Assembly: GCF_000219215.1 (NCBI RefSeq)
Contig: NC_015724.1
Span: 310,001-374,000, forward strand
Direction of reading: 5' to 3'
Source of the DNA: Cupriavidus necator N-1
GTDB lineage: Bacteria > Pseudomonadota > Gammaproteobacteria > Burkholderiales > Burkholderiaceae
Length of the DNA: 64,000 nt
Shown: positions 1-64,000 of the stretch, piece after piece
How positions within the stretch are numbered: the stretch's first letter is position 1
Layout: the number at the start of each line of letters is the position of its first letter
Notes under the pieces: generated by a model
The model's database searches: none
Told to the model about the DNA's origin: nothing
The model's input: only the letters and a program-made list of their open reading frames with translations
Made by a program: the position numbers and the translations under genes

Positions 1-106
1 GAGCATGATGTGAATCTCCAATGGGATGTGCGCCAGAAGCGGCGCGGGGAAGGGATGGTTGCGGCCCGGAGCGGCCACAGGTGAAAGGAATTGAGGAAAC
101 GCAAAC

Positions 107-133
107 GTGAACGGCGCATTGCACGCCGTTCAC
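107..133 (-). terminator. hairpin after the RDF-like gene
   Basis: A 10-bp perfect inverted repeat (GTGAACGGCG / CGCCGTTCAC) lies 12 bp past the stop of the minus-strand gene that ends at 146. The downstream tract on the minus strand is only moderately T-rich, so it may be a weak terminator or a 3' stabilising hairpin. Bases 1-106 hold no gene that I can support. Confidence 0.45.
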
Positions 134-145
134 CTTGTTACGCCG

Positions 146-1477
146 TTAGACAGAAGCCGACGCCTCGCGCACGCGGGCTCGTACCTGCTCCCGGAAGGCC
201 ATCGGATTGGCCAGCGCGATCTGCATCTCGCCGATCATCCTGTCGACGTCCTTGGGCCGCTTGGTCCAGCCTTGGCCGTATTCGATTCGCGCAAAGGCCA
301 GCAGGTCCATCTTGTCCTGCCCCTTCGCCATGTCAAGACGAGCGGCCAGATCAGCTAGCACGCTTTCACGGTCGTCGGGATCAACTTCGGAGGACATCGG
401 TCCAGCATGCGACACCGGCGCAACGATCGGTGCCGGTTCAGGTGCCAACGTCATCGCGGAGATGTCGGCTACCGGCGACGCCGGCGGCGCAGCGGTTGCG
501 GACATTGCCGAGTTTGTGCCTTCGAGCAAGGTGACCGCGTGGCTTGCAGCGTCCAGCGCCGGGGCCATCTGGTCAGCGCCATCCAGCAGCGCGCCCATGT
601 CGATTTCCGCGTCCAGCATTGTGAGCATCTGTTCCTGCCGCATGGGCAGGCCATCGTCACCGATGCGGGTAATCTCGACCGCCTTCTTCGAGAGCCAGAA
701 CTGCAGGCCGGCCATGCGGCCGCCCCGCGCCAACGCCACCGTCTGCATTGCGGCATACGCCTTCTGCAACACGTAGATGGAATTGGTCGGCAACTCGATC
801 AGGCCGAGGCCCTTGATTTCGGGAACGCAAAAGAGGAAGTTCGCGCTCAGGTTGCACTTGCGTTCCTGGTACTGCGGACACTGGTGCGGATCGCAGACGC
901 CGTCGGCAATGGCGTCGTCCTGGCGCAGGATGATGGTACGTCCGCCGAAGAGGCGCTTGGCGCGCTGAGCGCGCTGATCAACTTCCGGCGCAGCATACAT
1001 CTTGCAATACCGCTTTCCGTCGGTGCCATACTCGGAGAAATACTGCAGACCACGTGTGCCCCATACCTTCAACTGGTTTGGCATGTTGGCCAGCCAGTCG
1101 TCGAAGGCGAAGATGACCGGGAAGCGCCAGAGCTTCAGGCCATCGCCGCGATCCTCGCCGTACTTCTGGAGGATTTCGTCGGCAGTGGCCGGATTGGTGA
1201 AGTCCGAAGACCGGCAGGTGAACCAAGCCGTGTTCTTCGGCACCAGGGCGTTGCGCAGTTTGGTTTTGCGTTCGATCTCGTCGCCGATAGCCTCGAACGA
1301 GTCGCCGCGGGCGAGACCGGCGTCGTGGATCTTGACCGCCTGCTCGTTCTCCTTGGCCTTCTTCGTGAGCACCTTGATGCCCGGTCGAATCTTGCCAATG
1401 ATGGGTGGCCGCGCGGGCCGTTCCTCGATCAGGCTGCGAGGCTGGTTGAAGTCGGTGTAGCCAATAGCTCGTTGCAT
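146..1477 (-). CDS. gp3-like recombination directionality factor family protein
   Basis: 443 aa. The order of elements resembles the phiC31 gp3-like RDF family (often labelled 'hydrolase or metal-binding protein'): an N-terminal PPIIGKIRPG strand, a three-cysteine cluster (C195, C200, C208 in a VCDPHQCPQY context), a hydrophobic stretch with P-x-I-x-G-x-G, then a T-N-S-I segment and a conserved RGGRMAG turn. The C-terminal third is Ala/Pro-rich and probably disordered. Such factors bind serine integrases to favour excision, but no integrase lies in this window, so the role is inferred from the family only. The start has a TAGGAG ribosome site. It is translationally coupled to the preceding gene, which overlaps it by 49 bp. 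Confidence 0.55.
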   Translation of the reverse strand: MQRAIGYTDFNQPRSLIEERPARPPIIGKIRPGIKVLTKKAKENEQAVKIHDAGLARGDSFEAIGDEIERKTKLRNALVPKNTAWFTCRSSDFTNPATADEILQKYGEDRGDGLKLWRFPVIFAFDDWLANMPNQLKVWGTRGLQYFSEYGTDGKRYCKMYAAPEVDQRAQRAKRLFGGRTIILRQDDAIADGVCDPHQCPQYQERKCNLSANFLFCVPEIKGLGLIELPTNSIYVLQKAYAAMQTVALARGGRMAGLQFWLSKKAVEITRIGDDGLPMRQEQMLTMLDAEIDMGALLDGADQMAPALDAASHAVTLLEGTNSAMSATAAPPASPVADISAMTLAPEPAPIVAPVSHAGPMSSEVDPDDRESVLADLAARLDMAKGQDKMDLLAFARIEYGQGWTKRPKDVDRMIGEMQIALANPMAFREQVRARVREASASV

Positions 1478-1752
1478 GGTGCGTTGCTCCTACGTTCAAG
1501 AAGGTATTGAACGACGGCGACGCGGATGGACGCAGCATGCTCCCGAAGGCGCAGGGCTATGTCGGCCCCGCGCTGGGTCGTTACGTCGGAAAGGAACGCC
1601 GCTCGGGCGGGTTCCGCTAGACCGGCCACATGGGCCGCTTCACACAAATTTAGCCACGCATTCGGCAGCCCGACGTAGTCGGGCCGGCGGCGGGCCAGCG
1701 TAGCCGCAATCGCGGCACGAATCTCGGAGTTCTGATCGATAGCAGACAGCAT
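1429..1752 (-). CDS. hypothetical protein upstream of the RDF-like gene
   Basis: 107 aa, mostly helical and Ala/Arg-rich, no family recognised. The ATG at 1752 follows a good CAGGAG site. The gene overlaps the start of the RDF-like gene by 49 bp in another frame, which points to one transcript and coupled translation. A terminator-like hairpin (about 1788-1823) separates it from anything further upstream, so it probably has its own promoter or is reached by read-through. Confidence 0.6.
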   Translation of the reverse strand: MLSAIDQNSEIRAAIAATLARRRPDYVGLPNAWLNLCEAAHVAGLAEPARAAFLSDVTTQRGADIALRLREHAASIRVAVVQYLLERRSNAPCNELLATPTSTSLAA

Positions 1753-1787
1753 GGCTAAGCTCCTGTTCGAGGGTTCCTACAAACAAA

Positions 1788-1823
1788 AAAAGCCCGCTCC
1801 GGCATTGCGGAAGCGAGCTTGTT
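1788..1823 (-). terminator. rho-independent terminator
   Basis: On the minus strand a GC-rich hairpin (GCTCGCTTCCGC paired with a GCCGGAGCGGGC arm, with one bulge) is followed directly by seven T. It would end a minus-strand transcript coming from about 2260. A second very stable hairpin (GCCACGCCCC / GGGGCGTGGC, about 1839-1863) lies just upstream of it. Confidence 0.7.
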
Positions 1824-2260
1824 CGCAGGAAAACCCGTTGCCACGCCCCTTCCGGGGGCGTGGCGAACGGGGAGCAGTGCGCACAACGCGCATAGCTCTA
1901 TGTGAGGACGCAAAGTCGTCCTCGTGCAGCAGGGTTCACGCTGCACTTCGGCCCATTTAGAACACGGAGTTCACCGCAGGATCACGGATCAGCCGACGAC
2001 GGCCGTTCTGCCCAGGAGGGGCAAGAGAGAGAGACCCACATGGTCCCAGGCTCGAACGGTGTCCACTGTGCATGCCGAAGCAGCACAGATCACGGACGCG
2101 TATTACGGATGATAGATGGGGAGCAAACGGCGAAATTGCTCATCGCAATGGAATGTCCACACCGGTAGCCAACCGGTCGGCGCATGCGCTAAGGCACGAC
2201 TTGAGAAATGCAATGGACTCGCGGTGGAGTCAGGTCGATGCGTCGGAGACGCGAGAAGTG
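1790..2260 (-). ncRNA. candidate non-coding transcript with leader motif
   Basis: A copy of the element's structured leader (2216-2260) with a -10-like CATAAT (plus 2266-2271) starts a possible minus transcript that ends at the terminator near 1788. No convincing protein lies between. The only ORFs are tiny, for example a 17-codon ORF starting near 2142. It could be a regulatory RNA, a leader-peptide unit, or the relic of a lost gene. A possible 42-codon plus-strand ORF (2040-2168) opposite is equally unsupported. Confidence 0.25.
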
Positions 2261-2271
2261 AGATCATTATG
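2216..2271 (-). promoter_or_regulatory. PRTRC-region leader motif, copy 1
   Basis: Stem A is GCGTC 2240-2244 / GACGC 2248-2252, flanked by the constant GGTCGAT and GAGAAGTG as read on the plus strand. Stem B is GACTC 2216-2220 / GAGTC 2227-2231. A further hairpin (ACCGGT twice) lies near 2160-2176. On the minus strand a CATAAT box (2266-2271) sits about 7 nt before CACTTC, so transcription would begin at the motif. This copy has no clear protein gene downstream. Confidence 0.6.
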
Positions 2272-2385
2272 CACGGAATGCTCCAATGCGCAAAGTGCGT
2301 AACCTCGCGAAAATCGCATACTTTACGATGCGCATTTGCACCGGGTCCTGACAGAGAATCTCCGCAGAGAGAGAGACTTACGATC

Positions 2386-2988
2386 ATGGACATAGCCGAG
2401 CAGCCAGGGATATTTCCTGCCCACCTACCGCAATTCCCACCCGACGCCGTGCAGGCGGCGCAAACCGAGAGCGCCGCCCCAGACACTGGCCTCAAACCGA
2501 TCACGCGGCTAATCAGCGAAGATCGCATCTCGCGCATCGTTCCCGAGACGGCCACCAAGGTGCAGGTCTCGTTCTCTTCGGTGTTCACGCGCCGCTTCCT
2601 GCACGATGACTACAATTTCTGCGCCGCCAAATGCTCGGTGGCCCGCGGCGGGAAGGTGAAGGCGCTCGACGAAGCCTTTCGCGAGGCCGAGGAGTGGTTC
2701 ACGCGCGTGACCGAGTGGCTCGCCACGAAGAACCAGGTGGAGTTTTCCATCGGTTATGAAACCGTTGCCCTGGAAGTGCCCAACGCACTCGCAGGGCGAC
2801 TGGTGCGCCTGCTCAACCAGTACGACAAGCTGTCGTCGGCAACGCTATTCGCGCACATCGGGCGCTCAATCTCCGGGGCCGAGCGCGATACCCAGCTCGA
2901 TATCGCAAGCCGCCGTATCAACATCATCCACACGCTTTGCATTCCGGACAACGACCGGTTTGCCGACGACGGTAGCCGGCTCTCTTAG
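2386..2988 (+). CDS. hypothetical element protein, AcaB/DUF1845-like
   Basis: 200 aa. The first 45 residues are Pro/Ala-rich. The rest is a compact domain with EVPNALAGRLVRLLNQYDKL and RINIIHTLCIPDN motifs, which resemble the ICE protein family annotated as TIGR03761 / AcaB-like. This similarity is from memory of the motif pattern and is weak. The start at 2386 follows a purine tract (GAGAGAGAGAC). It begins a plus-strand operon with the membrane protein (3032) and the bactofilin (3647), divergent from the leader motif at 2216-2260. An imperfect palindrome (about 2309-2337) in the upstream region could be an operator. Confidence 0.5.
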   Translation: MDIAEQPGIFPAHLPQFPPDAVQAAQTESAAPDTGLKPITRLISEDRISRIVPETATKVQVSFSSVFTRRFLHDDYNFCAAKCSVARGGKVKALDEAFREAEEWFTRVTEWLATKNQVEFSIGYETVALEVPNALAGRLVRLLNQYDKLSSATLFAHIGRSISGAERDTQLDIASRRINIIHTLCIPDNDRFADDGSRLS

Positions 2989-3031
2989 CCGCCCCTTCCG
3001 CATTCCAGACTTTCCGACTCCAAGGATTACC

Positions 3032-3637
3032 GTGGACATTCGAGATATCCAGCGCCTGCACGAGCAGTTCGCGCATGCCCCGCTCACCCTGGAGGCTCCG
3101 ACAAGCTCCAACCATACTACCCCCGGCCTGTTGCCGCCTCCCGCCTACGCCTACGCTGCCGCAGGCGCGACGCGACGTTGGGCAGAACGCGCCGGCGGCG
3201 CCCGCTTGATCGTCACCGTCATTGTTGGGATCGTAGCGGCCGGCGCACTCGGCATGTCGATCGCCACCTGGCTGCATGGGCGGGAAACCACCGCGGCAAC
3301 GCCTGAGTCTGCCGCTCCCGCGCCTATGCAGACGATGGCGCCGGAGAAAGAATCCGCCCCAGCGCCGGCCGTCGCCGCCGTTGCGGATGCTGCGTCGGTA
3401 CCGGCGAGCGCGCAGCCTGTGGAACCGCGGGCAAGGGTTGCCGAGCCCGCGCAACCGTCCGTCCAGCCGTCGCCGCCGGTCGCCGCGCCAGTGCCTCGAC
3501 CAAGTCCGGCTTCCGGCGCGAGGGAAGCAGCTCCGGTCGCGCGCAAGGCCGAACCTGCCCCGGCGGTTGCGAAGGCCCCGCCGGCCTCTCCTGCTGCCCG
3601 TCGCGCCGACGGCGCGGCCGAGATCAAGCTGTTCTGA
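3032..3637 (+). CDS. single-pass membrane protein with Ala/Pro-rich tail
   Basis: 201 aa with GTG start preceded by AAGGA. A cytoplasmic N-terminus of about 55 residues is followed by one hydrophobic segment (about residues 58-80, LIVTVIVGIVAAGALGMSI) and a long low-complexity Ala/Pro/Glu/Arg tail ending in EIKLF. It lies 9 bp before the bactofilin gene, so it may be a membrane anchor or partner for the bactofilin polymer. That role is inferred from position only. Confidence 0.65.
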   Translation: MDIRDIQRLHEQFAHAPLTLEAPTSSNHTTPGLLPPPAYAYAAAGATRRWAERAGGARLIVTVIVGIVAAGALGMSIATWLHGRETTAATPESAAPAPMQTMAPEKESAPAPAVAAVADAASVPASAQPVEPRARVAEPAQPSVQPSPPVAAPVPRPSPASGAREAAPVARKAEPAPAVAKAPPASPAARRADGAAEIKLF

Positions 3638-3646
3638 GGATTTTCC

Positions 3647-4084
3647 ATGAAAGACACCCCTCTTTTCAGCGTGCTCAATCGTGGCATGAGCATCCACGGT
3701 GATGTGGCTGCGGATCATGGCATCACCTGCCTTGGCCTCGTCGACGGCAACCTTTCCTCCTCCGCCGGACTGCTCCACATTGCCGCCGGCGGCATCGTGC
3801 GCGGCAAGGTCGAAGGCGACCACGTGATCGTGGACGGCATCGTTGAGGGCGACGTGGCGGCACGCAGTACGCTAATCCTCAACGGCCGCGTGAAGGGTGA
3901 GATCTTCTACGCCGGGACCATCCGGCTGGGGATGAACGCAAACCTCGAGAGCAAGATTTCGCGGGTCGCAGCCATCGCGGCTGGCACCGGCGCACACGTC
4001 TTTGCGCGAGAAGCTGTGGTGGCGGGATCAGTCGATCCCGCTGAGATGGCCGATGCGAACACGGCGGCTACCCCGAGCACATGA
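3647..4084 (+). CDS. bactofilin (polymer-forming cytoskeletal protein)
   Basis: 145 aa, the usual length for bactofilins. A short N-terminal extension leads into a right-handed beta-helix with repeated hydrophobic turns (GDVAAD, GLVDGNLSSS, GGIVRGKVEGD, DGIVEGDVA, LILNGRVKGEI) and a disordered C-terminus. Members self-assemble without nucleotides into filaments at the membrane. It is the last gene of a plus-strand operon with a membrane protein and is followed by a clear terminator. Bactofilins are usually chromosomal, so its place on a mobile element is notable. Confidence 0.88.
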   Translation: MKDTPLFSVLNRGMSIHGDVAADHGITCLGLVDGNLSSSAGLLHIAAGGIVRGKVEGDHVIVDGIVEGDVAARSTLILNGRVKGEIFYAGTIRLGMNANLESKISRVAAIAAGTGAHVFAREAVVAGSVDPAEMADANTAATPST

Positions 4085-4139
4085 GTCCACCCTATTTGCG
4101 GAAACGCACATCATTAAGCATCTCTTTTGAGTTGCAACA

Positions 4140-4165
4140 GCCCGGCTTGCCGGGCTTTGTTGTTT
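4140..4165 (+). terminator. rho-independent terminator of the bactofilin operon
   Basis: GCCCGGC, TT loop, GCCGGGC (4140-4155), then TTTGTTGTTT on the plus strand, 56 bp after the bactofilin stop. Confidence 0.85.
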
Positions 4166-4237
4166 CTGGTGCGGCTATCGAGTAGTCAGCAGTCGCCGCG
4201 TCGACGGTTGCGTGGGTATGCGGCGCTCACATGCAAC

Positions 4238-4266
4238 AGAAAAACCCCGGAGCAAGCTCCGGGGTT
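4238..4266 (-). terminator. rho-independent terminator of the MoxR-VWA operon
   Basis: AACCCCGGAGC / GCTCCGGGGTT inverted repeat (4243-4266). On the minus strand it is followed by TTTTTC, directly after the stop at 4271. Confidence 0.85.
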
Positions 4267-4270
4267 GGGT

Positions 4271-5512
4271 TCAAACGATTACCTCGACCGCCTCGCCAAA
4301 CGGCGGCGGAGCAATCCGACGCAGCGGCGTGGTCGAAGCCCACAGCGTGGGGTACGCTGGCGGCGCGGACGGAAATTTCCCGTCCATGTCCGTCAGATAG
4401 ACCAGGAAGGCCGGGTGAACACCCTGCTCTTCCAGCCAGGCGAACGGCGCTACAAAACTTGTGCCGCCACCGCCACGGATGGGGCCAAGCTCGATAGCCT
4501 CGCCCCTTTCAAAGCACTGTACCTGTGCGATGCGTGTGTCACAGTCCACCACGAACAAACGCCGCGGCTGCAGCGACGTGAAGACCGCTTCGATCTCCGC
4601 GCCGAACTGGGCCTGCGTCTCGTCGAATACCGATCCGCTGGTGTCGCGCACAAAGACCGCATCGCCCACCGACTGGTCATGCAAAGCCGGGAGGTACAGG
4701 CCCATGTGGGTGTACCGCCGGTTCGGCATGGCCCAGCTATAGTCCGAACGAGTCTGCTCGAAGGCAAAGCGGTGCAGCACGGAGCGCCAGTCCACCGAAG
4801 CCCGCGTGGCTGACGCCACCATTGCGCTCAGGTCGCCGGGAAGCTTTCCACGCATCTGCACGGCTTTCGCCGCCTGCATCGCCGCCACCTTCCACTCGTT
4901 GGCCAGCGCCTGCTGTGCTGCCTGCGGTTGCTGGCGCACCTCCCCGGGTGAAAACTCCGGCGAAGCCTGGGAAGGATCGCCCCCGGCGCTGCTATCGTCC
5001 GGCCCGTCCTGCCCATCAGGCTGTGGCGGGCCGCTGCCATCACCCTGACCGCTGCCATCCTGCTGTGGTTGGGGTTGGGGTGCTGGTTGCGGCGGCTGCT
5101 GCGGTTGCGGTTGCTCCGATCCTTCCTGGCGCAACATGGCATAGATCTCTTCCGCGGACTTGCCGAGAAAGCGTCCGTCGATCAGCGCGCCGGCCGGCAG
5201 CTGCAAGCCGGCGTTCAGCACCAATGGATTAATCGCATAGTCGCACGCATGATTCCAACGGCCGGGATCACGCACACCACGGCGCCAGCAATGGCCATTG
5301 GCCGGATGCAGGACCTCATGCGCCAGACAGCCGCGCAGTTCAAGATCGCTCAGGGTGGCGACATACGCCGGGTTGTAGCCCAGCGACACGCCATTCACCC
5401 AGAACGTCTTGCACGACGGATCCTCGACCAGCTGCAACCGCATCAGCAACGCCCCGAAGAACGGTTGCGACAGGATAAGCTGGGAACGCTGCTTCGAGAT
5501 TCGATCGCGCAT
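4271..5512 (-). CDS. VWA-like / putative metallopeptidase domain protein (DUF2201 type)
   Basis: 413 aa. The N-terminal half has a zinc-metallopeptidase-like HEVLH motif (H65-E66-V67-L68-H69) in the setting typical of the putative metallopeptidase domain PF13203. A Gln/Pro-rich linker (about 130-195) follows. The C-terminal half is VWA-like with an intact DTSGS MIDAS motif. Family members pair with MoxR-type AAA+ ATPases and are thought to act as metal-dependent adaptors or chaperones. It is the last gene of a three-gene operon, starting 7 bp after the DUF3150 gene, and is followed by a strong terminator. Confidence 0.82.
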   Translation of the reverse strand: MRDRISKQRSQLILSQPFFGALLMRLQLVEDPSCKTFWVNGVSLGYNPAYVATLSDLELRGCLAHEVLHPANGHCWRRGVRDPGRWNHACDYAINPLVLNAGLQLPAGALIDGRFLGKSAEEIYAMLRQEGSEQPQPQQPPQPAPQPQPQQDGSGQGDGSGPPQPDGQDGPDDSSAGGDPSQASPEFSPGEVRQQPQAAQQALANEWKVAAMQAAKAVQMRGKLPGDLSAMVASATRASVDWRSVLHRFAFEQTRSDYSWAMPNRRYTHMGLYLPALHDQSVGDAVFVRDTSGSVFDETQAQFGAEIEAVFTSLQPRRLFVVDCDTRIAQVQCFERGEAIELGPIRGGGGTSFVAPFAWLEEQGVHPAFLVYLTDMDGKFPSAPPAYPTLWASTTPLRRIAPPPFGEAVEVIV

Positions 5513-5519
5513 GACGGCC

Positions 5520-6437
5520 TCACGCAGTCAGCATTTGGAACATCGGCGAGGCGGGCGCAGTGGCATCCGACGACGGCGGAGGGCCGCCCATAAAGGCGGC
5601 CATCTGTGCCTCGATCTCCATAGCCTTCTCGGCCACCTGCTTGCGCAGTTCGGTCGAGTTGCGCAGGTCCAGGCCGCTGTGCCGCGCCAGATGCTGCTGG
5701 GTGTCCTCCAGGATGCGCGTGAGCGCCGGGTCCCCGGAGAAGTTCAGCTTGGGCAGCAGCGCGCTCAACTCGCGCACCTTGTCGGCAACGTCCAGCCGCA
5801 CGTTCGTCGCCCCATACAGGCGGTTGGCGAAGTGCTGCACAGCCTCGAAGAGCCGGCCTACCAGGTCGTCATTGGCGGTTTTCACCGCACCGAGCACTCG
5901 CTGGTCCATATCCGTCTTCAGCCCGTCCAGCACGTTGGCGGGTAGAGCGATGTCAAACTGGCTAGCGTCGGGGAACGGCAGCACTGCGAGCCGCATGCCG
6001 AATTTCTTCGCCAGTTCCGCCTGAGTCGGATAATCCGCCTCGTCGAACAGGCCGTTCAGGGCCTCGCGCGCCTCATCCTTCAGGCGCGGATAGTCGCCAA
6101 GAAACACCGCGGTAGCGGCGTTGAACTCGTCCTGGAACTGACGCTGACGATCGGCCACCTCCATGTACATGTCGGTGGGCAATAGGCGCACGCCCAGTTG
6201 GTCGTAGTCCAGGCTGTGCGCATCGAAATAGGCGCGTGCGCGATTGGCGATCGCACACACCTCCTTGTACGACGTCGCACCCTCGGTCAGCAGCTTCTTG
6301 TTGAAGCGGCCAATGTCCTTGGTGTCGTGGTTCGCCTCGACTTCCTCGGTCGCCCGGGTGTCGAATTTGCGCGCCCGCCATACCGACGTGTTGAAGGTGG
6401 CGAGCATGACGCGCTTGATAATGTCTTGAATGTTCAT
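5520..6437 (-). CDS. DUF3150 family protein
   Basis: 305 aa, mainly helical, matching the DUF3150 family in its N-terminal LATFNTSVWRARKFD stretch and length. Function is unknown. The gene lies between a MoxR-like AAA+ ATPase and a VWA/metallopeptidase gene, an order that suggests a MoxR-type complex with this protein as a third subunit. Its start is preceded by CAGGA and by a leader hairpin (ACGGCGAGCC / GGCTAGCCGT, about 6485-6510), similar in position to the hairpins before other genes here. Confidence 0.72.
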   Translation of the reverse strand: MNIQDIIKRVMLATFNTSVWRARKFDTRATEEVEANHDTKDIGRFNKKLLTEGATSYKEVCAIANRARAYFDAHSLDYDQLGVRLLPTDMYMEVADRQRQFQDEFNAATAVFLGDYPRLKDEAREALNGLFDEADYPTQAELAKKFGMRLAVLPFPDASQFDIALPANVLDGLKTDMDQRVLGAVKTANDDLVGRLFEAVQHFANRLYGATNVRLDVADKVRELSALLPKLNFSGDPALTRILEDTQQHLARHSGLDLRNSTELRKQVAEKAMEIEAQMAAFMGGPPPSSDATAPASPMFQMLTA

Positions 6438-6526
6438 GATGAATCCTGAAAATGGGACGGATACGGCTGCAAAGACAAACGGCTAGCCGGATGGCTCGCC
6501 GTCATGGGATGAAGAAGAAAGGTGGA

Positions 6527-7552
6527 TCAGTTGCCGAGCAGCAACTCACCGAGCTTGCAGCCCTGCGCATTGATCCACGCCGGGGTGGCACAGATTCGCG
6601 AGTCGCGGCGTGCTGCGTCGGTGGCGAGCATCACCGCGAACTCCCCGAGATGGGCTTCGAACAGGCGATTGGCGTACACCATCACGCGATCGAAGTTGTT
6701 TTCGTTGGCAACGGAGGCGAGCGCCGAGCAGATGGCGTACTGCGCCGCCACCTTGTCCGGAATCCTCGCGGATTCCGGGGCGGCCAGCACCGAATCGACA
6801 CTGGGCAGCTCGCGATAGATCTGGCGGAACGACTCAAACTCGAGCGCCGCGCCCTCGCCCACCGCGCCGGCCGAGACGATGATCTCCATGCCGGGCGGTA
6901 CCAGCGGCAGTTGACGCGCCAGGTGCCCCCAGCCTCGCGGCGAGGGCAGGTTCTCCACTTCCTTGCTGCGCTCGGACGAGAGCAGCAGGTCAGGACGGAA
7001 GCGCAGAAAGGCAATCAGCACGGGCGGCACATGGTTCGTGACCGCCCACCGTGTCCAGTCCTCGATCGTCGGCTCCAACTCAACGATGGTGCTGAAGCGG
7101 GATTTCAACGGATCAAGGATGTTGGACACCGCCGCGTTGTCGCTGCGACGGTTGGTGGCGGCAACAAAGGTGACGTGGTCCGGCAGGACGTGTTCACCAA
7201 TGCGCCGCGCGAGCAGTAATTGCATCTTGGCCGCCTGGACGGCCGGCGAGGCTTGTCCAAGGTCATCGATAAACCAGACCAGCGGGCGCAGGCTGTTGAG
7301 CGCGGTGGCCAGATCCCCGAACGGCAGGAACTTGGCACCCGCGCCATCCGTTGCCGGAAAGGGCAAGCCCTTGGAGTCGGTCGGATCTTCCACCACCGGG
7401 TGGGAGATCAGCAGGTCGTAGCCTGCAGCCTTGGCAGCGCTGGCCACGATATCGCTCTTGCCGATGCCAGGCGCCCCGGTGATGAGGACGGGCAGGCGTG
7501 CGGGAATGAAGGCCGCGAGCAGGGTGTGCAGTTGGGAAGGGTTCACTTTCAT
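6527..7552 (-). CDS. MoxR-like AAA+ ATPase
   Basis: 341 aa from the ATG at 7552 (TAGGA site); an upstream in-frame start at 7585 lacks one. Walker A is GAPGIGKS (residues 26-33), Walker B is LVWFIDDLGQA, and sensor-type residues follow in FVAATNRR. MoxR ATPases act with VWA proteins to remodel or activate client proteins. First gene of the trio with DUF3150 and the VWA/metallopeptidase protein. The leader carries copy 2 of the multi-hairpin motif, and its last hairpin overlaps the ribosome site. Confidence 0.85.
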   Translation of the reverse strand: MKVNPSQLHTLLAAFIPARLPVLITGAPGIGKSDIVASAAKAAGYDLLISHPVVEDPTDSKGLPFPATDGAGAKFLPFGDLATALNSLRPLVWFIDDLGQASPAVQAAKMQLLLARRIGEHVLPDHVTFVAATNRRSDNAAVSNILDPLKSRFSTIVELEPTIEDWTRWAVTNHVPPVLIAFLRFRPDLLLSSERSKEVENLPSPRGWGHLARQLPLVPPGMEIIVSAGAVGEGAALEFESFRQIYRELPSVDSVLAAPESARIPDKVAAQYAICSALASVANENNFDRVMVYANRLFEAHLGEFAVMLATDAARRDSRICATPAWINAQGCKLGELLLGN

Positions 7553-7675
7553 GGGATGTCCTAAAGGGAAGTCCCACAAAGCCACCCGCCCGACAGGGAT
7601 GGTGTCCCTGTGGGAAGGTTCAATGAATAGGCCAGCTCGAAGCTGGCAGAGGTCGATGCGTCAGGAGACGCGGGT
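7553..7675 (-). promoter_or_regulatory. PRTRC-region leader motif, copy 2 (MoxR leader)
   Basis: Stem A is GCGTC 7658-7662 / GACGC 7667-7671 with a 4-nt loop. Stem B is GCCAGC 7631-7636 / GCTGGC 7642-7647. A third hairpin (ACAGGGA / TCCCTGT) lies around 7580-7605. A last imperfect hairpin (GGGAxxTCC / GGAAxTCCC, 7553-7575) includes the AGGA ribosome site of the MoxR gene. Confidence 0.7.
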
Positions 7676-7794
7676 AAAACGCGGTTTGGACTGATCCGAA
7701 CCAGTACGAACAGCGCTCAGTAGACAGGCTAGCTCAGAGTCAGCGGATTAGGCCGACGAAACATGATGAAATTAGCGTCCCTTTTGGGGCGAGA

Positions 7795-7825
7795 GAGAAA
7801 ATCTCCCCGGCACAGGGCCGGGGAG
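7795..7825 (-). terminator. terminator-like hairpin after the 521-aa gene
   Basis: CTCCCCGGC 7803-7811 / GCCGGGGAG 7817-7825. On the minus strand it is followed by ATTTTCTCTC, 18 bp past the stop at 7843. Confidence 0.7.
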
Positions 7826-7842
7826 TAACGCGAGGAAGCCAA

Positions 7843-9408
7843 TCAGGCGGCCACTGCCATCGAAGCGGACGCCACGGCCAGTCGCGACCGGGCATAGTCC
7901 AGCGTGCCATCCTTGGCCTGTAGACGTCTGATGGTCCGCGTCGCCGGCTGCTCGATGTAGTAGACCCGAGCGCTGCCGCGCGGGAAATGCCGGATCTGGC
8001 TGAAACCTTGGTTAATGCACAGGTCGACATACTCGCGCCCGTTCATTTTCCTGCCATCGACACTCCAGCGCGACGCTTCGGCCCGCTCGCGCGCCCGCTC
8101 CGCATCATCCGCCTGCAGGCGCTCGGTGCGTGCAGTCTGCGCCTGAGCTTCCCAATGCTGCTGTTCAGCCTCGGAAAACCCGCACAGCTCGAAAATGCGG
8201 CGGCGCCGTGTGACAGCGGGTACGCCGGTCAGGACAACGCCGAATTGCTCACGCAGCGCACGCTTGGACGATGTGTTGCGATCGTTCGGCGTGTCCAGCG
8301 TTTGCAATAGCGTTGCGATGTCGCGTTGCATGACCGCCAAGGCAAACCGGTTCGGCCATGAGAAGCTGGCGTGGTCACGTTCGATGGCGGCAAGCGCCGT
8401 CTCGCGTTGCAAGCAGCGCTCACTCATCGCGCCCCTGGCGCGCTCAGCCTGTGCGCGCGCAAGCCGTTCGGCGTACCGCTTGGCACCGATCAGCGAGTGA
8501 AGGCGGGCAGCCAACGGCGAGACAGGCGCGGCATCATCACCGCTCGGCGGCTTGCCGACGGGCGCCGCCAAAGGCGGGATCACCTGCGCAGCATAGAGCG
8601 CATCGTCGACCGTCACGTAGGTGCAGTCGTCTGGCAAGGGCTTCACCAGTGCGATGAGCCGCGCGGCGTTGCGATCGGTAATGGCGAGCTCGTCTTGGCG
8701 CATCACGTCGCACAGCGACTGCAGCTTGCCTGGCGACAAGGCCCCGCGCAGCGCTGGCACCGCGATTAGCGTCCGCAGCCAATGCAGGTCGTGCCGACCA
8801 GCATCTGCCGCATCACCGTCGTGGCGGTAGGCATTGAGGATGCAGTCGCGCACCGGCTCGCCCCGCTGAAGCGCGTAGGCAACGTGCACTTCGTAACGCG
8901 AATTGACGCCAGCGCCAGGCGAGTACTCAGGGCCGTTGGTCCCGTAGCCAAATCGGCGATCGAATTCCACTCGGATGAACTCGTAGGCATCGAACGGCTC
9001 GACCACCGCGAACAAATCGAGGTTGGCCGCTCCGAGGTCCGCGACCTGGTCGGGATCGACCGCTTCGTTGGTGAAGACCGCAAGGCGGCCGGCCGCATAG
9101 ACGGCAAGCCACGACGTACGGCTCATCTCGTGCGGACGCAGCACCTTGCCCTGCGGACGGACGATGAAGCGCTCAACCTCGTCCAGGATGGACGTGAGGA
9201 TCGCCTTCGGGTCGCCGGCGGGCCGCACCGCGAATTGCCCGGAGTGCAGCCGCAAAACGGGAATGGCGCCGCGCTCGACATGGCGAACCGAGATGCCTTC
9301 TGCGCGCAAGCCGGGCTTGGGCCCAGGTTCGAGATTCAGATAAGCCAGCACGCCGGCTAGGGTCGTGCGGGTGTCGACCCGTTCCGGGCCAGTCGAGATA
9401 ACGTACAT
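7843..9408 (-). CDS. large hypothetical element protein
   Basis: 521 aa, soluble, no family that I recognise. An N-terminal region (about 1-290) has alternating hydrophobic strands. A C-terminal region (about 310-470) is helical and charged (repeated Arg/Glu/Gln), ending in a small strand-rich tail. The start is preceded by GGAG at 5-nt spacing. That GGAG lies in a perfect 7-bp hairpin (TGCTCCG 9412-9418 / CGGAGCA 9427-9433), with a GGGGCA-TGCCCC hairpin further upstream, so translation may be controlled by leader structure. It sits between a DUF4313-like gene and the MoxR operon. Confidence 0.65.
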   Translation of the reverse strand: MYVISTGPERVDTRTTLAGVLAYLNLEPGPKPGLRAEGISVRHVERGAIPVLRLHSGQFAVRPAGDPKAILTSILDEVERFIVRPQGKVLRPHEMSRTSWLAVYAAGRLAVFTNEAVDPDQVADLGAANLDLFAVVEPFDAYEFIRVEFDRRFGYGTNGPEYSPGAGVNSRYEVHVAYALQRGEPVRDCILNAYRHDGDAADAGRHDLHWLRTLIAVPALRGALSPGKLQSLCDVMRQDELAITDRNAARLIALVKPLPDDCTYVTVDDALYAAQVIPPLAAPVGKPPSGDDAAPVSPLAARLHSLIGAKRYAERLARAQAERARGAMSERCLQRETALAAIERDHASFSWPNRFALAVMQRDIATLLQTLDTPNDRNTSSKRALREQFGVVLTGVPAVTRRRRIFELCGFSEAEQQHWEAQAQTARTERLQADDAERARERAEASRWSVDGRKMNGREYVDLCINQGFSQIRHFPRGSARVYYIEQPATRTIRRLQAKDGTLDYARSRLAVASASMAVAA

Positions 9409-9460
9409 GATTGCTCCGGCAGAGAACGGAGCATGCCCATCGGGGCATTGCCCCGCGTGG
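9409..9460 (-). promoter_or_regulatory. structured leader occluding the ribosome site
   Basis: Two hairpins precede the ATG at 9408: GGGGCATTGCCCC (about 9442-9454) and the 7-bp TGCTCCG / CGGAGCA stem that contains the GGAG ribosome site. No full stem A / stem B module is present, so this may be an internal leader within a longer transcript. Confidence 0.5.
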
Positions 9461-9477
9461 GTGAGATGGTGAAAGGG

Positions 9478-9843
9478 TTATTGCGGCATGTCCGCCAGCG
9501 CGTCTTCGCGAGCGTCCGCGATCCAGGCGAGCAGGTCGGCGGACTGGATCTTCCAGACGGGGCCGCGGATGTAGCCGGTGGCGATCGTGCGCGCAGGCAC
9601 GAACCAGCCGGACTCCAGCAGCGCCGTCAAGACGTCGTTGGGAACGTTCCAGGCTGCAATGAACACCTCGTCTTCGGCCAGTTCCTGGTCGGGAACGTTG
9701 GCAGTGAGGTCGAGGTAAGGTAGGTAGTCGTCGGCACAGATCAACGCCAGCGCCGGCCGATTGTTGTTGCGATAGACGTGGACGCGAAGCTGCAGGCCTG
9801 CTGGGTAGCTGACCATGCCCGCGCCGATGATGTGTTCTTCCAT
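9478..9843 (-). CDS. DUF4313-like small element protein
   Basis: 121 aa from the ATG at 9843, with AGGAG 6 nt upstream. The pattern of a YRNNNRPALALI strand, a LTANVPDQELAEDEVFIAAWN segment and a LLESGWF...TGYI end resembles DUF4313, a family common on plasmids and ICEs with no known activity. The ribosome site lies in the loop of a GGGGCA / TGCCCC hairpin (9844-9849 / 9869-9874). A second in-frame start at 9942 would read through the leader and is less likely. Confidence 0.6.
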   Translation of the reverse strand: MEEHIIGAGMVSYPAGLQLRVHVYRNNNRPALALICADDYLPYLDLTANVPDQELAEDEVFIAAWNVPNDVLTALLESGWFVPARTIATGYIRGPVWKIQSADLLAWIADAREDALADMPQ

Positions 9844-9901
9844 GGGGCACTCCTGAGGGCTACAGGGCTGCCCCAACGGGGCACGCCCCGGTGGGTGGGT
9901 A

Positions 9902-9930
9902 AACAAAAACGCACCCCTTACAGGGTGCGC
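9902..9930 (-). terminator. rho-independent terminator
   Basis: CGCACCC 9910-9916 / GGGTGCG 9923-9929, then TTTTTG on the minus strand. It ends the 10962-10004 transcript. Confidence 0.75.
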
Positions 9931-10003
9931 TATAGAAGACATCCAGAAATCTGGACGCCTAGGAAATCGACGGCGACTTGCGATCGTGAGAACTACGGAT
10001 CAC

Positions 10004-10099
10004 TTAGTCCTTGTGAACGCGTTTGCCGTTCTGGCCGGCCCACAGGAGCAAGCCTGCAATCGCACCGCCAAGAATCACAACAAACAAGCCGAGGGTCAT
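10004..10099 (-). CDS. 31-aa single-TM small protein
   Basis: A short gene: ATG at 10099 with GGGAG upstream, starting 2 bp after the stop of the preceding gene and ending just before a terminator. The product has one hydrophobic segment (about residues 2-21, LGLFVVILGGAIAGLLLW) and a basic tail (QNGKRVHKD). Membrane location is a safe inference, function unknown. It would be missed by length cut-offs. Confidence 0.6.
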   Translation of the reverse strand: MTLGLFVVILGGAIAGLLLWAGQNGKRVHKD

Positions 10100-10101
10100 T
10101 C

Positions 10102-10572
10102 TTAGTCTCCCTTCGAAAGGATTGCGCCTGCGAAGAATAGTACAACACCGACTCCGACCAGGCTAATCACGTCGGTTACGGCACGGATGGACCAGGTGTG
10201 GTTGGTACCAAGGTAGCCGGCCGCACCAATCACCGCGGCTGCCGACAGCGTGTGAGCGAAACGACCCGACTGCTGTCGTTGCTCTTTAGTTGGCTCAGCC
10301 ACTGCCTTCCATGCCAGAACCAGCAGGCTGCGGCGCGCGCGCCGACTGCGGTCCATTCGGTAGGTTGCCCCGCCGTCATGAAGCAGAGGGAATTGATACC
10401 CGTCTTCGTGAGCTACCAGCGCATAGCCGATGCCCACCGCCTTTGCCTGCTCGATGAGCGTCAGGAAGCTTGTCGGCAAGGTCACGAGACCGCTGGCATG
10501 ATCGTACTGGGCTTTGCCAGTGGTCTCCTCGCCGGTGGTTCCAGTGAATGTCACTTTGATAAGTGTGGTCAT
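10102..10572 (-). CDS. hypothetical membrane protein
   Basis: 156 aa. A soluble N-terminal half (about 1-75) has beta-like alternation. Two probable membrane segments follow in the C-terminal half (about 108-125 and 135-152), ending in LSKGD. Family not recognised. It lies between a 126-aa hypothetical gene (9 bp upstream) and a 31-aa single-TM gene (2 bp downstream), so all three are probably co-transcribed. Confidence 0.6.
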   Translation of the reverse strand: MTTLIKVTFTGTTGEETTGKAQYDHASGLVTLPTSFLTLIEQAKAVGIGYALVAHEDGYQFPLLHDGGATYRMDRSRRARRSLLVLAWKAVAEPTKEQRQQSGRFAHTLSAAAVIGAAGYLGTNHTWSIRAVTDVISLVGVGVVLFFAGAILSKGD

Positions 10573-10581
10573 AGCCTCCCC

Positions 10582-10962
10582 CTAGCTTCGGCGGCTAGCC
10601 ACCACACGCAGCGTAGCAACGAGCGAAGCATAGCCTTCGGGCGAGCCGATCGAATGCAAGCACACCGCGTTGTCGCGACCGCCCGTATGGTCGTCGCGGC
10701 CGCGGCAGGTGCGAAAGCTCATGTGAGCAGCGTTTTGCTGTGGCGCATGGGCGATTTGCACGTACAGGCTGTCGGTGTGCAGCGCATAGAGATCGGCCTG
10801 GTGGCGGCGGTGCCGGCGCTCGCGCACAGTGAAGTCTCGCTGGCGCAGGCCAAGGTCGCAGGCCAGACGGCGGAAGACGCGCGAAGCATCGCGTTTGAGG
10901 TTGGCGCAGGACGCGGCATTGCCGGGCTGATGCGGCTGTGTAAAGGACTTGGGGATTTTCAT
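10582..10962 (-). CDS. hypothetical protein
   Basis: 126 aa from the ATG at 10962. Basic (Arg/His-rich) with a strand-like LYALHTDSLYVQIAHAP segment. No family recognised. Longer in-frame starts would run through the leader motif (copy 3) and are rejected for that reason. First gene of a short operon ending at the terminator near 9902. Confidence 0.55.
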   Translation of the reverse strand: MKIPKSFTQPHQPGNAASCANLKRDASRVFRRLACDLGLRQRDFTVRERRHRRHQADLYALHTDSLYVQIAHAPQQNAAHMSFRTCRGRDDHTGGRDNAVCLHSIGSPEGYASLVATLRVVASRRS

Positions 10963-11070
10963 GGCAGATCTCGAAAATGATCGGGACGGCCATCCCCATC
11001 GGGACGGTGTCCCGAGAAGGGTGAAGGTCTGGACAAGCCAGACGGGGGTTCGATGCGTCTTGGACGCGAT
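10963..11070 (-). promoter_or_regulatory. PRTRC-region leader motif, copy 3
   Basis: Stem A is GCGTC 11055-11059 / GACGC 11063-11067. Stem B is GTCTGG 11027-11032 / CCAGAC 11038-11043. A third hairpin (TCGGGAC / GTCCCGA) lies at about 11000-11015. It precedes the 126-aa gene that starts at 10962. Confidence 0.7.
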
Positions 11071-11156
11071 CAAAGAGTGTTTGCCGAATCGCTCGTCGAT
11101 TGAGCAAGCACTCTGGTGCGGTGTGCGCGGCGCCCGAAGGCGCCACGCATTCCGGA

Positions 11157-11537
11157 TCAGTCGATGTCCAGCAAGCGGTTGATCACGCGCGCCGTCTGCC
11201 ACGCCTGGTCGCGGCTGAACATCTTGGCCACAACGAGCTTGCGCAGCGCCGTGCTACCGGTGGGACCTTCGACGGCAGTCGCGATGTGATCGACGTGCAC
11301 GCGCCAGCCTTCCGAGCAGCCGCGGTCGACCGAGACCGCGAAGCGATGGCGGGCGTGCTCTGCCGGCCAGACCGCGTCGGGCAACAGCCCGTACTGCGCC
11401 TCGTTTGCGTCAGCAAAATGATTTGCCGGAATGATCCACTCCGGCTCGAGGTCGATGGCGCGCAGCGTACGCGCAAGAAGGCTGGTGACTTGGTCGACGG
11501 TCTTGCCTTCGGTCTGGATCGGGGTGATGGATTGCAT
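11157..11537 (-). CDS. hypothetical protein
   Basis: 126 aa. The ATG at 11537 is preferred over 11549 because GGAG lies 7-8 nt before it. Helical N-terminus, then a strand-rich HRFAVSVDRG...WRVHVDHIA part. No family recognised. Single-gene unit with its own copy (copy 4) of the leader motif. GGAG falls in a TCGGC / GCCGA hairpin immediately before the start. Confidence 0.6.
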   Translation of the reverse strand: MQSITPIQTEGKTVDQVTSLLARTLRAIDLEPEWIIPANHFADANEAQYGLLPDAVWPAEHARHRFAVSVDRGCSEGWRVHVDHIATAVEGPTGSTALRKLVVAKMFSRDQAWQTARVINRLLDID

Positions 11538-11645
11538 AGTCGGCTCCATGGCACGGGACGCCGATCACGAGGGCGGTGCCCCGTGGGTGCAAGGGATGGT
11601 CCTGGCGGTGCCAGGCGCGGATTTCGATGCGTCGTGGACGCGATC
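11538..11645 (-). promoter_or_regulatory. PRTRC-region leader motif, copy 4
   Basis: Stem A is GCGTC 11629-11633 / GACGC 11637-11641. Stem B is CCTGGC 11601-11606 / GCCAGG 11610-11615. A third hairpin with GGGGCA follows at about 11565-11585, and a TCGGC / GCCGA hairpin covers the ribosome site of the 11537 gene. Confidence 0.7.
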
Positions 11646-11730
11646 AAAAGCGCTTGCCCAAGCGCGAACGCTGGGGCAAGCCCTCTTGGGGCTTGCGAGG
11701 GATGGGAGCACCGGCAAGCCGGTGCTCAGT

Positions 11731-12225
11731 TCAACGCGTCAGGCGATAGCCGCCGCCCGACGACACCAGGTACAGTTGTTCGCCGACGACGAACTGCTGA
11801 TCGGCGCCTTGTGCCACGACGAGCTGGCGGCCGCTGTCCGTGCGGACAATGACCTCCACGCCGTCGCGCTGCGACAGGTGCGTAGCCGCGACCTGCCCGA
11901 TGACACCCGCTGCCGTGCCCGAGAGCGCGCCGGCGATGTAACGCCCATCGCCGTTGCCGATGACACGCGCACCGAGTACTGCGCCAACCAACGTGCTGAG
12001 GATTGCCGGCACACCGGAGTTAGCCGACAACATGCTGTCGCCCGCAATGGTGACGTTGCGCACGCGCACTACCGTCACCTGCTCCGCGGAACCGGCGCGC
12101 ATGGCATCGGAACCGCGGTAGACATTGGGCGAACTGAGCAGCGCGGCCACTGATAGCACTGACAAATGCAAAGAGGAGGAAATAACGCTTGAACATGCTG
12201 GCCTCACATGAAAATGGGCCAACAT
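11731..12225 (-). CDS. SlyB-like glycine-rich envelope protein, probable 5' frameshift
   Basis: The mature part (AEQVTVVRVRNVTI..., Gly/Ala-rich GALSGTAAGVIGQVAA) looks like a SlyB/PcP-type outer-membrane protein with a glycine-zipper segment. The open frame runs from 12225, but its first 30 residues do not form a signal peptide. An ATG at 12196 in another frame, with GAGG upstream, encodes a convincing signal-like MFKRYFLLFAFVSA. A single frame slip near 12145-12160 would join it to VAALLSSPNVYRG. So the gene is either frameshifted or the assembly has an indel. Leader motif copy 5 precedes it. Confidence 0.55.
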   Translation of the reverse strand: MLAHFHVRPACSSVISSSLHLSVLSVAALLSSPNVYRGSDAMRAGSAEQVTVVRVRNVTIAGDSMLSANSGVPAILSTLVGAVLGARVIGNGDGRYIAGALSGTAAGVIGQVAATHLSQRDGVEVIVRTDSGRQLVVAQGADQQFVVGEQLYLVSSGGGYRLTR

Positions 12226-12309
12226 GCCTACGGGCAGGAAGGCCCGTAGGGGAAAAGCTGTGCCAGCGGAGATGCCGGCGTGGTCGATGCGTCAGGGACG
12301 CGAGAAGTG
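12226..12309 (-). promoter_or_regulatory. PRTRC-region leader motif, copy 5
   Basis: Stem A is GCGTC 12289-12293 / GACGC 12297-12301 with constant flanks. Stem B (12262-12279) reads GCCGGC / GCTGGC on the minus strand and is fully paired only if one G-U pair is allowed, which fits a minus-strand RNA. A hairpin CCTACGGGC / GCCCGTAGG follows (about 12228-12250). A TAAGAT box (about 12312-12320) lies upstream as a possible -10. Confidence 0.7.
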
Positions 12310-12349
12310 CAGCTATCTTAGCAGTCCGGGCATCGTTTGTGGAGCCGTC

Positions 12350-12688
12350 TCAGGCGAACGCGTCGATCCGGATAGACCTGGGCGTGACGGTGATCCGCAC
12401 GGACTTGCAATCTGCATTGGCCAGGGTCTCCTTGAGACCGGTCAGAGACAGACGCTCACCGAAATCATCGCCACCAAAACCGCGCCGGGCGTTCTCATAG
12501 AACTCCGCATCCACGGCCGGGTTGCACCCCTTAAAGTAAAACAGACACTGCTACTCCGGCTTGGGGCCGGTGCTATAGCCCACATAAGCGCCGTGGTCCT
12601 TGGCGATAAAAAACTTCTCGGACTTCGCCGCGTCGCAGAAGGCGACAAGGGACTCAACCTGCGAACGGGAAAGCGTGATTTGAGGCAT
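12350..12688 (-). pseudogene. DUF3085-like gene split by an in-frame TAG
   Basis: From the ATG at 12688 the frame codes for 45 residues ending GYSTGPKPE, then meets TAG (12551-12553). The same frame continues with no shift for 66 more codons (FYFKGCNPAVDAEFYENARRG, FGGDDFGE, then RITVTPRSIRIDAFA) to TGA at 12350. The combined 112 residues match the pattern of DUF3085-like plasmid proteins (GCNP.VD..FY....FGGDD). A nonsense mutation is the simplest reading; amber read-through is possible. Upstream the leader has a GGGGCA hairpin and TGCTCC, as in neighbouring genes. Confidence 0.6.
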
Positions 12689-12847
12689 CCTGAAAAGGTG
12701 AACGGAGCAAGCCCCCGAGGGACTTTGCCCCGCAAGGAATGACGAATGACGATTAAGCAGGATCTGCCAGGACAGGCGCATCGCCATCCACGCGGATAAG
12801 CGTTGCGATAATGCGCGAGATTGCTTGGGAGGAATTTTCCCTGTTGT

Positions 12848-13579
12848 TCACGGAAGTTTTCCGAAGAGACAAGGGATTGTGAGGAAGCGAACCTTCACGC
12901 TGCAGCCCGTTGGCTGTCTGTCTGGTGTCGGAACGTCCGCAGGGTTCACGCGAGCGACGGGGACCGGCGACTCCGCCCAGAAGAGCAAAGCCGGGCCGTC
13001 AGCCTCGCGTGGTCGCACAGTGCCAACGAAGTCTTCGCGCCCGCAGAGGCTGACGCGCGTATTGTCGGTACCGTTGTGATGGAGATAGACGCCGCCGCGG
13101 TCAGCGGCGAGTTTGCCCTCCAGCGCCAGGAAGACGCGGTGGAAGTCATAGAGGTGGCGCGGGTCGCACTGCCCCGGCTCACCGCTACCCCGATGGGGAC
13201 CGATGGCGCGACGGTAGACGGGATAGCACGGATCGCGCCGCACAAATTCGAATGGTGTGCCGCCGTGCACCAGTTCGGCCCAGCCGGGCCGCTCGGTATC
13301 GAGGCGCAGGTCCAGCAAGCCAAACTTGCCGCGCACCGGCTTTACGCATTCGATGACGTTGTGGGGCAGGATGCAGCTTACGCAGATGGCGTCGCCAAGC
13401 TGGTTGGCCTTCTCTGCGCGGAACACGCCCATGCGTTGTCCGTCCATGGCAACCAGACGGGTTTCGCGTGCCATGGCCTCAACAAAGACTCCATTGAGCC
13501 AATGGCGGGGATCCTGCTTGGGCGCAAGCAAGGCGATGGCCTTGAGCTGGCGCGGGTCAATCTGGATGATTTGGTTCAC
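12848..13579 (-). CDS. short DNA sliding-clamp-like protein (DnaN-related)
   Basis: 243 aa with GTG start. The segment RHWLNGVFVEAMARETRLVAMDGQRMGVF resembles the domain-2 signature of the beta clamp (YLNG...LVATDGHRLA). At 243 aa it is about two thirds the length of a chromosomal DnaN (about 366 aa) and would have two domains. It may be an element-encoded processivity factor or a clamp-binding decoy. The GGAG ribosome site is buried in a perfect 9-bp stem (CTGTGCTCC 13582-13590 / GGAGCACAG 13602-13610), so expression is probably controlled by the leader. Leader copy 6 precedes it. Confidence 0.6.
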   Translation of the reverse strand: MNQIIQIDPRQLKAIALLAPKQDPRHWLNGVFVEAMARETRLVAMDGQRMGVFRAEKANQLGDAICVSCILPHNVIECVKPVRGKFGLLDLRLDTERPGWAELVHGGTPFEFVRRDPCYPVYRRAIGPHRGSGEPGQCDPRHLYDFHRVFLALEGKLAADRGGVYLHHNGTDNTRVSLCGREDFVGTVRPREADGPALLFWAESPVPVARVNPADVPTPDRQPTGCSVKVRFLTIPCLFGKLP

Positions 13580-13700
13580 GTCTGTGCTCCGGGGAAAGAC
13601 AGGAGCACAGCCACGGGGACAATGCCCCAGTGGGTTGCGAATACCTGACGGACGTCAGGCTCGGAAAGGTCGATGCGTCGGTGACGCGAGAAGTGATAGG
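13580..13700 (-). promoter_or_regulatory. PRTRC-region leader motif, copy 6
   Basis: Stem A is GCGTC 13675-13679 / GACGC 13683-13687. Stem B is CCTGACG 13644-13650 / CGTCAGG 13653-13659. A third hairpin GGGGACA-TGCCCC lies at about 13614-13627. A fourth 9-bp perfect stem (13582-13590 / 13602-13610) contains the GGAG ribosome site. An AGTAT-type -10 lies a few bases before CACTTC on the minus strand. Best example of the complete leader. Confidence 0.75.
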
Positions 13701-13727
13701 GATACTAGCACAGCATCCCGCCTACCA

Positions 13728-14225
13728 CTAGCCCGCGACCCTGGCCAGCACGCTCGCCTTTGCCGGAATGCGAGCCTTCACCCGCGCCAGATAGGCAAAA
13801 ATCTGGGTGTGCTGCGTATCGCCCAGGTTGCCAGAGACTTCGACCGACAATTCCTCATTGGAGCACAGGGCACCTCTCGTCAGATTGGCAGAGCCAATGA
13901 GCGCTGTGTATCGGTCGCCCTGCTCGAAATAGTAGATCTTGGAATGTAGGTAGAAATCTCTCACCAAAACGTGCGACACGCCCAATTCGGTGAGCCGCTG
14001 AATGGCAACTTGCTCTGTTTCTTCGGCTCGGTCACCCTTATTCGAGTAGACGGTAACAGTGGCGCCCCGGCCTACTGCGGCCAGCAGCGCGGACTTCAGC
14101 ACATCGACACCCTCCTTCTTGAGCCATCCAGAAACGATGACTACATTGCTGGCCGCCTCAAGCAACTGGCCGACCCGGGTCAGGTGATTATTGTGCTTCG
14201 ACTCATTGATGATCAGTTCAATCAT
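13728..14225 (-). CDS. phospholipase D-like domain protein
   Basis: 166 aa from the ATG at 14225. Upstream starts (to 14426) would run through the ThiF terminator. A single HKD-type motif is present in the C-terminal half (LHSKIYYFEQ, then LIGSANLTRGAL), with a DFYLHSK lead-in. Single-HKD proteins of this length act as dimers. In the Nuc/BfiI-like group they are nucleases, but substrate is unknown here. It sits just downstream of the PRTRC cassette. Confidence 0.75.
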   Translation of the reverse strand: MIELIINESKHNNHLTRVGQLLEAASNVVIVSGWLKKEGVDVLKSALLAAVGRGATVTVYSNKGDRAEETEQVAIQRLTELGVSHVLVRDFYLHSKIYYFEQGDRYTALIGSANLTRGALCSNEELSVEVSGNLGDTQHTQIFAYLARVKARIPAKASVLARVAG

Positions 14226-14296
14226 GCCTCTATACGAGCCATATATGACCCGCTTTGCTTCCGACGAAACCCAGCACTGTACGCGCGCAGCACGAA

Positions 14297-14324
14297 GAAA
14301 AAACCCCCAACTTTCGTCGGGGGT
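14297..14324 (-). terminator. rho-independent terminator of the PRTRC operon
   Basis: On the minus strand an ACCCCCGAC / GTTGGGGGT hairpin (GAAA loop, one G-T pair) is followed by TTTTTTCTTC, 26 bp after the ThiF stop. Confidence 0.85.
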
Positions 14325-14349
14325 GGTTGCATGATCGCGCATCGCGCTG

Positions 14350-15144
14350 TCATTTTGCCGCGCCGCGCTTGCGCGTCGGCTTGGCACTGAGGTCATAGCC
14401 GAATCGCGCCCACGCCGCAGGATCAATCGGCAATGGGTTGGTCCGCCCCGCCTCCAGGTTCACAAACACGCCTGAATACTTCAGCGTGCCCGTCCGGAAG
14501 AGCGTCCACAACAGGTTGAAGGCCTGCACCGCGATCGCCTGATTGATGACCAACGACTGCTTGCGCAGCGCGTCGGCCATCGAACAGGACGGCGCAGTGT
14601 CGGCCTTGTCGCCCCTCGGATCGATCAGTTCCGGGAACAGGTCGCCCACATGGGGCAACCGGCTTTCCCGCTTGCCGCGCACCTGGCCGAGAATGACCTG
14701 ACCGCGGTCTGTCTCGTTGCCGCAATCCAGGTAGTAGCCACCGGTGCCGCGCTCGAGCGCGCCAAGAATGGCCTTGCGCGCCGCGCGGGAGTCCACGCAA
14801 CCGACCGCCATGTCGCAGACAAAGCGATCCTGGCTGCCGATCCGTCGCGGGCGGGCTTCCCAGCGGGTGCCCATCAGCAGGTTAAGGCGGTTCACCAGCA
14901 AGGTCGCCTTGTGCTGGCCGACGTCGTTCGGGTAGAAGCCCTGGCGGCCGACGTTCGTCTCGCTCACTGTGTCGTCATCGTAGACCGTGCACTCGATGCC
15001 GCCGGGGTGGCCGAGTTCGAGCATGGCGTGGTGCAGACGCGCCAGTGCAGGCAGCAAGGCGCTGCCGGTACCGCCAGCGCCCACTACCACTACTTTCCAC
15101 GCATTGACGCGCATCGTTTCGGGGATATGGTGCTCGAAACTCAT
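14350..15144 (-). CDS. PRTRC system ThiF-family (E1-like) protein
   Basis: 264 aa from the ATG at 15144. Rossmann-type adenylation motif VVVGAGGTGS (G22-S28), then conserved Asp/Asn/Arg features (YDDDTVSETNVGRQGF) and a CVDSRAAR segment as in ThiF/MoeB/E1 enzymes. E1-like enzymes adenylate the C-terminus of a ubiquitin-fold protein. The catalytic cysteine cannot be fixed by eye. The start overlaps the stop of protein A by one base (TGATG), so translation is coupled. Last gene of the cassette, followed by a strong terminator. Confidence 0.9.
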   Translation of the reverse strand: MSFEHHIPETMRVNAWKVVVVGAGGTGSALLPALARLHHAMLELGHPGGIECTVYDDDTVSETNVGRQGFYPNDVGQHKATLLVNRLNLLMGTRWEARPRRIGSQDRFVCDMAVGCVDSRAARKAILGALERGTGGYYLDCGNETDRGQVILGQVRGKRESRLPHVGDLFPELIDPRGDKADTAPSCSMADALRKQSLVINQAIAVQAFNLLWTLFRTGTLKYSGVFVNLEAGRTNPLPIDPAAWARFGYDLSAKPTRKRGAAK

Positions 15145-15785
15145 CACACTACCTCCTGGGCCCGTGCAGCCGCGTACCAGTCGCCTGGTACACGGTCCAC
15201 TGCCTCGAAGATCCCCTTGGCACAGAGCCGCAGGCACAGCGACGGTGTTGCGGCGAGGCAGTTCCCCATCACGAAGGCGAATTTCACGTCATGCTGATCG
15301 TCATCGTTGTCGGTCGATGAGAAGTACGCCGGGAAGTTGCCATGCGAATGGCAATCCACCACCAGCACTTCTCCATCCGCCAGCGCCGGCCGGTCGTACT
15401 GCAAATGACCGCGCCCGTGCGACAGCATCGTGACCGGCACCAGCCGGAATGCGCAAGTTGCCGGATGCCAGACGATCCAGCTGCCGGTCTCGTTGGGCAT
15501 GGCCGCACGCGCCAGCTCGGCAAACTGCCCGATCAGGTGCGCGGGCAGCTTGCCGCAGCGCAGGTCCGTCGCCTCGGCCGCGGTGCCATACGGCACCGCA
15601 GTCTTGACGTCGAATTGGCCCACGCGGCGCACGAGCCGCAGCCATGGCCGCGACACTTCCAGAAACACGCCGTTGGCGGCGATAAGCAGGCGTTCTCCCG
15701 TCGCTTCCAGTGGTGCCAGTTCGCCGAAGCGCGGCACCATCACGGACGGAAAGGATTGCTGCAGGGTAATGTCCATCGGATGCAT
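15144..15785 (-). CDS. PRTRC system protein A, JAB/JAMM metalloprotease-like
   Basis: 213 aa. An exact JAMM signature is visible: H146-S-H148, seven residues, S156, two residues, D159, with E99 upstream as a candidate catalytic glutamate. JAMM proteins are zinc isopeptidases that remove ubiquitin-like modifiers. With the E1-like ThiF and E2-like B next to it, A is the likely deconjugating or processing enzyme. It starts 8 bp after protein B and overlaps ThiF by one base. Confidence 0.88.
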   Translation of the reverse strand: MHPMDITLQQSFPSVMVPRFGELAPLEATGERLLIAANGVFLEVSRPWLRLVRRVGQFDVKTAVPYGTAAEATDLRCGKLPAHLIGQFAELARAAMPNETGSWIVWHPATCAFRLVPVTMLSHGRGHLQYDRPALADGEVLVVDCHSHGNFPAYFSSTDNDDDQHDVKFAFVMGNCLAATPSLCLRLCAKGIFEAVDRVPGDWYAAARAQEVV

Positions 15786-15793
15786 GTTCAGTC

Positions 15794-16510
15794 TCAGAAT
15801 TGCCCGGCGATCAGGTTGCCGAGGGATTGGTTCATGGGGATGAGCGCCGCTTTTGGGAAGGTTGGAAACCTCCCGTCCAGCATGTCGCGCCAGAAGGCGT
15901 AGAAGCCGTCGTCATAGTCGACCCGCTTGCCGCCGTGATTGGGATGGGTGAAGGCAGAGGCGAAGAACGCCCCTTCCCAGCCGGCTATGGACGCCGCGTC
16001 GATCTGCTTTGGCACGTGGGCCGTGCCGATGCAGATCTTCCCGTGGTCCCAGGTATTGAAGTAAGGCGGCTCGTACAGCATCGATTCCGGCGTCGGGCGC
16101 TCATCCTCCATCAGGGCGAACACACGAAAGCCGGCAGGCGACGCGTGAAAGACCAGTCCGGGATGGGGCGTCATGGCACTGCGATCGCCCAGCTCCTCGC
16201 AGTTGAAGTACACGCGGCGATTGCCGGGCGGACACCACCAGGTGATGGCATCCGGGCCGATCGACAGCACGTTGGGCGTCAAGAACTCGCCCTTGGGCAG
16301 CGAGGCCTCGGCGACCTGACGCACCGCCTGGATCAGCGCACGCCGGTTCAGTGGCGTGCCGGCTCCGATCACGGGTCGCCCCGTCTGAGCATCGGTGACG
16401 ATGCGATGCGCCGTGGCATAAGAGAACGCACTGAGGTCAGTCCCATACAGCAGAATGGCCCCTTGCAGGGCCACATCATGGTCGCGTGAAGCACTATGAA
16501 TCTTGGCCAT
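15794..16510 (-). CDS. PRTRC system protein B, E2-like
   Basis: 238 aa. The C-terminal half has a fold-like order of HPGLVFHAS, FRVFALM, EPPYFNTW, then DHGKICIGT with C160. This resembles the E2 active-site context (HPN...GxICL). I infer that B is the E2-like transfer enzyme of the cassette; C160 is the candidate thioester cysteine. A strong AGGAGGG site precedes the ATG. The gene starts 9 bp after protein F. Confidence 0.85.
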   Translation of the reverse strand: MAKIHSASRDHDVALQGAILLYGTDLSAFSYATAHRIVTDAQTGRPVIGAGTPLNRRALIQAVRQVAEASLPKGEFLTPNVLSIGPDAITWWCPPGNRRVYFNCEELGDRSAMTPHPGLVFHASPAGFRVFALMEDERPTPESMLYEPPYFNTWDHGKICIGTAHVPKQIDAASIAGWEGAFFASAFTHPNHGGKRVDYDDGFYAFWRDMLDGRFPTFPKAALIPMNQSLGNLIAGQF

Positions 16511-16519
16511 GTGGCCCTC

Positions 16520-17653
16520 CTATTCAGAAATTAAGGTGAGAACGCGGTCGAGTGCCGCGATGACGTCCATCATGTCGGCCAGTTGCTTGAACTGGCGCCG
16601 GATTGCGCGAGGGGTATTTGCCAGCGGAATTAGCGACTGATACATCGTGGCGTCGCCCCCGCAATTCAGGGAGTCGAAGTGGTCATCGAGGATCTGGCCC
16701 ACCCAGTGCCCCCTCCACATGCAGAGCGTCGCAGCCGAGTAGGCAGGTTCTGCCCATTGCGCGTGGTTGAGTGCACGGCTGCGCCGGGTCCGGGCGAGTA
16801 CCGCCTGTAGGTCCAGCAGCGCAAGGCAAATTCGGCGTGGCAGGCCACGTTTTTGACCCGCCAGCGCCTCCAGTTGCGGAGCGCGCAAGCAGTCGATGCG
16901 CACGGATTTGTCCCGTCGCGCAAATGCAGGCACCGCGTCATCTGGGGCGAGCACTGGCAGTACCTTGGACGGCAGGTAGCGCTCGATCTCGGAGCTGTCA
17001 GCGTCGCCGAACCGCTCGCCGAGAAACTCCCGCGCCTCCTCATCGCTCATTGTCGGATCGCACTCCCACCACCAGCGGGCGAACATGTCCGCCAGCTCGT
17101 CTGGCGTGCGCACGAAGAGCGATCGACCCGCAGCCTCGTTGACGAGGTGTGTGGCCGTGTACAGCAGGGCGGGATCAGCGCGGCGCATGATATCGGCACG
17201 CTTCCCGATCTCGAACACGGCTTCCTCGTCAAGCTCGATCGCCAGGTACAACGGCGCATGGAGGTCTTCGTCCCATCCGAACTGATCGACCTGCTCCCTT
17301 GCGGCAGCCAGGTCGAGCAACGCGAACGAGAAGTTCAACCGTTTGCACTTGGGCATGCGCCGGCGCAGCCAGGCGAACATGGCCTGCGCGAACGCATCAC
17401 CGGCGCTGGCCGCCCCCTGCACGTCCCGGGCCGCCAGCACGCCGGTTTCGAACTGCTTGCGGATCAGCCTGAGCGTGTCCGCGCCCTCGCCGTACTGCAG
17501 CTTCCCGCGGGCGGGAATCTCGGCCGAGAGCGAGGGTAGCGTCAGAAAACCATGGGCAGGTCGACGTCTGGCAGCGGGAGGCTGTCGCGATGGCGTCCAG
17601 CCGGGCCCTGATGCAATGAAGATTTCATCAGATGGGCGAGCATCGAACAGCAC
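16520..17653 (-). CDS. PRTRC system protein F
   Basis: 377 aa with GTG start and GAGGAG upstream. No enzymatic motif is visible. Recognised by its position between C and B and by its length. A PRTRC-conserved N-terminus (MLFDARP, FLTLPSLSAEIP) is followed by a largely helical body. A strong hairpin lies just upstream (17675-17699), so F and the genes after it may be expressed less than, or independently of, ParB-E-C. Confidence 0.82.
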   Translation of the reverse strand: MLFDARPSDEIFIASGPGWTPSRQPPAARRRPAHGFLTLPSLSAEIPARGKLQYGEGADTLRLIRKQFETGVLAARDVQGAASAGDAFAQAMFAWLRRRMPKCKRLNFSFALLDLAAAREQVDQFGWDEDLHAPLYLAIELDEEAVFEIGKRADIMRRADPALLYTATHLVNEAAGRSLFVRTPDELADMFARWWWECDPTMSDEEAREFLGERFGDADSSEIERYLPSKVLPVLAPDDAVPAFARRDKSVRIDCLRAPQLEALAGQKRGLPRRICLALLDLQAVLARTRRSRALNHAQWAEPAYSAATLCMWRGHWVGQILDDHFDSLNCGGDATMYQSLIPLANTPRAIRRQFKQLADMMDVIAALDRVLTLISE

Positions 17654-17674
17654 GATTCCATCTCCTCAGAATGT

Positions 17675-17699
17675 GAAAAAACCGCCCTTTCGGGCGGTT
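17675..17699 (-). terminator. intra-cassette terminator between C and F
   Basis: ACCGCCC 17681-17687 / GGGCGGT 17692-17698. On the minus strand it is followed by TTTTTTC. It sits inside the PRTRC operon and would attenuate F, B, A and ThiF. Confidence 0.75.
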
Positions 17700-17755
17700 T
17701 CTGGTTGGAAGGCAGGCAGAAGTCCGGACTGGACAGTGCCTGCATCAAGTCACGC

Positions 17756-17974
17756 TTACGCATGGCAGCCCTTGGCGCCGGCGGCGCGCACGAACGTGTA
17801 GCGCATGACGGTCCCGTTATGCACCGGACCATCCACCGTGGCGGTGGTCAGCTCGGGGTACTGGGCGGTGTACATGTCGCGCACCTGGTCGGTCGAAAAT
17901 GCCGGGCCAGGATCCATCAGGGTCATGCCGTTGTAGATGAATTCACGGGTCAGTTGCTGGACAGTCAGGCTCAT
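17756..17974 (-). CDS. PRTRC system protein C, ubiquitin-like beta-grasp candidate
   Basis: 72 aa. The pattern REFIYNGMTLMDPGPAFS, QVRDMYTAQYPEL, then VMRYTFVRAAGAKG is the hallmark of PRTRC protein C. Small size, two N-terminal strands, one helix and C-terminal strands fit a ubiquitin-like beta-grasp. A plausible modifier for ThiF. The C-terminus (AKGCHA) is not a canonical diglycine, so it may need processing. AAGGAG ribosome site. Confidence 0.88.
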   Translation of the reverse strand: MSLTVQQLTREFIYNGMTLMDPGPAFSTDQVRDMYTAQYPELTTATVDGPVHNGTVMRYTFVRAAGAKGCHA

Positions 17975-17985
17975 GGTGTCGCTCC

Positions 17986-18444
17986 TTATCCGAGCAGATC
18001 GGCGAGGTTGGTACCGCTCGGCTCGGGCGAGGATGCCTGGGGCGCGGGGGCCGCAGCCTTGCCCTCGCCTTCCGCGTTGTCGTCCGTGCCGTCAGTCCCA
18101 TCCGCATCATCGGAAGACGATGCGACCGGCTTGCTGTTGGCCTTGGATAGCGCCTTCTGTGCCTTGGTAGACTGCGCGCTGGTTGCCGCGTTCAGGATCG
18201 AAGCAGTGGCTTCGACCTGTTCGGCCAACGAGCGATGCGAGACCGACACCGAGGAGATTGCCTGGGCAAAGCCCTCGTCCAGTTCCGCCGGGGAGGCGGT
18301 CAGAGCGAGCGGGGTGGCCAGCGCCGCGTCAGCGGCCTTGGAAACGACCGGTGCAACGACAACAGCCATCGCGTCACCCTTCATGGTTAGCGTGAGCACA
18401 ACCTTGTCGCACGCGGTGACGAGCGGAACGAGTTCCTGAAACAT
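17986..18444 (-). CDS. PRTRC system protein E
   Basis: 152 aa. The N-terminal FQELVPLVTACDKVVLTLTMKGD and VVAPVVSK... motifs match PRTRC protein E. The C-terminal 50 residues are acidic and low-complexity. AAGGA site. A 7-bp leader hairpin (CGACCGC 18482-18488 / GCGGTCG 18495-18501) lies between ParB and E. Confidence 0.85.
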   Translation of the reverse strand: MFQELVPLVTACDKVVLTLTMKGDAMAVVVAPVVSKAADAALATPLALTASPAELDEGFAQAISSVSVSHRSLAEQVEATASILNAATSAQSTKAQKALSKANSKPVASSSDDADGTDGTDDNAEGEGKAAAPAPQASSPEPSGTNLADLLG

Positions 18445-18508
18445 GGGGAGATCCTTGAAAAGATGAGTAAATGGGGGAAAGCGACCGCCGGGAAGCGGTC
18501 GATTGCGA

Positions 18509-20173
18509 TCAGAAGCGAAGAACCTTGGGCAGCTTGCCCGCGTATTCGAATCCGTCGACGTTGAGCAACGCCTCGATCAGATCCGGCTTGGACTTGTTAA
18601 AGACCTTGGCGAAGTTGTCACCAAGTGCGGCACGCAGGCCCAGCTCGTCGGCCAGCACCTTAATTTCCGACTTGGTCAGCAGCCCCAGGAAGTCTTTGGA
18701 CTTCTGCAGGTTCCAATGCTGGCGCAGATCCAGCTTGTGGTATTGGCAGAGCGCCACAAGGTGATTGACTTCGATCCCCTCGATGGCCGCGACGGTCATT
18801 GCTGTGGTCAGCGTGACACGCTTGCCGGCATCCAGCTCCTGCACGGTGGACAGGTTCTTCTTGAGGTCGGTGGACGTAGCCTTCTCGTCCGTCAGCTTCT
18901 CGAAGATCTTGCCCATGATGTCGCCACCAATGTTGCGCGAGAGGCCGGACAGCGCCACCGCCAGCAGGTAGATGTTGGCGGTCTCGGGAACGCTTGCGGC
19001 CTCGCGGCGCAGTGCCTTGCGCCACAGCGCGACCCGGTAGGCTTTCACCTTCTCGGTCTCGCTGATGTGCGTGACAGCCTTTTCCTCTGCAGGCGTTTTG
19101 GTCGAGCCTTTGGCAGTCGTGGATGAACCCGCGGCTGCAGCGGCCGGCTTTTGTGCGTTCGCCTTGGCGTCGCGCTCAGCCTTCAGGCGTGCCGCGATCT
19201 TCTTGCTGTTGCAAGCCGTATCGAAGCACTGACCACGGAAGACCTTGCCGATGCTATCCGGCAACGCGCTGACCGCCGCGCCATAGTGCTCGCAGGCATG
19301 GCAGGCCTTCGCCTGATCTTCGCCAACGCCGGTCGGACCGTCCACCACCAGTTGCACGCGCGTATGGTTGTCCCCCGCACGCACAATCCGGATCACCGGG
19401 TACTCATCCTTCAGGCCGTAGGCTACCGTTTCCAGTTGCTTGTCGGTCTTCTGCGTGTAGCAGGCGCGGTTGGTGCAATTGCCGGTCGCAATCGCCTCGC
19501 CGAACATTTCCGTCTGCAACGACGAGTTGTGTGGGCAAGCAGCGCAGTCGGCCTTATCGAAGATTGCCGTAGCGAGGCTGCACGCGGCGGCCTCGATGGT
19601 CTTCTTCAGTTCGGCCACCGACTTCTTCTCGCCCACGATGACGGGCAGGAGCTTGTCCTGCTTGTCCTTGGCGAGCGTCGCTAGCAGTTCGGCGTGGCCA
19701 AGCTGGATGGTGCGGGTGTTGAGCGCGTCCAGAACGGACGTGCTGCAGTTCATCAGCCCCAGGCGCTTGTCCAGCGTGGAGCGGGACCAGCCCAGGATCT
19801 TGGCGGCTTCCTCGCGGTCGCCCTTAAGTTGTCCAACGATCCGTGCGGCAGCCACGGCTTCCTCGGAAGGGGCCATGTCCGCACGCTGGACGTTCTCGAT
19901 GAGGGCGAGCCGGTCGGCCTCCTCTTCGGTCATCTCGCGGATGGTGACAGGGATGGGATAGTCGTCGCCGTGCGCCGCCCTCGCGGCACGCAAGCGGCGT
20001 TCACCGGCCACCAGCTCGTAGCCGTCATCGCCCAACGGACGAATCAGGATTGGCTGGATAACACCGTTCTCGCGAACGGAATCGGTGAGCTCCGCCATTT
20101 CGGCAGCATCGAAGTACTTGCGCGGGTTGCGGCCAGGACGGATCTTGCCGAGGGCGATAGTGGGGCTTTGCAT
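18509..20173 (-). CDS. PRTRC system ParB-family protein
   Basis: 554 aa from the ATG at 20173. ParB/Srx nuclease-like N-domain with NPRKYF, then GVIQPILIRP and ELVAGERRLRAAR (the GERR box), then the ENVQRADM helix and an HTH (AAKILGWSRSTLDKRL). After it comes a cysteine-rich middle (CAACPH, CTNRACY, CHACEHYG, CFDTACNS) that probably binds zinc and sets PRTRC ParBs apart. No ParA is next to it. First gene of the cassette with leader motif copy 7. Confidence 0.92.
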   Translation of the reverse strand: MQSPTIALGKIRPGRNPRKYFDAAEMAELTDSVRENGVIQPILIRPLGDDGYELVAGERRLRAARAAHGDDYPIPVTIREMTEEEADRLALIENVQRADMAPSEEAVAAARIVGQLKGDREEAAKILGWSRSTLDKRLGLMNCSTSVLDALNTRTIQLGHAELLATLAKDKQDKLLPVIVGEKKSVAELKKTIEAAACSLATAIFDKADCAACPHNSSLQTEMFGEAIATGNCTNRACYTQKTDKQLETVAYGLKDEYPVIRIVRAGDNHTRVQLVVDGPTGVGEDQAKACHACEHYGAAVSALPDSIGKVFRGQCFDTACNSKKIAARLKAERDAKANAQKPAAAAAGSSTTAKGSTKTPAEEKAVTHISETEKVKAYRVALWRKALRREAASVPETANIYLLAVALSGLSRNIGGDIMGKIFEKLTDEKATSTDLKKNLSTVQELDAGKRVTLTTAMTVAAIEGIEVNHLVALCQYHKLDLRQHWNLQKSKDFLGLLTKSEIKVLADELGLRAALGDNFAKVFNKSKPDLIEALLNVDGFEYAGKLPKVLRF

Positions 20174-20340
20174 GATTGGGCTCTCCGGATGGGGAATGGG
20201 AACCCGTTGCCGCACCGGGAACAGGTTCCCGATGGGATAAGAAAGTGAAATTGGCAGCCCGGCGATGCGGGAGGCCAAATTACTGCGAAAAGCTGTGCAC
20301 CAGGCGGTGCGTGGTCGATGCGTCAGGGACGCGGAAGTAG
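20174..20340 (-). promoter_or_regulatory. PRTRC-region leader motif, copy 7 (parB leader)
   Basis: Stem A is GCGTC 20320-20324 / GACGC 20328-20332. Stem B is GCACC 20297-20301 / GGTGC 20306-20310. A third hairpin CGGGAAC / GTTCCCG is at 20216-20222 / 20225-20231. A GGG...GGAG...GCCC hairpin overlaps the ribosome site. The flank reads GGAAGTAG instead of GAGAAGTG. Confidence 0.7.
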
Positions 20341-20406
20341 CCGTAAGGATAAACCAATCGAAACTTGCGCGCCAGATGGCCGCGACCCAACTACACGGCG
20401 CAGGAC

Positions 20407-20437
20407 GAAAAAAAAGGCCCTCCACAACGGGAGGGCG
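20407..20437 (-). terminator. rho-independent terminator
   Basis: GCCCTCC 20417-20423 / GGAGGGC 20430-20436, then CTTTTTTTT on the minus strand. It insulates the parB promoter from the 20717 gene upstream. Confidence 0.85.
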
Positions 20438-20557
20438 AGTCCTAAGAGGTCTTGGGTCCGTAGCGGGGGCTACGGGAAATCATCTTATCGCGGAACCGAC
20501 GCAGTCCATCCGGCGAAAGCTCACGAATTTGCTATCTCTTTTGAAGGATCGCCCACC

Positions 20558-20653
20558 ATGCGCACAATGAAGCGTTGTTCATGCTGCGGGGCTAGGTCGC
20601 GGTCAAGGCCAGAGGGCTCAAATCGACCCCTTGCAGTCTTTCGGAAAAACTGA
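20558..20653 (+). CDS. possible 31-aa Cys-containing small protein
   Basis: ATG with GAAGGA 8 nt upstream encodes a basic peptide (MRTMKRCSCCGARSR...) with CSCC. It lies between convergent terminators and has no known homologue that I recognise. It could be chance. Confidence 0.25.
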   Translation: MRTMKRCSCCGARSRSRPEGSNRPLAVFRKN

Positions 20654-20716
20654 CTCAATGTCGGCTTTGCAGCGCTTGCGGTCGCCTTGTCAGTGGGCGC
20701 CTGGTAGCGCAGCCCA

Positions 20717-21622
20717 TCAAAGCTTTGGTAGCACGTCCTGCTCGAAGATCTCCATCGGCATCAGGCCGTTGATACTGCAGTTCTTCCCGTGCAGTTCGTG
20801 CAACCGCTCCTGGTAGCCGCCGACGGCGACGAGGCCGTAGCCCAGCCGCCCGCCATCAAGAGTTACCTCCCGGGACGGCAGCTGCTTCATGAGCTCCAGC
20901 ATGGCGGACCTCTCGCGCGCCAAGTAGGTCTCGACCGGCATGCCCTGCCTTCTGAGGATCGCCCGAGACTCTGGTGAGACGAGCTCCGTTGGTGTCACTC
21001 GGTAGGGTCGAAACTCCTTGGTGGCCGCCATCACCGGCAAATACTGCGCCATTGCATCTTTGTCATACATCTGGTGCCGCACCGTGACGTCGACTACCGT
21101 GAATGGTGGGGCCACCACAATCGCGTGGGGCGCGACGAACTGGCGCTGGTCGATCGAGTAGAAGTAGCGAGGCGTGACCGACACCGATAGCGGGAAGTGG
21201 ATGGCCAGATTGCTCTTCGCGGTGTAGTTCCACACGCCGAGCTCGTCGAGAATCCGCGAAAGAACGCCCGACGCGACTACGCACAGCCCGTGCCGCCCAT
21301 CGCGCGCAACGCGGTCGGCCACGGCCTCTGCCGCGACCAGGATCTTGCGCTCGGCCTGTTGCAACTCATCGGCCGTGTAACTTCTAGTCTCGACGAGACG
21401 CGCGACCATGTTCAGTGCCTTCGGGTCTTGCGCTTCGGCGCGCAGAAATTCTGGCGTGTCATGCAAGCGCGGCCTCGACGGGTCGATACCACGTTGAACG
21501 AACCAGGCGTCGAGCCCCTGCTGGGTGCTCGCGTTGCTCAATGGCCAAAGCCCCACCGAAGCCGGCTTCGAGGTCACTTGATCGCTGACGGCCAGCAGCT
21601 TTCGTCGTTTAGCTTCTCCCAT
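20717..21622 (-). CDS. hypothetical protein with MGEAKRRK N-terminus
   Basis: 301 aa. The N-terminal MGEAKRRK peptide is seen in several unrelated families with a basic, possibly nucleic-acid-binding start. A central region has VVDVTVRHQMY and strand-rich FYSIDQRQFVAPHAIV. AAGGGAGA ribosome site. Single gene. Function unknown. Confidence 0.65.
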   Translation of the reverse strand: MGEAKRRKLLAVSDQVTSKPASVGLWPLSNASTQQGLDAWFVQRGIDPSRPRLHDTPEFLRAEAQDPKALNMVARLVETRSYTADELQQAERKILVAAEAVADRVARDGRHGLCVVASGVLSRILDELGVWNYTAKSNLAIHFPLSVSVTPRYFYSIDQRQFVAPHAIVVAPPFTVVDVTVRHQMYDKDAMAQYLPVMAATKEFRPYRVTPTELVSPESRAILRRQGMPVETYLARERSAMLELMKQLPSREVTLDGGRLGYGLVAVGGYQERLHELHGKNCSINGLMPMEIFEQDVLPKL

Positions 21623-22227
21623 ATTCTCCCTTCAGTGTAGTAGTACCGAGCGCTTGAGCATGCGCATGGCATTGTACGCATGACGAGTAGATGTCAGATG
21701 GTTCGATCCCTCCATTCGGCAGGCTCGACACCTTCAATGCACGGCCGAGCATCTACATGCCAGAGTCGATGGCGGTGGGGACTCCCAAAGCAACATCGTG
21801 GCCGCCCGCCGGTTTTGCAACGCTCGCCGACACCAGGGTAAAGCAGCGCGGGACGCCGCCCATCACAAGGAATATGTAGAGCGGGTCATGCGCCGGAGAC
21901 AGTGGCACCACCCCTGGGTCTTCGAAAGGCTGCTGCGTTCAGGCGGGGTGGTGAACCCGCCGACCCCCGCCGCCGCAGCCACCGATTGCTGAAATCCGCG
22001 CCTTGACTCCTTCGGTCGTCCCGTGACGACCGCTTGGCTGCGGCCAGCGGCTGGACCGATCCCGACCCAAAGCGGAAGTAGCGCAGGTGGATCCGACCAT
22101 CGAAAGGAGACATTCGAGGCTTTGGCGCGAACAGCGTCTTCCTGCGTCGTTGCCCACGGCAATCCAATATAATGCTCAGCGAGCACACCGACACGAAGCC
22201 ATAGATCGGCATAAGGGAGGACCAACC
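21623..22227. other. intergenic, no gene supported
   Basis: About 600 bp between the divergent 20717 gene and the three-component operon. Open frames on both strands are short or run antisense to real genes. It probably holds the promoter of the plus-strand operon and backbone remnants. Confidence 0.5.
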
Positions 22228-23229
22228 TTGCGCATCAACCACGCCGCTCAGATCTGCGCGCTTTCGGCATCGGACCTTGAAGATTTCGTCGACGACTGGA
22301 TCGCTCAGCGTTGCAAAGACTACTCCGCCCATGAACTTTGGCGTGGAACGGGTGACATGGGGCGCGATGTGACTGGATACGTGACTGACCGTCGCCTGGA
22401 GGGCCCGTGGGACAACTTCCAGTGCAAGCAGCTCAGTTCGAAGCTGTCCGAGCACTCGGCCTTTGTCGAACTCGGCAAGATTTTCAAGAACTCGGCCGAT
22501 GGCGCGTTTTCCTTGCCGCGGGCGTACACCTTCGTCGCGCCGTACGGCCTTGTTCGGAACGCGCGGGACTACATAGCGCATCCCGAAAAGTTCAGGCAAG
22601 CCTTCCTGGACCGGTGGGACACCTACATCGCTGAGGACCTGGTGGAGAACCAAGTCGTCAAGCTGACCCCGAAGATCGAGGCCAAGATCAAGGCCTTCGA
22701 CTTCAAGAAGGTTGACTGGATCGACGCGACGCGCCTCGCCAAGGATCCCGCGTGCAAACCAGCGCTGGTTGCATGGTTCGACGCCGATCCGGGGTCGTGG
22801 GTCAGGGATGTCGTGCCCGACGAGATTCAGGCTAGTGAGTCGGCCTACATTGGCCAGTTGCTCAAGGTCTACGACGAGAAGGGACCCGGGACGTATTCCG
22901 ACGCCGCGGCGGCGCTCGCTTGTCCGGAGGTCGGCCCGAATCTGCGCATACAGCGCACCCGCTTTTTCGATTCCGTGGCCTTTGAACGGTTCTATCGGGA
23001 TTCCACGCCCAAGGAGTACCTGGCAAATTTCAAGGATGAGATCTACCTCGGTGTGGTCGATGTCCATCAGGGCGCGCATACGGACCGGTTCAGTCGGCTC
23101 GGACGAGTGATGCAGCAAGCGGCCGTCCTGCAGCCGTCCGGCGTGCTCGCCAAGCACGCGAGCCCGCCAGTCAAGCAAGGCACCTGTCACCTGCTTGCAA
23201 ACGAGGGGCTGCTGCCATGGGACCACTAG
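22228..23229 (+). CDS. ABC-three component system REase-like effector
   Basis: 333 aa from a TTG start with GGGAGG 7 nt upstream; longer frames to 22087 have no such site. The N-domain has HELWRGTGDMGRDVTGY (D47) followed by FQCK (Q65-x-K67), a PD-(D/E)xK-type nuclease core. The C-terminal domain fits the ABC-3C effector tail. ABC-3C operons, defined by comparative genomics, are predicted conflict systems in which an ABC ATPase licenses an effector. Overlaps the middle gene by 13 bp. Confidence 0.72.
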   Translation: MRINHAAQICALSASDLEDFVDDWIAQRCKDYSAHELWRGTGDMGRDVTGYVTDRRLEGPWDNFQCKQLSSKLSEHSAFVELGKIFKNSADGAFSLPRAYTFVAPYGLVRNARDYIAHPEKFRQAFLDRWDTYIAEDLVENQVVKLTPKIEAKIKAFDFKKVDWIDATRLAKDPACKPALVAWFDADPGSWVRDVVPDEIQASESAYIGQLLKVYDEKGPGTYSDAAAALACPEVGPNLRIQRTRFFDSVAFERFYRDSTPKEYLANFKDEIYLGVVDVHQGAHTDRFSRLGRVMQQAAVLQPSGVLAKHASPPVKQGTCHLLANEGLLPWDH

Positions 23230-23729
23230 GGCGCAATGCACCAGCGCATCCATTCAACAGCACGCTTGAAACCGGAATCAGGGCGCTGGTGGTGCTGGAG
23301 GCCTTCTACCCGCGGCGCTGCGACCTTCTGGAAATGACTTGGCTCGACCACCTCGTCGTACACACCGGCGACCTCGACGGCCAGGATGTACCTGGGAGCC
23401 TGCATCCGGACCTGCCCAATCGTGCGGGCGAATTGCTCGTGCGGCGCCAACTAGTCGAGAAGAGCCTGCGTCTCATGCAGCAGGTGCATCTCATTGACGT
23501 AATCGAAACTGAGGATGGCATTGCGTTCGGCGCCAGCGAGGACGCGCCGAGCTATCTGGACCTACTGCAGGCGCCATATTCCCTTGCCCTCAAGGAACGC
23601 GCCAAGTGGATGGCCGACCGCTTTGCCGGCATGCAGAGCGCCGAGATGCGAGCATTGATCGAAAGCCGCATCGGGCGCTGGACCGCTGACTTCCGGGTCG
23701 AAGAGCTGCCTGTGGGGAATCGGAAATGA
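23217..23729 (+). CDS. ABC-three component system middle component
   Basis: 170 aa. Helical small protein starting STLETGIRALVVLEAFYPR...DLLEMTWLDHLVVHTGD, typical of ABC-3C middle components that look like a winged helix. The start overlaps the nuclease-like gene and the stop overlaps the ATPase gene (ATGA), so the three are coupled. Confidence 0.72.
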   Translation: MGPLGRNAPAHPFNSTLETGIRALVVLEAFYPRRCDLLEMTWLDHLVVHTGDLDGQDVPGSLHPDLPNRAGELLVRRQLVEKSLRLMQQVHLIDVIETEDGIAFGASEDAPSYLDLLQAPYSLALKERAKWMADRFAGMQSAEMRALIESRIGRWTADFRVEELPVGNRK

Positions 23730-25591
23730 ACGGCATCCGTCTCCGCCATCTTGTCTTCACTGGCCCGAACATCGAGTCCGCTGAACTTGAGTTCGACGAT
23801 GGTCTCAACATCATCTACGGTGCCTCCAACACCGGGAAGTCCTTTGCGTCCAAAACCATCCTCTTCATGCTGGGTGCGAACACTAGCCTGCCCGAAACCG
23901 AGGAGGTGGCCGCGTACGACGGTGCCTGGCTGGGCGTCACCTTGGGCGAACAGGGCGACTTCACGCTCTATCGAGCGACGCGTGGCGGACACCTCAAGCT
24001 GTACACGGGCCTAGTCAAGGGCGCGCCGGCAGACAACGGGGAAGTGCTGCGGGAAAAGCACGACCAGAAGCGCACCGATACCGTATCGCATCGACTACTT
24101 GATGTGATCGGCCTTGCCGACAAGTGGGTGGTTCGTGACGGCAACGGGAAGAAGGACTCGCTGTCCATCCGCCTGCTGTCGAAGTACGCCGTGGTGGCCG
24201 AGGACGACATCATGTCCGAGACCAGCCCTGTCTATTTGTCGGGAAGCCCGTCAGAGCGCCCGTTCGAACGGAACCTCTTTAAGCTCCTGCTCACTGGCAA
24301 CGACGATTCGGCCGCCGTGACCGTCCCAAAGGAGACGGAGCGCAAGGCGGCCAAGACTGCGAAAATTGAGTTGGTCGACGAACTGCTGGCGCAACTGGAC
24401 GCTGAGCTCGGCGAGGAGCCCCCAGTCGAGAAGGAAACCGACGAGCAGCTTAGGCGCTTGGATCAGAGTGCCGACGGTTTGCTAACTCGGTTGCAGACTG
24501 CGCAGAACGAGCTGGACAGCCTCGTCGTTGAGCGACGCACCACGGTCGACCGTTGCCGCGAGTTGGAAGAGCGCGCCGATGAGCTGGAGCTCACGCTGCA
24601 GCGTTTTGCAAAACTGCAGGGGGTCTACACATCCGACTTGGAGCGTCTGCACTCCATCGAAGAAGGCGGGTACGTGCTGGTGGCGATGGCCGGACGGGAC
24701 TGCGCGGTCTGTGGTGCTCCGCCCGGCGCCCAGATCCACAATCACGCAGCTGATGAGATCTCCATGGCGCACACGGCCGCTGCCGCCGAGGCCCGCAAGA
24801 TTGAGCGCGAGCAGCGAGAGCTGGCGCACGTCGTCGCCTCGCTTGAGGCCGAGGCCGTTGGACTGCGCAAGACCATCGAAAAACACAACGCCGATACCGA
24901 AAAGCTTGACGGCACTATCCAGGGACTTCGTCCCCAGGAGGCGTCTCTGCGGGAAAGCTACGAGACCTACAACGCGAAGCGAACCGAGATACTCAAAGTA
25001 CTCGATCTCTATCAGCGTCGCGCAAAGCTGGCCGCGCGGCGGGCGGAGATCGGAGCCATGCCCACCAAGCGCGAGGGCGAGCCTGCGCCGGTAGGCCCGG
25101 ACTCGACGACCATGTTCGACTTCGGCGAGACGGTAAAGGCGGTGTTGAAGGCCTGGAAGTTTCCCGACGCCGACAAGGTGCAGTTCGATGGGAGGGCCAA
25201 CGACATCACCGTCGGCGGCAAATCCCGCGCGGCCAACGGTAAGGGGGTCCGGGCGGTACTACACGCGGCCTTCAATGTCGCGGTGATCGTCCACTGCATT
25301 GACAACAAGCTGCCGCATCCTGGGTTCCTAGTGCTCGACACACCGCTGCTCACCTACCGCGAGCCGCTGGAGTCCAAGTACGGTGACTTGTCTCCCGACG
25401 AGGCCGCGCTCAAAGCGACCTCCCTCGCGGAACACTTCTACAAGCACCTCGCGAGCCTCGCGGCGCACGTGCAAGTCATTGTCATCGAGAACTCGGATCC
25501 ACCTTCAGCCATGAACGGGTTGGCCCGCATCGAGACCTTCAGCGGCAAACAGGGCAATGGGCGAGCTGGGTTGCTCGCAAGGCCCGCTTAA
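23726..25591 (+). CDS. Rad50-like ABC ATPase of an ABC-three component system
   Basis: 621 aa. Walker A GASNTGKS (residues 32-39). Long charged heptad-like coiled coil (about 205-455) broken by a zinc-hook-like DCAVCGAP near residue 330. A C-terminal ABC half has GKGVRAVLHAAF (signature-like) and LVLDTPLL (Walker B). The hook and coil match SMC/Rad50-type ATPases used in ABC-3C systems. Confidence 0.78.
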   Translation: MNGIRLRHLVFTGPNIESAELEFDDGLNIIYGASNTGKSFASKTILFMLGANTSLPETEEVAAYDGAWLGVTLGEQGDFTLYRATRGGHLKLYTGLVKGAPADNGEVLREKHDQKRTDTVSHRLLDVIGLADKWVVRDGNGKKDSLSIRLLSKYAVVAEDDIMSETSPVYLSGSPSERPFERNLFKLLLTGNDDSAAVTVPKETERKAAKTAKIELVDELLAQLDAELGEEPPVEKETDEQLRRLDQSADGLLTRLQTAQNELDSLVVERRTTVDRCRELEERADELELTLQRFAKLQGVYTSDLERLHSIEEGGYVLVAMAGRDCAVCGAPPGAQIHNHAADEISMAHTAAAAEARKIEREQRELAHVVASLEAEAVGLRKTIEKHNADTEKLDGTIQGLRPQEASLRESYETYNAKRTEILKVLDLYQRRAKLAARRAEIGAMPTKREGEPAPVGPDSTTMFDFGETVKAVLKAWKFPDADKVQFDGRANDITVGGKSRAANGKGVRAVLHAAFNVAVIVHCIDNKLPHPGFLVLDTPLLTYREPLESKYGDLSPDEAALKATSLAEHFYKHLASLAAHVQVIVIENSDPPSAMNGLARIETFSGKQGNGRAGLLARPA

Positions 25592-25767
25592 CTCCTCATG
25601 CCGGCGATATCCCGGAGTCTGTTGAACGAGTGAGATGAAGGTGGCGCGGCGAATACTACTGGCAGGTCGCTATGCTAATCTCCGCATAGCTTCGATCTGC
25701 GCATAGGGGTCGAAAGCGGCCGCCCATCATCCCCTCTGAGCAGCACGCGCTCCCATCAGCTGCACGG

Positions 25768-25977
25768 CAGTCCAGCTAATTCCGGATTTCCAGTCCAGCA
25801 AAAGCGCACGTAGTCCAGGTAATTCCGGTTTCCTACAGAACTGTTAGGAACCGGAATTCGCCGGACTGCGATTCCCGAAAAATCAATGGCTTAACCGCTA
25901 ATTCCGTCGCGACTCGGCCGTCTCAGAACCGGAATTAGCTGGACTGCAGTGAAAAGATGCGCAAATTAGCTGGACTG
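25768..25977. repeat. cargo-boundary repeat R1
   Basis: 210-bp element with perfect 14-bp terminal inverted repeats (CAGTCCAGCTAATT / AATTAGCTGGACTG) and internal copies of the same AGTCCAG...TTCCGG core in both orientations. Direct copies occur at 39809-40019 and 53800-54009, with a partial copy at 55854-55932. Similarity to R2 continues to about 26003. It could be a MITE or a recombinase att site. Confidence 0.8.
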
Positions 25978-26176
25978 CTCCGCAGGCGCCCTGTTGCGCA
26001 CATTTCTTCTCCCTCCTCCCCACCTGCGGCGAAATCCCTGATCGCCGCTTCCCCGGCTATTGCGGAGAACGCTTCCCGGAGAGCGAGCTGCGCGATCTGC
26101 GGCGCGGACCGCATAGCGCTCGAGTGAAGGGCGCCGCGCGCGTGATCGCCATCGACCACGTCAGGCTACACCAGCC

Positions 26177-26392
26177 CTAGCTCCAATCGTCGGCCTCCAG
26201 ACGCATCCAGCGGTCCGGCGCCTCGCCGTCGACCGATGCCAGCAACAGCGTTTCGCCGCAGTGCGAGCAGCGATAGGCGAAGGCGTTTTCGCCACTTGTG
26301 GTGCGCAGCGTAGCCGACTTCACTAACTTGGGGTGAGGCGGAACATGGCCAGGCCGGTCCAGTTGCGACAGGCAAAGGGCACACAGAGACAT
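26177..26392 (-). CDS. 71-aa zinc-ribbon-like protein, copy 1
   Basis: CALC near the N-terminus and YRCSHCGET in the middle give two Cys pairs that could bind zinc. GGAGGAAA ribosome site. A close paralogue lies at 41631-41840 near the left end of block B. Function unknown. Confidence 0.7.
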   Translation of the reverse strand: MSLCALCLSQLDRPGHVPPHPKLVKSATLRTTSGENAFAYRCSHCGETLLLASVDGEAPDRWMRLEADDWS

Positions 26393-27017
26393 ATTGGTTT
26401 CCTCCAGCACGCATACCGCTATCTCGAAGGCCATGGGCCTGTGTGATTTTGCTCCCCGTGCCAGGCTGGGTCGGCGTGCTTGCGCGTAGCAAGCACCAAG
26501 CACCGCACGGTCGACCGGCCAACGCGGCGTTGCGCGAGAAAAAAGCCACTGTGCGATGCGCTAGAGGCTTCGTCGCAGCGAAGATGAGGCGCGACGGTGT
26601 AAATGCCTTTGCGCGCTAGTCTTCAATGCGCCTGTCCGTTATCGGGTAGCGAGTTGAACCCTCGCAATTTCCATATTTTGGCGATGCATGCGTGTCTTCA
26701 TGAGTGTCCGTCTTGACGGTCTTCCGGCTCCCAGCATGACTTCTGACGATGGCACCATGCTCAATGTATCGGCAGTACTCATGGTAGGAGGCGCCAAGGG
26801 CCGCCAGGAGCGAGCTAATGAGTTTGCACACCGAACACATAGATTTGTCTAGTGCCTTGACGATCAGTGGCCGCTTCTCAGTGACGCTTCGGCCAGTGAG
26901 AAGCGTTGGGAGCCGCGTTACGGTTATCGAACCGGCGCTTGTTTCGCGCCGGTACGTGGCCTTGCGTTGCTTACGGTCTTTTAAGAGCCGCAATTCCATT
27001 TTTCGCTACAGCGCCGC
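26393..27017. other. intergenic; a possible 127-aa ORF is not supported
   Basis: A minus-strand frame (26616-26999) begins with basic residues and a CSVCKLISSLLAALGASYHEY stretch, but it has no clear ribosome site and matches no family I know. Otherwise the stretch seems empty. Confidence 0.35.
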
Positions 27018-27800
27018 TCAGCAACGATAGTCACCACCGTCGCGGTCAAGGAGCCGAAGCAGAGCTGTCCATTCGCGGTCCAGGTGGACTGTGCTGAGAT
27101 AGGCGTAGTCGTCGTGCTGGCGCGCGGCGTGCTCGCAGACGTCGCCCGACGGGATCGTGACCTTCTGACCCATCGACAGCGTCTGCACTTGGATCTCGCA
27201 GGCTCGGTTTAGGTAAAACATGCGCGTGAACGCCTCTGCCACCGTGCGGCCCGTCGTCAGCAAGCCATGGTTGCGAAGGATCAAATAGTGAGCATCGCCC
27301 ATCGACTTGACGATTCGCGAGCGCTCGTCGAGGTCGAGCGAGATGCCCTCATAGTCGTGGTAGTTCACGCGGTTGTAGAACTGCATGCTGATTTGGTTCA
27401 GCGGCAGCAGACCGCATTCCAGTGCGGCCACCGCCATGCCGGCGTTGGTGTGCAGGTGAACCACGCATTCAACGTCGTGCCGGCTTTGGTGGAGCGCGCT
27501 GTGGATCGTGAAGCCGGCCGCGTTGACCTCGAAACGGTCGTCGGCGATGGGCCGACCGTCGGTGTCGATCTTCACTAGGCACGACGCAGTGATCTCGTCA
27601 AAGAACCAGCCGTGCGGGTTGATCAAGAACTGGTCGGTCGTGCCAGGCACGCGCACCGAGATGTGCGTGTAGATCAGGTCGGTAAGGTTGAACTTGGCCG
27701 CCAGCCGGTAGGCTGCGGCAAGTTGGACACGCACCGCCCACTCTTCGTCGCTAATATTACGCGGCTTGCGGTTGCGATGCGGATCGGTAGTTGAAATCAT
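27018..27800 (-). CDS. class II aldolase/adducin family protein
   Basis: 260 aa. Zinc-binding histidines are visible in VVHLHTNAG (HxH) and later in ILRNHGLLTTG, with THISVR near the start as in fuculose aldolase-like enzymes. Such proteins do metal-dependent retro-aldol or decarboxylation reactions on hydroxylated substrates. Last gene of a minus operon with RidA and a hydroxyacid dehydrogenase, probably catabolic. Confidence 0.85.
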   Translation of the reverse strand: MISTTDPHRNRKPRNISDEEWAVRVQLAAAYRLAAKFNLTDLIYTHISVRVPGTTDQFLINPHGWFFDEITASCLVKIDTDGRPIADDRFEVNAAGFTIHSALHQSRHDVECVVHLHTNAGMAVAALECGLLPLNQISMQFYNRVNYHDYEGISLDLDERSRIVKSMGDAHYLILRNHGLLTTGRTVAEAFTRMFYLNRACEIQVQTLSMGQKVTIPSGDVCEHAARQHDDYAYLSTVHLDREWTALLRLLDRDGGDYRC

Positions 27801-27822
27801 AGTCCTGAGCTCCTTTGGAGAA

Positions 27823-28188
27823 TCAGCGCAATAGGGCCGAGACGACAATCTCGACGCGGTAGGCGGGGTCGGCGAGCGCCACGTGGCCGCAGCAACGCGT
27901 GGGCGTCTCACCGGGTGCTACCCACGCGTCCCAGACCGCGTTGAAGCCGTCGAAGTCTGCCATGTCGGCGAGCCAGACTTGCGCGGTCAGCGCGTGGCCC
28001 TTGTCGGTGCCGGCCTCGGCTAACAGCGCGTCCACCTTGGCCAGCACCTCCTGCGCCTGGCTGGCGATGTCGCCGGCCTTGTCGTCGGCCACCTGGCCAG
28101 CCAGAAAAACCATGCCATTGGCGATTACGGCGCGGCTGCGGCGATGATTTTGGTCCAGTCGGACTATGGCGGGTGCGGTAACGGTCAT
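27823..28188 (-). CDS. RidA/YjgF family protein
   Basis: 121 aa, normal length. AGQVADD, ALLAEAGTD and a C-terminal YRVEIVVSAL strand mark the family. RidA proteins hydrolyse reactive enamine/imine intermediates. The exact RidA catalytic Arg in the C-terminal region is present (AYRVEI). It lies between a hydroxyacid dehydrogenase (8 bp upstream) and an aldolase-type enzyme, so an imine-forming step is likely in the pathway. Confidence 0.85.
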   Translation of the reverse strand: MTVTAPAIVRLDQNHRRSRAVIANGMVFLAGQVADDKAGDIASQAQEVLAKVDALLAEAGTDKGHALTAQVWLADMADFDGFNAVWDAWVAPGETPTRCCGHVALADPAYRVEIVVSALLR

Positions 28189-28196
28189 GGTGGATA

Positions 28197-29177
28197 TCAG
28201 TTGGATGACTGGACGATACGGCGGCAGTGATCGAGCGCGGCTTCGATCAGGTTGTTGTTTGCTTCCGGCGTGCGGAAAGCCGAATGGGCCGAAAGCGTGA
28301 CGTTCGGCAGCGTAGTCAGCAAGTGGCCGGGCGGCATCGGCTCTACTGTGAAGACGTCCAGGCCGGCGTGGGCCAGCTTACCGCTGCCTAGAGCCTTCAC
28401 CATCGCGTCCTCGTCGACGAGCGCGCCGCGCGCCGTGTTGATGAGGATCGCGCCGTCGCGCATCGAGGCGATGCGCCCCGCCGAGATCAGACCGCGCGTC
28501 TCGTCGGTCAGCAGCAGGTGCAGTGACACCACGTCGCTCCCGCGCAGTAGCGTGTCGAGATCGACAAATTCGATATCCGCGTGGGTCTTCGGCGTCCGGT
28601 TCCAGGCGATCACGCGCATGCCGATGCCGCGCGCCAGCCGGGCCAGCTCCTGCGCGATGCCGCCGAAGCCGACCAGCCCGATCGTCTTGCCAGTGAGTTG
28701 CACAGCGTCCGAACGCAGCCAGTTGCCGGCGCGCATCTCGCGGTCCATGCGCGAGAAGTTGCGCGCCGCGGCCCACATCAGCGCGAACGCGCACTCGGCG
28801 ACGGCCGTGTCGCCATATCCCTTGATCGTATGGACCGTGATGCCCAGCTCCGCTAGTTGTTCGGGATTCATATAGCTGCGCGCGCCGGTGCCGAGGAACA
28901 CCACGTGCCGGAGACCCTTGCATTGGTACGCAACTTCGGTCGGCAGGTGCGTATGGTCGATGATCGCGATAGGGGCGCCGGCCAGCGCCTCCGGCAATCC
29001 CTCAGGGCGAATGTCGGGTTGCCGGTTGACTGCTAACGGCAAGTCGTCATCGCGGCGAATTCGCAGCGAGACTTCCGCCAAGGTTGGATTGGCATCAACG
29101 AAAACTGCGCGCCATGCGGTGGCGCTGGACGGGATGCCGTCAAGTTCAACGGCAGAAGAAGTTCGGCTCGAAGTCAT
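28197..29177 (-). CDS. D-2-hydroxyacid dehydrogenase family protein
   Basis: 326 aa. NAD(P)-binding GFGGIAQELA, then NTARGALVDE (catalytic Arg), a VEPMPPGH Glu and SAHSAF (catalytic His), the usual triad. Converts 2-hydroxyacids and 2-ketoacids. First gene of a minus operon with RidA and a class II aldolase. A candidate GntR operator (29267-29298) lies upstream. Confidence 0.87.
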   Translation of the reverse strand: MTSSRTSSAVELDGIPSSATAWRAVFVDANPTLAEVSLRIRRDDDLPLAVNRQPDIRPEGLPEALAGAPIAIIDHTHLPTEVAYQCKGLRHVVFLGTGARSYMNPEQLAELGITVHTIKGYGDTAVAECAFALMWAAARNFSRMDREMRAGNWLRSDAVQLTGKTIGLVGFGGIAQELARLARGIGMRVIAWNRTPKTHADIEFVDLDTLLRGSDVVSLHLLLTDETRGLISAGRIASMRDGAILINTARGALVDEDAMVKALGSGKLAHAGLDVFTVEPMPPGHLLTTLPNVTLSAHSAFRTPEANNNLIEAALDHCRRIVQSSN

Positions 29178-29266
29178 TGTCTTTACGTGGCTGGATGAGA
29201 GTGCAGGTCAACTGACCCAACTGGCGATGCGGTGATCTGCAACGTCCATTCAGCATATCCTGTAAC

Positions 29267-29298
29267 TGCATACAGATCAATATTTAGTTGTGTATGCA
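29267..29298. promoter_or_regulatory. candidate GntR operator 1
   Basis: TGCATACA, 16 bp, TGTATGCA: a perfect inverted repeat upstream of the hydroxyacid dehydrogenase operon. The same arms and spacing occur upstream of pntAA. Confidence 0.6.
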
Positions 29299-29566
29299 CT
29301 TTGAAGCGGCTTAACATCCTCCTGGCTGTCTCCAAGCTACCGCCCCACGAAAGGCTTGTGGGGTCCGTGTTGAGGATTAGGGTGCGATGTCCGCCAGGAA
29401 TGGCGAGGGTGATTTGTGCAAGGGGCGCGGGCCCGTTCAAATCAGCTGACGTCGAGAGTTCTGGGAAGGAAGGCGTCCTCTGGCCGTGTTCGCCGCTTAG
29501 ATGCGCGACGAACGGCCCAGGCGCCGGTCACTCCACTTTCTCGGGTTCGCACACTGAACACACAAG

Positions 29567-29598
29567 TGCATACTGTACATTATATTGTTAGGTATGCA
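29567..29598. promoter_or_regulatory. candidate GntR operator 2 (pnt)
   Basis: TGCATACT, 16 bp, GGTATGCA: a near-perfect inverted repeat with the same spacing as operator 1, in the pntAA upstream region. The 29600-29808 stretch holds no other gene. Confidence 0.6.
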
Positions 29599-29808
29599 AT
29601 ATGGCGGTATCATCTTCCTCACGCGTCGAACGACGCGCGCCCGTACAGCGGGGGCCGGCGTCCATGCCGAATGCGCTGAACCCGTTCATTTGAGAACAAC
29701 CGTCGGCGGCTTGTTTGCGGCTTGTGCTAGCCAAATTGGTCACACGATACCGGGCTCCTGCTGGTTCCCAAGAGGGGCTCACGTTCATTCGTCAAAGGAA
29801 GATTTCCC

Positions 29809-30930
29809 ATGCGTATTGGAGTCCCTACCGAGTCTCGGGTGGGAGAGTCACGCGTCGCCGCGACCGCGGAGACCGTTAAGAAACTTGTGCAGCAAGGTCA
29901 TCAGGTCACGTTACAGGCAGGCGCAGGGCTGAAGGCCAGTCAACCCGATGGCGCATACGAAGAGGCGGGTGCGCAGATTGGCGATATACACGCCGCCTTC
30001 GACGCCGATATCGTCTTGAAGGTGAGAGCTCCTTCAACTGAGGAGGTGCCACGGATGCGACAGGGCGCCATCCTTGTCGGGATGCTGGGCCGCTTGGATC
30101 AGACCAACAGCGAATTATTAGCCCAGGTAGGCGTGACCGCTTTTTCGCTCGAGGCAGCACCTCGCACGACGCGCGCACAGAGCATGGATGTGCTCTCGTC
30201 TCAAGCCAATATTGCTGGCTATAAGGCCGTCCTGATCGCTGCACAGCACTACAAACGATTCTTACCAATGCTTATGACTGCTGCAGGCACCGTTAAGGCC
30301 GCACGGGTCCTAGTGCTTGGTGCCGGTGTAGCGGGACTACAAGCGATTGCAACGGCCAAGCGACTAGGCGCGGTTATCGAGGCTTCCGACGTGCGACCTG
30401 GCGTAAAGGAACAGGTTGAATCGCTTGGGGCCAAATTCCTTGACGTTTCGCTATTGACCGACGAAGAACGTGAGATCGCGAAAGGCGTGGGCGGCTACGC
30501 ACGCCCGATGCCGAGTGACTGGTTGCGTCGGCAGGCAACGCTCGTGCATGAGCGCGCCAAACAGGCCGACATCATTATTACCACCGCCCTCATCCCGGGT
30601 CAAAAAGCCCCGGTGCTCTTACCGGAAGAAGCAGTCATGGAGATGAAGCCTGGGTCTATTGTCGTTGATCTGGCGGCGGCTGACGGTGGTAACTGTCCAC
30701 TGACTGTCGCCGATGAAGTGGTTGAACGGCATGGTGTGACGCTTATCGGCCATACGAACTTGGCCAGCATGGTGGCTGCCGATGCATCAGCCCTGTACGC
30801 CCGCAATGTCCTTAGTTTTCTGACGATTCTACTGAATTCGAATGACGCGCGCGTGTTGAACATGGAGGACGACATTGTCAAAGCTTGTCTGGTCTCCCAC
30901 GACGGTCGTGTTCGCGACGCACAATCTTAA
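29809..30930 (+). CDS. pntAA: NAD(P) transhydrogenase subunit alpha part 1
   Basis: 373 aa. MRIGVPTES start, SRVAATAETVKKL, VLVLGAGVAGLQAIATAKRLGA (NAD-binding) and GGYARPM are standard for the soluble domain I. The enzyme couples NADH/NADP+ hydride transfer to proton movement across the inner membrane. Its base composition is clearly lower in GC than the next two genes, which suggests a separate origin. 14 bp before pntAB. Confidence 0.93.
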   Translation: MRIGVPTESRVGESRVAATAETVKKLVQQGHQVTLQAGAGLKASQPDGAYEEAGAQIGDIHAAFDADIVLKVRAPSTEEVPRMRQGAILVGMLGRLDQTNSELLAQVGVTAFSLEAAPRTTRAQSMDVLSSQANIAGYKAVLIAAQHYKRFLPMLMTAAGTVKAARVLVLGAGVAGLQAIATAKRLGAVIEASDVRPGVKEQVESLGAKFLDVSLLTDEEREIAKGVGGYARPMPSDWLRRQATLVHERAKQADIIITTALIPGQKAPVLLPEEAVMEMKPGSIVVDLAAADGGNCPLTVADEVVERHGVTLIGHTNLASMVAADASALYARNVLSFLTILLNSNDARVLNMEDDIVKACLVSHDGRVRDAQS

Positions 30931-30944
30931 ACAAGGAGGAGCAA

Positions 30945-31286
30945 ATGGAAGTGGTAGGACATACGGTGATCAACCTGATCATCTTCGTGCTGGCGATCTA
31001 CGTGGGTTACCACGTGGTCTGGACGGTCACGCCGGCCCTGCATACACCCCTGATGGCGGTGACCAACGCGATCTCAGCCATCATCATTGTCGGCGCGATG
31101 CTCGCCGCGGGCCTGACCGAAGGCGGGGTCGGGCGCGTGATGGGCACGCTGGCGGTGGCACTGGCCGCGGTCAATGTGTTCGGCGGCTTCCTGGTCACCC
31201 AGCGCATGCTGGAGATGTTCAAGAAGAAGGAACCGAAGGCCAAGGCCCCTGAGGCCAAGCAGGCGCTGGCCAGGGAGGGCGCGTAA
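30945..31286 (+). CDS. pntAB: NAD(P) transhydrogenase subunit alpha part 2
   Basis: 113 aa. Three membrane segments (about 8-25, 38-60, 65-87), GGFLVTQRMLEMF at the end. AAGGAGGAG ribosome site. High third-position GC, like pntB. Overlaps pntB by one base (TAATG). Confidence 0.92.
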   Translation: MEVVGHTVINLIIFVLAIYVGYHVVWTVTPALHTPLMAVTNAISAIIIVGAMLAAGLTEGGVGRVMGTLAVALAAVNVFGGFLVTQRMLEMFKKKEPKAKAPEAKQALAREGA

Positions 31287-32761
31287 TGACCGGTCTCGTC
31301 AGCATGAACCTCGTCACCCTGCTCTACCTGGTGGCCTCGGTCTGCTTTATCCAGGCGCTCAAGGGCCTGTCGCACCCGGCTTCGGCGCGCAAGGGCAATA
31401 CCTTCGGCATGATCGGCATGGCGATTGCCGTGGTGACCACGCTGGTCCTGATCGTCAAGCTCAAGAATGAATTCCTGGCGGCGGGCACGGCCCAGTCGGC
31501 GGTGGGCACGGGCCTCGCGCTGATCTTCGCCGCGCTTGTGGTCGGCGGCGGCATCGGCACCTACGTGGCGAAGAAGGTGCAGATGACCAAGATGCCCGAG
31601 TTGGTGGCGGCGATGCACTCGCTGATCGGCCTAGCCGCGGTGTTCATCGCGGTGGCCGCGGTGTCCGAGCCGGCGGCGTTCGGCATCAGCCCGGCAGGCT
31701 CGCACCTGATCCCGCTGGGCAACCGCATCGAGCTCTTTATCGGCTGCTTCGTCGGTGCCATCACCTTCTCGGGCTCGGTGATCGCCTTCGGCAAGCTGGC
31801 CGGGCGCTACAAGTTCCGCCTGTTCCAGGGCGCGCCGGTGGTGTTCGCCGGCCAGCACTGGCTGAACCTGCTGCTGGCGGTGGCGATGGTCGGCTTCGGC
31901 ATCATCTTCTTCATGTCGCAGGCGTGGCTGCCGTTCCTGATCATGCTGGCGATCGCCTTCGTGCTGGGCGTGACCATCATTATCCCGATCGGCGGCGCCG
32001 ACATGCCGGTGGTGGTGTCGATGCTGAACTCGTACTCGGGCTGGGCGGCGGCGGGCATCGGCTTCTCGCTGAACAACCCGATGCTGATCATCGCGGGCTC
32101 GCTGGTGGGCTCCTCCGGTGCGATCCTGTCGTACATCATGTGCCGGGCGATGAACCGCTCGTTCTTCAACGTGCTGCTGGGGGGCTTCGGCGGCGAAGCG
32201 GTGGCTGCCGGTGCGGCCGGCGCGCAGGCGCAGCGCAACGTGAAGTCCGGTTCGGCCGACGACGCCGCCTTCCTGATGGGCAACGCCGAAACGGTCATCA
32301 TCGTGCCGGGCTACGGCCTAGCCGTTGCGCGCGCCCAACACGCGCTCAAGGAACTGACCGAGAAGCTGGCGGAAAAGGGCGTGACCGTGAAACACGCCAT
32401 CCACCCCGTCGCGGGCCGCATGCCCGGCCATATGAACGTGCTGCTGGCCGAGGCCGAGGTGCCGTACGACCAGGTCTTCGAGATGGAAGACATCAACAGC
32501 GAGTTCGGCCAGGCCGACGTGGTGCTGGTGCTGGGCGCCAACGACGTGGTCAACCCGGCGGCCAAGAACGACCCCAAGTCGCCGATCGCCGGCATGCCGA
32601 TCCTGGAGGCGTACAAGGCCAAGACCATCATCGTCAACAAGCGCTCGATGGCCGCCGGCTACGCCGGGCTGGACAACGAGCTGTTCTACATGGACAAGAC
32701 CATGATGGTGTTCGGCGACGCCAAGAAGGTGGTCGAGGATATGTTCAAGGCCGTCAACTGA
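31286..32761 (+). CDS. pntB: NAD(P) transhydrogenase subunit beta
   Basis: 491 aa. An N-terminal membrane domain (about nine segments) is followed by domain III with VIIVPGYGLAVARAQ, GRMPGHMNVLLAEA and NDVVNPAA (NADP-binding). A terminator follows. Composition is high-GC and chromosome-like. Confidence 0.95.
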   Translation: MTGLVSMNLVTLLYLVASVCFIQALKGLSHPASARKGNTFGMIGMAIAVVTTLVLIVKLKNEFLAAGTAQSAVGTGLALIFAALVVGGGIGTYVAKKVQMTKMPELVAAMHSLIGLAAVFIAVAAVSEPAAFGISPAGSHLIPLGNRIELFIGCFVGAITFSGSVIAFGKLAGRYKFRLFQGAPVVFAGQHWLNLLLAVAMVGFGIIFFMSQAWLPFLIMLAIAFVLGVTIIIPIGGADMPVVVSMLNSYSGWAAAGIGFSLNNPMLIIAGSLVGSSGAILSYIMCRAMNRSFFNVLLGGFGGEAVAAGAAGAQAQRNVKSGSADDAAFLMGNAETVIIVPGYGLAVARAQHALKELTEKLAEKGVTVKHAIHPVAGRMPGHMNVLLAEAEVPYDQVFEMEDINSEFGQADVVLVLGANDVVNPAAKNDPKSPIAGMPILEAYKAKTIIVNKRSMAAGYAGLDNELFYMDKTMMVFGDAKKVVEDMFKAVN

Positions 32762-32773
32762 TGCATAGGACGA

Positions 32774-32797
32774 GCCGGCGCGACAGCGCCGGCTTTT
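32774..32797 (+). terminator. terminator of the pnt operon
   Basis: GCCGGCGC 32774-32781 / GCGCCGGC 32786-32793, then TTTTC. Confidence 0.85.
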
Positions 32798-32804
32798 CGG
32801 GACC

Positions 32805-33731
32805 TCATCCCGCTGGATCACCCACCGCCGCAGACAGCTTCATCCGGGCGCTGGTACATGTTCCGAGCACGCCGCTGCATGCGACGATGCTGATGCCGAC
32901 CAGCGCCCACAAATCCGGAACATGAGAGAACAGCAACCATCCGCCAAGCATGGCGAACCCTATCTGCCCATAGAGATATGGGGTTAATACGGCAACTGGG
33001 GCATGGGAATAGGCCTTGATCAAAAGAAAGTGGCCCAGAGAACTGCAGCTCCCCATGACCACAAGCACCAGCCACCATTGCCAGGGAATGTTTGTCTGCC
33101 AGCCAAATGGTACGGCTAAACTCATCACTAGCGCACCCACGGCTCCGGTATATAGATGCGTGGTTCCTGCATGGTCGACCTTTGCAAGCTGACTTGTCAC
33201 CAACTGAAAGGTCGCGTTGGCAATGACGAATCCCAATGGCAACAGCATCGGCCACCCGAATTGTTGTCCGCCCGGACGGACTACCATCAGTGCGCCTATA
33301 AAGCCCCCTAGCAGAAGCATCCATCGCTGCACGGAGACTTCTTCTCCTATGAGAATCGTCGCTAGCAGTGTGATGACGAGCGGCGTGATCATTGCGATCG
33401 CCGTGAATTCCGCAACCGGCAAATATTTGAGGCTTAGGAAAGCGAAGACACTGACGAGGACAAGCAGCATGCCTCGTATGACCTGAAGATATGGGCGCCG
33501 TGTCATGAATACTGCCCTGCCTCGTATGGGCAGCAATACTCCGGCCGTCAAGGTGGTCTGAAACAAATATCGGAACCAGATCACCATTTCCAGTGGCACT
33601 GTAGTGCCAACCCACTTGGTGAGGCTATCGAAGGCGGCGAAACACACGACCGCCACGATGATCAACGAGATACCCTTAACATTTGGTCGCAACACAGGCA
33701 AGATTCCTTGACGTGGCGACGCCTCTCGCAT
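32805..33731 (-). CDS. EamA/DMT family transporter
   Basis: 308 aa with ten hydrophobic segments in two EamA repeats (the second starts near QFGWPMLLPLGFVIANATF). Drug/metabolite-type inner-membrane exporter or importer, substrate unknown. Convergent with pntB. Confidence 0.82.
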   Translation of the reverse strand: MREASPRQGILPVLRPNVKGISLIIVAVVCFAAFDSLTKWVGTTVPLEMVIWFRYLFQTTLTAGVLLPIRGRAVFMTRRPYLQVIRGMLLVLVSVFAFLSLKYLPVAEFTAIAMITPLVITLLATILIGEEVSVQRWMLLLGGFIGALMVVRPGGQQFGWPMLLPLGFVIANATFQLVTSQLAKVDHAGTTHLYTGAVGALVMSLAVPFGWQTNIPWQWWLVLVVMGSCSSLGHFLLIKAYSHAPVAVLTPYLYGQIGFAMLGGWLLFSHVPDLWALVGISIVACSGVLGTCTSARMKLSAAVGDPAG

Positions 33732-33812
33732 GTGTTGGCACGCCGTCCCTGGCGCGCATGCTGCGGCACGGTGACGGCACTACCAAAGGAGAGCGTCACC
33801 GGAGGAGGACAC

Positions 33813-34547
33813 CTATCCTCGCTGCCGCGTATAGATTTCGGAGAAGCCCAGTTTGATAACTTCTGTGATCTGCTCCTTGCGGCGCGCAATATGACCCTCA
33901 AGTAATTTGACGAGAGCCACTTCATCGCGAGCCTTCAGAGCCTGCACGATCTGCATGTGTTCAGCTTGCGTGTACGGCCGCCGGCCGTTTCGCATGTCGA
34001 TCCAGCGGACATAGTGAATGCGGGCATTGACGTTGGATAGCGCACGCACAAACTCGTCATTTCGCGTCAGATGTGCAAGCCGCATATGGAACGCCTCATC
34101 TAGCGCCAACAGCTGGTTGGAATCCGAATCCTCGGGAACGGCAGCGTCCTCCTGAACGCTGCGCTCCAGTTGGACAATCTCGTCATCAGTGGCCCGCTGG
34201 CACGCCAGTCGACCGATTGCTGTTTCCAAACTGAGCCTATATTCATATAGGTCGAAGATCTGCTTAACGTCCAACGGTCGACTCACAAATCCCTTGTTGG
34301 TGGTCCGCTCGAGGAACCCCTCAACCATCAGCTGGTTGAGAACCTCTCGCAGAGGGGTGCGACTTACATCGAGCTGCTTCGATAGATCGATCTCGTTGAT
34401 ACGCTCGCCCGGGCGCAATTCGAACGTCGCAGCCATGTTCTTCACCCGCTCATAGATCGCAGCGGAGCTCAGCGACGTGCGTTTGCGGGCCTCAGGTTTT
34501 GGCGAAGGCTTCTCTTCCAGGTTCGACGTAGCTACTGATATTTCCAT
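33813..34547 (-). CDS. GntR family regulator, FCD domain
   Basis: 244 aa from the ATG at 34547 with GGTGGA upstream; 34559 is an alternative start. Winged HTH with RINEIDLSKQLDVSRTPLREVLNQL, then the helical FCD domain with metal-binding His/Arg positions (FHMRLAHLTRND). It probably controls block A: inverted repeats of the same kind lie before this gene, the dehydrogenase operon and pntAA. Confidence 0.85.
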   Translation of the reverse strand: MEISVATSNLEEKPSPKPEARKRTSLSSAAIYERVKNMAATFELRPGERINEIDLSKQLDVSRTPLREVLNQLMVEGFLERTTNKGFVSRPLDVKQIFDLYEYRLSLETAIGRLACQRATDDEIVQLERSVQEDAAVPEDSDSNQLLALDEAFHMRLAHLTRNDEFVRALSNVNARIHYVRWIDMRNGRRPYTQAEHMQIVQALKARDEVALVKLLEGHIARRKEQITEVIKLGFSEIYTRQRG

Positions 34548-34564
34548 GGGATCCACCATCAAAG

Positions 34565-34596
34565 TGCATACATCGCTGTATTGTATCAAATATACA
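34565..34596. promoter_or_regulatory. candidate GntR operator 3 (autoregulation)
   Basis: TGCATACA half-site at the same 24-bp period as operators 1 and 2, with a second half (ATATACA) less conserved, plus an overlapping TGTAT...ATACA palindrome, directly before gntR. Confidence 0.5.
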
Positions 34597-34655
34597 GATC
34601 CAGAGCGACAAATCGGGCGGGACCGAGGAGCACTCGACCCGCCCGGCCGACTCGA

Positions 34656-36260
34656 TCAGCGATCGAGGGTCCAACCCTTGGTCTCCGGCAACAGGAAGGC
34701 GGTCACCAGAATCGATATTGTGGCGATGACGAGCGGATAAAACAGTCCGGAATAGATGTCGCCTGTGGTCGTCGAGATCAACGTCGCGAAGTAAAGGGCA
34801 AAGCCACCGAAATACCCGGTTCCGATGTGGTACGCCATAGACATGCTCGAGTAGCGTACCCGCGTCGGAAAGAGCTCAACCAGATAGGCTGCGTTAGGTC
34901 CGTATGCGATGCAACCGAGCACGACAAGGATCCAGATCAGAAGGATTACGGCTGGCCGGTTAATCTGCGCGGGATCCGCCTTGGCGGGGTATCCAGCGCT
35001 GGCCAGCAGCTTCTCGATAGAGATCTTGTCGGCGTTCTCGGTGGACAGATCCTTTACGCGCACCACAGCGCCCGACTCGCTTGAAGGTACCACCGTGTAG
35101 GGAACACCAGCGTTGTTCAGAATTTCCCTGGCCTTCTCGCAGGACGTCTCTGGCCCGGAGAAGGGACGCAGGCGGCATTCGGAAGAATGGATGGTGACTG
35201 GGGCTTCGGCACTCGCGCGCTCGAGCGCGGGATTGGCAAAATGCGTGACACCCTTGAATATCGGAAAGATCAACGCAACCGCGCTAATGAAGCCAAAGAG
35301 GATCACCTTCTTCCGGCCGAAACGATCAGACAGTCGCCCTGAGAGAACGAAGAACGGCGACCCCAATATCAGCGCGATCGACACCATCCAGTACGCTGTC
35401 GTCGGATCCACCTTCAGCCAGCGCATGAGGAAGATCAGTGCGAAGAACTGGCCCGTGTACCAAATCACCGTTACACCTGCCACCGTTCCGAACAGTGCCA
35501 GCAGCACGTACTTCAGGTTAGCCCAGTTGCCAAAGGCGTCTCGGATCGGCTTCTTGGACAACTTGCCCTCAGCCTTCATCTGGAGGAAGACCGGCGACTC
35601 GTTAAGACGAGAGCGAATGAAAATCGACAAAGCCAGGAGAAAGATCGAGAACAGGAACGGCACACGCCACCCCCAAGACGCGAACTGCTCCGCGGTTGTA
35701 AGCGACTGCGTAGTCGTTACCACCACAAGAGAGAGCACGAACCCCGCCGTTGCTGTCAGTTGAATCCACCCGGTCGCACGCCCTCGATCGTCCGGCCTCG
35801 CATGTTCAGCGACGTAGGTGGCTGCACCACCGTATTCTCCACCGAGTGCAAGCCCCTGGATACAGCGAAGCAGCACCAGAAGGAATGGCGCGAGTGCGCC
35901 GGCGGTGGCGTACGTTGGCAGCAACCCCACGCCGACGGTGGAAATGCCCATCATGATGATGGTTACCAAGAATGTGTACTTGCGACCGACGATATCGCCC
36001 AGTCGACCGAATATTAGCGAGCCGAATGGACGCAGTACAAGACCGACGCCAAAGGTCGCAAGGCTAGCGAGAAACGCGGCCGTTTGTCCCAGAGACGGAG
36101 GAAAAAACAACGGGCCCAGAGCCGTGGCAAGCGCACCATATATGAAAAAATCGTACCACTCGAAAGCAGTGCCCAACGACGAACCGAGAATTACCTTCCG
36201 CATTTCGCTGGATTGCGCTGCCGTGGCGCTCGCTTGCGCCGGTGCTTCTAGTGTGTTCAT
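34656..36260 (-). CDS. MHS-type MFS transporter
   Basis: 534 aa with GGAGGAAAAC before the ATG. TM segments with EWYDFFIYG, GRLGDIVGRK (motif A), RCIQGLALGGEYGGA and the second GRLSDRFGRKK. A soluble insert of about 90 residues between the second-half TMs (two Cys, C-E-K-A-R and C-R-L) is usual for this group. Probably a proton-coupled organic acid importer for block A. Confidence 0.82.
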   Translation of the reverse strand: MNTLEAPAQASATAAQSSEMRKVILGSSLGTAFEWYDFFIYGALATALGPLFFPPSLGQTAAFLASLATFGVGLVLRPFGSLIFGRLGDIVGRKYTFLVTIIMMGISTVGVGLLPTYATAGALAPFLLVLLRCIQGLALGGEYGGAATYVAEHARPDDRGRATGWIQLTATAGFVLSLVVVTTTQSLTTAEQFASWGWRVPFLFSIFLLALSIFIRSRLNESPVFLQMKAEGKLSKKPIRDAFGNWANLKYVLLALFGTVAGVTVIWYTGQFFALIFLMRWLKVDPTTAYWMVSIALILGSPFFVLSGRLSDRFGRKKVILFGFISAVALIFPIFKGVTHFANPALERASAEAPVTIHSSECRLRPFSGPETSCEKAREILNNAGVPYTVVPSSESGAVVRVKDLSTENADKISIEKLLASAGYPAKADPAQINRPAVILLIWILVVLGCIAYGPNAAYLVELFPTRVRYSSMSMAYHIGTGYFGGFALYFATLISTTTGDIYSGLFYPLVIATISILVTAFLLPETKGWTLDR

Positions 36261-36294
36261 GTTTTCCTCCAATCTCCGCGCAGCTCGCGAAACG

Positions 36295-37113
36295 TTATGC
36301 TGCTACTACGCCGGCCGCATACCTGGCCAGACTGTCATCATCGACTTCCTGCAGCGTGAACGGCGACGGGTTCATGATGTAGTTGTTCTTGTGCTTGCGC
36401 GTCGCCGCGCCCGTTGGGCGATTTCCGTCACGGCTGTATGCGAAATAGAGGTTGCGCCGGCCATCGTTGGAGTGGTTCTCCTTCGAGCTGTGCACGAGGT
36501 TGCCGCAGAAAAACACCATGGTGCCAGCAGGAAAGACGCATTCGTAGATAGGGCTCTGCGAAAAATGCTTTTCCATGTACTCGTCCGGCACGATATGCAG
36601 GGGGTAGCTGGTCGTCGTTGTGTCATAGAACGGCTCGATGAGTCCGTGTTTGTGCGAACCGGGGATGAAGCGCAGCGGTCCGTTGTCGGGCGTGGAGTCG
36701 TCAAGCGTAATGAGTACGGTAAGCATGTCGCGATGACCGCCATGCGGAACACCATCGTGAATCCAACTGGCGTAGTCCTGATGCCATTGGAAGATGTCAC
36801 CTTTGCCCGCAGCCTTGTAGTTCAACCGCGACTGATGAAGGTAGGTTTCGCCAAGCAACTGCTTGATGGCACCCAGCACGCGAGGAAGACGATAGGCCCG
36901 CGCGCATGCTTCCGAGTCGAGTTCGACAGCCCAAGCTGCCCGTACGGTTTCCCCATCCTTCTCGAGCACGTTGGCGTCCGGATGGCCACGCTTGTCGCTG
37001 CGTAGTACTACGGCATCCTGCTGGAGCGCACGAAGCTCCTCCGGCGTGAAAACATCACGCAGCACCAGAAAACCGTTTTCGTCATAGAACTTTATTTGCT
37101 CTTCGGTCAACAT
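36295..37113 (-). CDS. phytanoyl-CoA dioxygenase family (Fe/2OG) protein
   Basis: 272 aa. HxD facial-triad start in FQWHQDY (H111, D113), distal His in LVHSSKENHSND, and an Arg that would bind 2-oxoglutarate nearby (GRRNLYFAY). Hydroxylates an unknown small substrate. In an operon-like run with the MFS importer and the aldehyde dehydrogenase. Confidence 0.85.
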   Translation of the reverse strand: MLTEEQIKFYDENGFLVLRDVFTPEELRALQQDAVVLRSDKRGHPDANVLEKDGETVRAAWAVELDSEACARAYRLPRVLGAIKQLLGETYLHQSRLNYKAAGKGDIFQWHQDYASWIHDGVPHGGHRDMLTVLITLDDSTPDNGPLRFIPGSHKHGLIEPFYDTTTTSYPLHIVPDEYMEKHFSQSPIYECVFPAGTMVFFCGNLVHSSKENHSNDGRRNLYFAYSRDGNRPTGAATRKHKNNYIMNPSPFTLQEVDDDSLARYAAGVVAA

Positions 37114-37192
37114 CTCAATCTCCTTCGTGGATCACGTTGCTCAACAAACTGCCTCAGAACCTGCTGCTTCTTTACCGAACCGCCTAGGCGTC

Positions 37193-38668
37193 TTACAGAC
37201 CGCCAATCGTTACCTGCTTGATTTCCAGGAAATCCTCGATGCCATGGTGGGCACCCTCTCTACCGATGCCGGACTGCTTGACGCCACCGATCGGAACCGC
37301 TTCGGATGAAATGACCGCCTCGTTAATACCAATGGCACCCAACTCGAGGCGCTCAGCCATGCGGAAAGCGCGCGAAAGGTCGCGTGTGTAGAAGTAGCCA
37401 GCCAGACCGTATTGCGTGGCATTGGCGAGCGTCAGGGCCTCCTCTTCCGTGTCGAAAGCCAGCAGTGGTGCGACTGGGCCGAAAGTCTCGTCGCTGCAGA
37501 TCTGCATTTCTGGATTGACGTCGGCCAGGACCGTAGGCTCGAAAAAGAGTGGACCCTTGGCTGAAACGTGGCCACCCTGGATGACTCGGGCGCCCTTAGC
37601 AACGGCGTCCTCAATATGCGCACGAACCTTTTCTACTGCACGTGAATTGATTAGGGGACCTTGTGTAACGTTCTCCTCGGTTCCCGGGCCGAGGCGGAGC
37701 TTGCGAACCTTCTCGACGAGCTTCTCAGCGAATGCCTGGTACACACCTCGCTGTACCAAGATCCGGTTTGCACAGGTACAGGTTTGCCCCATATTGCGAA
37801 ACTTACTGGCGAGCGCGCCTTCCGCAGCGCGGTCGAGGTCCGCATCATCGAATACGATGAGTGGTGCGTTACCCCCAAGTTCAAGGCTAAGCTTCAGCAC
37901 GTTGTCAGCGGCCAGTCGCATCAGATGCTTGCCCGTGGCCGTAGAACCTGTGAAAGACAGCTTGCGGACCCGGTCATCAGAGAGCAATACGCGCCCGAGA
38001 GCCGCGGCATCGTCCCGGCCTGCCATTACCAAATTGATAACGCCCGGCGGAATACCAGCTTCACGTGCCAGCGCGCACAGCGCGATCGCGGAGAGCGGCG
38101 TTTCTTCGGAGGGCTTCAACACAATGGAGCAACCGGCTGCGAGCGCTGGAGCACATTTCCGGGTAATCATTGCGCTCGGAAAGTTCCAAGGGGTGATTGC
38201 AACGACCACGCCGATCGGCTGCCGCAGAATCAATACTCGCCGATCTGCGCTGTACGTCTGCAGGACTTCGCCTTGAATTCGCTTTGCTTCTTCCGCGTAC
38301 CACGATACAAAGCTGGCGCCGAAGAGGACTTCGCCTCGCGCTTCGGCAAGAGGCTTGCCTTGTTCCAGAGTCATGAGGATGGCCAGGTCCTCACGATTTG
38401 CGAGGATCAGCTCATACCACTTCATCAGGATAGCCGCGCGCTCCTTGGCGGTCTTGCTGGCCCATAGAGGCTGCGCCCGATGTGCAGCCGAAACGGCGGC
38501 AGTTGCCTGGGCATTCGTTGCAGATGGCAACGTCGCCAAGACCTCACCGTTGGCTGGATTGCAAACCTCGAACTCATTGCGCTCGATGTTTTCGTACCAG
38601 TCGCCATCGATCAAATGGCCAGTGCGCAGCACGGCTGCATTTCGAATCACTTTACGAAGATTTTCCAT
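37193..38668 (-). CDS. NAD(P)-dependent succinate-semialdehyde dehydrogenase-like
   Basis: 491 aa from the ATG at 38668. ITPWNFP, GSTATGK, E263 in LELGGNAP and catalytic C297 in MGQTCTCANR. Closest to the GabD group by motif, but substrate is not fixed. Earlier in-frame starts to 38977 are rejected. Confidence 0.88.
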   Translation of the reverse strand: MENLRKVIRNAAVLRTGHLIDGDWYENIERNEFEVCNPANGEVLATLPSATNAQATAAVSAAHRAQPLWASKTAKERAAILMKWYELILANREDLAILMTLEQGKPLAEARGEVLFGASFVSWYAEEAKRIQGEVLQTYSADRRVLILRQPIGVVVAITPWNFPSAMITRKCAPALAAGCSIVLKPSEETPLSAIALCALAREAGIPPGVINLVMAGRDDAAALGRVLLSDDRVRKLSFTGSTATGKHLMRLAADNVLKLSLELGGNAPLIVFDDADLDRAAEGALASKFRNMGQTCTCANRILVQRGVYQAFAEKLVEKVRKLRLGPGTEENVTQGPLINSRAVEKVRAHIEDAVAKGARVIQGGHVSAKGPLFFEPTVLADVNPEMQICSDETFGPVAPLLAFDTEEEALTLANATQYGLAGYFYTRDLSRAFRMAERLELGAIGINEAVISSEAVPIGGVKQSGIGREGAHHGIEDFLEIKQVTIGGL

Positions 38669-39801
38669 TTTTGTTTGCACGATCACTCCGGTGGATGGGA
38701 TCGGCAAGCGGCCGACCACGTGCTGTTTCGCGTGCGCACACATGTGCATTCCGGGTTGAATAATAAACTGAATACACTTGGTGTCAAGGAAAAGTCGTTT
38801 CGTGCCGACATAGGGAAAACCCGCACCACAGTGGGTGTGATGTGGGCAGGTTCCGGCGGCCAAGGAATAACGCGATGGAGCGAATTCCCGACCGGCACAA
38901 GCGTGGAGGGCAGGTTGGCTTGCGGCCTGAGGGGATTGCGACATGCCGGAGCCCAAAATAGGAGTACTGCCGAACATCCAACAACAGCGGTGTGCCAGCG
39001 GTGCTTGATCTTGGCCAACCCTGATCTGGTGCGGTCCTGAACCACGACGACAGCGCAGCCATGGCAGCCATTGACGTTGCGGACGCGTCGGCCTTGCTGA
39101 GTGAGCGGCGGTGTGCTTTCGGCGCCGAGGTGGACCGGTTTACTGAGGCCATTGCGGATCGAACTGGAATACCGCCTCAAATTGCTCCGCGAGGACTGCC
39201 AGGTGCCTGTTGGTGGTCGAGCGGCCTGCGGCCTACGTGGCGATGTCAATCGCGGGACCGCCGCGGTTCTCTGCTGTTGTTGGGACTTGCGTGCCGAGCA
39301 GGACTTGTCCAACCGGCGTACGGCGTTACTAATTGGGATCATCGTCTATTTGCTAGCCTAGCCGACGCAACCTTGCGCTACCGTGCCGAAAACCAATGAG
39401 CGGTCATCCCCGAACTGCTGCTGGATCGCCGCATTCGGACCCCCTATAGCGAATTTCGGTCACTTATAGACCACTTCCAGAAGCAAAAAGCCGCGATTCC
39501 TTGTGGGATCGCGGCTTTTCAAATTGGCGTGGGGGATCCCCTCGGGAGCAGATCAGTAGTCGCGGTCAGGGTTCCGGCTTTTGCTCGCTCGAGCCACCAT
39601 CTCAGCTGTTTCCAACTGGTTTTGTACCTGACGGTTTGAGTGTGTGAAGCTGTACTCTTTGCAGTACGTGATCTTCAGCGCGTTGCCCGCCAGGCTACCT
39701 TAAAACAGCAGCCCCGCGCGCCTCGAAGCTCAGCAATCCAGGTACCGAATCGGGGATTCAGACCATGGTCGGCAGGCTTGGTCCTCAGTGCGCATCGAAA
39801 G
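38669..39801. other. about 1.1 kb without a supported gene
   Basis: Open frames here are short and overlap each other on both strands. A strong bidirectional terminator-like hairpin (AAAAGCCGCGAT 39486-39497 / ATCGCGGCTTTT 39508-39519) is present. Confidence 0.5.
39486..39519. terminator. bidirectional terminator-like hairpin
   Basis: Perfect 12-bp stem with A-run and T-run on each side; no gene ends directly beside it. Confidence 0.6.
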
Positions 39802-39808
39802 TGCACGG

Positions 39809-40019
39809 CAGTCCAGCTAATTCCGGATTTCTAGTCCAGCAAAAGCGCTCGTAGTCCAGCTAATTCCGGTTTCCTACAGGAGGTGTGAGGAACCCGAATT
39901 CTCCGGACTGCGCTTTCCGAATAATCAATCACTTAACAGCTAATTCCATCGCCGCTCGGCCCTCTAAGAACCGGAAATAGCCGGACTGCAGTGAAAACAT
40001 GCGCGAATTAGCTGGACTG
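39809..40019. repeat. cargo-boundary repeat R2
   Basis: Direct copy of R1 (mostly identical) with the same terminal inverted repeats CAGTCCAGCTAATT / AATTAGCTGGACTG. Similarity to R1 continues to about 40046 (GCAGGCGCCC...GCGCACATT). Confidence 0.8.
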
Positions 40020-40211
40020 CTCCGCAGGCGCCCTTTTGCGCACATTCATCCTGTTGCGATGGCCATAGCTAGCGAGAAGACCTCTGCCCTAGCAAGAGCA
40101 CCAGAGGCAACCATATAAAAAAGGCGTCCCTTGCCATCGTAAGGCAGGGACGCGAAATCCCAGATGGGCCATCACTGCCCTTGGGCTGGAGACACTCTGT
40201 TATCCGAGCAG

Positions 40212-40368
40212 AACCGCGTGTCCGGTTTGCGTACGCTGGCGCATTCTGGATGATGCCTTGTCCGATCAACCAGCGGTGCAGCCAGAAGCCATCGCGGCCG
40301 GCCTCGTAGCAACTGCGCACCGCCTTCCCCTGGGGCCCAGACATTTCGACGCGCCCCCTTCTGGGCAC
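40212..40368 (-). pseudogene. IS110-family transposase fragment
   Basis: A minus-strand frame reads VRSCYEAGRDGFWLHRWL, a motif of IS110-type transposases, and then decays. No full transposase or ends can be seen. Confidence 0.6.
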
Positions 40369-40410
40369 GGTGCCCGTGCCGGGCCGACGCGTATCCCGCC
40401 GGGCCAGATC

Positions 40411-41400
<990 letters not shown>

Positions 41401-41630
41401 TTAACAGTTGACTTATCGAGATCGGTTCGAATCGCGACCGGCAAAGGCGGGCCGCAGATGTTCAGGCTTAAGGCTGCGATGTTCCTTGCCACGCACCACG
41501 GCCTTCCCCAGCTTTGATAAGTCATCGGGGCGGTTTGATCGCTAGCAATGCGAATACAAGGACCGCCCATGGCGAGAAGCGGGAATTAGCTCGCTCACGA
41601 CGGAAGTGATATCGACGTAGGGGGCATAAA

Positions 41631-41840
41631 TCAATCCTCCGCATCTAGGCAAGTCCAGCGGTCTGGCGCGTCAGCTTCGGCCGCTGCTAGCAACAGCGTC
41701 TCGCCGCATTGCAGGCAGCGATACGCGAAGGCATTTTCGCCGCTTGCGGTGCGCAGCGTCGCCGACTTCATCAACTTCGGATGCGGGGGGAAATGGCCAG
41801 GACGGTCCCGTTGCGACAGGCAAAGGGCACACAGAGACAT
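41631..41840 (-). CDS. 69-aa zinc-ribbon-like protein, copy 2
   Basis: Paralogue of the 26177-26392 product, with the same CALC and YRCLQCGET pairs. The sequence is about 80% identical by eye. It lies in a similar place near the left end of block B. Confidence 0.7.
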   Translation of the reverse strand: MSLCALCLSQRDRPGHFPPHPKLMKSATLRTASGENAFAYRCLQCGETLLLAAAEADAPDRWTCLDAED

Positions 41841-41930
41841 CCTTTTTCCTCCAGCACGAATTCTGCTTATCTACTCAAGAAACTGGTCGGCCTCGAGGAG
41901 ATCGCCCATCGTTGATGCTGCCGGTTGTCG

Positions 41931-42311
41931 TTAGGCCTCGGCAGCGACTACGGTCATTTCGACTCGCAAACCTTCCGTAGCTAGTGCGGCCTCGACCGTA
42001 GTCCGCGCCGGTGCTTCCGCTTGCTTTCCCGCAAGCCATGCCTCCCAAGCTTCGTTCATTCCCACAAAATCGGCCATGTCGCGCAGATAGATCGTGACGG
42101 CGATCAATCGCGTACGATCACTGCCAACTTCACTAAGCAAGGCGTCAACTCGAGATAACACTTCGGCCGTTTGCGTACCAATGTCTCCCGTCGCGACGGG
42201 GCTACCCCTTGCGGTCTGCCCACACAGGTATATCAGTCCGCCATGGCGCACGATCTTGCTGAGCCGGGCGTTGGTATGGTGTCGCTGGATGTGTGTCACG
42301 GCGCTCGTCAT
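41931..42311 (-). CDS. RidA family protein, 2
   Basis: 126 aa with CGQTA, ALLSEVGSD and LRVEMTVVA. Overlaps the FAD/Fe-S subunit gene by 4 bp (ATGA), so it works with the amine dehydrogenase by clearing imines. Confidence 0.85.
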   Translation of the reverse strand: MTSAVTHIQRHHTNARLSKIVRHGGLIYLCGQTARGSPVATGDIGTQTAEVLSRVDALLSEVGSDRTRLIAVTIYLRDMADFVGMNEAWEAWLAGKQAEAPARTTVEAALATEGLRVEMTVVAAEA

Positions 42312-43768
42312 TGTTTCGATGTGGAATCTACAGGTTTGGTGGGCTGGGCTAACGCGGCCACGGAGCCAAGACTGACTGGTTTGAGCGGAGCACGAATGCG
42401 GTAGGCGCCTACCTCAACTGGCGTGCGATTCAACGCCTTGGCCAAGACCTGGGTCACAGTGATGCCGCACATGCGGCCCTGGCACGGTCCCATGCCACAT
42501 CGGCTGAAGAACTTTGTCTGGTTCGGACCTTCGCATCCGAGACGCGCCATCTCCCGCACGTTACCGGCCGTGACCTCTTCGCACCGGCACACCACCGTTT
42601 CATCGGCGCAATCAGTCAACCATTCTGGTGGCCGATAAAGAGCGTCGAGGAAAGGTCGAATGGGCCTTTGGCTCGCGAGGCGGGCGCGCCACGGCCCCGC
42701 CAGGTGCTCGGCTCGGGTCATGTCGAATTTGCCCAGCGCGGCTGCAGCGCCGATCGCGGCGATGGCGCCGCTTGCCTCGGCGGCCAATGCGCCGGCAATC
42801 GCCGCGCCATCGCCGGCCATGCGGAAGCCTGGCAACGAGGTCTGTCCCCAGTCATCCAGAACGGGTTGCCATGCAAGCTGCTCGTCGCTCCAGTCGTGTT
42901 TCACCCGCAATAGTCGGCTGATCTGCGTGTTTGGGACCACGCCGTGGTGCAAGAGCACAGTATCCGCGGCTATACGGCAAGTCGCACTGCCCACAGTGAA
43001 CGATACGGCTTGTACACGCTCATCGCCTTCGATGCGGACACCAGTGCACTGCTTCCAGACTGGAATGCGAGCACGGCGCAGGTTCCACAACATGCGCAAT
43101 CCCTTACCCAGCATCTTCGGCGCTCCAAGTGCGCCCACAAGATGGGGCAATGCCCGGGTGCGGTTGGAGGCGGGCGTGGTATCCACGATCCCGGCGATCT
43201 TTGCTCCGGCCTGCAGCAACTGGCACGCTACGAGCAGAAGCAGCGGGCCGCCGCCGACAAGCATGACATTTCCGTCAGGCACCTGCGCCGACGTTTTAAG
43301 GGCGATTTGCGCTGCTCCTGCGTTCAGCACTCCCGGCAAGGTCCAGCCCGGCATAGGCGAAGGCCGCTCCATTGCGCCGGTCGCCACCAACAGCTGAGGT
43401 GCACGAACATGGAAAGATCGACCGGACTGCTGGGCGTACACCGTCAGATCGTTCTCCACATCCCAGACGAGCGTGTTGTGATGTACCTCGACACCAGACG
43501 CAGCGAAGCGCTGCGCGAGTTTGGTGCCATGACGGTAGTCCGGCCCCAGTAGCTCAGCAACCGCGGCCGGTGCAGCGGTAACGTTCCGGTAAATTTGGCC
43601 ACCAGGACGTCGCTGCTCATCGAGCAACACGGTTCGGAGGCCGTAAGCGGACGCCGTGGCGGCCGCTGTCATACCGGCCGGGCCTGCGCCAATGATGACG
43701 AGGTCATGGGTAAAGCCACCACCCACATTCGCGCCCGCGGTGTGATCAACGTTGCGAGGTGCTTTCAT
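42308..43768 (-). CDS. NAD(P)/FAD oxidoreductase alpha subunit (HcnB/OoxA type)
   Basis: 486 aa from 43768. DLVIIGAGPAGMTAA FAD site, second dinucleotide fold (NVMLVGGGPLLL), and a C-terminal BFD-like 2Fe-2S domain with four Cys (VVCRCEEV...RCGMGPCQGRMCG). Typical of opine, hydroxyproline or cyanide-forming heterotrimers. Confidence 0.87.
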   Translation of the reverse strand: MKAPRNVDHTAGANVGGGFTHDLVIIGAGPAGMTAAATASAYGLRTVLLDEQRRPGGQIYRNVTAAPAAVAELLGPDYRHGTKLAQRFAASGVEVHHNTLVWDVENDLTVYAQQSGRSFHVRAPQLLVATGAMERPSPMPGWTLPGVLNAGAAQIALKTSAQVPDGNVMLVGGGPLLLLVACQLLQAGAKIAGIVDTTPASNRTRALPHLVGALGAPKMLGKGLRMLWNLRRARIPVWKQCTGVRIEGDERVQAVSFTVGSATCRIAADTVLLHHGVVPNTQISRLLRVKHDWSDEQLAWQPVLDDWGQTSLPGFRMAGDGAAIAGALAAEASGAIAAIGAAAALGKFDMTRAEHLAGPWRARLASQRPIRPFLDALYRPPEWLTDCADETVVCRCEEVTAGNVREMARLGCEGPNQTKFFSRCGMGPCQGRMCGITVTQVLAKALNRTPVEVGAYRIRAPLKPVSLGSVAALAQPTKPVDSTSKQ

Positions 43769-44076
43769 GTTTGGGCTCCCACGCGTCGCGAACCCGAAGG
43801 GAGTCGCACACGCATGCCTTCGCGAACCTCGACCATGCAGGACTGGACGTTTTGCGATCCATCGACTTCGACCAGGCAGTCGAAACACACCCCCATCAGA
43901 CAAAGCGGAGCCCGGGGAGCGCCTGACACAGCTGTGTGGCGAAATGGACTAATCCCTGCCCCCAGCAGCGCCATCGCGAGAGATTGGCCAACAGTCACGC
44001 TGATCTCGCGCCCGTCCACGTTGATGAGGACGGTCTGCGGCTGATCTGCACGGGGAAGACTAATTTGCTTGAACAT
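43765..44076 (-). CDS. 2Fe-2S ferredoxin-like subunit (HcnA/OoxX type)
   Basis: 103 aa with APLCLMGVCFDCLVEV...C, the 2Fe-2S set. Overlaps both neighbours, so it is the small gamma subunit of the same enzyme. Confidence 0.87.
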   Translation of the reverse strand: MFKQISLPRADQPQTVLINVDGREISVTVGQSLAMALLGAGISPFRHTAVSGAPRAPLCLMGVCFDCLVEVDGSQNVQSCMVEVREGMRVRLPSGSRRVGAQT

Positions 44077-45175
44077 GAAAACGTTTCGCTTTGAAATCCA
44101 GGAGATCCGCCGGCTCAATGCCGGTACGCATCCAGTCGACCAAAGGGCCGGCGTGAGCAGGGGCGAGCGTGATGCCGCTGTGGCACGTCACGACGAATGC
44201 GCCGGGACACTCTGTCGAGGCGTCGTAGATCGGATAGCCGTCGGGGCTCATCACTCGCAGCGCGCCCCATGTGCGCACGAGGTTGACATCTGCCAGCATC
44301 GGAAAGCAACGCACCGCGCGCGCCGCAATGCGCGCGAGTTCAGGGAGGGTAGTGCCGTCATCCATGCCGACGTCTTCCTTTGAGTCACCGATCTGCACAG
44401 TGCCCTCACCAGTCTGCCGGACGAAGTGGCACGGGTAGCGAAGAAACGGCTCAACGCGTTCAGTCACTAGGATCTGGCCCCGTATCGGTCGTACAGGCGC
44501 CGCCAAGCCTACCTGCGGGGCTAACTCGCCATTTCCTAAGCCAGCGGCCAATACGACGCGCCCCGAAGTAAAAGTCTCAGCTCCGACTGTCACGCGAAAC
44601 TCACCGAGTTTGTGCTCGATCTTGTCGACGCTGACGTTGGAAACGAGCTGCCCGCCCCGCGCCTTGAAGCCATGTACTAAAGCCCGCAGGGTTCGTAGTG
44701 GGCTAACATGGCCGTCCAGCTCGCAGTAGATTGCCCCCACAACCTCAGGGCCGATCTGCGGAGTCAACTTGCGCAGACCAGAGGCGTCCAGCACTTCGTA
44801 GGGATAGGTGATGCCTAGATCCTTTGCCAGCGCATTCAGCTTTTCGCTGGACGCGGTCAGGGTCTTTTCGTCGAAGCTCATGCTCAGCCCGCCGGGCTGA
44901 TGGAGTTCGACATCAACACCGGTTAGCTCTGCCAACTCGGTGGCCAAAGACGGCCACATGCGAGCCGCCAACATGGTCCAACGTGCATACGCTGGGCGGC
45001 CGAGTCCCTTGTTCTGGACCCAGACCAAGCCAAAATTGCCGCGCGAAGCCCTGAAGGCGTCGTCGCTTCCATCAAGCACACAGACCGAGTCGCCGGCCCT
45101 CGCGAAGCCGTAGGCGACGGACATGCCCACCACGCCTCCACCGATCACCAGGGTATCAATATGGCGACTCGTCAT
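44060..45175 (-). CDS. FAD-dependent amine/imino-acid dehydrogenase beta subunit (DadA-like)
   Basis: 371 aa. DTLVIGGGVVGMSVAYGFARAG FAD site, SRGNFGLVWVQNKG, GHVSP, and PAHAGPLVDWM at the end. Catalytic subunit that oxidises an amino or imino acid. The start at 45175 is chosen because upstream residues are not part of the fold. Confidence 0.87.
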   Translation of the reverse strand: MTSRHIDTLVIGGGVVGMSVAYGFARAGDSVCVLDGSDDAFRASRGNFGLVWVQNKGLGRPAYARWTMLAARMWPSLATELAELTGVDVELHQPGGLSMSFDEKTLTASSEKLNALAKDLGITYPYEVLDASGLRKLTPQIGPEVVGAIYCELDGHVSPLRTLRALVHGFKARGGQLVSNVSVDKIEHKLGEFRVTVGAETFTSGRVVLAAGLGNGELAPQVGLAAPVRPIRGQILVTERVEPFLRYPCHFVRQTGEGTVQIGDSKEDVGMDDGTTLPELARIAARAVRCFPMLADVNLVRTWGALRVMSPDGYPIYDASTECPGAFVVTCHSGITLAPAHAGPLVDWMRTGIEPADLLDFKAKRFHVQAN

Positions 45176-45288
45176 TTCTTTGTTTCCCAGCCGAGGAATG
45201 TCATGAGTGCTATCAACCTGCAAGATTGACGCTCGCGAAGTTTTGCCGCTCGTCACAGCGGCCTCGAAACAATGCACGCCCACTCTCA

Positions 45289-46347
45289 TCACTCCGGCTT
45301 AATGTCGCGTTCACGAACGATCTTGGCGAACTTCTCTGCCTCACCGCGGATGAACTTCGCTACTTCGGCTGGATCTTTTGAAGATTGGGGTTCGATGCCA
45401 AGTTTGATCAGCTTTTCTCGAAACGTCGGCGTCGCAATGATGTCGCGTATCGCAGTATTGAGCTTGGCGACGATCTCCGTCGGGGTTCCCGCAGGAGCCT
45501 GGATTGACTCCCAAGCAACCAGTTCGAAGCCGGGAACGCCGGACTCGGATATCGTCGGGATGTCAGGGACGGCAGCGACTCGGTTCTTGCTTGAGACGGC
45601 GATCGCTCGCAGCTTTCCTTCCCTTACCAAGCTAATAGACGAGGCTACTGTTGGCATCATCATCGTGACCTGACCGCTCATTACGTCGACCAACGCTGGG
45701 CCCGAACCTTTGTATGGCACATGAACCATGCTAGTTCCTGTCAGGGACAAGAGAAGTTCAGACGCCAGATGTCCTGCACTGCCGGGACCGTAACTAGCAT
45801 ATGGCAGCTTGCCGGGCTGAGCCTTCGCCAGCGACACCAGGTCCTGCACAGATTTCACCGGCACCGTATTGGGCGTCACCAGCCATAAGGGGATGACACC
45901 GAGCAGTGCCACGGGAGCGAAGTCTTTGTAGATGTTGTAGTTGAGCTTTTGTAGCGCAGGGTTGATGGCAAATGAGGAGGAGACGGAGAGGAGGGTATAT
46001 CCGTCCGCCGCCTGGCTGCGTACATACTGTGTCGCAATGATCGAATTAGCTCCTGCCTTATTCTCGACCACGACTTGCTGGCCTAGCTTCACGCTGAGTG
46101 CGGCGGCTAGTAACCTTGCTGTGGCATCGGAAGATCCACCTGGAGGAAATCCGACGACCAGTTTGATAGGACGAGTAGGATAGGAGTGGGGCTCCGCATT
46201 GACGCAAGTCGCTCCGAGTACTGCGCTTACAGTGAAGCCAGCTACGGCAAGTGAGCGAGCCAATCGAAGTACGCGCTTGCTGCGTAGTTCTGCGACCACA
46301 GAAAAAGGCCACGTCCAGGAACGCTCGGCAGGCAGTGTTCGTCTCAT
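45289..46347 (-). CDS. Bug family solute receptor, 2
   Basis: 352 aa (start 46347 with AGGA upstream; 46362 is possible). Signal peptide-like LAVAGFTVSAVLGATCVNA, then RPIKLVVGFPPGGSSDATARLL and HVPYKGSGPALVDV. Next to a divergent LysR. Confidence 0.88.
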   Translation of the reverse strand: MRRTLPAERSWTWPFSVVAELRSKRVLRLARSLAVAGFTVSAVLGATCVNAEPHSYPTRPIKLVVGFPPGGSSDATARLLAAALSVKLGQQVVVENKAGANSIIATQYVRSQAADGYTLLSVSSSFAINPALQKLNYNIYKDFAPVALLGVIPLWLVTPNTVPVKSVQDLVSLAKAQPGKLPYASYGPGSAGHLASELLLSLTGTSMVHVPYKGSGPALVDVMSGQVTMMMPTVASSISLVREGKLRAIAVSSKNRVAAVPDIPTISESGVPGFELVAWESIQAPAGTPTEIVAKLNTAIRDIIATPTFREKLIKLGIEPQSSKDPAEVAKFIRGEAEKFAKIVRERDIKPE

Positions 46348-46594
46348 TTGTTCAATCCTCATTGGTACAGGGGGCGCCGCGCCGCTACACGGGAAGTTTG
46401 TAACCCCGATCGGTCCCGACGTTCGATCACTTTTCGGACGTTGTTATGTTCAAATGTTATCTGCGGCCCTCGCTGCCTTACCAGCCCCTCACCTCAGAGG
46501 TTGGGGCGTTTGGTGGCGAGCACGTTGATATTAGGCCTACACCTTCTGTACAACAAATCAAAACAAGCAGGCTTCTTATGCATGGATGTTATGT

Positions 46595-47500
46595 ATGAAA
46601 CCAAAGCTGAACCTTAGGCAGATTGAGTCGTTCTACGCGGTGATGCGTACAGGCACGGTTGTTGGGGCAGCCCAACTAATGAACGTTACGCAGCCAGCCG
46701 TTAGCAGAGCTATAGGGTTATTGGAAATCCGAGTCGGTTATAAGCTCTTCGAGCGTCGAGGGCGCAAGCTGGTGGCCACCCCAGAAGGCGATGCACTTTA
46801 CCGAGAGGTTGAGCCGGTCTACGGCAGTCTGGATCGCATCGCCCTGGTGGCAGAGGACATTCGGCACCAGCGAGCGGGTGCGCTCCGTATTGCGACCCTA
46901 CCATCTGTCTCGCAGTCGCTTCTGCCAAGAGCAATAGCGCGGTTTCTATCAACTCGACCGAAGGTGTCCGTGTATGTGCAAAGCCTGCCATCACGGCAGA
47001 TTGCGGACTTAGTTGCTACGCGGCAGTTCGATATCGGACTCATCGAGTTGCCGTTGTCGCGCCCCGCTATTTCCATCGAACCGTTGGAGCCGACCCCAGC
47101 TATGGCCGTAATTCCGGTTGGTCACCGTCTTGCGGCTAAGCGACACGTTTCGATCAGGGATTTGGCTGGTGAGCGGATGATCCTGCTTTCGCAACATAGC
47201 TTCTTACGCCACCAAATTGACGATGCGTTCTCGAAGTATGGTGTATCTGCTGATGCGATGCTTGAGACGCCTCATTCGTTGGTCGCATGTGGACTAGTTG
47301 CCGCGGGCGCAGGCATAACACTGGTCTCTAGATGGGCTGCGGAGGCCTTTTCGACAGCTGACGTGGTGGTACGGCCAGTAAGGGATGAATTGACCTCGCG
47401 ATCAGCGATTATTTTTCCCTACCCAGGCGCTCGTCTGTTATTGGCAGAGGCCTTCGCAAAGGATCTAAGGGAAGAAATCCGGACGTCGAAGCGACGATAG
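46595..47500 (+). CDS. LysR family regulator, 1
   Basis: 301 aa. HTH in RQIESFYAVMRTGTVVGAAQLMNVTQPAVSRAIGLLE, then the substrate-binding domain. Similar to OccR/NocR-type regulators. Divergent from the Bug-2 and amine dehydrogenase operon, so it probably controls it. About 45% like the second LysR by eye. Confidence 0.87.
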   Translation: MKPKLNLRQIESFYAVMRTGTVVGAAQLMNVTQPAVSRAIGLLEIRVGYKLFERRGRKLVATPEGDALYREVEPVYGSLDRIALVAEDIRHQRAGALRIATLPSVSQSLLPRAIARFLSTRPKVSVYVQSLPSRQIADLVATRQFDIGLIELPLSRPAISIEPLEPTPAMAVIPVGHRLAAKRHVSIRDLAGERMILLSQHSFLRHQIDDAFSKYGVSADAMLETPHSLVACGLVAAGAGITLVSRWAAEAFSTADVVVRPVRDELTSRSAIIFPYPGARLLLAEAFAKDLREEIRTSKRR

Positions 47501-47549
47501 CACCTTGCCCTTTGCGAGCGCCAATATCTCCGCACGAAAGGCGAAAATA

Positions 47550-47822
47550 TCAGTTTCCGAATGGGGTCGTCAGGTCCGTCTCGTTCGTGTCAACCACGAA
47601 CACCGCCAAGAGCTTGGCCGGTTTCGTCTCGCTGCCATTGGCGCTGACCTTATGGCGATCGCCCGGCAGTTCGGAGAAGTTCTGTCCAGTCTTGTAGGTC
47701 GTTACCGGCCCGTCGTTGACCTGGCTACGAATCTCCCCTTCAAGCACGGTCGCGTAGATGAAGGCAGATTTCGCATGCGTGTGACCAGGCGAGTCGACCC
47801 AGTCCCCCTCAACACACTGCAT
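47550..47822 (-). pseudogene. cupin domain protein, 5'-truncated
   Basis: PGHTHAKSAFIYATVLEGEIRSQV is a normal cupin core, but the usual N-terminal part is missing and the preceding frame is not cupin-like. Start is uncertain (47822 or 47921). Confidence 0.5.
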
Positions 47823-48064
47823 GCTTGCAATCGCTGATGCTACCGCACTGTTACGCCACCTTGCGGAGGACGCACGGCGGCATCGCGGATTGCTGTCCTC
47901 GCGCTCTTTGGCTCGCTTCACTTCACGGTTTTCCGGGGTGCCGCGCTGCAGCCGATAAGCTTGTCCATACGGCGCTTGGTGATGTGAACATTCCTCCTAT
48001 GTTGACGAACGGGTCGTGCAAACGGATGTCTCAGGCTTGCCTCCTTTTCAAAGGGACACGTATA

Positions 48065-49678
48065 TCAATGCTTCCTTTCGCTTCGGCGGATCCGCTCAAA
48101 AGCAGCTCCGATCTTCAGAATCTTTGCATCGTCTCCTGCCTTGCCGAGAAATGACACGCCTACCGGAATGTTGCTGGCTGATCTACCACCGTTTACGGTG
48201 ATCTCCGAGAAACCGGTGGCTGAGGCGATCTTCGCAGCGGCGTAAGCGTATGACTTGCAGACAAAGGTCGGGTCGGTCTTGCCAGGTACGACCGGAGCGC
48301 TGCAACCAATCGTCGGAAAGAAGAGAGCGTCATAGCGCCCCTGGGCCATCAGTTCCACCAGTTCCCGCCTCAACGACGGAATGACAACACTCAACATCCG
48401 TATGTACGCAGGCGAATTGGTCGCCCCCGTCTCCAGGTTCTCAACCAAACCTTTGTATCGGCCGGGGTTGATCGTTCGGGTACCCTTGTCCGTGTAACCG
48501 TCGAGCCGGCGCATGAACTCCCGCAGATCCCGCGGCTGGCCACCCGGCAGGCCGGCTAAGTACGCCTCAAATTGAGGCCGGAACTCGGCAGCACCGATGG
48601 GGCCAAGAAGGGCGGGCTGCAGCGTTTCATACACTTGAGGCAAACGGACATGGACGATGCGTGCCCCTGCCTTCTCCATTGCCGCCACGGAGCGCCGCTT
48701 AATGTCGTCGACCTCGTGGTTCGCGCCGTCGAAGTTGTCAACTACCGCGATGGTCTTGCCGGCGAGACTTTCAATGCCCAATCCCGTCGTCAGCGATTCT
48801 TGCGGGCGCGCCACGTCTTCGGTTGCAGCATCGCTCTTATCCTGGCCCTGAATGACATCGAGAACAATGGCCTGGTCCTCAACGGTCCGCGTGATGGCGC
48901 CAGCAACATCGGCGGTTAGCGACATCGGTATGATTCCCGAGCGGCTGACCAGCCCGAGAGTCGTCCGCATGCCTACAGTGCCGGTAACGCTGGCCGGGGA
49001 ACGAATGGAGCCCGTGGTATCGGTGCCCAGAGCAAAAGGCGCAAACTTGGCCGCTACAGCGGCTGCCGAGCCGCTGCTGGAGCCGTCTGCTGTCCGCAAG
49101 GGATTGAACGGATTGAGCGTCTGTCCACCCACTGAGCTGTAACCGTACCACCCGTAGGATGCTGCCAACTCCGACATATTGGTCTTGCCAAGCAAGATGG
49201 CACCCTGATCCAGGAGCTTCTGCACGACGAAGGCATTGGTAGCCGGTATCGAGCCATTGAGTGCGAGCGAGCCGCCAGTGTTGGGCATTCCCGCTACGTC
49301 AAAATTGTCCTTCGCAAGGAACGGTATGCCGGCCAGTGGCGCGTTACGCTGGTTCGCGCCATGTTGGGCCCGCCGGGCATCCCACGCAGTCGCCTGTTCC
49401 ATAGCCTTTTCGTTAATGGCCAGCACCGCATGGATGCCGTCGGCAGGACGGTCGTAGGTCTCGATCTGCTTCAAGTAGGCGCCGACCAGTTCAGCAGAAG
49501 TAATTGCGCCGCTGTCCAGTGCCGATCGCAATTCGGCAAGGCCCATATCCAGGATCTTATCGGCCGGCATGCCTGCGCCGGCCCATGAAGGTGCTGCGAT
49601 CAAGGCCGCAATCAGGATCGTTCGGGCGCGCTGATAAGGCTTACGGTGAGCGGAATGATTAGATAGCTGGGGATGCAT
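48065..49678 (-). CDS. amidase signature family protein
   Basis: 537 aa with a signal-like N-terminus (ILIAALIAAPSWAGA). Catalytic Lys in LAKDNFD, cis-Ser/Ser in DGSSSGSAAAVAA and GTDTTGSIRSPAS. Hydrolyses an amide, probably in the periplasm. In a run with a Bug receptor and MmgE/PrpD. Confidence 0.88.
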   Translation of the reverse strand: MHPQLSNHSAHRKPYQRARTILIAALIAAPSWAGAGMPADKILDMGLAELRSALDSGAITSAELVGAYLKQIETYDRPADGIHAVLAINEKAMEQATAWDARRAQHGANQRNAPLAGIPFLAKDNFDVAGMPNTGGSLALNGSIPATNAFVVQKLLDQGAILLGKTNMSELAASYGWYGYSSVGGQTLNPFNPLRTADGSSSGSAAAVAAKFAPFALGTDTTGSIRSPASVTGTVGMRTTLGLVSRSGIIPMSLTADVAGAITRTVEDQAIVLDVIQGQDKSDAATEDVARPQESLTTGLGIESLAGKTIAVVDNFDGANHEVDDIKRRSVAAMEKAGARIVHVRLPQVYETLQPALLGPIGAAEFRPQFEAYLAGLPGGQPRDLREFMRRLDGYTDKGTRTINPGRYKGLVENLETGATNSPAYIRMLSVVIPSLRRELVELMAQGRYDALFFPTIGCSAPVVPGKTDPTFVCKSYAYAAAKIASATGFSEITVNGGRSASNIPVGVSFLGKAGDDAKILKIGAAFERIRRSERKH

Positions 49679-49761
49679 GGCTAGTGGTCCATTACGATAA
49701 TGTGAAGCGCTGCGGGGCAGTCGTAGTGACTCCCGGTAGCATCGCCTTCGCGGATTCCTTG

Positions 49762-50769
49762 CTAGTCGACCGTGGCGCCGGATGTTTTGATGACTGGCGC
49801 CCACTTTGCCCGCTCTTCGCGCAGCAGCCTGCCGAGCGACTCGGGGTTGCCTCCGAAGGAGCCGGCCGTCCGCTCCACGCCCATGGCTGCGAGTTGCTGC
49901 GCCACCGCTGGCCGCACTAGCGCCTTGTTGACCTCCGCATTGATCCGGCTAACGACTGTGCTGGGAATCCCCGCCGGTCCAACCAGACCGAACACCACAC
50001 TTGCCTCTATATCCTTGTAGCCTACCTCGGCCATGGTCGGCACGTCCTTGAGCACCGGCACGCGCTTGTCCGCCGTTACTGCAAGGGCCCGCACCTTGCC
50101 ACCTTGGATCATCGGAAGTGCTACCGGGATCGATGCGAAGAACAGGTCAACCTGACCGCCTATCAGGTCCGTCATCGCTTGGGCCGCACCGCGGTAGGGG
50201 ATGTGCTGCATATTGATTCCGGCCTTGCGCTTCCACATCTCTCCAACCAAATGAGCCAGAGTGCCGTTGCCCGAGGAGGCAAAGGAAAGCGAAGCCTTCT
50301 TACCCGCGGCCACCAGTGTGCCGACATTGGCATGGGGACCACTGGCGGAGACGATCAACACCAGGGGGACCTTGGCAATTAGCGCGATGGGCAGCATATC
50401 CTTCTCGATATCGAAGGGAATGCGTCGGTATAGGAACTGGTTTACCACCATATTGCTTGACTCACCCATCGCCAACGTATACCCGTCGCGCGGCGCCTTG
50501 AATGTCTGGTCGAAGCCGATATTGCCGCCGGCGCCCGGAAGGTTCTCCGGCACGAACGCCCAATTGACGGATTCCGTCAAGGCGTTGGCCGTCAAACGCG
50601 CCATTCCGTCGGTTCCTCCGCCTGGCGGCGCGGGAATGATGAGCCTGATCGGCTTGGCCGGGAAGGTCTCAGCCAAGACGGATCCCGTCGCCAACACAGC
50701 GGTCGCTAAAACTGCTGCGGACAGTAAAGCCCGCCGGCTCAATTTGGAGTGAATTGCCATTAAGTTCAT
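49762..50769 (-). CDS. Bug family solute receptor, 3
   Basis: 335 aa with a Tat/Sec-like N-terminus (SRRALLSAAVLATAVLA), then KPIRLIIPAPPGGGTDGMARL and HIPYRGAAQAM. Periplasmic receptor. Confidence 0.88.
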   Translation of the reverse strand: MNLMAIHSKLSRRALLSAAVLATAVLATGSVLAETFPAKPIRLIIPAPPGGGTDGMARLTANALTESVNWAFVPENLPGAGGNIGFDQTFKAPRDGYTLAMGESSNMVVNQFLYRRIPFDIEKDMLPIALIAKVPLVLIVSASGPHANVGTLVAAGKKASLSFASSGNGTLAHLVGEMWKRKAGINMQHIPYRGAAQAMTDLIGGQVDLFFASIPVALPMIQGGKVRALAVTADKRVPVLKDVPTMAEVGYKDIEASVVFGLVGPAGIPSTVVSRINAEVNKALVRPAVAQQLAAMGVERTAGSFGGNPESLGRLLREERAKWAPVIKTSGATVD

Positions 50770-50956
50770 GATTTAGGCCTCGATACCTAGTACAGAAACA
50801 CAGCCCTCTATCTATTAAGCATTGAGGTCTGCAGAGCCTTCTTCCTACGGGAGTAAAGCCGCAGGAGAAGCAACATAAAGAAGCTGCTCATCTATGCCGA
50901 CGGCGCCGGCCACCGCCACGTCGAATGCCTCCTAATGGCGATCGACGCAGACGGCC

Positions 50957-52339
50957 TCATGTCGTGCGCGCCGGAGCGCTCAGGGCAAGCAGCAGCGGAT
51001 CCCATGCGCCCGCTCGCAGTCCGGCCATGCCCTCAAGCACACCTTGCTGGCTCGCTGGCGATAGGGTGGCCCGGGTCGCGACCTGAAGCTTGCGTTCGAG
51101 ATCCTCCCAAGACAAAGGGTGATCGGGATCGCCGCGTGGATCCGTCAGCGGCGACTCAAGCAGCTGTCCGTTTGACAAAGTCACGGCGACCCACGCTGGT
51201 GAGCGTGCGGGGAACAGAGATTCAATGGCGGCGTCATGCACCACCGTGATCCGCTTCGCCAGGTCACTCACCTCCGCGTCATAGAGGCGACGCGTATCCA
51301 GAGGGAGCAGAGCATCGGCGCCATGCAACGCGCACAAGGCCAAGCAGTACGGAACGCTATACTGTGCCTCCACCAGTGTCTCGGGAACGGGCTTGTTGCT
51401 CAGGTTGAAGGTGGCGCGATACGTGTGCACCTCCATGCGTTCGATGTCGCGCGCCGCCAAGCCATGAAGCCTCTGGAGATGAAGAAGCGCATCCAACGGT
51501 GCATGGATATGGCGACAGCAGCCGAACGGCTTGAAATAAGTGCCGTTTATCAGCGGCTGGCCACCAAGGTCACGCAGTGCCGTATCCGAGTCGAAGAGCC
51601 GGCCATCCTCGAGTACGGCGGCAGGACCGGCATAGCCGGCCATCGCCAATTCTAGAGCGGCCCAGCCAGAGACAGCGCCTGCAGCTATGCCTTCCTTCAC
51701 GTCCGAGCCGACAAGCCCAGCCAGTGCGGGTAGCGCGGGTGCCGTCTGGGCGGCGATAGCCAGTGCCTGGGCGATGATCTCAGCACTGGCGCCTAGCATC
51801 CTGCCGCAGGTCGCCACAACCGCGAATCCCGACCAGGTCCCGGACGGCGCATAGCCGGGGCGTGCCATGGCCATCCGGATGCCCACTTCATATCCCGCCA
51901 CCACTGCGGCCATGAAGTCCTGAACAGCTATATCGGGACGAGCATGGACCAGCGCCATCGCCGCAGGAATTGTGGCCGCCCCTGGATGGCCCCTGGCCTT
52001 GCGGTATCCATCATCTAGGTCCAGTGCGGCGGTCGCGGCGCTATTGGCAAACAGCGCGCCGGCATCAGTAGCAGTGCGCCCTGTGAACCACATCGGTGAA
52101 CCACCGGCGCCATACATCGTCTGTGCCGCTTGCTGCGCCGCCTTCACCCCGGGCTGCTCTAGCGCGGACGCCGCGCTCGCTAGCGCGTCAAGCACACAGC
52201 GCAATACCGTCTCCTGGGTGCGTGCATCGATGGTACGGGCGTCCAGATCGGCAACATAGCGACCCAAGTGTAGACCGATGTCACGGCTGTTGCTGGGCTT
52301 CATGTCTGTGGAAGCCTGATGCTCATTACCTTTTGGCAT
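50957..52339 (-). CDS. MmgE/PrpD family protein
   Basis: 460 aa from 52339 with AGGAGG upstream. ALDLDDGYRKARGHPGAATIPAAMAL is the family hallmark (the DD.....HPG core), and YFKPFGCCRHIHAPLDALL is the second. Family members are 2-methylcitrate dehydratase or aconitate decarboxylase-like. Convergent with nothing; divergent from LysR-2. Confidence 0.88.
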   Translation of the reverse strand: MPKGNEHQASTDMKPSNSRDIGLHLGRYVADLDARTIDARTQETVLRCVLDALASAASALEQPGVKAAQQAAQTMYGAGGSPMWFTGRTATDAGALFANSAATAALDLDDGYRKARGHPGAATIPAAMALVHARPDIAVQDFMAAVVAGYEVGIRMAMARPGYAPSGTWSGFAVVATCGRMLGASAEIIAQALAIAAQTAPALPALAGLVGSDVKEGIAAGAVSGWAALELAMAGYAGPAAVLEDGRLFDSDTALRDLGGQPLINGTYFKPFGCCRHIHAPLDALLHLQRLHGLAARDIERMEVHTYRATFNLSNKPVPETLVEAQYSVPYCLALCALHGADALLPLDTRRLYDAEVSDLAKRITVVHDAAIESLFPARSPAWVAVTLSNGQLLESPLTDPRGDPDHPLSWEDLERKLQVATRATLSPASQQGVLEGMAGLRAGAWDPLLLALSAPARTT

Positions 52340-52476
52340 ATAACTTTGTCAACCTCCTCTAAGTGGCTTTGCCGTCTTACAGGCCTTGAGGCCACGGGAT
52401 TTGAGGTGAATGCTATAGAATGCCGGGGCGCTGATACAGTAACAATTCTTCGTCTGCTTATGCCTAATAGGTATTT

Positions 52477-53385
52477 ATGAAAGTCGACATGAACATGCGC
52501 CACATTGAGGCTTTCCGAGCTGTCATGATTTCTGGCAGCGTGGTGGGAGCCGCCAAGCTGCTCAACGTGACGCAGCCCGGAGTCAGCCGCACAATTGCGC
52601 TGCTCGAGATGCGTCTAGGCTATGCGTTGTTCCAGCGCAAAGGCCGGCGACTCGTGCCCACCTCGGAGGCAGAGGCGTTGTACCGCGAGGTTGAGCATCT
52701 CTATGTGGGCATAGATCGGATAACGCAGGTTGCTTACGACATCCGATACCATCGCGCGGGAGCACTACGGCTGGCCAGCCTGCCCGCGCTGGCGCAATGG
52801 CTAATCCCGGCGGTGCTTGCCAAGTTCTTAGAAGCCCGGCCTCAGGTTCGCATCTTTGTGCAGACGCTACCTTCGACGCAAATCGCCGAACTAGTCGCGA
52901 CAAGGCAGTTCGACCTCGGCGTTGTCGAATTGCCGATGTCCAGATCCGGCGTAAGCGTGCGGAACTTGCCACCCTCGCCCATCGTGGCGGTGTTGCCCTT
53001 CGAACACCGCCTAGCGGCCCGAGAGAAAGTCAGCCTGCGTGATTTGGCCGGAGAACGGCTTGTGCTGCCATCACCGCAAAGCTATCTGCGCTACCAGATT
53101 GATGACGCCTTCAACCGCCAAAGCATCGTGCCGGACGTCGTTGCAGAGACGCCGACATCGCCTCTGGTGTGCGCGTTGGTGGCGGAAGGCGCCGGCATTG
53201 GCTTGGTATCGGCATGGGCACCCTCTCCGCACGGCGATACGCGCACGGTGCAAAGGCCGCTCGACGAACTGCTGCAATCGCAGTACGCCTGCCTGCGGCC
53301 GGAAGGTGCCGTTCCGATGGTGTTGGCGGAGGAATTCCAGTCGTTACTCTCTGCTCAGATGGATGCAATGGCACCGGGCCACTAG
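52477..53385 (+). CDS. LysR family regulator, 2
   Basis: 302 aa. HTH RHIEAFRAVMISGSVVGAAKLLNVTQPGVSRTIALLE and a binding domain. Paralogous to LysR-1. Divergent from the MmgE/PrpD-Bug-amidase run. Confidence 0.87.
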   Translation: MKVDMNMRHIEAFRAVMISGSVVGAAKLLNVTQPGVSRTIALLEMRLGYALFQRKGRRLVPTSEAEALYREVEHLYVGIDRITQVAYDIRYHRAGALRLASLPALAQWLIPAVLAKFLEARPQVRIFVQTLPSTQIAELVATRQFDLGVVELPMSRSGVSVRNLPPSPIVAVLPFEHRLAAREKVSLRDLAGERLVLPSPQSYLRYQIDDAFNRQSIVPDVVAETPTSPLVCALVAEGAGIGLVSAWAPSPHGDTRTVQRPLDELLQSQYACLRPEGAVPMVLAEEFQSLLSAQMDAMAPGH

Positions 53386-53443
53386 AAGTCCTGTTCCGTT
53401 AGCGAAGACGCGGTCGTCATAGCGACTGCACTCGGAAGGGAGG

Positions 53444-53662
53444 TCAATGGGTCAGCGTGACGCCATGCCGACCGTAATCGAAACTATCGAACCACTCCCG
53501 GATCGCGTCGGCCACAACGCTTGGATCGCAAGTGGCGGCATCCGGAACGCATGCCCAAATGAGACTTTCGACGTCAACGCGTCGTTCCGCCCGATCCCTC
53601 CAGGCATCGCGGTCGCGGGCTAGGATAGCGAGGTGCTGGTCTCGGATCGGGATGTAACGCAT
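53444..53662 (-). CDS. 72-aa hypothetical protein
   Basis: MRYIPIRDQHLAILARDRDAWRDRAE... Charged, helical, no family recognised. Just left of R3. Confidence 0.45.
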   Translation of the reverse strand: MRYIPIRDQHLAILARDRDAWRDRAERRVDVESLIWACVPDAATCDPSVVADAIREWFDSFDYGRHGVTLTH

Positions 53663-53799
53663 GGCGCAGACAAGGAAGTGGGAGTCCCGTATTGACGGCC
53701 GCCTCGCTGATTTCTTGACCCATCCACTGCTTACGTCAACCTAAGGGTGACGGTGAACCTGACCGTTGGGTCCGGGCTCAGCGTCACGGGATTTCACGC

Positions 53800-54009
53800 C
53801 AGTCCGCCTAATTCCGGATTTCCAGTCCAGCAAAAGCGCACGTAGTCCGGCTAATTCCGGTTTCCTACAGAACTGCGAGGAATCGGAATTCTCGAGACTG
53901 CGTTCTCCGAAAAATCAACGACTTAGCGTCCAATTCGGTCCGCGCTCGTTCGGATGAGAACCGGAAATACCGAGACTGACCTGAATTGAAGCGCGAATTC
54001 GTTGGACTG
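53800..54009. repeat. cargo-boundary repeat R3
   Basis: Third direct copy; starts CAGTCCGCCTAATT and ends AATTCGTTGGACTG, so the terminal arms are more diverged than in R1/R2. Confidence 0.75.
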
Positions 54010-54320
54010 CCCCGCACCGGTCGCTCACTGTCTCTTTGCGACCCGCTTCGGCCCCTCAATCCGGCCCGCACTCAACGGCAGCTTTGGCGGTAAGAACGCT
54101 CGTCCGCCCCATTTCGGCGGCCGGCAACGGGCCAGCCTTAGCAGGCTTAAATTAGAGGATCGATCAACACGCGGCAAATAGCAAAGGCGACAACGGGGTT
54201 GTCAGTCCTCGCAAATGGCAACTTTCTCCAGTCGAGACTGCTATACCGTCGGCAGAACGAGGTCCGGTTTACCGTTACAATCATAGACGTAACCAAGATC
54301 AAATAGGCGAGGCGACGACT

Positions 54321-55460
54321 ATGGAAGACGAAGCACTCCTTGACAGCCTGCTCTACCGCGGCGAAGGCGATGCGCTCGATTTCAAAAAAATGCAATATGC
54401 GTTTGAAGGCGCTGACGATAACCACAAGTCCGAGCTACTCAAAGATATCCTTGCGTTCGCAAACGCGTGGCGTGACACAACCGCATATATCGTCATCGGT
54501 GTAAATGACGCTCGCGAAGTGGTGGGATTGGACAAGGATATTGACGACTCTCGGCTTCAGCAGTTTATCAACGGCAAGGTAAATCGCCCCATTCGATTCC
54601 ACTATCGATCGCTTCTGTATAAGGGAACAACTATAGGTATCTATACCATCCCTTTGCAGGATCGACCATTTTTTTCCGTTAGAGACTTCGGCAAAGTTGC
54701 GGCAGAAGCAGTATACGTACGCCGCGGATCTGCCACGGCATTAGCTAAACCTGATGAAATCGCAAAGATGGGAGCTGCCGCTGTACAGGCTCACCGCCCT
54801 CGTTTATCGATGAGAATATTTGGCGCAGATGGCGAAGTATCGGCAAGTGAAAGTTTGGCCGCGGTGGTTAATGATTTGCGGATCCCTGAGGCAAGCGAAA
54901 TCCCCGATCACGTTGATACAAGCCCAGCGAGCAGGTTCGGCCTTACGGACCATTTCATGAACGAAGATTATTTTCGTCAAGTTGCTGCGTACATAAGGCA
55001 GAGGGAGGGTCTAGTAAAGTTCGGCCTGTTGATTGAGAACCTTGGTGACGCGTATGCAGATGACGTTAAACTAACCTTTCGTGTACCCGCATCAGAGGGA
55101 TTCCAGTTGATGGCTGGTGATGATCTCGAGCGTACACCGCGTACTCATTGGGACGCGGTCAGGTCGCACCGATGGTCGGGTACTGTAGATCCGTCAGTCG
55201 AGATTTCGTCAAATGCGGACACCCTCACTGCGACAATTTGGCTCGGGAAAATTCATGCGGGGGACCGTCGAACGACCGTTGACTTATATTTCAGTCACCC
55301 ACCGGCAAGCCTCTCACACGCCGACGTAACCGTTCATGCCGATCAGTTAAAGGCACCGTTGAGCTTCTCGATCCCATTGTCGTTCCAAGTCAATACGCCG
55401 CCACAAGTTACAGTGGAGCAACTGCTAGAGATAGCTCATAGATTTGATGAATCGGAATGA
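54321..55460 (+). CDS. AlbA_2 (Schlafen-like) domain protein
   Basis: 379 aa. N-domain with GEGDALDFKKMQYAF, LLKDILAFANAWRDTTAYIVIGVND and EAVYVRRGSAT, the AlbA_2 pattern. The C-terminal half is strand-rich and unlike a known ATPase. Clearly lower GC and less biased codon use than neighbours. Some AlbA_2/Schlafen proteins are linked to phage defence or RNA cleavage. Lone gene between R3 and R4. Confidence 0.75.
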   Translation: MEDEALLDSLLYRGEGDALDFKKMQYAFEGADDNHKSELLKDILAFANAWRDTTAYIVIGVNDAREVVGLDKDIDDSRLQQFINGKVNRPIRFHYRSLLYKGTTIGIYTIPLQDRPFFSVRDFGKVAAEAVYVRRGSATALAKPDEIAKMGAAAVQAHRPRLSMRIFGADGEVSASESLAAVVNDLRIPEASEIPDHVDTSPASRFGLTDHFMNEDYFRQVAAYIRQREGLVKFGLLIENLGDAYADDVKLTFRVPASEGFQLMAGDDLERTPRTHWDAVRSHRWSGTVDPSVEISSNADTLTATIWLGKIHAGDRRTTVDLYFSHPPASLSHADVTVHADQLKAPLSFSIPLSFQVNTPPQVTVEQLLEIAHRFDESE

Positions 55461-56100
55461 GGCGTTCTTCCAGGCGGGCGGAACTGACCAGCGGCTACGG
55501 AATCGCTATTGTTCATAACCGCGCCGCGTTGCTCACACCCGTCACAAAGCGCTCAGCGCCGCCATTCTAACGAAGCCGCCCGACGTCGGTTGCTCATCTC
55601 GTAGTGACCATTGACAGGCCCGCAGACCAATAGCCGCAAGGCCGACGAGGTGTCGGCGATGGTAGCTACGCTTGGGTCGTTGTTTGGGTGAAGCGGACGT
55701 TCGGACGTCCAACGCCGAGCGCAAGCCGCGGCTGTAATTGGCCGACAGCAGTCAATGCGCCCCGGTCAGTGCTTCCCCACAAGTACGGGACGTAGGGAAT
55801 CGGGTTTCGCGCTCCTAGCGCGCAGCCCGCCTGGACTCAAGGCAAGCACGCGCCAGTCGCACTAATTCCAAATTTCTAGTCTCACGGAAAAGCACCTAGT
55901 CTCACGAATTCCGGTTCCGTACAGAACTGTAGTATCCAAGCCGAGTTTGACAAGGTGGGAACGCATTAGACTCAATGAACACTCGTCGCGGCTCAACGTG
56001 ATCGCCACCCGAACTCAGCCGTCGGATATACCCTTACGCTGCACACCGTAACCCGGGCTGCATTGGCCCCTCACACCTCGCAGATTGGCAAAGGGCCAAA
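55461..56100. other. intergenic with R4, no gene supported
   Basis: Short frames only. Contains the partial repeat R4 and joins the backbone helicase operon. Confidence 0.5.
55854..55932. repeat. cargo-boundary repeat R4 (partial, degraded)
   Basis: About 80 bp related to the left part of R1-R3 (AGTCGCACTAATTCC, AGTCTCACG...GAATTCCGG, GTACAGAACTG), same orientation. The right half is not seen. Confidence 0.65.
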
Positions 56101-56128
56101 GAAAAAAGCCCTCCAAACATCGGAGGGC
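56101..56128 (-). terminator. rho-independent terminator of the helicase operon
   Basis: GCCCTCC 56108-56114 / GGAGGGC 56122-56128, then TTTTTTC on the minus strand. Similar in sequence to the terminator near 20407. Confidence 0.85.
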
Positions 56129-56212
56129 GGACAGTACAGGAAAGGACACAGGCTTCTGGCCCGCAGTCGGCAATGGTACCCCCACGACCGCGCGTGGCGA
56201 TCAGGGGGGCGG

Positions 56213-56458
56213 CTAGCAGCTTGTCGGCTGGCGCGGCCCGATTGGGCGCGACAACAGCGTGGTCACCGCGCCACCAGCGCACCAGCCATCCAGCTTGTCC
56301 TCAAAGATGCCGTGGACAAGCCGATCCAGGCAGATCACCTCGATGCCGTTCGCTTCGACGGTGCCGAGGATGTTTGCCACGGTCGTGCCGCGGGTACCGC
56401 GGCGTTTCACGGTGGCCACGCCCTCGCCAATGGCGAGCGTGCAATCTTCAGTTTTCAT
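56213..56458 (-). CDS. 81-aa hypothetical protein coupled to the helicase
   Basis: ATG overlaps the helicase stop (ATGA). The product has VICLDRLVHGIFEDKLDGW. No family recognised. Confidence 0.65.
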   Translation of the reverse strand: MKTEDCTLAIGEGVATVKRRGTRGTTVANILGTVEANGIEVICLDRLVHGIFEDKLDGWCAGGAVTTLLSRPIGPRQPTSC

Positions 56459-58947
56459 GCTGCCTCCTTGAGCAGTTCACGTTGATCCCGGGCCTCGCGG
56501 CCATGCAGCTTGGCGAGATCGTCCACAAATTCATCCAACAGCGTGTCCATGTGCAGGAACGCTTCGTCTTCCAGTTCCGGTGTCGCCCAGTCCAGGCCCG
56601 CCTCCATGGCGTCCCGTTTGTGCGCAACCATCTGGTCCTGGTAGGTGTCAATACTGCCCGGCAGGTGGAAGTACACCACCTTCAACTGCCCCTTCCGGTT
56701 CCACCGCAGCGCGCGCCGCATCGCCTGATACTCGATCCGCCACGTCCACGAGCGGTCGTAGAAGAGGACATAGTCAGCGTTTGGTAGGTTGTAGCCCGCC
56801 CGGCCTGACGCCTTGGTGCAGAGGAGCCCCGTGGCATTACCGCCCACGAACCGCTTGTCCTTATCGGCCACGCGTTTCGCAATCGGAATCCCGCCGTGGA
56901 ACGGCACTGTCTCCACCCCCTTCGCCTTCAACTGGCTGGCGATGAGGTTGACGACACCCGGGTTCTCGGCGAACAGGATGGCCTGCTTCCCTTCCCCGGC
57001 GATAGCCTCCAGCCGCTCGATCACCGCACGCTGCTTGCTGGTGAGTTGCGCCAGCCCGCCGACACCATCCACCCCATGCTGCGGGTAGTTGGCGGCGAAG
57101 TGGACGGCACGGATACGGGCCAGAATGGCAATCAGGTTGTTCGGCCGGCCATCCTTGCGGATCTCCCGGTACCACTGGGCAAACTCGTCGGCGGTGCTGA
57201 GGTACAGCGACAGATGCGCTGGGTCCCAGGACGTCTCGACAATCTCGACCGTGGGCTGCTCGATGCGGATATAGCGCGCCACATCAGGCTCGCACACCAA
57301 CCGGCGCTTAACGTGCGGCGCCAGCATCTGCCGGTACCGAGGCAGGTTGCCGATCTTGGGCACTTCGCGCTTGGCCCCATCCTGCAGGCTTTCGGCAAAT
57401 TCCCAGGTCACCCACTCCAGGACCACGAAGTCGCTGCGAAAGCGGTCGATGCCGCGTTCGGCATGCTGCACCGAGGCAAGCCAGTTCGCTTCCAAATAGC
57501 CGCGCCGGTAGCCATACGGCTGGGCCGCCGTGCCATCACCGCCCGTAAACGCGATCAGTCCGAAGATGTCGCGTGGGTAGTTGGCAATCGGGCTGCCGGT
57601 CAGGATATAGCGCCGCTTCGCCGATAGCTGCCAGAGCGCGCGGCTCTGGTCGCTTGCCGGGTTGGACAGGCGCTCACCCTCGTCGGCCACCAGCAGTCCG
57701 ATGCGACGGCGCAGCCGGTGCGCGTAGGTGATGCGGCGCGAAGCCTGCCGGTCGACGGGCATGCGCAAGCGCTCATAGGCGATCAGGTTGATGCGACCGA
57801 GCCGCACCAGGTCCTCAGGCGACTGAATCACTTGCACGTCCGACGCTGGCATGACCTGCTCCAGCTCGGCGCCCATCTCGGCGATCAGGCGTGCCTCGAC
57901 AACGATCAGGCCGTGCTTGACGCCGGACAGCAGGATCAGGCCTGCCGCGAGACGCGACTTGCCGCAGCCCTGCTCCCACGCCGCTACCGCACCGTTGGGC
58001 TTGAGCAGCAACTCGACCAGGTCCTCCTGTTGGAATTCCCAGTCCAGCCATCGATCGATCCCCAGCGCGAGCAGCCGCTTGCGCAGCCGGCTGGCCTGCC
58101 CGGGATAGCGCGTGGCCAGGCCCTCGTGCACGATTTCCCATGCCTGCGCCGATTTCTCGACGCTGTAGCGGGTAGTGATCTCGTCCAACGAGACGACGTA
58201 GCTCTTGTCGCGTACCTGGTACTGGTAGCGGCCATCGGACTGCCGATCGAAGCGTACCGCCTGGCCAGCCTTGATGACCGGGCCGCCCCATACCGACGAA
58301 TCGACCAGATGCGTTTTCGTCGCCGTACCGACGATGGTATCGGCGGCGCAAACGCCCGTCGTCCAGACCGCGTGGCGCAAGGGCAACGCCTGCCGCATGC
58401 TCCGACGTAGTCGTTGGCGGAAGTGCTCGAGGAAGCCCTGTGCAAACTCCGGCTCACCGCCGGCGGCCTTCACCATACCGACGAGCTCGCCCAATGCCCC
58501 GATCGGATCGGGCTGGACCAGATAGGCCTCCAGATCCAGCCGGCCAGTGCCTGCGTAACGAAAGCCACGCGGCAGGCGCTGGCCTTCCAGCGACACGATG
58601 CGGCGCTCCAGCAAGCGGTTGAGCACCATCGCCTCGACGAACCCGCAGTCGAATCCAAGCACGATGCGGCGGCCGTCATGCGAGATGCGTACCCGTTTCT
58701 GCGAGGTCACCGGGCGCGTGATGGCCGGACCTTGGTCGTCCAGCAACTGGTGGCCGAGCCACGGCTCGCCATAGAGCCGATCCTCGGTCTGCAGCTCCAG
58801 CGTGGGCAGCGCTTGGGTCAGATCCGATACGGTTTGCCGCACGAAATCGCTGGCTCGCATGCGGAAGCGCGCGAACACTGCAATGGAGGTGCGCCCTCCG
58901 CCCTTCCTGCCGGAAAGCGCTCGCTGGCAGGTCGAACACGCGCCCAC
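56455..58947 (-). CDS. SF2/SNF2-like DNA helicase
   Basis: 830 aa (GTG at 58947; start uncertain). A long N-terminal part (1-310) of unknown fold precedes Walker A EQGCGKS, DEGE box (LLVADEGERL), ILTGSPIAN (motif III) and QAMRRALRW (motif VI), so the ATPase core is intact. CxxC (CSTC) at the N-terminus. Acts on element DNA, probably in transfer, repair or replication; role not fixed. Confidence 0.82.
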   Translation of the reverse strand: MGACSTCQRALSGRKGGGRTSIAVFARFRMRASDFVRQTVSDLTQALPTLELQTEDRLYGEPWLGHQLLDDQGPAITRPVTSQKRVRISHDGRRIVLGFDCGFVEAMVLNRLLERRIVSLEGQRLPRGFRYAGTGRLDLEAYLVQPDPIGALGELVGMVKAAGGEPEFAQGFLEHFRQRLRRSMRQALPLRHAVWTTGVCAADTIVGTATKTHLVDSSVWGGPVIKAGQAVRFDRQSDGRYQYQVRDKSYVVSLDEITTRYSVEKSAQAWEIVHEGLATRYPGQASRLRKRLLALGIDRWLDWEFQQEDLVELLLKPNGAVAAWEQGCGKSRLAAGLILLSGVKHGLIVVEARLIAEMGAELEQVMPASDVQVIQSPEDLVRLGRINLIAYERLRMPVDRQASRRITYAHRLRRRIGLLVADEGERLSNPASDQSRALWQLSAKRRYILTGSPIANYPRDIFGLIAFTGGDGTAAQPYGYRRGYLEANWLASVQHAERGIDRFRSDFVVLEWVTWEFAESLQDGAKREVPKIGNLPRYRQMLAPHVKRRLVCEPDVARYIRIEQPTVEIVETSWDPAHLSLYLSTADEFAQWYREIRKDGRPNNLIAILARIRAVHFAANYPQHGVDGVGGLAQLTSKQRAVIERLEAIAGEGKQAILFAENPGVVNLIASQLKAKGVETVPFHGGIPIAKRVADKDKRFVGGNATGLLCTKASGRAGYNLPNADYVLFYDRSWTWRIEYQAMRRALRWNRKGQLKVVYFHLPGSIDTYQDQMVAHKRDAMEAGLDWATPELEDEAFLHMDTLLDEFVDDLAKLHGREARDQRELLKEAA

Positions 58948-59280
58948 ACGCCTTGCGGCACCGTTGAAGGACGCGCCGTGACCGATGACCCGGCCGGTTG
59001 TGTTGCGGGGATGTTCTGTATCGGGCCCCTCGAACTGCCGCCCGCGATGGCCGTCATTCAGTGCGGGGCCACGCGGTGCCTACTGAAGCTTCCCGCGCCG
59101 TGCCTACCGTCGCTCCGCAAAGTGCGCATGCTGTCGTTTTCGGCTCGGCCCAGCATTTTCCTGACCTGCCTTGAATTCACAAATTTGAGCGTAGGGTGGA
59201 ACTGGCGCCGAGCAATGGCGCTTAGCCTTCACCTAGCTCAGACAGCCTCCGCCTGGGCCACTACTCCTTACAAAGCCACC

Positions 59281-59598
59281 ATGCATAGCGACGCGAACAC
59301 TCCCCTCCCATCCTCCGACGCCGAAACAACGATAACAACAAATCTTCTTGCACTGCGCGACTGTCTACAACGCTGGGCCGATAGCGACGAATTCTGGCAG
59401 GCGCAGCCCTACGGAAAGCGCTTCTACTTCGGCGCCGGGGCTCGGGATTACATACCGAGAGACGTACTTCGCGCCGTCCTCGCCAGGGTGGCAATCAGTT
59501 CAAAATCGGCACGGGAGCGCTGCAAGGCGATGATCCCTGCATGTGGCGATCTTGATTGCCCTATATGCGACCTCATTTCCATTGACGCTAAGCTGTAA
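59281..59598 (+). CDS. 105-aa hypothetical protein
   Basis: A helical domain (LLALRDCLQRWADSDEFW), then CGDLDCPIC near the C-terminus. No family recognised. Ribosome site not clear. Confidence 0.5.
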   Translation: MHSDANTPLPSSDAETTITTNLLALRDCLQRWADSDEFWQAQPYGKRFYFGAGARDYIPRDVLRAVLARVAISSKSARERCKAMIPACGDLDCPICDLISIDAKL

Positions 59599-59764
59599 CC
59601 CAGAAGATGCAGTTGTGGGGGGCTTCAGGAGCGGCGACTCGAGATGATTTGAAGACGGCGGGTTAATGAGAGCCACTTGGAGCGCTTCGGATGGGAGCTC
59701 CCTCCATGACGGTCCTTCAAATCCAGCCGCCTCGACCGCAAGTTGCACCGCCTCGATAGTAGTG

Positions 59765-59795
59765 CATAATCGTCCACGCCCGGTGCATGATTATG
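59765..59795. repeat. hairpin near the left end of the TnpB element
   Basis: CATAATC 59765-59771 / GATTATG 59789-59795, 33 bp before tnpB. Sub-terminal hairpins are usual at IS200/IS605 ends. Confidence 0.45.
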
Positions 59796-59827
59796 AGCCG
59801 CGAAATGGAACACAAAGGCCGCTGCCA

Positions 59828-61162
59828 ATGCTGCTAGCCGATACGATTGAACTTGTCACCAGCCAGCGCGAAGTCGATTACTTCGTGAGGGCGGCTGGGT
59901 GCGCGCGTTTCGTATGGAACTGGGCGCTAGCAGAATGGAACCGCCAACGCGCAGGAGGCGGTAAGCCGAGCGCAATGGCGCTGAAGAAGTCCTTTAACGC
60001 CATTAAGTATCAGCAGTATCCGTGGATGGCCGACATCCATCGTGACGCGCACGCCCAACCATTCGCCAATCTATCAAAGGCATGGTCGAAATTCTTCTCT
60101 GACATTAAGTCGGGGATAAAAGCGCACGCCCCCAGGTTCAAGAAGAAAGGTCAATGCAAGGACGGATTCTACGTCGCCAATGATAAGGTAAGGTTTGACG
60201 GACAGTCAGTTGTGCTGCCATTGATTGGACGGGTTGCCATGCGGGAGGCGCTGCGGTTCCCCGGGCGAGTAATTGGCGCCGCCGTGAGCCGACGAGCTGA
60301 TCGTTGGTTCATCTCGGTGCAGGTAGAGGTGGCGGACGACGTGGCGTTCGTCCCGCGCACTGGCAATGGCGTGGTTGGCGTGGACCTTGGGATCAATTCG
60401 GCCGTCACACTTTCGACGGGGGAAACGTTCGAGGGCCCCAAGCCGTTGAAAGCAGCACTACGGCGCCTGCGGATTCGGTCTCGACGCCTTTCCCGGAAGG
60501 TTGAGATGGCGAAGCCAGGGCGCGCGGCATTCAGCCGAGATTTCGTTGGGCCGCGACGTCCGAACACTAAACCACGACCGGCGCGGTCTTCCGGCCAGAT
60601 CGACAGTGCCGCACGGCTGGCGCGCCTGCACGCCCGCGTCGCTAATATCAGGCAGGATTTCCTGCACAAGGCAACCACCAGGCTATGCCGCGAAAACCAA
60701 GTGATTGGCCTGGAGGATCTCAACGTCCGCGGTATGCTCAGGAATGATCGTCTTGCCCGCTCACTCTCGGACATGGGGCTGGGTGAGTTTCGCCGGCAAA
60801 TGGAATACAAGGCGAAGCGATACGGCACGCACCTTGTGTTTGCCGATCGCTGGTTTCCGTCGAGCAAGCTGATGTCCTGCTGTGGCCATAAGCTCGACAA
60901 ACTTACGCTTAGCGAGCGTCGCGTCGTGTGCCCGGCCTGCGGCATGAGTCATGACCGCGATCACAACGCAGCGATCAACCTTGAACGGCTCGCAACCGAA
61001 ACTGCGCTACCCGTGGCGAGTGATTCGGCAACGAATCGCACTGCGAGAGGCATGTCGCCGATCGCAGGCGGGAAAGTTACGTCCGTCAGGGACGAGGTCG
61101 GCCAGCAAGGAGCCTCGGGGCGGGAAGGAAATGGCGCGCACAGTTGCGCACGTTTCTCATAG
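59828..61162 (+). mobile_element. tnpB: TnpB (IS200/IS605 OrfB-type), solo
   Basis: 444 aa from 59828. RuvC DED set: D186 (GVDLGIN), E296 (IGLEDLNV), D378 (SHDRDHNAAIN), and the zinc Cys C351, C352, C368, C371. RNA-guided nuclease family. No TnpA in the window. A guide (omega) RNA is expected to overlap the 3' end; hairpin GATTCG/CGAATC near 61021-61040. Confidence 0.88.
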
Positions 61163-61164
61163 CA

Positions 61165-61177
61165 GACGCGGAAGTAG
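61165..61177 (-). promoter_or_regulatory. fragment of the leader motif
   Basis: GACGCGGAAGTAG followed by CC, identical over 15 bases to part of copy 7 (20328-20342). Only one arm is present, right after the tnpB stop, so it may be cut by the insertion. Confidence 0.4.
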
Positions 61178-61223
61178 CCTAAAAATACCGCAAAGGCCGA
61201 GGCAGATAAAGACTGCGCCCGCC

Positions 61224-61703
61224 CTACCCCAGCCTTTCGGTTGCTTTGCGCAGCCGATTGAGTACTTTCCAGCGATCACGCGCCGCTTCGGCCGGATCTT
61301 GCGTGGATGAGTAATCCGGCATGAGTTCATTGCCTGGCCTGCCGCCGGGCTTCTCAAAACTCACGCATTCCATCCCATGCTCTGCGGCATGCAGCTGCGA
61401 GAGCGACCAGGACACCTCGAACACCGCGATGGAATCCCAACGCGCGGGGAGGGAATCGTAGTCGAACCAGACCTCCCCAATGCCATCCAGGATCGCGGTG
61501 ACCGTGTATTCGGTGCCATTACTGGCCGGGATTGCGCGGACCTCGAATCGCAGGACGTCTGCCGGCGGGTGCCAGAACACCCGGTCCAACATCCGTCGAT
61601 AGGCCAGCGCCGCGATGGTGGCCAACTCCCGGTAGTACTGCTCACCGGGAGCGGCGAATGCCCGCTCGTCGCGGGGCCGGCTGCCGAGGTCGATTTCCTT
61701 CAT
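61224..61703 (-). CDS. 159-aa hypothetical protein
   Basis: Helical N-terminus, a strand-rich middle (VRAIPASNGTEYTVTAILDGIGEVWFDYD) and a charged end. No family recognised. Confidence 0.55.
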   Translation of the reverse strand: MKEIDLGSRPRDERAFAAPGEQYYRELATIAALAYRRMLDRVFWHPPADVLRFEVRAIPASNGTEYTVTAILDGIGEVWFDYDSLPARWDSIAVFEVSWSLSQLHAAEHGMECVSFEKPGGRPGNELMPDYSSTQDPAEAARDRWKVLNRLRKATERLG

Positions 61704-61887
61704 GGCGTTTCAGAGACGGATTTGCCGGTCATCCGGCGAAAGAGAGCCGAAATCATACGTCATTCGCCAAGTCGGTTGGCTCGATTCGCCCCGAAAATGG
61801 TGACTGCCGCAATGGGTCCGCCTGCTGCCTTGACTTTGCGCTGGGCCGCGTAAGCTGGATTCATTCAGCATCCCATAGAGCCAGAGC

Positions 61888-62373
61888 ATGCGTTTCACCC
61901 GCTACGAACGCCACAACCCGATCGACTTCAACGCCCGCCGCCAGGCCGCTTTCGCACGCAAGCAGGCACGTGAACGCGAGCGCTATCCGTTGTTGGCCGA
62001 CCACGTGGCCGCCGAGCAGCATTCGGTGGACGAAGAGATTGCACGGCGCACGGTGCGCGCTGATTCCTTCGAGCAAGGGATGCGCGACTACTATGCCCGC
62101 AGTTGGCGCGACGCACGCAGGATCTATTTTGCCCAGTCGGAGGCCGTGCGCGCAGTCATCCGCGCCAAATGGTCTGCTTGGGTCGGCCCGACCACCTCGA
62201 CCTACTTCGCTTGGATGGTCGACGTGGAGAGCGGCAATCAGGCACGCCGCCTTGCAGACTGCCGTGACCGCGATGCGGCAGCACGCGCAGCGCGCACACC
62301 GCGCAGCCAGTGCAGGAACAGTTGGCTATCTGATATGAGGCGCTGGCCGCAGTTACCGCTGGCGCCCCGGTAA
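61888..62373 (+). CDS. 161-aa hypothetical protein
   Basis: Very basic and helical (RRQAAFARKQARERERY). A central YFAWMVDVESGN motif. No family recognised. Confidence 0.55.
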   Translation: MRFTRYERHNPIDFNARRQAAFARKQARERERYPLLADHVAAEQHSVDEEIARRTVRADSFEQGMRDYYARSWRDARRIYFAQSEAVRAVIRAKWSAWVGPTTSTYFAWMVDVESGNQARRLADCRDRDAAARAARTPRSQCRNSWLSDMRRWPQLPLAPR

Positions 62374-62463
62374 AGGTCAAGGCATACCGCCTGCGCTGGC
62401 CAGAACACCTTCCTGTGTATGACTTCTGTCGTGTCTGACTACCCAGATTGGAGAGGAAACCGG

Positions 62464-63595
62464 ATGTTCAAAGTTCGTATTGGCAGCGAGGAGCACGACC
62501 TGGATCGTGTGCTGGATTCACCCGCGGACTACGCCCGCGAGCTGGACCGCGCCAAGACTCACCAAGGCTACGCCGAATGCGGCTGCAACATGGTCTCGCC
62601 GCGCCCGAAGCTGGTGATCCGCCGCCACGGCAAAATCTTCATCCTCGCCCGTTGGCCCGACGATCCGCGCCCACACCTCAAAGGGTGCCCCTTCCTCGAA
62701 CGGTTTAGCCGGTTAAACGGCGCCGCCACCGAGCACGACGCGTTCCGGTCTGCCGACGGCACACACGACGTGCGGCTTGATGTATCTCTGAAGGTTGCCG
62801 CCGGCGGACAGACCACGAGCAAGCGCGAGCGGCCCGAGTCCGCCTCCCGCAGCCAGCGCCGCGCCGCCCCGCTGTTGGCGTTCCTGCAGTACGCCTGGCA
62901 GTCGGCCGGCTTGCACGTGTGGCCGGGCTATGGCCGGCGCGGCTGGAATGCGTGCTGGTCGCGGGTAGTGGCCGAGCTCGCCGAGTGCAAGATCAATGGC
63001 CGCCCCGGCAGCGAGGTCCTTCATGTGATGGAAAGGTGGGATGAGGCCCGCACGGCCGAACAGTCCGCCGAACTCGAGGCGTTCCACGACCGCGCAAGTG
63101 CGAGCAAGGACGGCTACCAGCGCGGTCTCATCATCGGGGAGATCGATTCGCTACAGCCGAGCCCCCATGGCGGACGCCTCAAGCTGCGGCAGGCCCGTCA
63201 CTGGTACTTCCTATCCAAAGACCTGTACGAGCAGTTCCAGCGCAGGTACCAGATGGCGATTGCCGGCATTGGACGGGAGGACTGCAGTTCCTCCCCTGCG
63301 ATTCCTCCTACGAGGTGGCGATGGCTGACCGCCTGATCGCCGGAGAACGTGCCTTCGAGAAGCCGCTGCGTCACGTCGATAGCGCGCCTGTGCTCCCGAT
63401 TTCCGGCTCACGGACACCGCGCCGTCGACCGTGATCGAGGTACTTGGTCTGAACGGCAACCCGAAGTTCGACCGGCGCATGGCTGAGAAGCGCGCCTACT
63501 ACCGGCAGGCTGGCATCCCTCTCGTTGAATGGGTTCCTAGCGCGCAGCCGCTCGACGACTTCACGTTGCCGCCCGCGCTTCGAGGCCCGCGGTAG
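62464..63595 (+). pseudogene. DUF1173 family gene, frameshifted
   Basis: From 62464 (GAGAGGAAA site) the frame has YAECGCNMVSPRPKLVIRR and GCPFLERF, a DUF1173 start. The C-terminal half is split: LPCDSSYEVAMADRL is in a second frame from about 63280, and EVLGLNGNPKFDRRMAEKRAY in a third from about 63390. At least two indels and perhaps a short deletion have broken it. Confidence 0.7.
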
Positions 63596-63709
63596 GCCGC
63601 GACCGCGGCGCGACTTGACTTCCGTGTTGGGACGCTACGCTGGTTCAGTTGCTTCAGGAAGGTATCGCACCTCGGAGCCGCACCTAACAGCACTCTGCTC
63701 CAAGAAATA

Positions 63710-63802
63710 TGTCTCGACTCGCCACGCCCTCTGCCGCCCGCTCCTTCGCCAAAGCCGAGACGAGCTTCGCGGCACCTGCTGCCAAAACGGGATGCGAATG
63801 AT
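63710..63802 (+). CDS. possible 30-aa leader-like protein
   Basis: Small Ala/Ser-rich ORF whose TGA overlaps the next ATG by 4 bp. Low support beyond coupling. Confidence 0.3.
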
Positions 63803-64000
63803 GGGATACATCAATCCACTTTTGCGCCTCCCAGCGGCCCAGCGACTCAAGGGACTATCCGAGCCCCAGCGCCGTGCGGTTGCCCTCGTGCTGCGCGACC
63901 TGCGCGACCTGCGCGACCTGCGCGACCAGGCGAACACGGAAGCGGAGCAGGCATGGCACCGGCGCAAGGGTCCGATGGCAGCCTACTGGCGCGCGGTGTC
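63798..64000 (+). CDS. partial hypothetical protein running off the window
   Basis: Starts MMGYINPLLRLPAAQRLKGLSEPQRRAVA and contains LRD repeats coded by a 9-bp tandem repeat. Continues past 64000. Confidence 0.5.
   Translation, partial: MMGYINPLLRLPAAQRLKGLSEPQRRAVALVLRDLRDLRDLRDQANTEAEQAWHRRKGPMAAYWRAV
63890..63930. repeat. 9-bp tandem repeat inside a CDS
   Basis: About four copies of CTGCGCGAC in frame, coding LRD repeats. Copy number may vary by slippage. Confidence 0.75.

Follow-up and report, generated by a model that had tools for sequence, protein, structure and literature searches.

Comparison with described regulatory elements

Expression platforms of translational riboswitches and attenuators, among them sequestor/anti-sequestor arrangements and erm-type leaders, form alternative pairings near the ribosome-binding region that exclude one another. 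The HK022 put RNA consists of two short hairpins close to the 5' end of the transcript. Repeated elements are also found on plasmids: the KorB operators of RK2 are many palindromic sites across plasmid promoters in which a ParB-family protein is involved, and the Frpo single-stranded promoters of conjugative plasmids form a repeated element before many plasmid genes.

In this study, a family of leaders was analyzed which is represented by seven copies in a window of 64,000 nucleotides (the whole stretch of DNA under study) and in which a small constant hairpin (A) is followed by a gene-specific hairpin (B) and, further downstream, by hairpins C and D. The leaders resemble sequestor/anti-sequestor platforms in the mutually exclusive pairing predicted around the ribosome-binding region, but unlike riboswitches they have no common aptamer-like part beyond hairpin A and occur in many copies per plasmid. 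Compared with erm-type leaders, an upstream ATG is absent in 44 of 85 leaders, and 22 of 85 contain a closed frame that begins with ATG or GTG and is at least 5 codons long. With HK022 put RNA they share a pair of short hairpins close to the (here predicted) 5' end, whereas their constant sequence is confined to A and the sequence of B is free. As with the RK2 KorB operators, palindromes are spread over plasmid promoters and a ParB-family protein is in play; however, the leaders are strand-directed, lie past the predicted start, have a centre of not fully fixed length and are adjoined by RNA structure. Like Frpo, they are repeated upstream of many plasmid genes, but the -10 box lies outside the hairpins and the element is not a folded promoter.

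A match to a known Rfam family had been named as a result that would refute the sequence-only reading; none of 4227 models at gathering score fitted the seven copies. In a sub-gathering search of window positions 1-23000 (E ≤ 5), the only match over a copy was ar15 on copy 5, with 23.1 bits against a gathering score of 40 (E 0.68). The sbcD RNA was rejected as the family of the leaders, as only 1831-1980 matches it and the seven leaders do not. Like the leaders it is a structured RNA of Burkholderiales, and here it is located on the same strand downstream of copy 1 (1831..1980, minus strand, 107.7 bits, gathering score 40), but it is described by a separate model of 155 positions (Rfam RF01757, Weinberg 2010). 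A table of that study marks sbcD as cis-regulatory with a question mark (Weinberg 2010). No description of the leader element was found among the papers listed from an open-access library on PRTRC plasmids, PRTRC and RNA, sbcD RNA, Burkholderia plasmid leaders and anti-sequestors, and the main text of a survey of RNA in 50 genomes (PMC11109978) does not mention Cupriavidus, Burkholderia, Ralstonia, plasmid or sbcD.

Distribution of the leaders

All seven copies claimed by the sequence-only reading were located as minus-strand RNA at the sites given there, and a scan of both strands of the window with one mismatch allowed per half yielded these seven and no eighth. Three further copies are present on the 424-kb contig beyond the window. 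In the own 8.48-Mb genome the exact motif was matched 11 times, ten times within ~77 kb of contig C2 and once on C1. Since the ten C2 matches lie this close together and a reversed-pattern control gave 0 matches, the clustering is not due to chance. The match on C1 sits inside an open reading frame and was rejected as a leader copy. No tRNA or tmRNA genes were found in the window.

Of 398 genomes belonging to the same family, 147 contain the motif CGCGTC-N2-5-GACGCATCGA, 71 of them with three to sixteen matches. In 64 of these 71 a PRTRC ThiF gene is present as well (Fisher p 6e-54). For the N3 form, 386 genomes from outside the family yielded 3 single matches. Lone N4 or N5 matches in other genomes look by eye like coding coincidences and were kept out of the statistics. 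Judged by sequence, several core genes of a large plasmid type in Cupriavidus, Burkholderia and relatives appear to share one 5' mRNA hairpin.

For the following analyses, 151 copies were reduced at 80% identity over 100 nt to 126 non-redundant ones. The own element contributed 10 of these, seven named plasmids 31, and 100 genome stretches picked from clusters 85. This set holds at least one probable false copy, which lies within a parB coding frame (L049 16174).

Hairpin A and the predicted 5' end

Hairpin A consists of the 5-bp stem GCGUC-N3-GACGC followed by AUCGA and is nearly invariant on the RNA strand. In the window it was identified by motif scan at 2235..2253 (copy 1, CGCGUC UCC GACGCAUCGA), 11050..11068 (copy 3), 11624..11642 (copy 4) and 12284..12302 (copy 5); it further occurs at 7653..7672 (copy 2, with a 4-nt loop, in the leader of the MoxR-type ATPase gene), 13670..13688 (copy 6, in the leader of the clamp-like ORF 12848-13579) and 20315..20333 (copy 7, in the leader of PRTRC parB). 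All of these, and all hairpins listed below, are on the minus strand. -10-like boxes were found at 12315-12320 (TAAGAT, copy 5), 13702-13707 (TAGTAT, copy 6) and 20346-20351 (TATCCT, copy 7). Among the 126 copies, TANNNT is present at -20..-16 in 75 and at exactly -18 in 63, compared with 1.6% at the control position -40..-36. The copies are therefore predicted, with the start placed by the -10-like box, to be the 5' ends of plasmid mRNAs, and hairpin A begins ~7 nt past this predicted transcription start.

The same near-fixed distance to the -10 box would also be consistent with A being a DNA operator, in which GCGTC-N3-GACGC just past the start is bound by a repressor, perhaps a plasmid ParB of the KorB type or some other dimer, and B to D are separate RNA features. 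The half-sites are constant around a free 3-bp centre (N3 in 113 of 126 copies), and parB is among the genes. Yet the centre has 4 nt in 12 copies (six in moxR leaders, five elsewhere and the probable false copy in the parB frame) and 5 nt in 1, and AUCGA flanks the palindrome on one side only. In addition, among 28 copies that follow a terminator-like hairpin just 1 has a -10 box, and four variant A stems selected from a wider scan retain pairing, one of them by a G-U pair. An operator is considered rather improbable as the explanation of A. Covariation in hairpin A was not found in an alignment of 90 copies (90 of 125, chosen by eye and mostly omitting copies without a clear B), where stem variation was limited to one row with U-A replaced by C-G; hairpin A is too constant to serve as proof of an RNA hairpin. 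The claim that one signal is shared by the whole core is plausible for A, which may be read at the RNA or at the DNA level.

Terminator-like hairpins

A terminator-like hairpin with a T-run directly precedes the copy in 28 of 126 cases by a strict test. In the window this applies to copies 2, 3 and 4, all of which are inside a same-strand gene series. Such an arrangement might indicate that A and B act as an antitermination or processing signal, by which polymerase reads through the preceding hairpin and U-run, or an RNase cuts the U-run and leaves a new 5' end that is capped by A. The near absence of -10 boxes from these copies and their position within gene series would fit, and the put RNA of HK022 likewise has two cis hairpins close to a promoter. 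However, the T-runs are short, mostly 3-4, and A comes after the terminator rather than before it, so that this explanation is regarded as tentative and, on the whole, doubtful. It does not exclude the other alternatives discussed here, nor do these exclude one another.

The split into promoter and terminator-like contexts goes beyond the sequence-only reading, as do the pairing of C with D, a possible stand-alone-RNA copy and the course of copy 2216 (copy 1) towards the known sbcD RNA. Copy 1 heads a conserved non-coding stretch (2140..2259, minus strand) defined by matches to plasmid records. The query 2140-2270 was matched in 43 plasmid records, 33 of them at ≥80% coverage, and no annotated feature lay beneath the match among the 15 matches listed. 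A terminator-ended copy next to PRTRC D was also considered as a well-folded RNA and dropped, as it folded no better than shuffles (z -0.50; 55/200 equally good).

Hairpin B folds above shuffled controls

The 34 nt past A, comprising the B region, were folded in 126 copies and gave a mean z of -2.03, with p ≤ 0.05 in 60%. The upstream controls (n=126) gave z -0.29 and 13%, the coding controls (n=85) z -0.23 and 8%. This agrees with the earlier observation that each copy in the window carries its own second stem, whose sequence differs while its pairing is retained. These stems are located at 2216..2231 (copy 1, GACUC/GAGUC), 7631..7647 (copy 2), 11027..11043 (copy 3, GUCUGG/CCAGAC), 12262..12279 (copy 5, GCCGGC/GCUGGC with one G-U), 13644..13659 (copy 6, CCUGACG/CGUCAGG) and 20297..20310 (copy 7, GCACC/GGUGC). 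For these six and for copy 4, folding was compared with shuffles, to which the whole-leader fold (copies 2, 5 and 6), the orthologue alignment (copy 3) and the parB orthologues (copy 7) were added. In copy 4 (11601..11615, CCUGGC/GCCAGG) the whole-leader fold favours other pairs.

The seven stems had been described as compensatory change. As they belong to different genes, by themselves they demonstrate kept pairing and not compensatory substitution; compensatory change was found among orthologues, though in few sequences. RNAalifold recovered A alone from the 90 mixed copies, since the B stems, being specific to each gene, cannot be aligned with one another, and orthologue alignments were used instead (in one set 10 of 11 rows). 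For the 'kip' gene, one B pair is evenly divided among 10 orthologues, 5 of which have C-G and 5 U-A. In the B of another gene, five of six pairs are altered on both sides (0/500 shuffles), but a single sequence, with a stem that is possibly out of register, carries four of these five double changes, and a second sequence the remaining one. The 'mmly' gene family is without hairpin B, and covariation in its alignment was not above shuffles. The proposed check for covariation was positive for the B of two gene families, in one of them weakly, and negative for A and for the third alignment. Taken together, the recurrence across genera, the co-occurrence with PRTRC genes, the near-fixed distance to the -10 box and the better folding of B than of shuffles give good computational support to a multi-copy structured leader common to the plasmid core.

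Hairpins C and D and the start region

Downstream of B, the 5' arm of D (D5) is complementary both to the ribosome-binding region and, upstream, to the 5' arm of C (C5), in each case gene-specifically, as would be expected of a translational switch. In the window, hairpin C was placed by the C5:D5 complementarity test at 7590..7614 (copy 2), 10995..11019 (copy 3), 12227..12250 (copy 5, also by whole-leader fold) and 20213..20234 (copy 7, CGGGAA/UUCCCG, also by parB orthologues). The corresponding D regions are 7550..7589 (copy 2, with the D 5' arm UGUGGGA and the start region AUCCCAUG), 10960..10994 (copy 3, covering the start of ORF 10582-10962), 12194..12226 (copy 5, a hairpin with the start codon within, placed by complementarity test and whole-leader fold) and 20171..20212 (copy 7, with GGGUUCCC, the ribosome-binding region GGAGAGCCC and the parB start). 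In copy 6, C (13611-13633) and D (13582-13610, GUGCUCC/GGAGCAC with the SD inside) together occupy 13582..13633. Whole-leader folds of five window leaders gave z between -2.65 and -6.23; for copy 6 z was -3.78, and 0/200 shuffles were equally good.

Specificity was assessed in six gene families comprising 78 loci, one of which is without C. Three families were included with all their loci, parB with 21 of 23, moxR with 17 of 18 and 'mmly' with 11 of 13. Own C5:D5 pairs reached -15.7 kcal/mol versus -11.2 kcal/mol for mismatched ones, and own D5:start pairs -13.5 versus -9.2 kcal/mol; both were the best of 720 permutations. The own C5:D5 pairing was the best for each of the six D5 sets, and own pairing surpassed the cross-family median in 76/77 (C5:D5) and 72/77 (D5:start) loci. 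A joint change of the outer arm and D5, from UCCCACA/UGUGGGA to UCCCGCA/UGCGGGA, is seen in one moxR orthologue.

The C5:D5 match could also be a by-product if C and D form stable hairpins that do not switch, with D lowering translation and C being a spacer or old duplicate. Opening the start requires 8.8 kcal/mol as a mean over the leaders and 4.8 kcal/mol in the most favourable gene family, and only 42/77 start-open folds contain at least 4 C5:D5 pairs. Within families the 3' arm of C resembles D5, and the likeness of C5 to the start region is weak (23/720 permutations equally good), so that an old tandem duplication could account for part of the match. Ensemble pairing of the SD window was not above the shuffled null (0.589 vs 0.584, n=94), for which reason SD occlusion as judged by this measure was dropped; for the start codon it was 0.62 vs 0.55 (n=94). 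The ensemble test covered 94 of 126 copies, while C, D, the coding control and the upstream-frame count covered 85 of 126, chosen by start distance. Against two static hairpins stand the family-specific rank of own C5:D5 pairs in the permutations and for all six D5 sets, and the joint change in the moxR orthologue. A non-switching pair is a serious, if somewhat less probable, alternative to the switch. D-like start hairpins were found before genes without A in 16/100 cases at p ≤ 0.05, in a survey of 116 annotated starts from four plasmids on one strand for D only, which means that joint action of A+B with C+D is not required.

A model of the leaders and its implications

On balance, we favour by a modest degree a model in which a 5'-end RNA address (A+B) is joined to a translation switch (C+D). 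It builds on the computed recurrence, position of the -10-like box, folding of B and gene-specific complementarity of C5:D5 and D5:start. The copies would head plasmid mRNAs transcribed from the predicted start, with the near-invariant A ~7 nt from the predicted 5' end and the gene-specific B behind it. Recognized as RNA rather than DNA, A+B would mark these mRNAs, serving 5'-end protection, binding of one plasmid-wide trans factor, or both. In the second module, D5 would cover the ribosome-binding and start region as the D hairpin in the off state, with C closed on itself, and would pair with C5 instead in the on state; by calculation, off is the resting state. An extension of this model to a plasmid-wide post-transcriptional regulon is possible, although we regard it as unlikely: a single plasmid or host factor would read A, each mRNA would carry its own switch between C5 and the ribosome-binding region, and a terminator-ended copy would be an RNA competing for the factor.

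If the model is true, the leaders would constitute an RNA family without an Rfam match that is present in three to sixteen copies in 71 of 398 sampled genomes of the family. The orphan sbcD RNA is hereby placed downstream of a member of this leader family on the same strand. We know of no function established for the PRTRC system, and the leader family would, if true, provide a handle on it. A large plasmid would then control its genes for partition, the ubiquitin-like (PRTRC) system and DNA repair by a single RNA signal, combined with a translation switch specific to each gene.

Leader copies in the PRTRC element

The seven leader copies claimed by the sequence-only reading were all found in the window and read as minus-strand RNA, with a near-constant GCGUC/GACGC stem (hairpin A) followed by a gene-specific stem (hairpin B). 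In the genome as a whole (8.48 Mb), ten motif matches lie within positions 308500-385881 of C2, the 424 kb contig that holds the window at 310001-374000. A single match on another contig, C1, lies inside an open reading frame and was rejected as a true copy. The surrounding PRTRC element was identified by NCBIfam matches to ParB (TIGR03734, 760 bits), ThiF (TIGR03736, 342 bits) and protein E (TIGR03741, 101 bits), and also encodes Prok-JAB, Prok-E2_D and alpha-hel2 proteins (Pfam). The gene led by copy 7 (near 20297) is parB, and that led by copy 6 is a clamp-like ORF whose dnaN match is weak (21 bits, far under cut-off); copies 5, 4 and 3 lead small genes, and copy 2 an AAA/MoxR-type ATPase gene (Pfam AAA_5). 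The glycine-zipper gene behind copy 5 (11731-12225, minus strand) starts in a frame (58-aa ORF at 12196) that differs from the continuing frame when compared with orthologues; the cause would be either a differing frame or an error in the sequence.

Copy 1 (near 2216) heads a non-coding stretch towards an Rfam sbcD RNA at 1831-1980 on the same strand, 3' of the copy. The sbcD RNA stands, without overlap, before a DUF7696 ORF (1429-1752) and before a gene resembling Gp3-like recombination directionality factors (146-1477). In Weinberg 2010 (PMC2864571), sbcD RNA is assigned to Burkholderiales with an uncertain cis role. The ~130 nt headed by copy 1 (2140-2270, minus strand) matched 43 plasmid records, and no annotated feature lay under the 15 matches listed. 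In another stretch of DNA, L011, a copy at 5150-5402 (minus strand) adjoins PRTRC D or an integrase and has a terminator-like hairpin with a T-run behind it; the arrangement is similar at L046 3579, L048 3761 and L050 6717. Because of this terminator-like end, such a copy may head a stand-alone RNA of ~140 nt; its fold was no better than that of shuffles.

Recurrence in the family

Of 398 genomes of the family, taken as Burkholderiaceae on the basis of the named plasmid relatives, 147 contained the pattern CGCGTCN{2,5}GACGCATCGA, with at most 16 matches per genome; the reversed pattern gave 3 matches in total. At order level the N3 form matched in 6/399 genomes; three of the six belong to the 386 genomes outside the family and have one match each. 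PRTRC ThiF scored above cut-off in 64 of the 71 family genomes with at least three motif matches; 11 ThiF genomes had fewer than three, and 316 genomes had neither feature. Among the seven exceptions without ThiF, five have normal-looking copies and two have only N4/N5 matches resembling coding coincidences. All seven named Burkholderiaceae plasmids examined (pHG1, pMOL28, pBcn842-1, P. dioscoreae pIII, pPHS1_P, C. zhejiangensis p3 and Robbsia p3) carry copies. Outside the family, a 41-kb stretch of one PRTRC plasmid, Polaromonas JS666 plasmid 2, contained none. A published description of the leader was not found among the open-access papers listed for PRTRC plasmids, sbcD RNA, plasmid leaders and anti-sequestors; the main text of PMC11109978 does not mention Cupriavidus, Burkholderia, Ralstonia, plasmid or sbcD.

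Hairpins A and B

A non-redundant set of 126 copies was compiled from the element itself, the named plasmids and other genomes. The A stem and the AUCGA are nearly fixed, partly by construction, as the search pattern tolerated at most one mismatch per half. The A loop has 3 nt in 113 copies; 12 others have 4 nt, and one has 5 nt. Among 218 paired stems before ATCGA in the fetched DNA, 147 were GCGTC/GACGC; of the variants, GCGCC/GGCGC occurred in a fitting context at three places and GCGCC/GGCGU, in which one pair is G-U, at one, and the remainder resembled chance. These paired variants agree with an RNA hairpin but are too few to exclude a DNA operator, and that A is a KorB-like operator seems to us unlikely. 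In a UUUGAU subclass (11050-11068 and 11624-11642, minus strand), six additional pairs lengthen A beyond a bulged C.

The second hairpin proposed earlier is supported: over the 126 copies, the folding energy of the 34 nt following A is -9.2 kcal/mol versus -5.4 for shuffles (mean z -2.03; 60% of copies at p ≤ 0.05), with z near zero in control stretches. The compensatory change ascribed to it was borne out in part. In the 'kip' gene, one B pair is C-G in five and U-A in five of ten orthologues aligned by sequence. In the glycine-zipper gene, five of six B pairs show double-sided change (0/500 shuffles as good); four of the five occur in one sequence, possibly out of register, and the fifth in another, while three further sequences retain two pairs via one-sided G-U changes. 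The structures counted derive from the same alignments, which works in favour of those structures. The 'mmly' family lacks B, and its covariation was not above shuffles.

Position of the motif

A TANNNT box lies at -20 to -16 before the motif in 75 of 126 copies (exactly -18 in 63), compared with 1.6% at the control placement of -40 to -36, and base frequencies near -41 indicate a weak TTG preference. The position of this -10-like box therefore predicts a transcription start ~6 nt 5' of the motif, which would make A the 5'-terminal hairpin. Maps of 5' ends in C. metallidurans have been published (PMC7563307 and PMC9045368). By a strict test, 28 of 126 copies instead stand behind a hairpin that ends in a short T-run. 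A single copy combines this with the box, and 24 have neither, many of the 24 missing narrowly when judged by eye. In the window, the terminator-hairpin class comprises copies 2, 3 and 4; copy 1 falls into neither class. An antitermination or processing signal is considered unlikely.

Hairpins C and D

Further downstream, gene leaders have in common a hairpin C, whose sequence is often CCC-N-CGGGA-ACCAC-UCCCG-N-GGG, and, spanning the ribosome-binding region, a hairpin D. Duplex energies of own and foreign parts were compared in 77 leaders of six gene families over 720 family permutations. Own pairing was the best of all permutations for the two arms of C (C5:C3, -13.8 versus -9.6 kcal/mol), for the 5' arms of C and D (C5:D5, -15.7 versus -11.2) and for D5 with the start region (-13.5 versus -9.2). 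It exceeded the cross-family median in 76/77 leaders for C5:D5 and 72/77 for D5:start, and the own partner was best for 6/6 and 5/6 D5 sets, respectively. Therefore, D5 has two gene-specific, mutually exclusive partners, C5 and the start region. C3 and D5 are alike in sequence, and thus duplication may contribute to the match.

Most of the start region is paired in the minimum-energy folds (9-11 of 14 nt, depending on family), and the mean cost of opening it is 8.8 kcal/mol (lowest in 'kip', 4.8); ensemble pairing of the Shine-Dalgarno window was not above that of shuffled leaders. Five window leaders fold with z of -2.65 to -6.23, and the whole-leader fold of copy 4 favours pairs other than B. 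D-like start hairpins, the only part tested here, reached p ≤ 0.05 in 16/100 genes without A versus 7/16 A-led genes. Such hairpins precede A-less genes at L044 8627, 8922 and 9521, L045 12131 and L046 21085, with C-like hairpins seen by eye; in the window, they were noted without A, by eye only, at 9408 and 9843.

That C and D are plain hairpins without switching would suit the accessibility result for the Shine-Dalgarno window, and is possible though somewhat improbable given the two favoured partners of D5. We lean towards a reading in which A and B would form a shared module at the mRNA 5' end, and C and D, downstream of it, a gene-specific translation switch.
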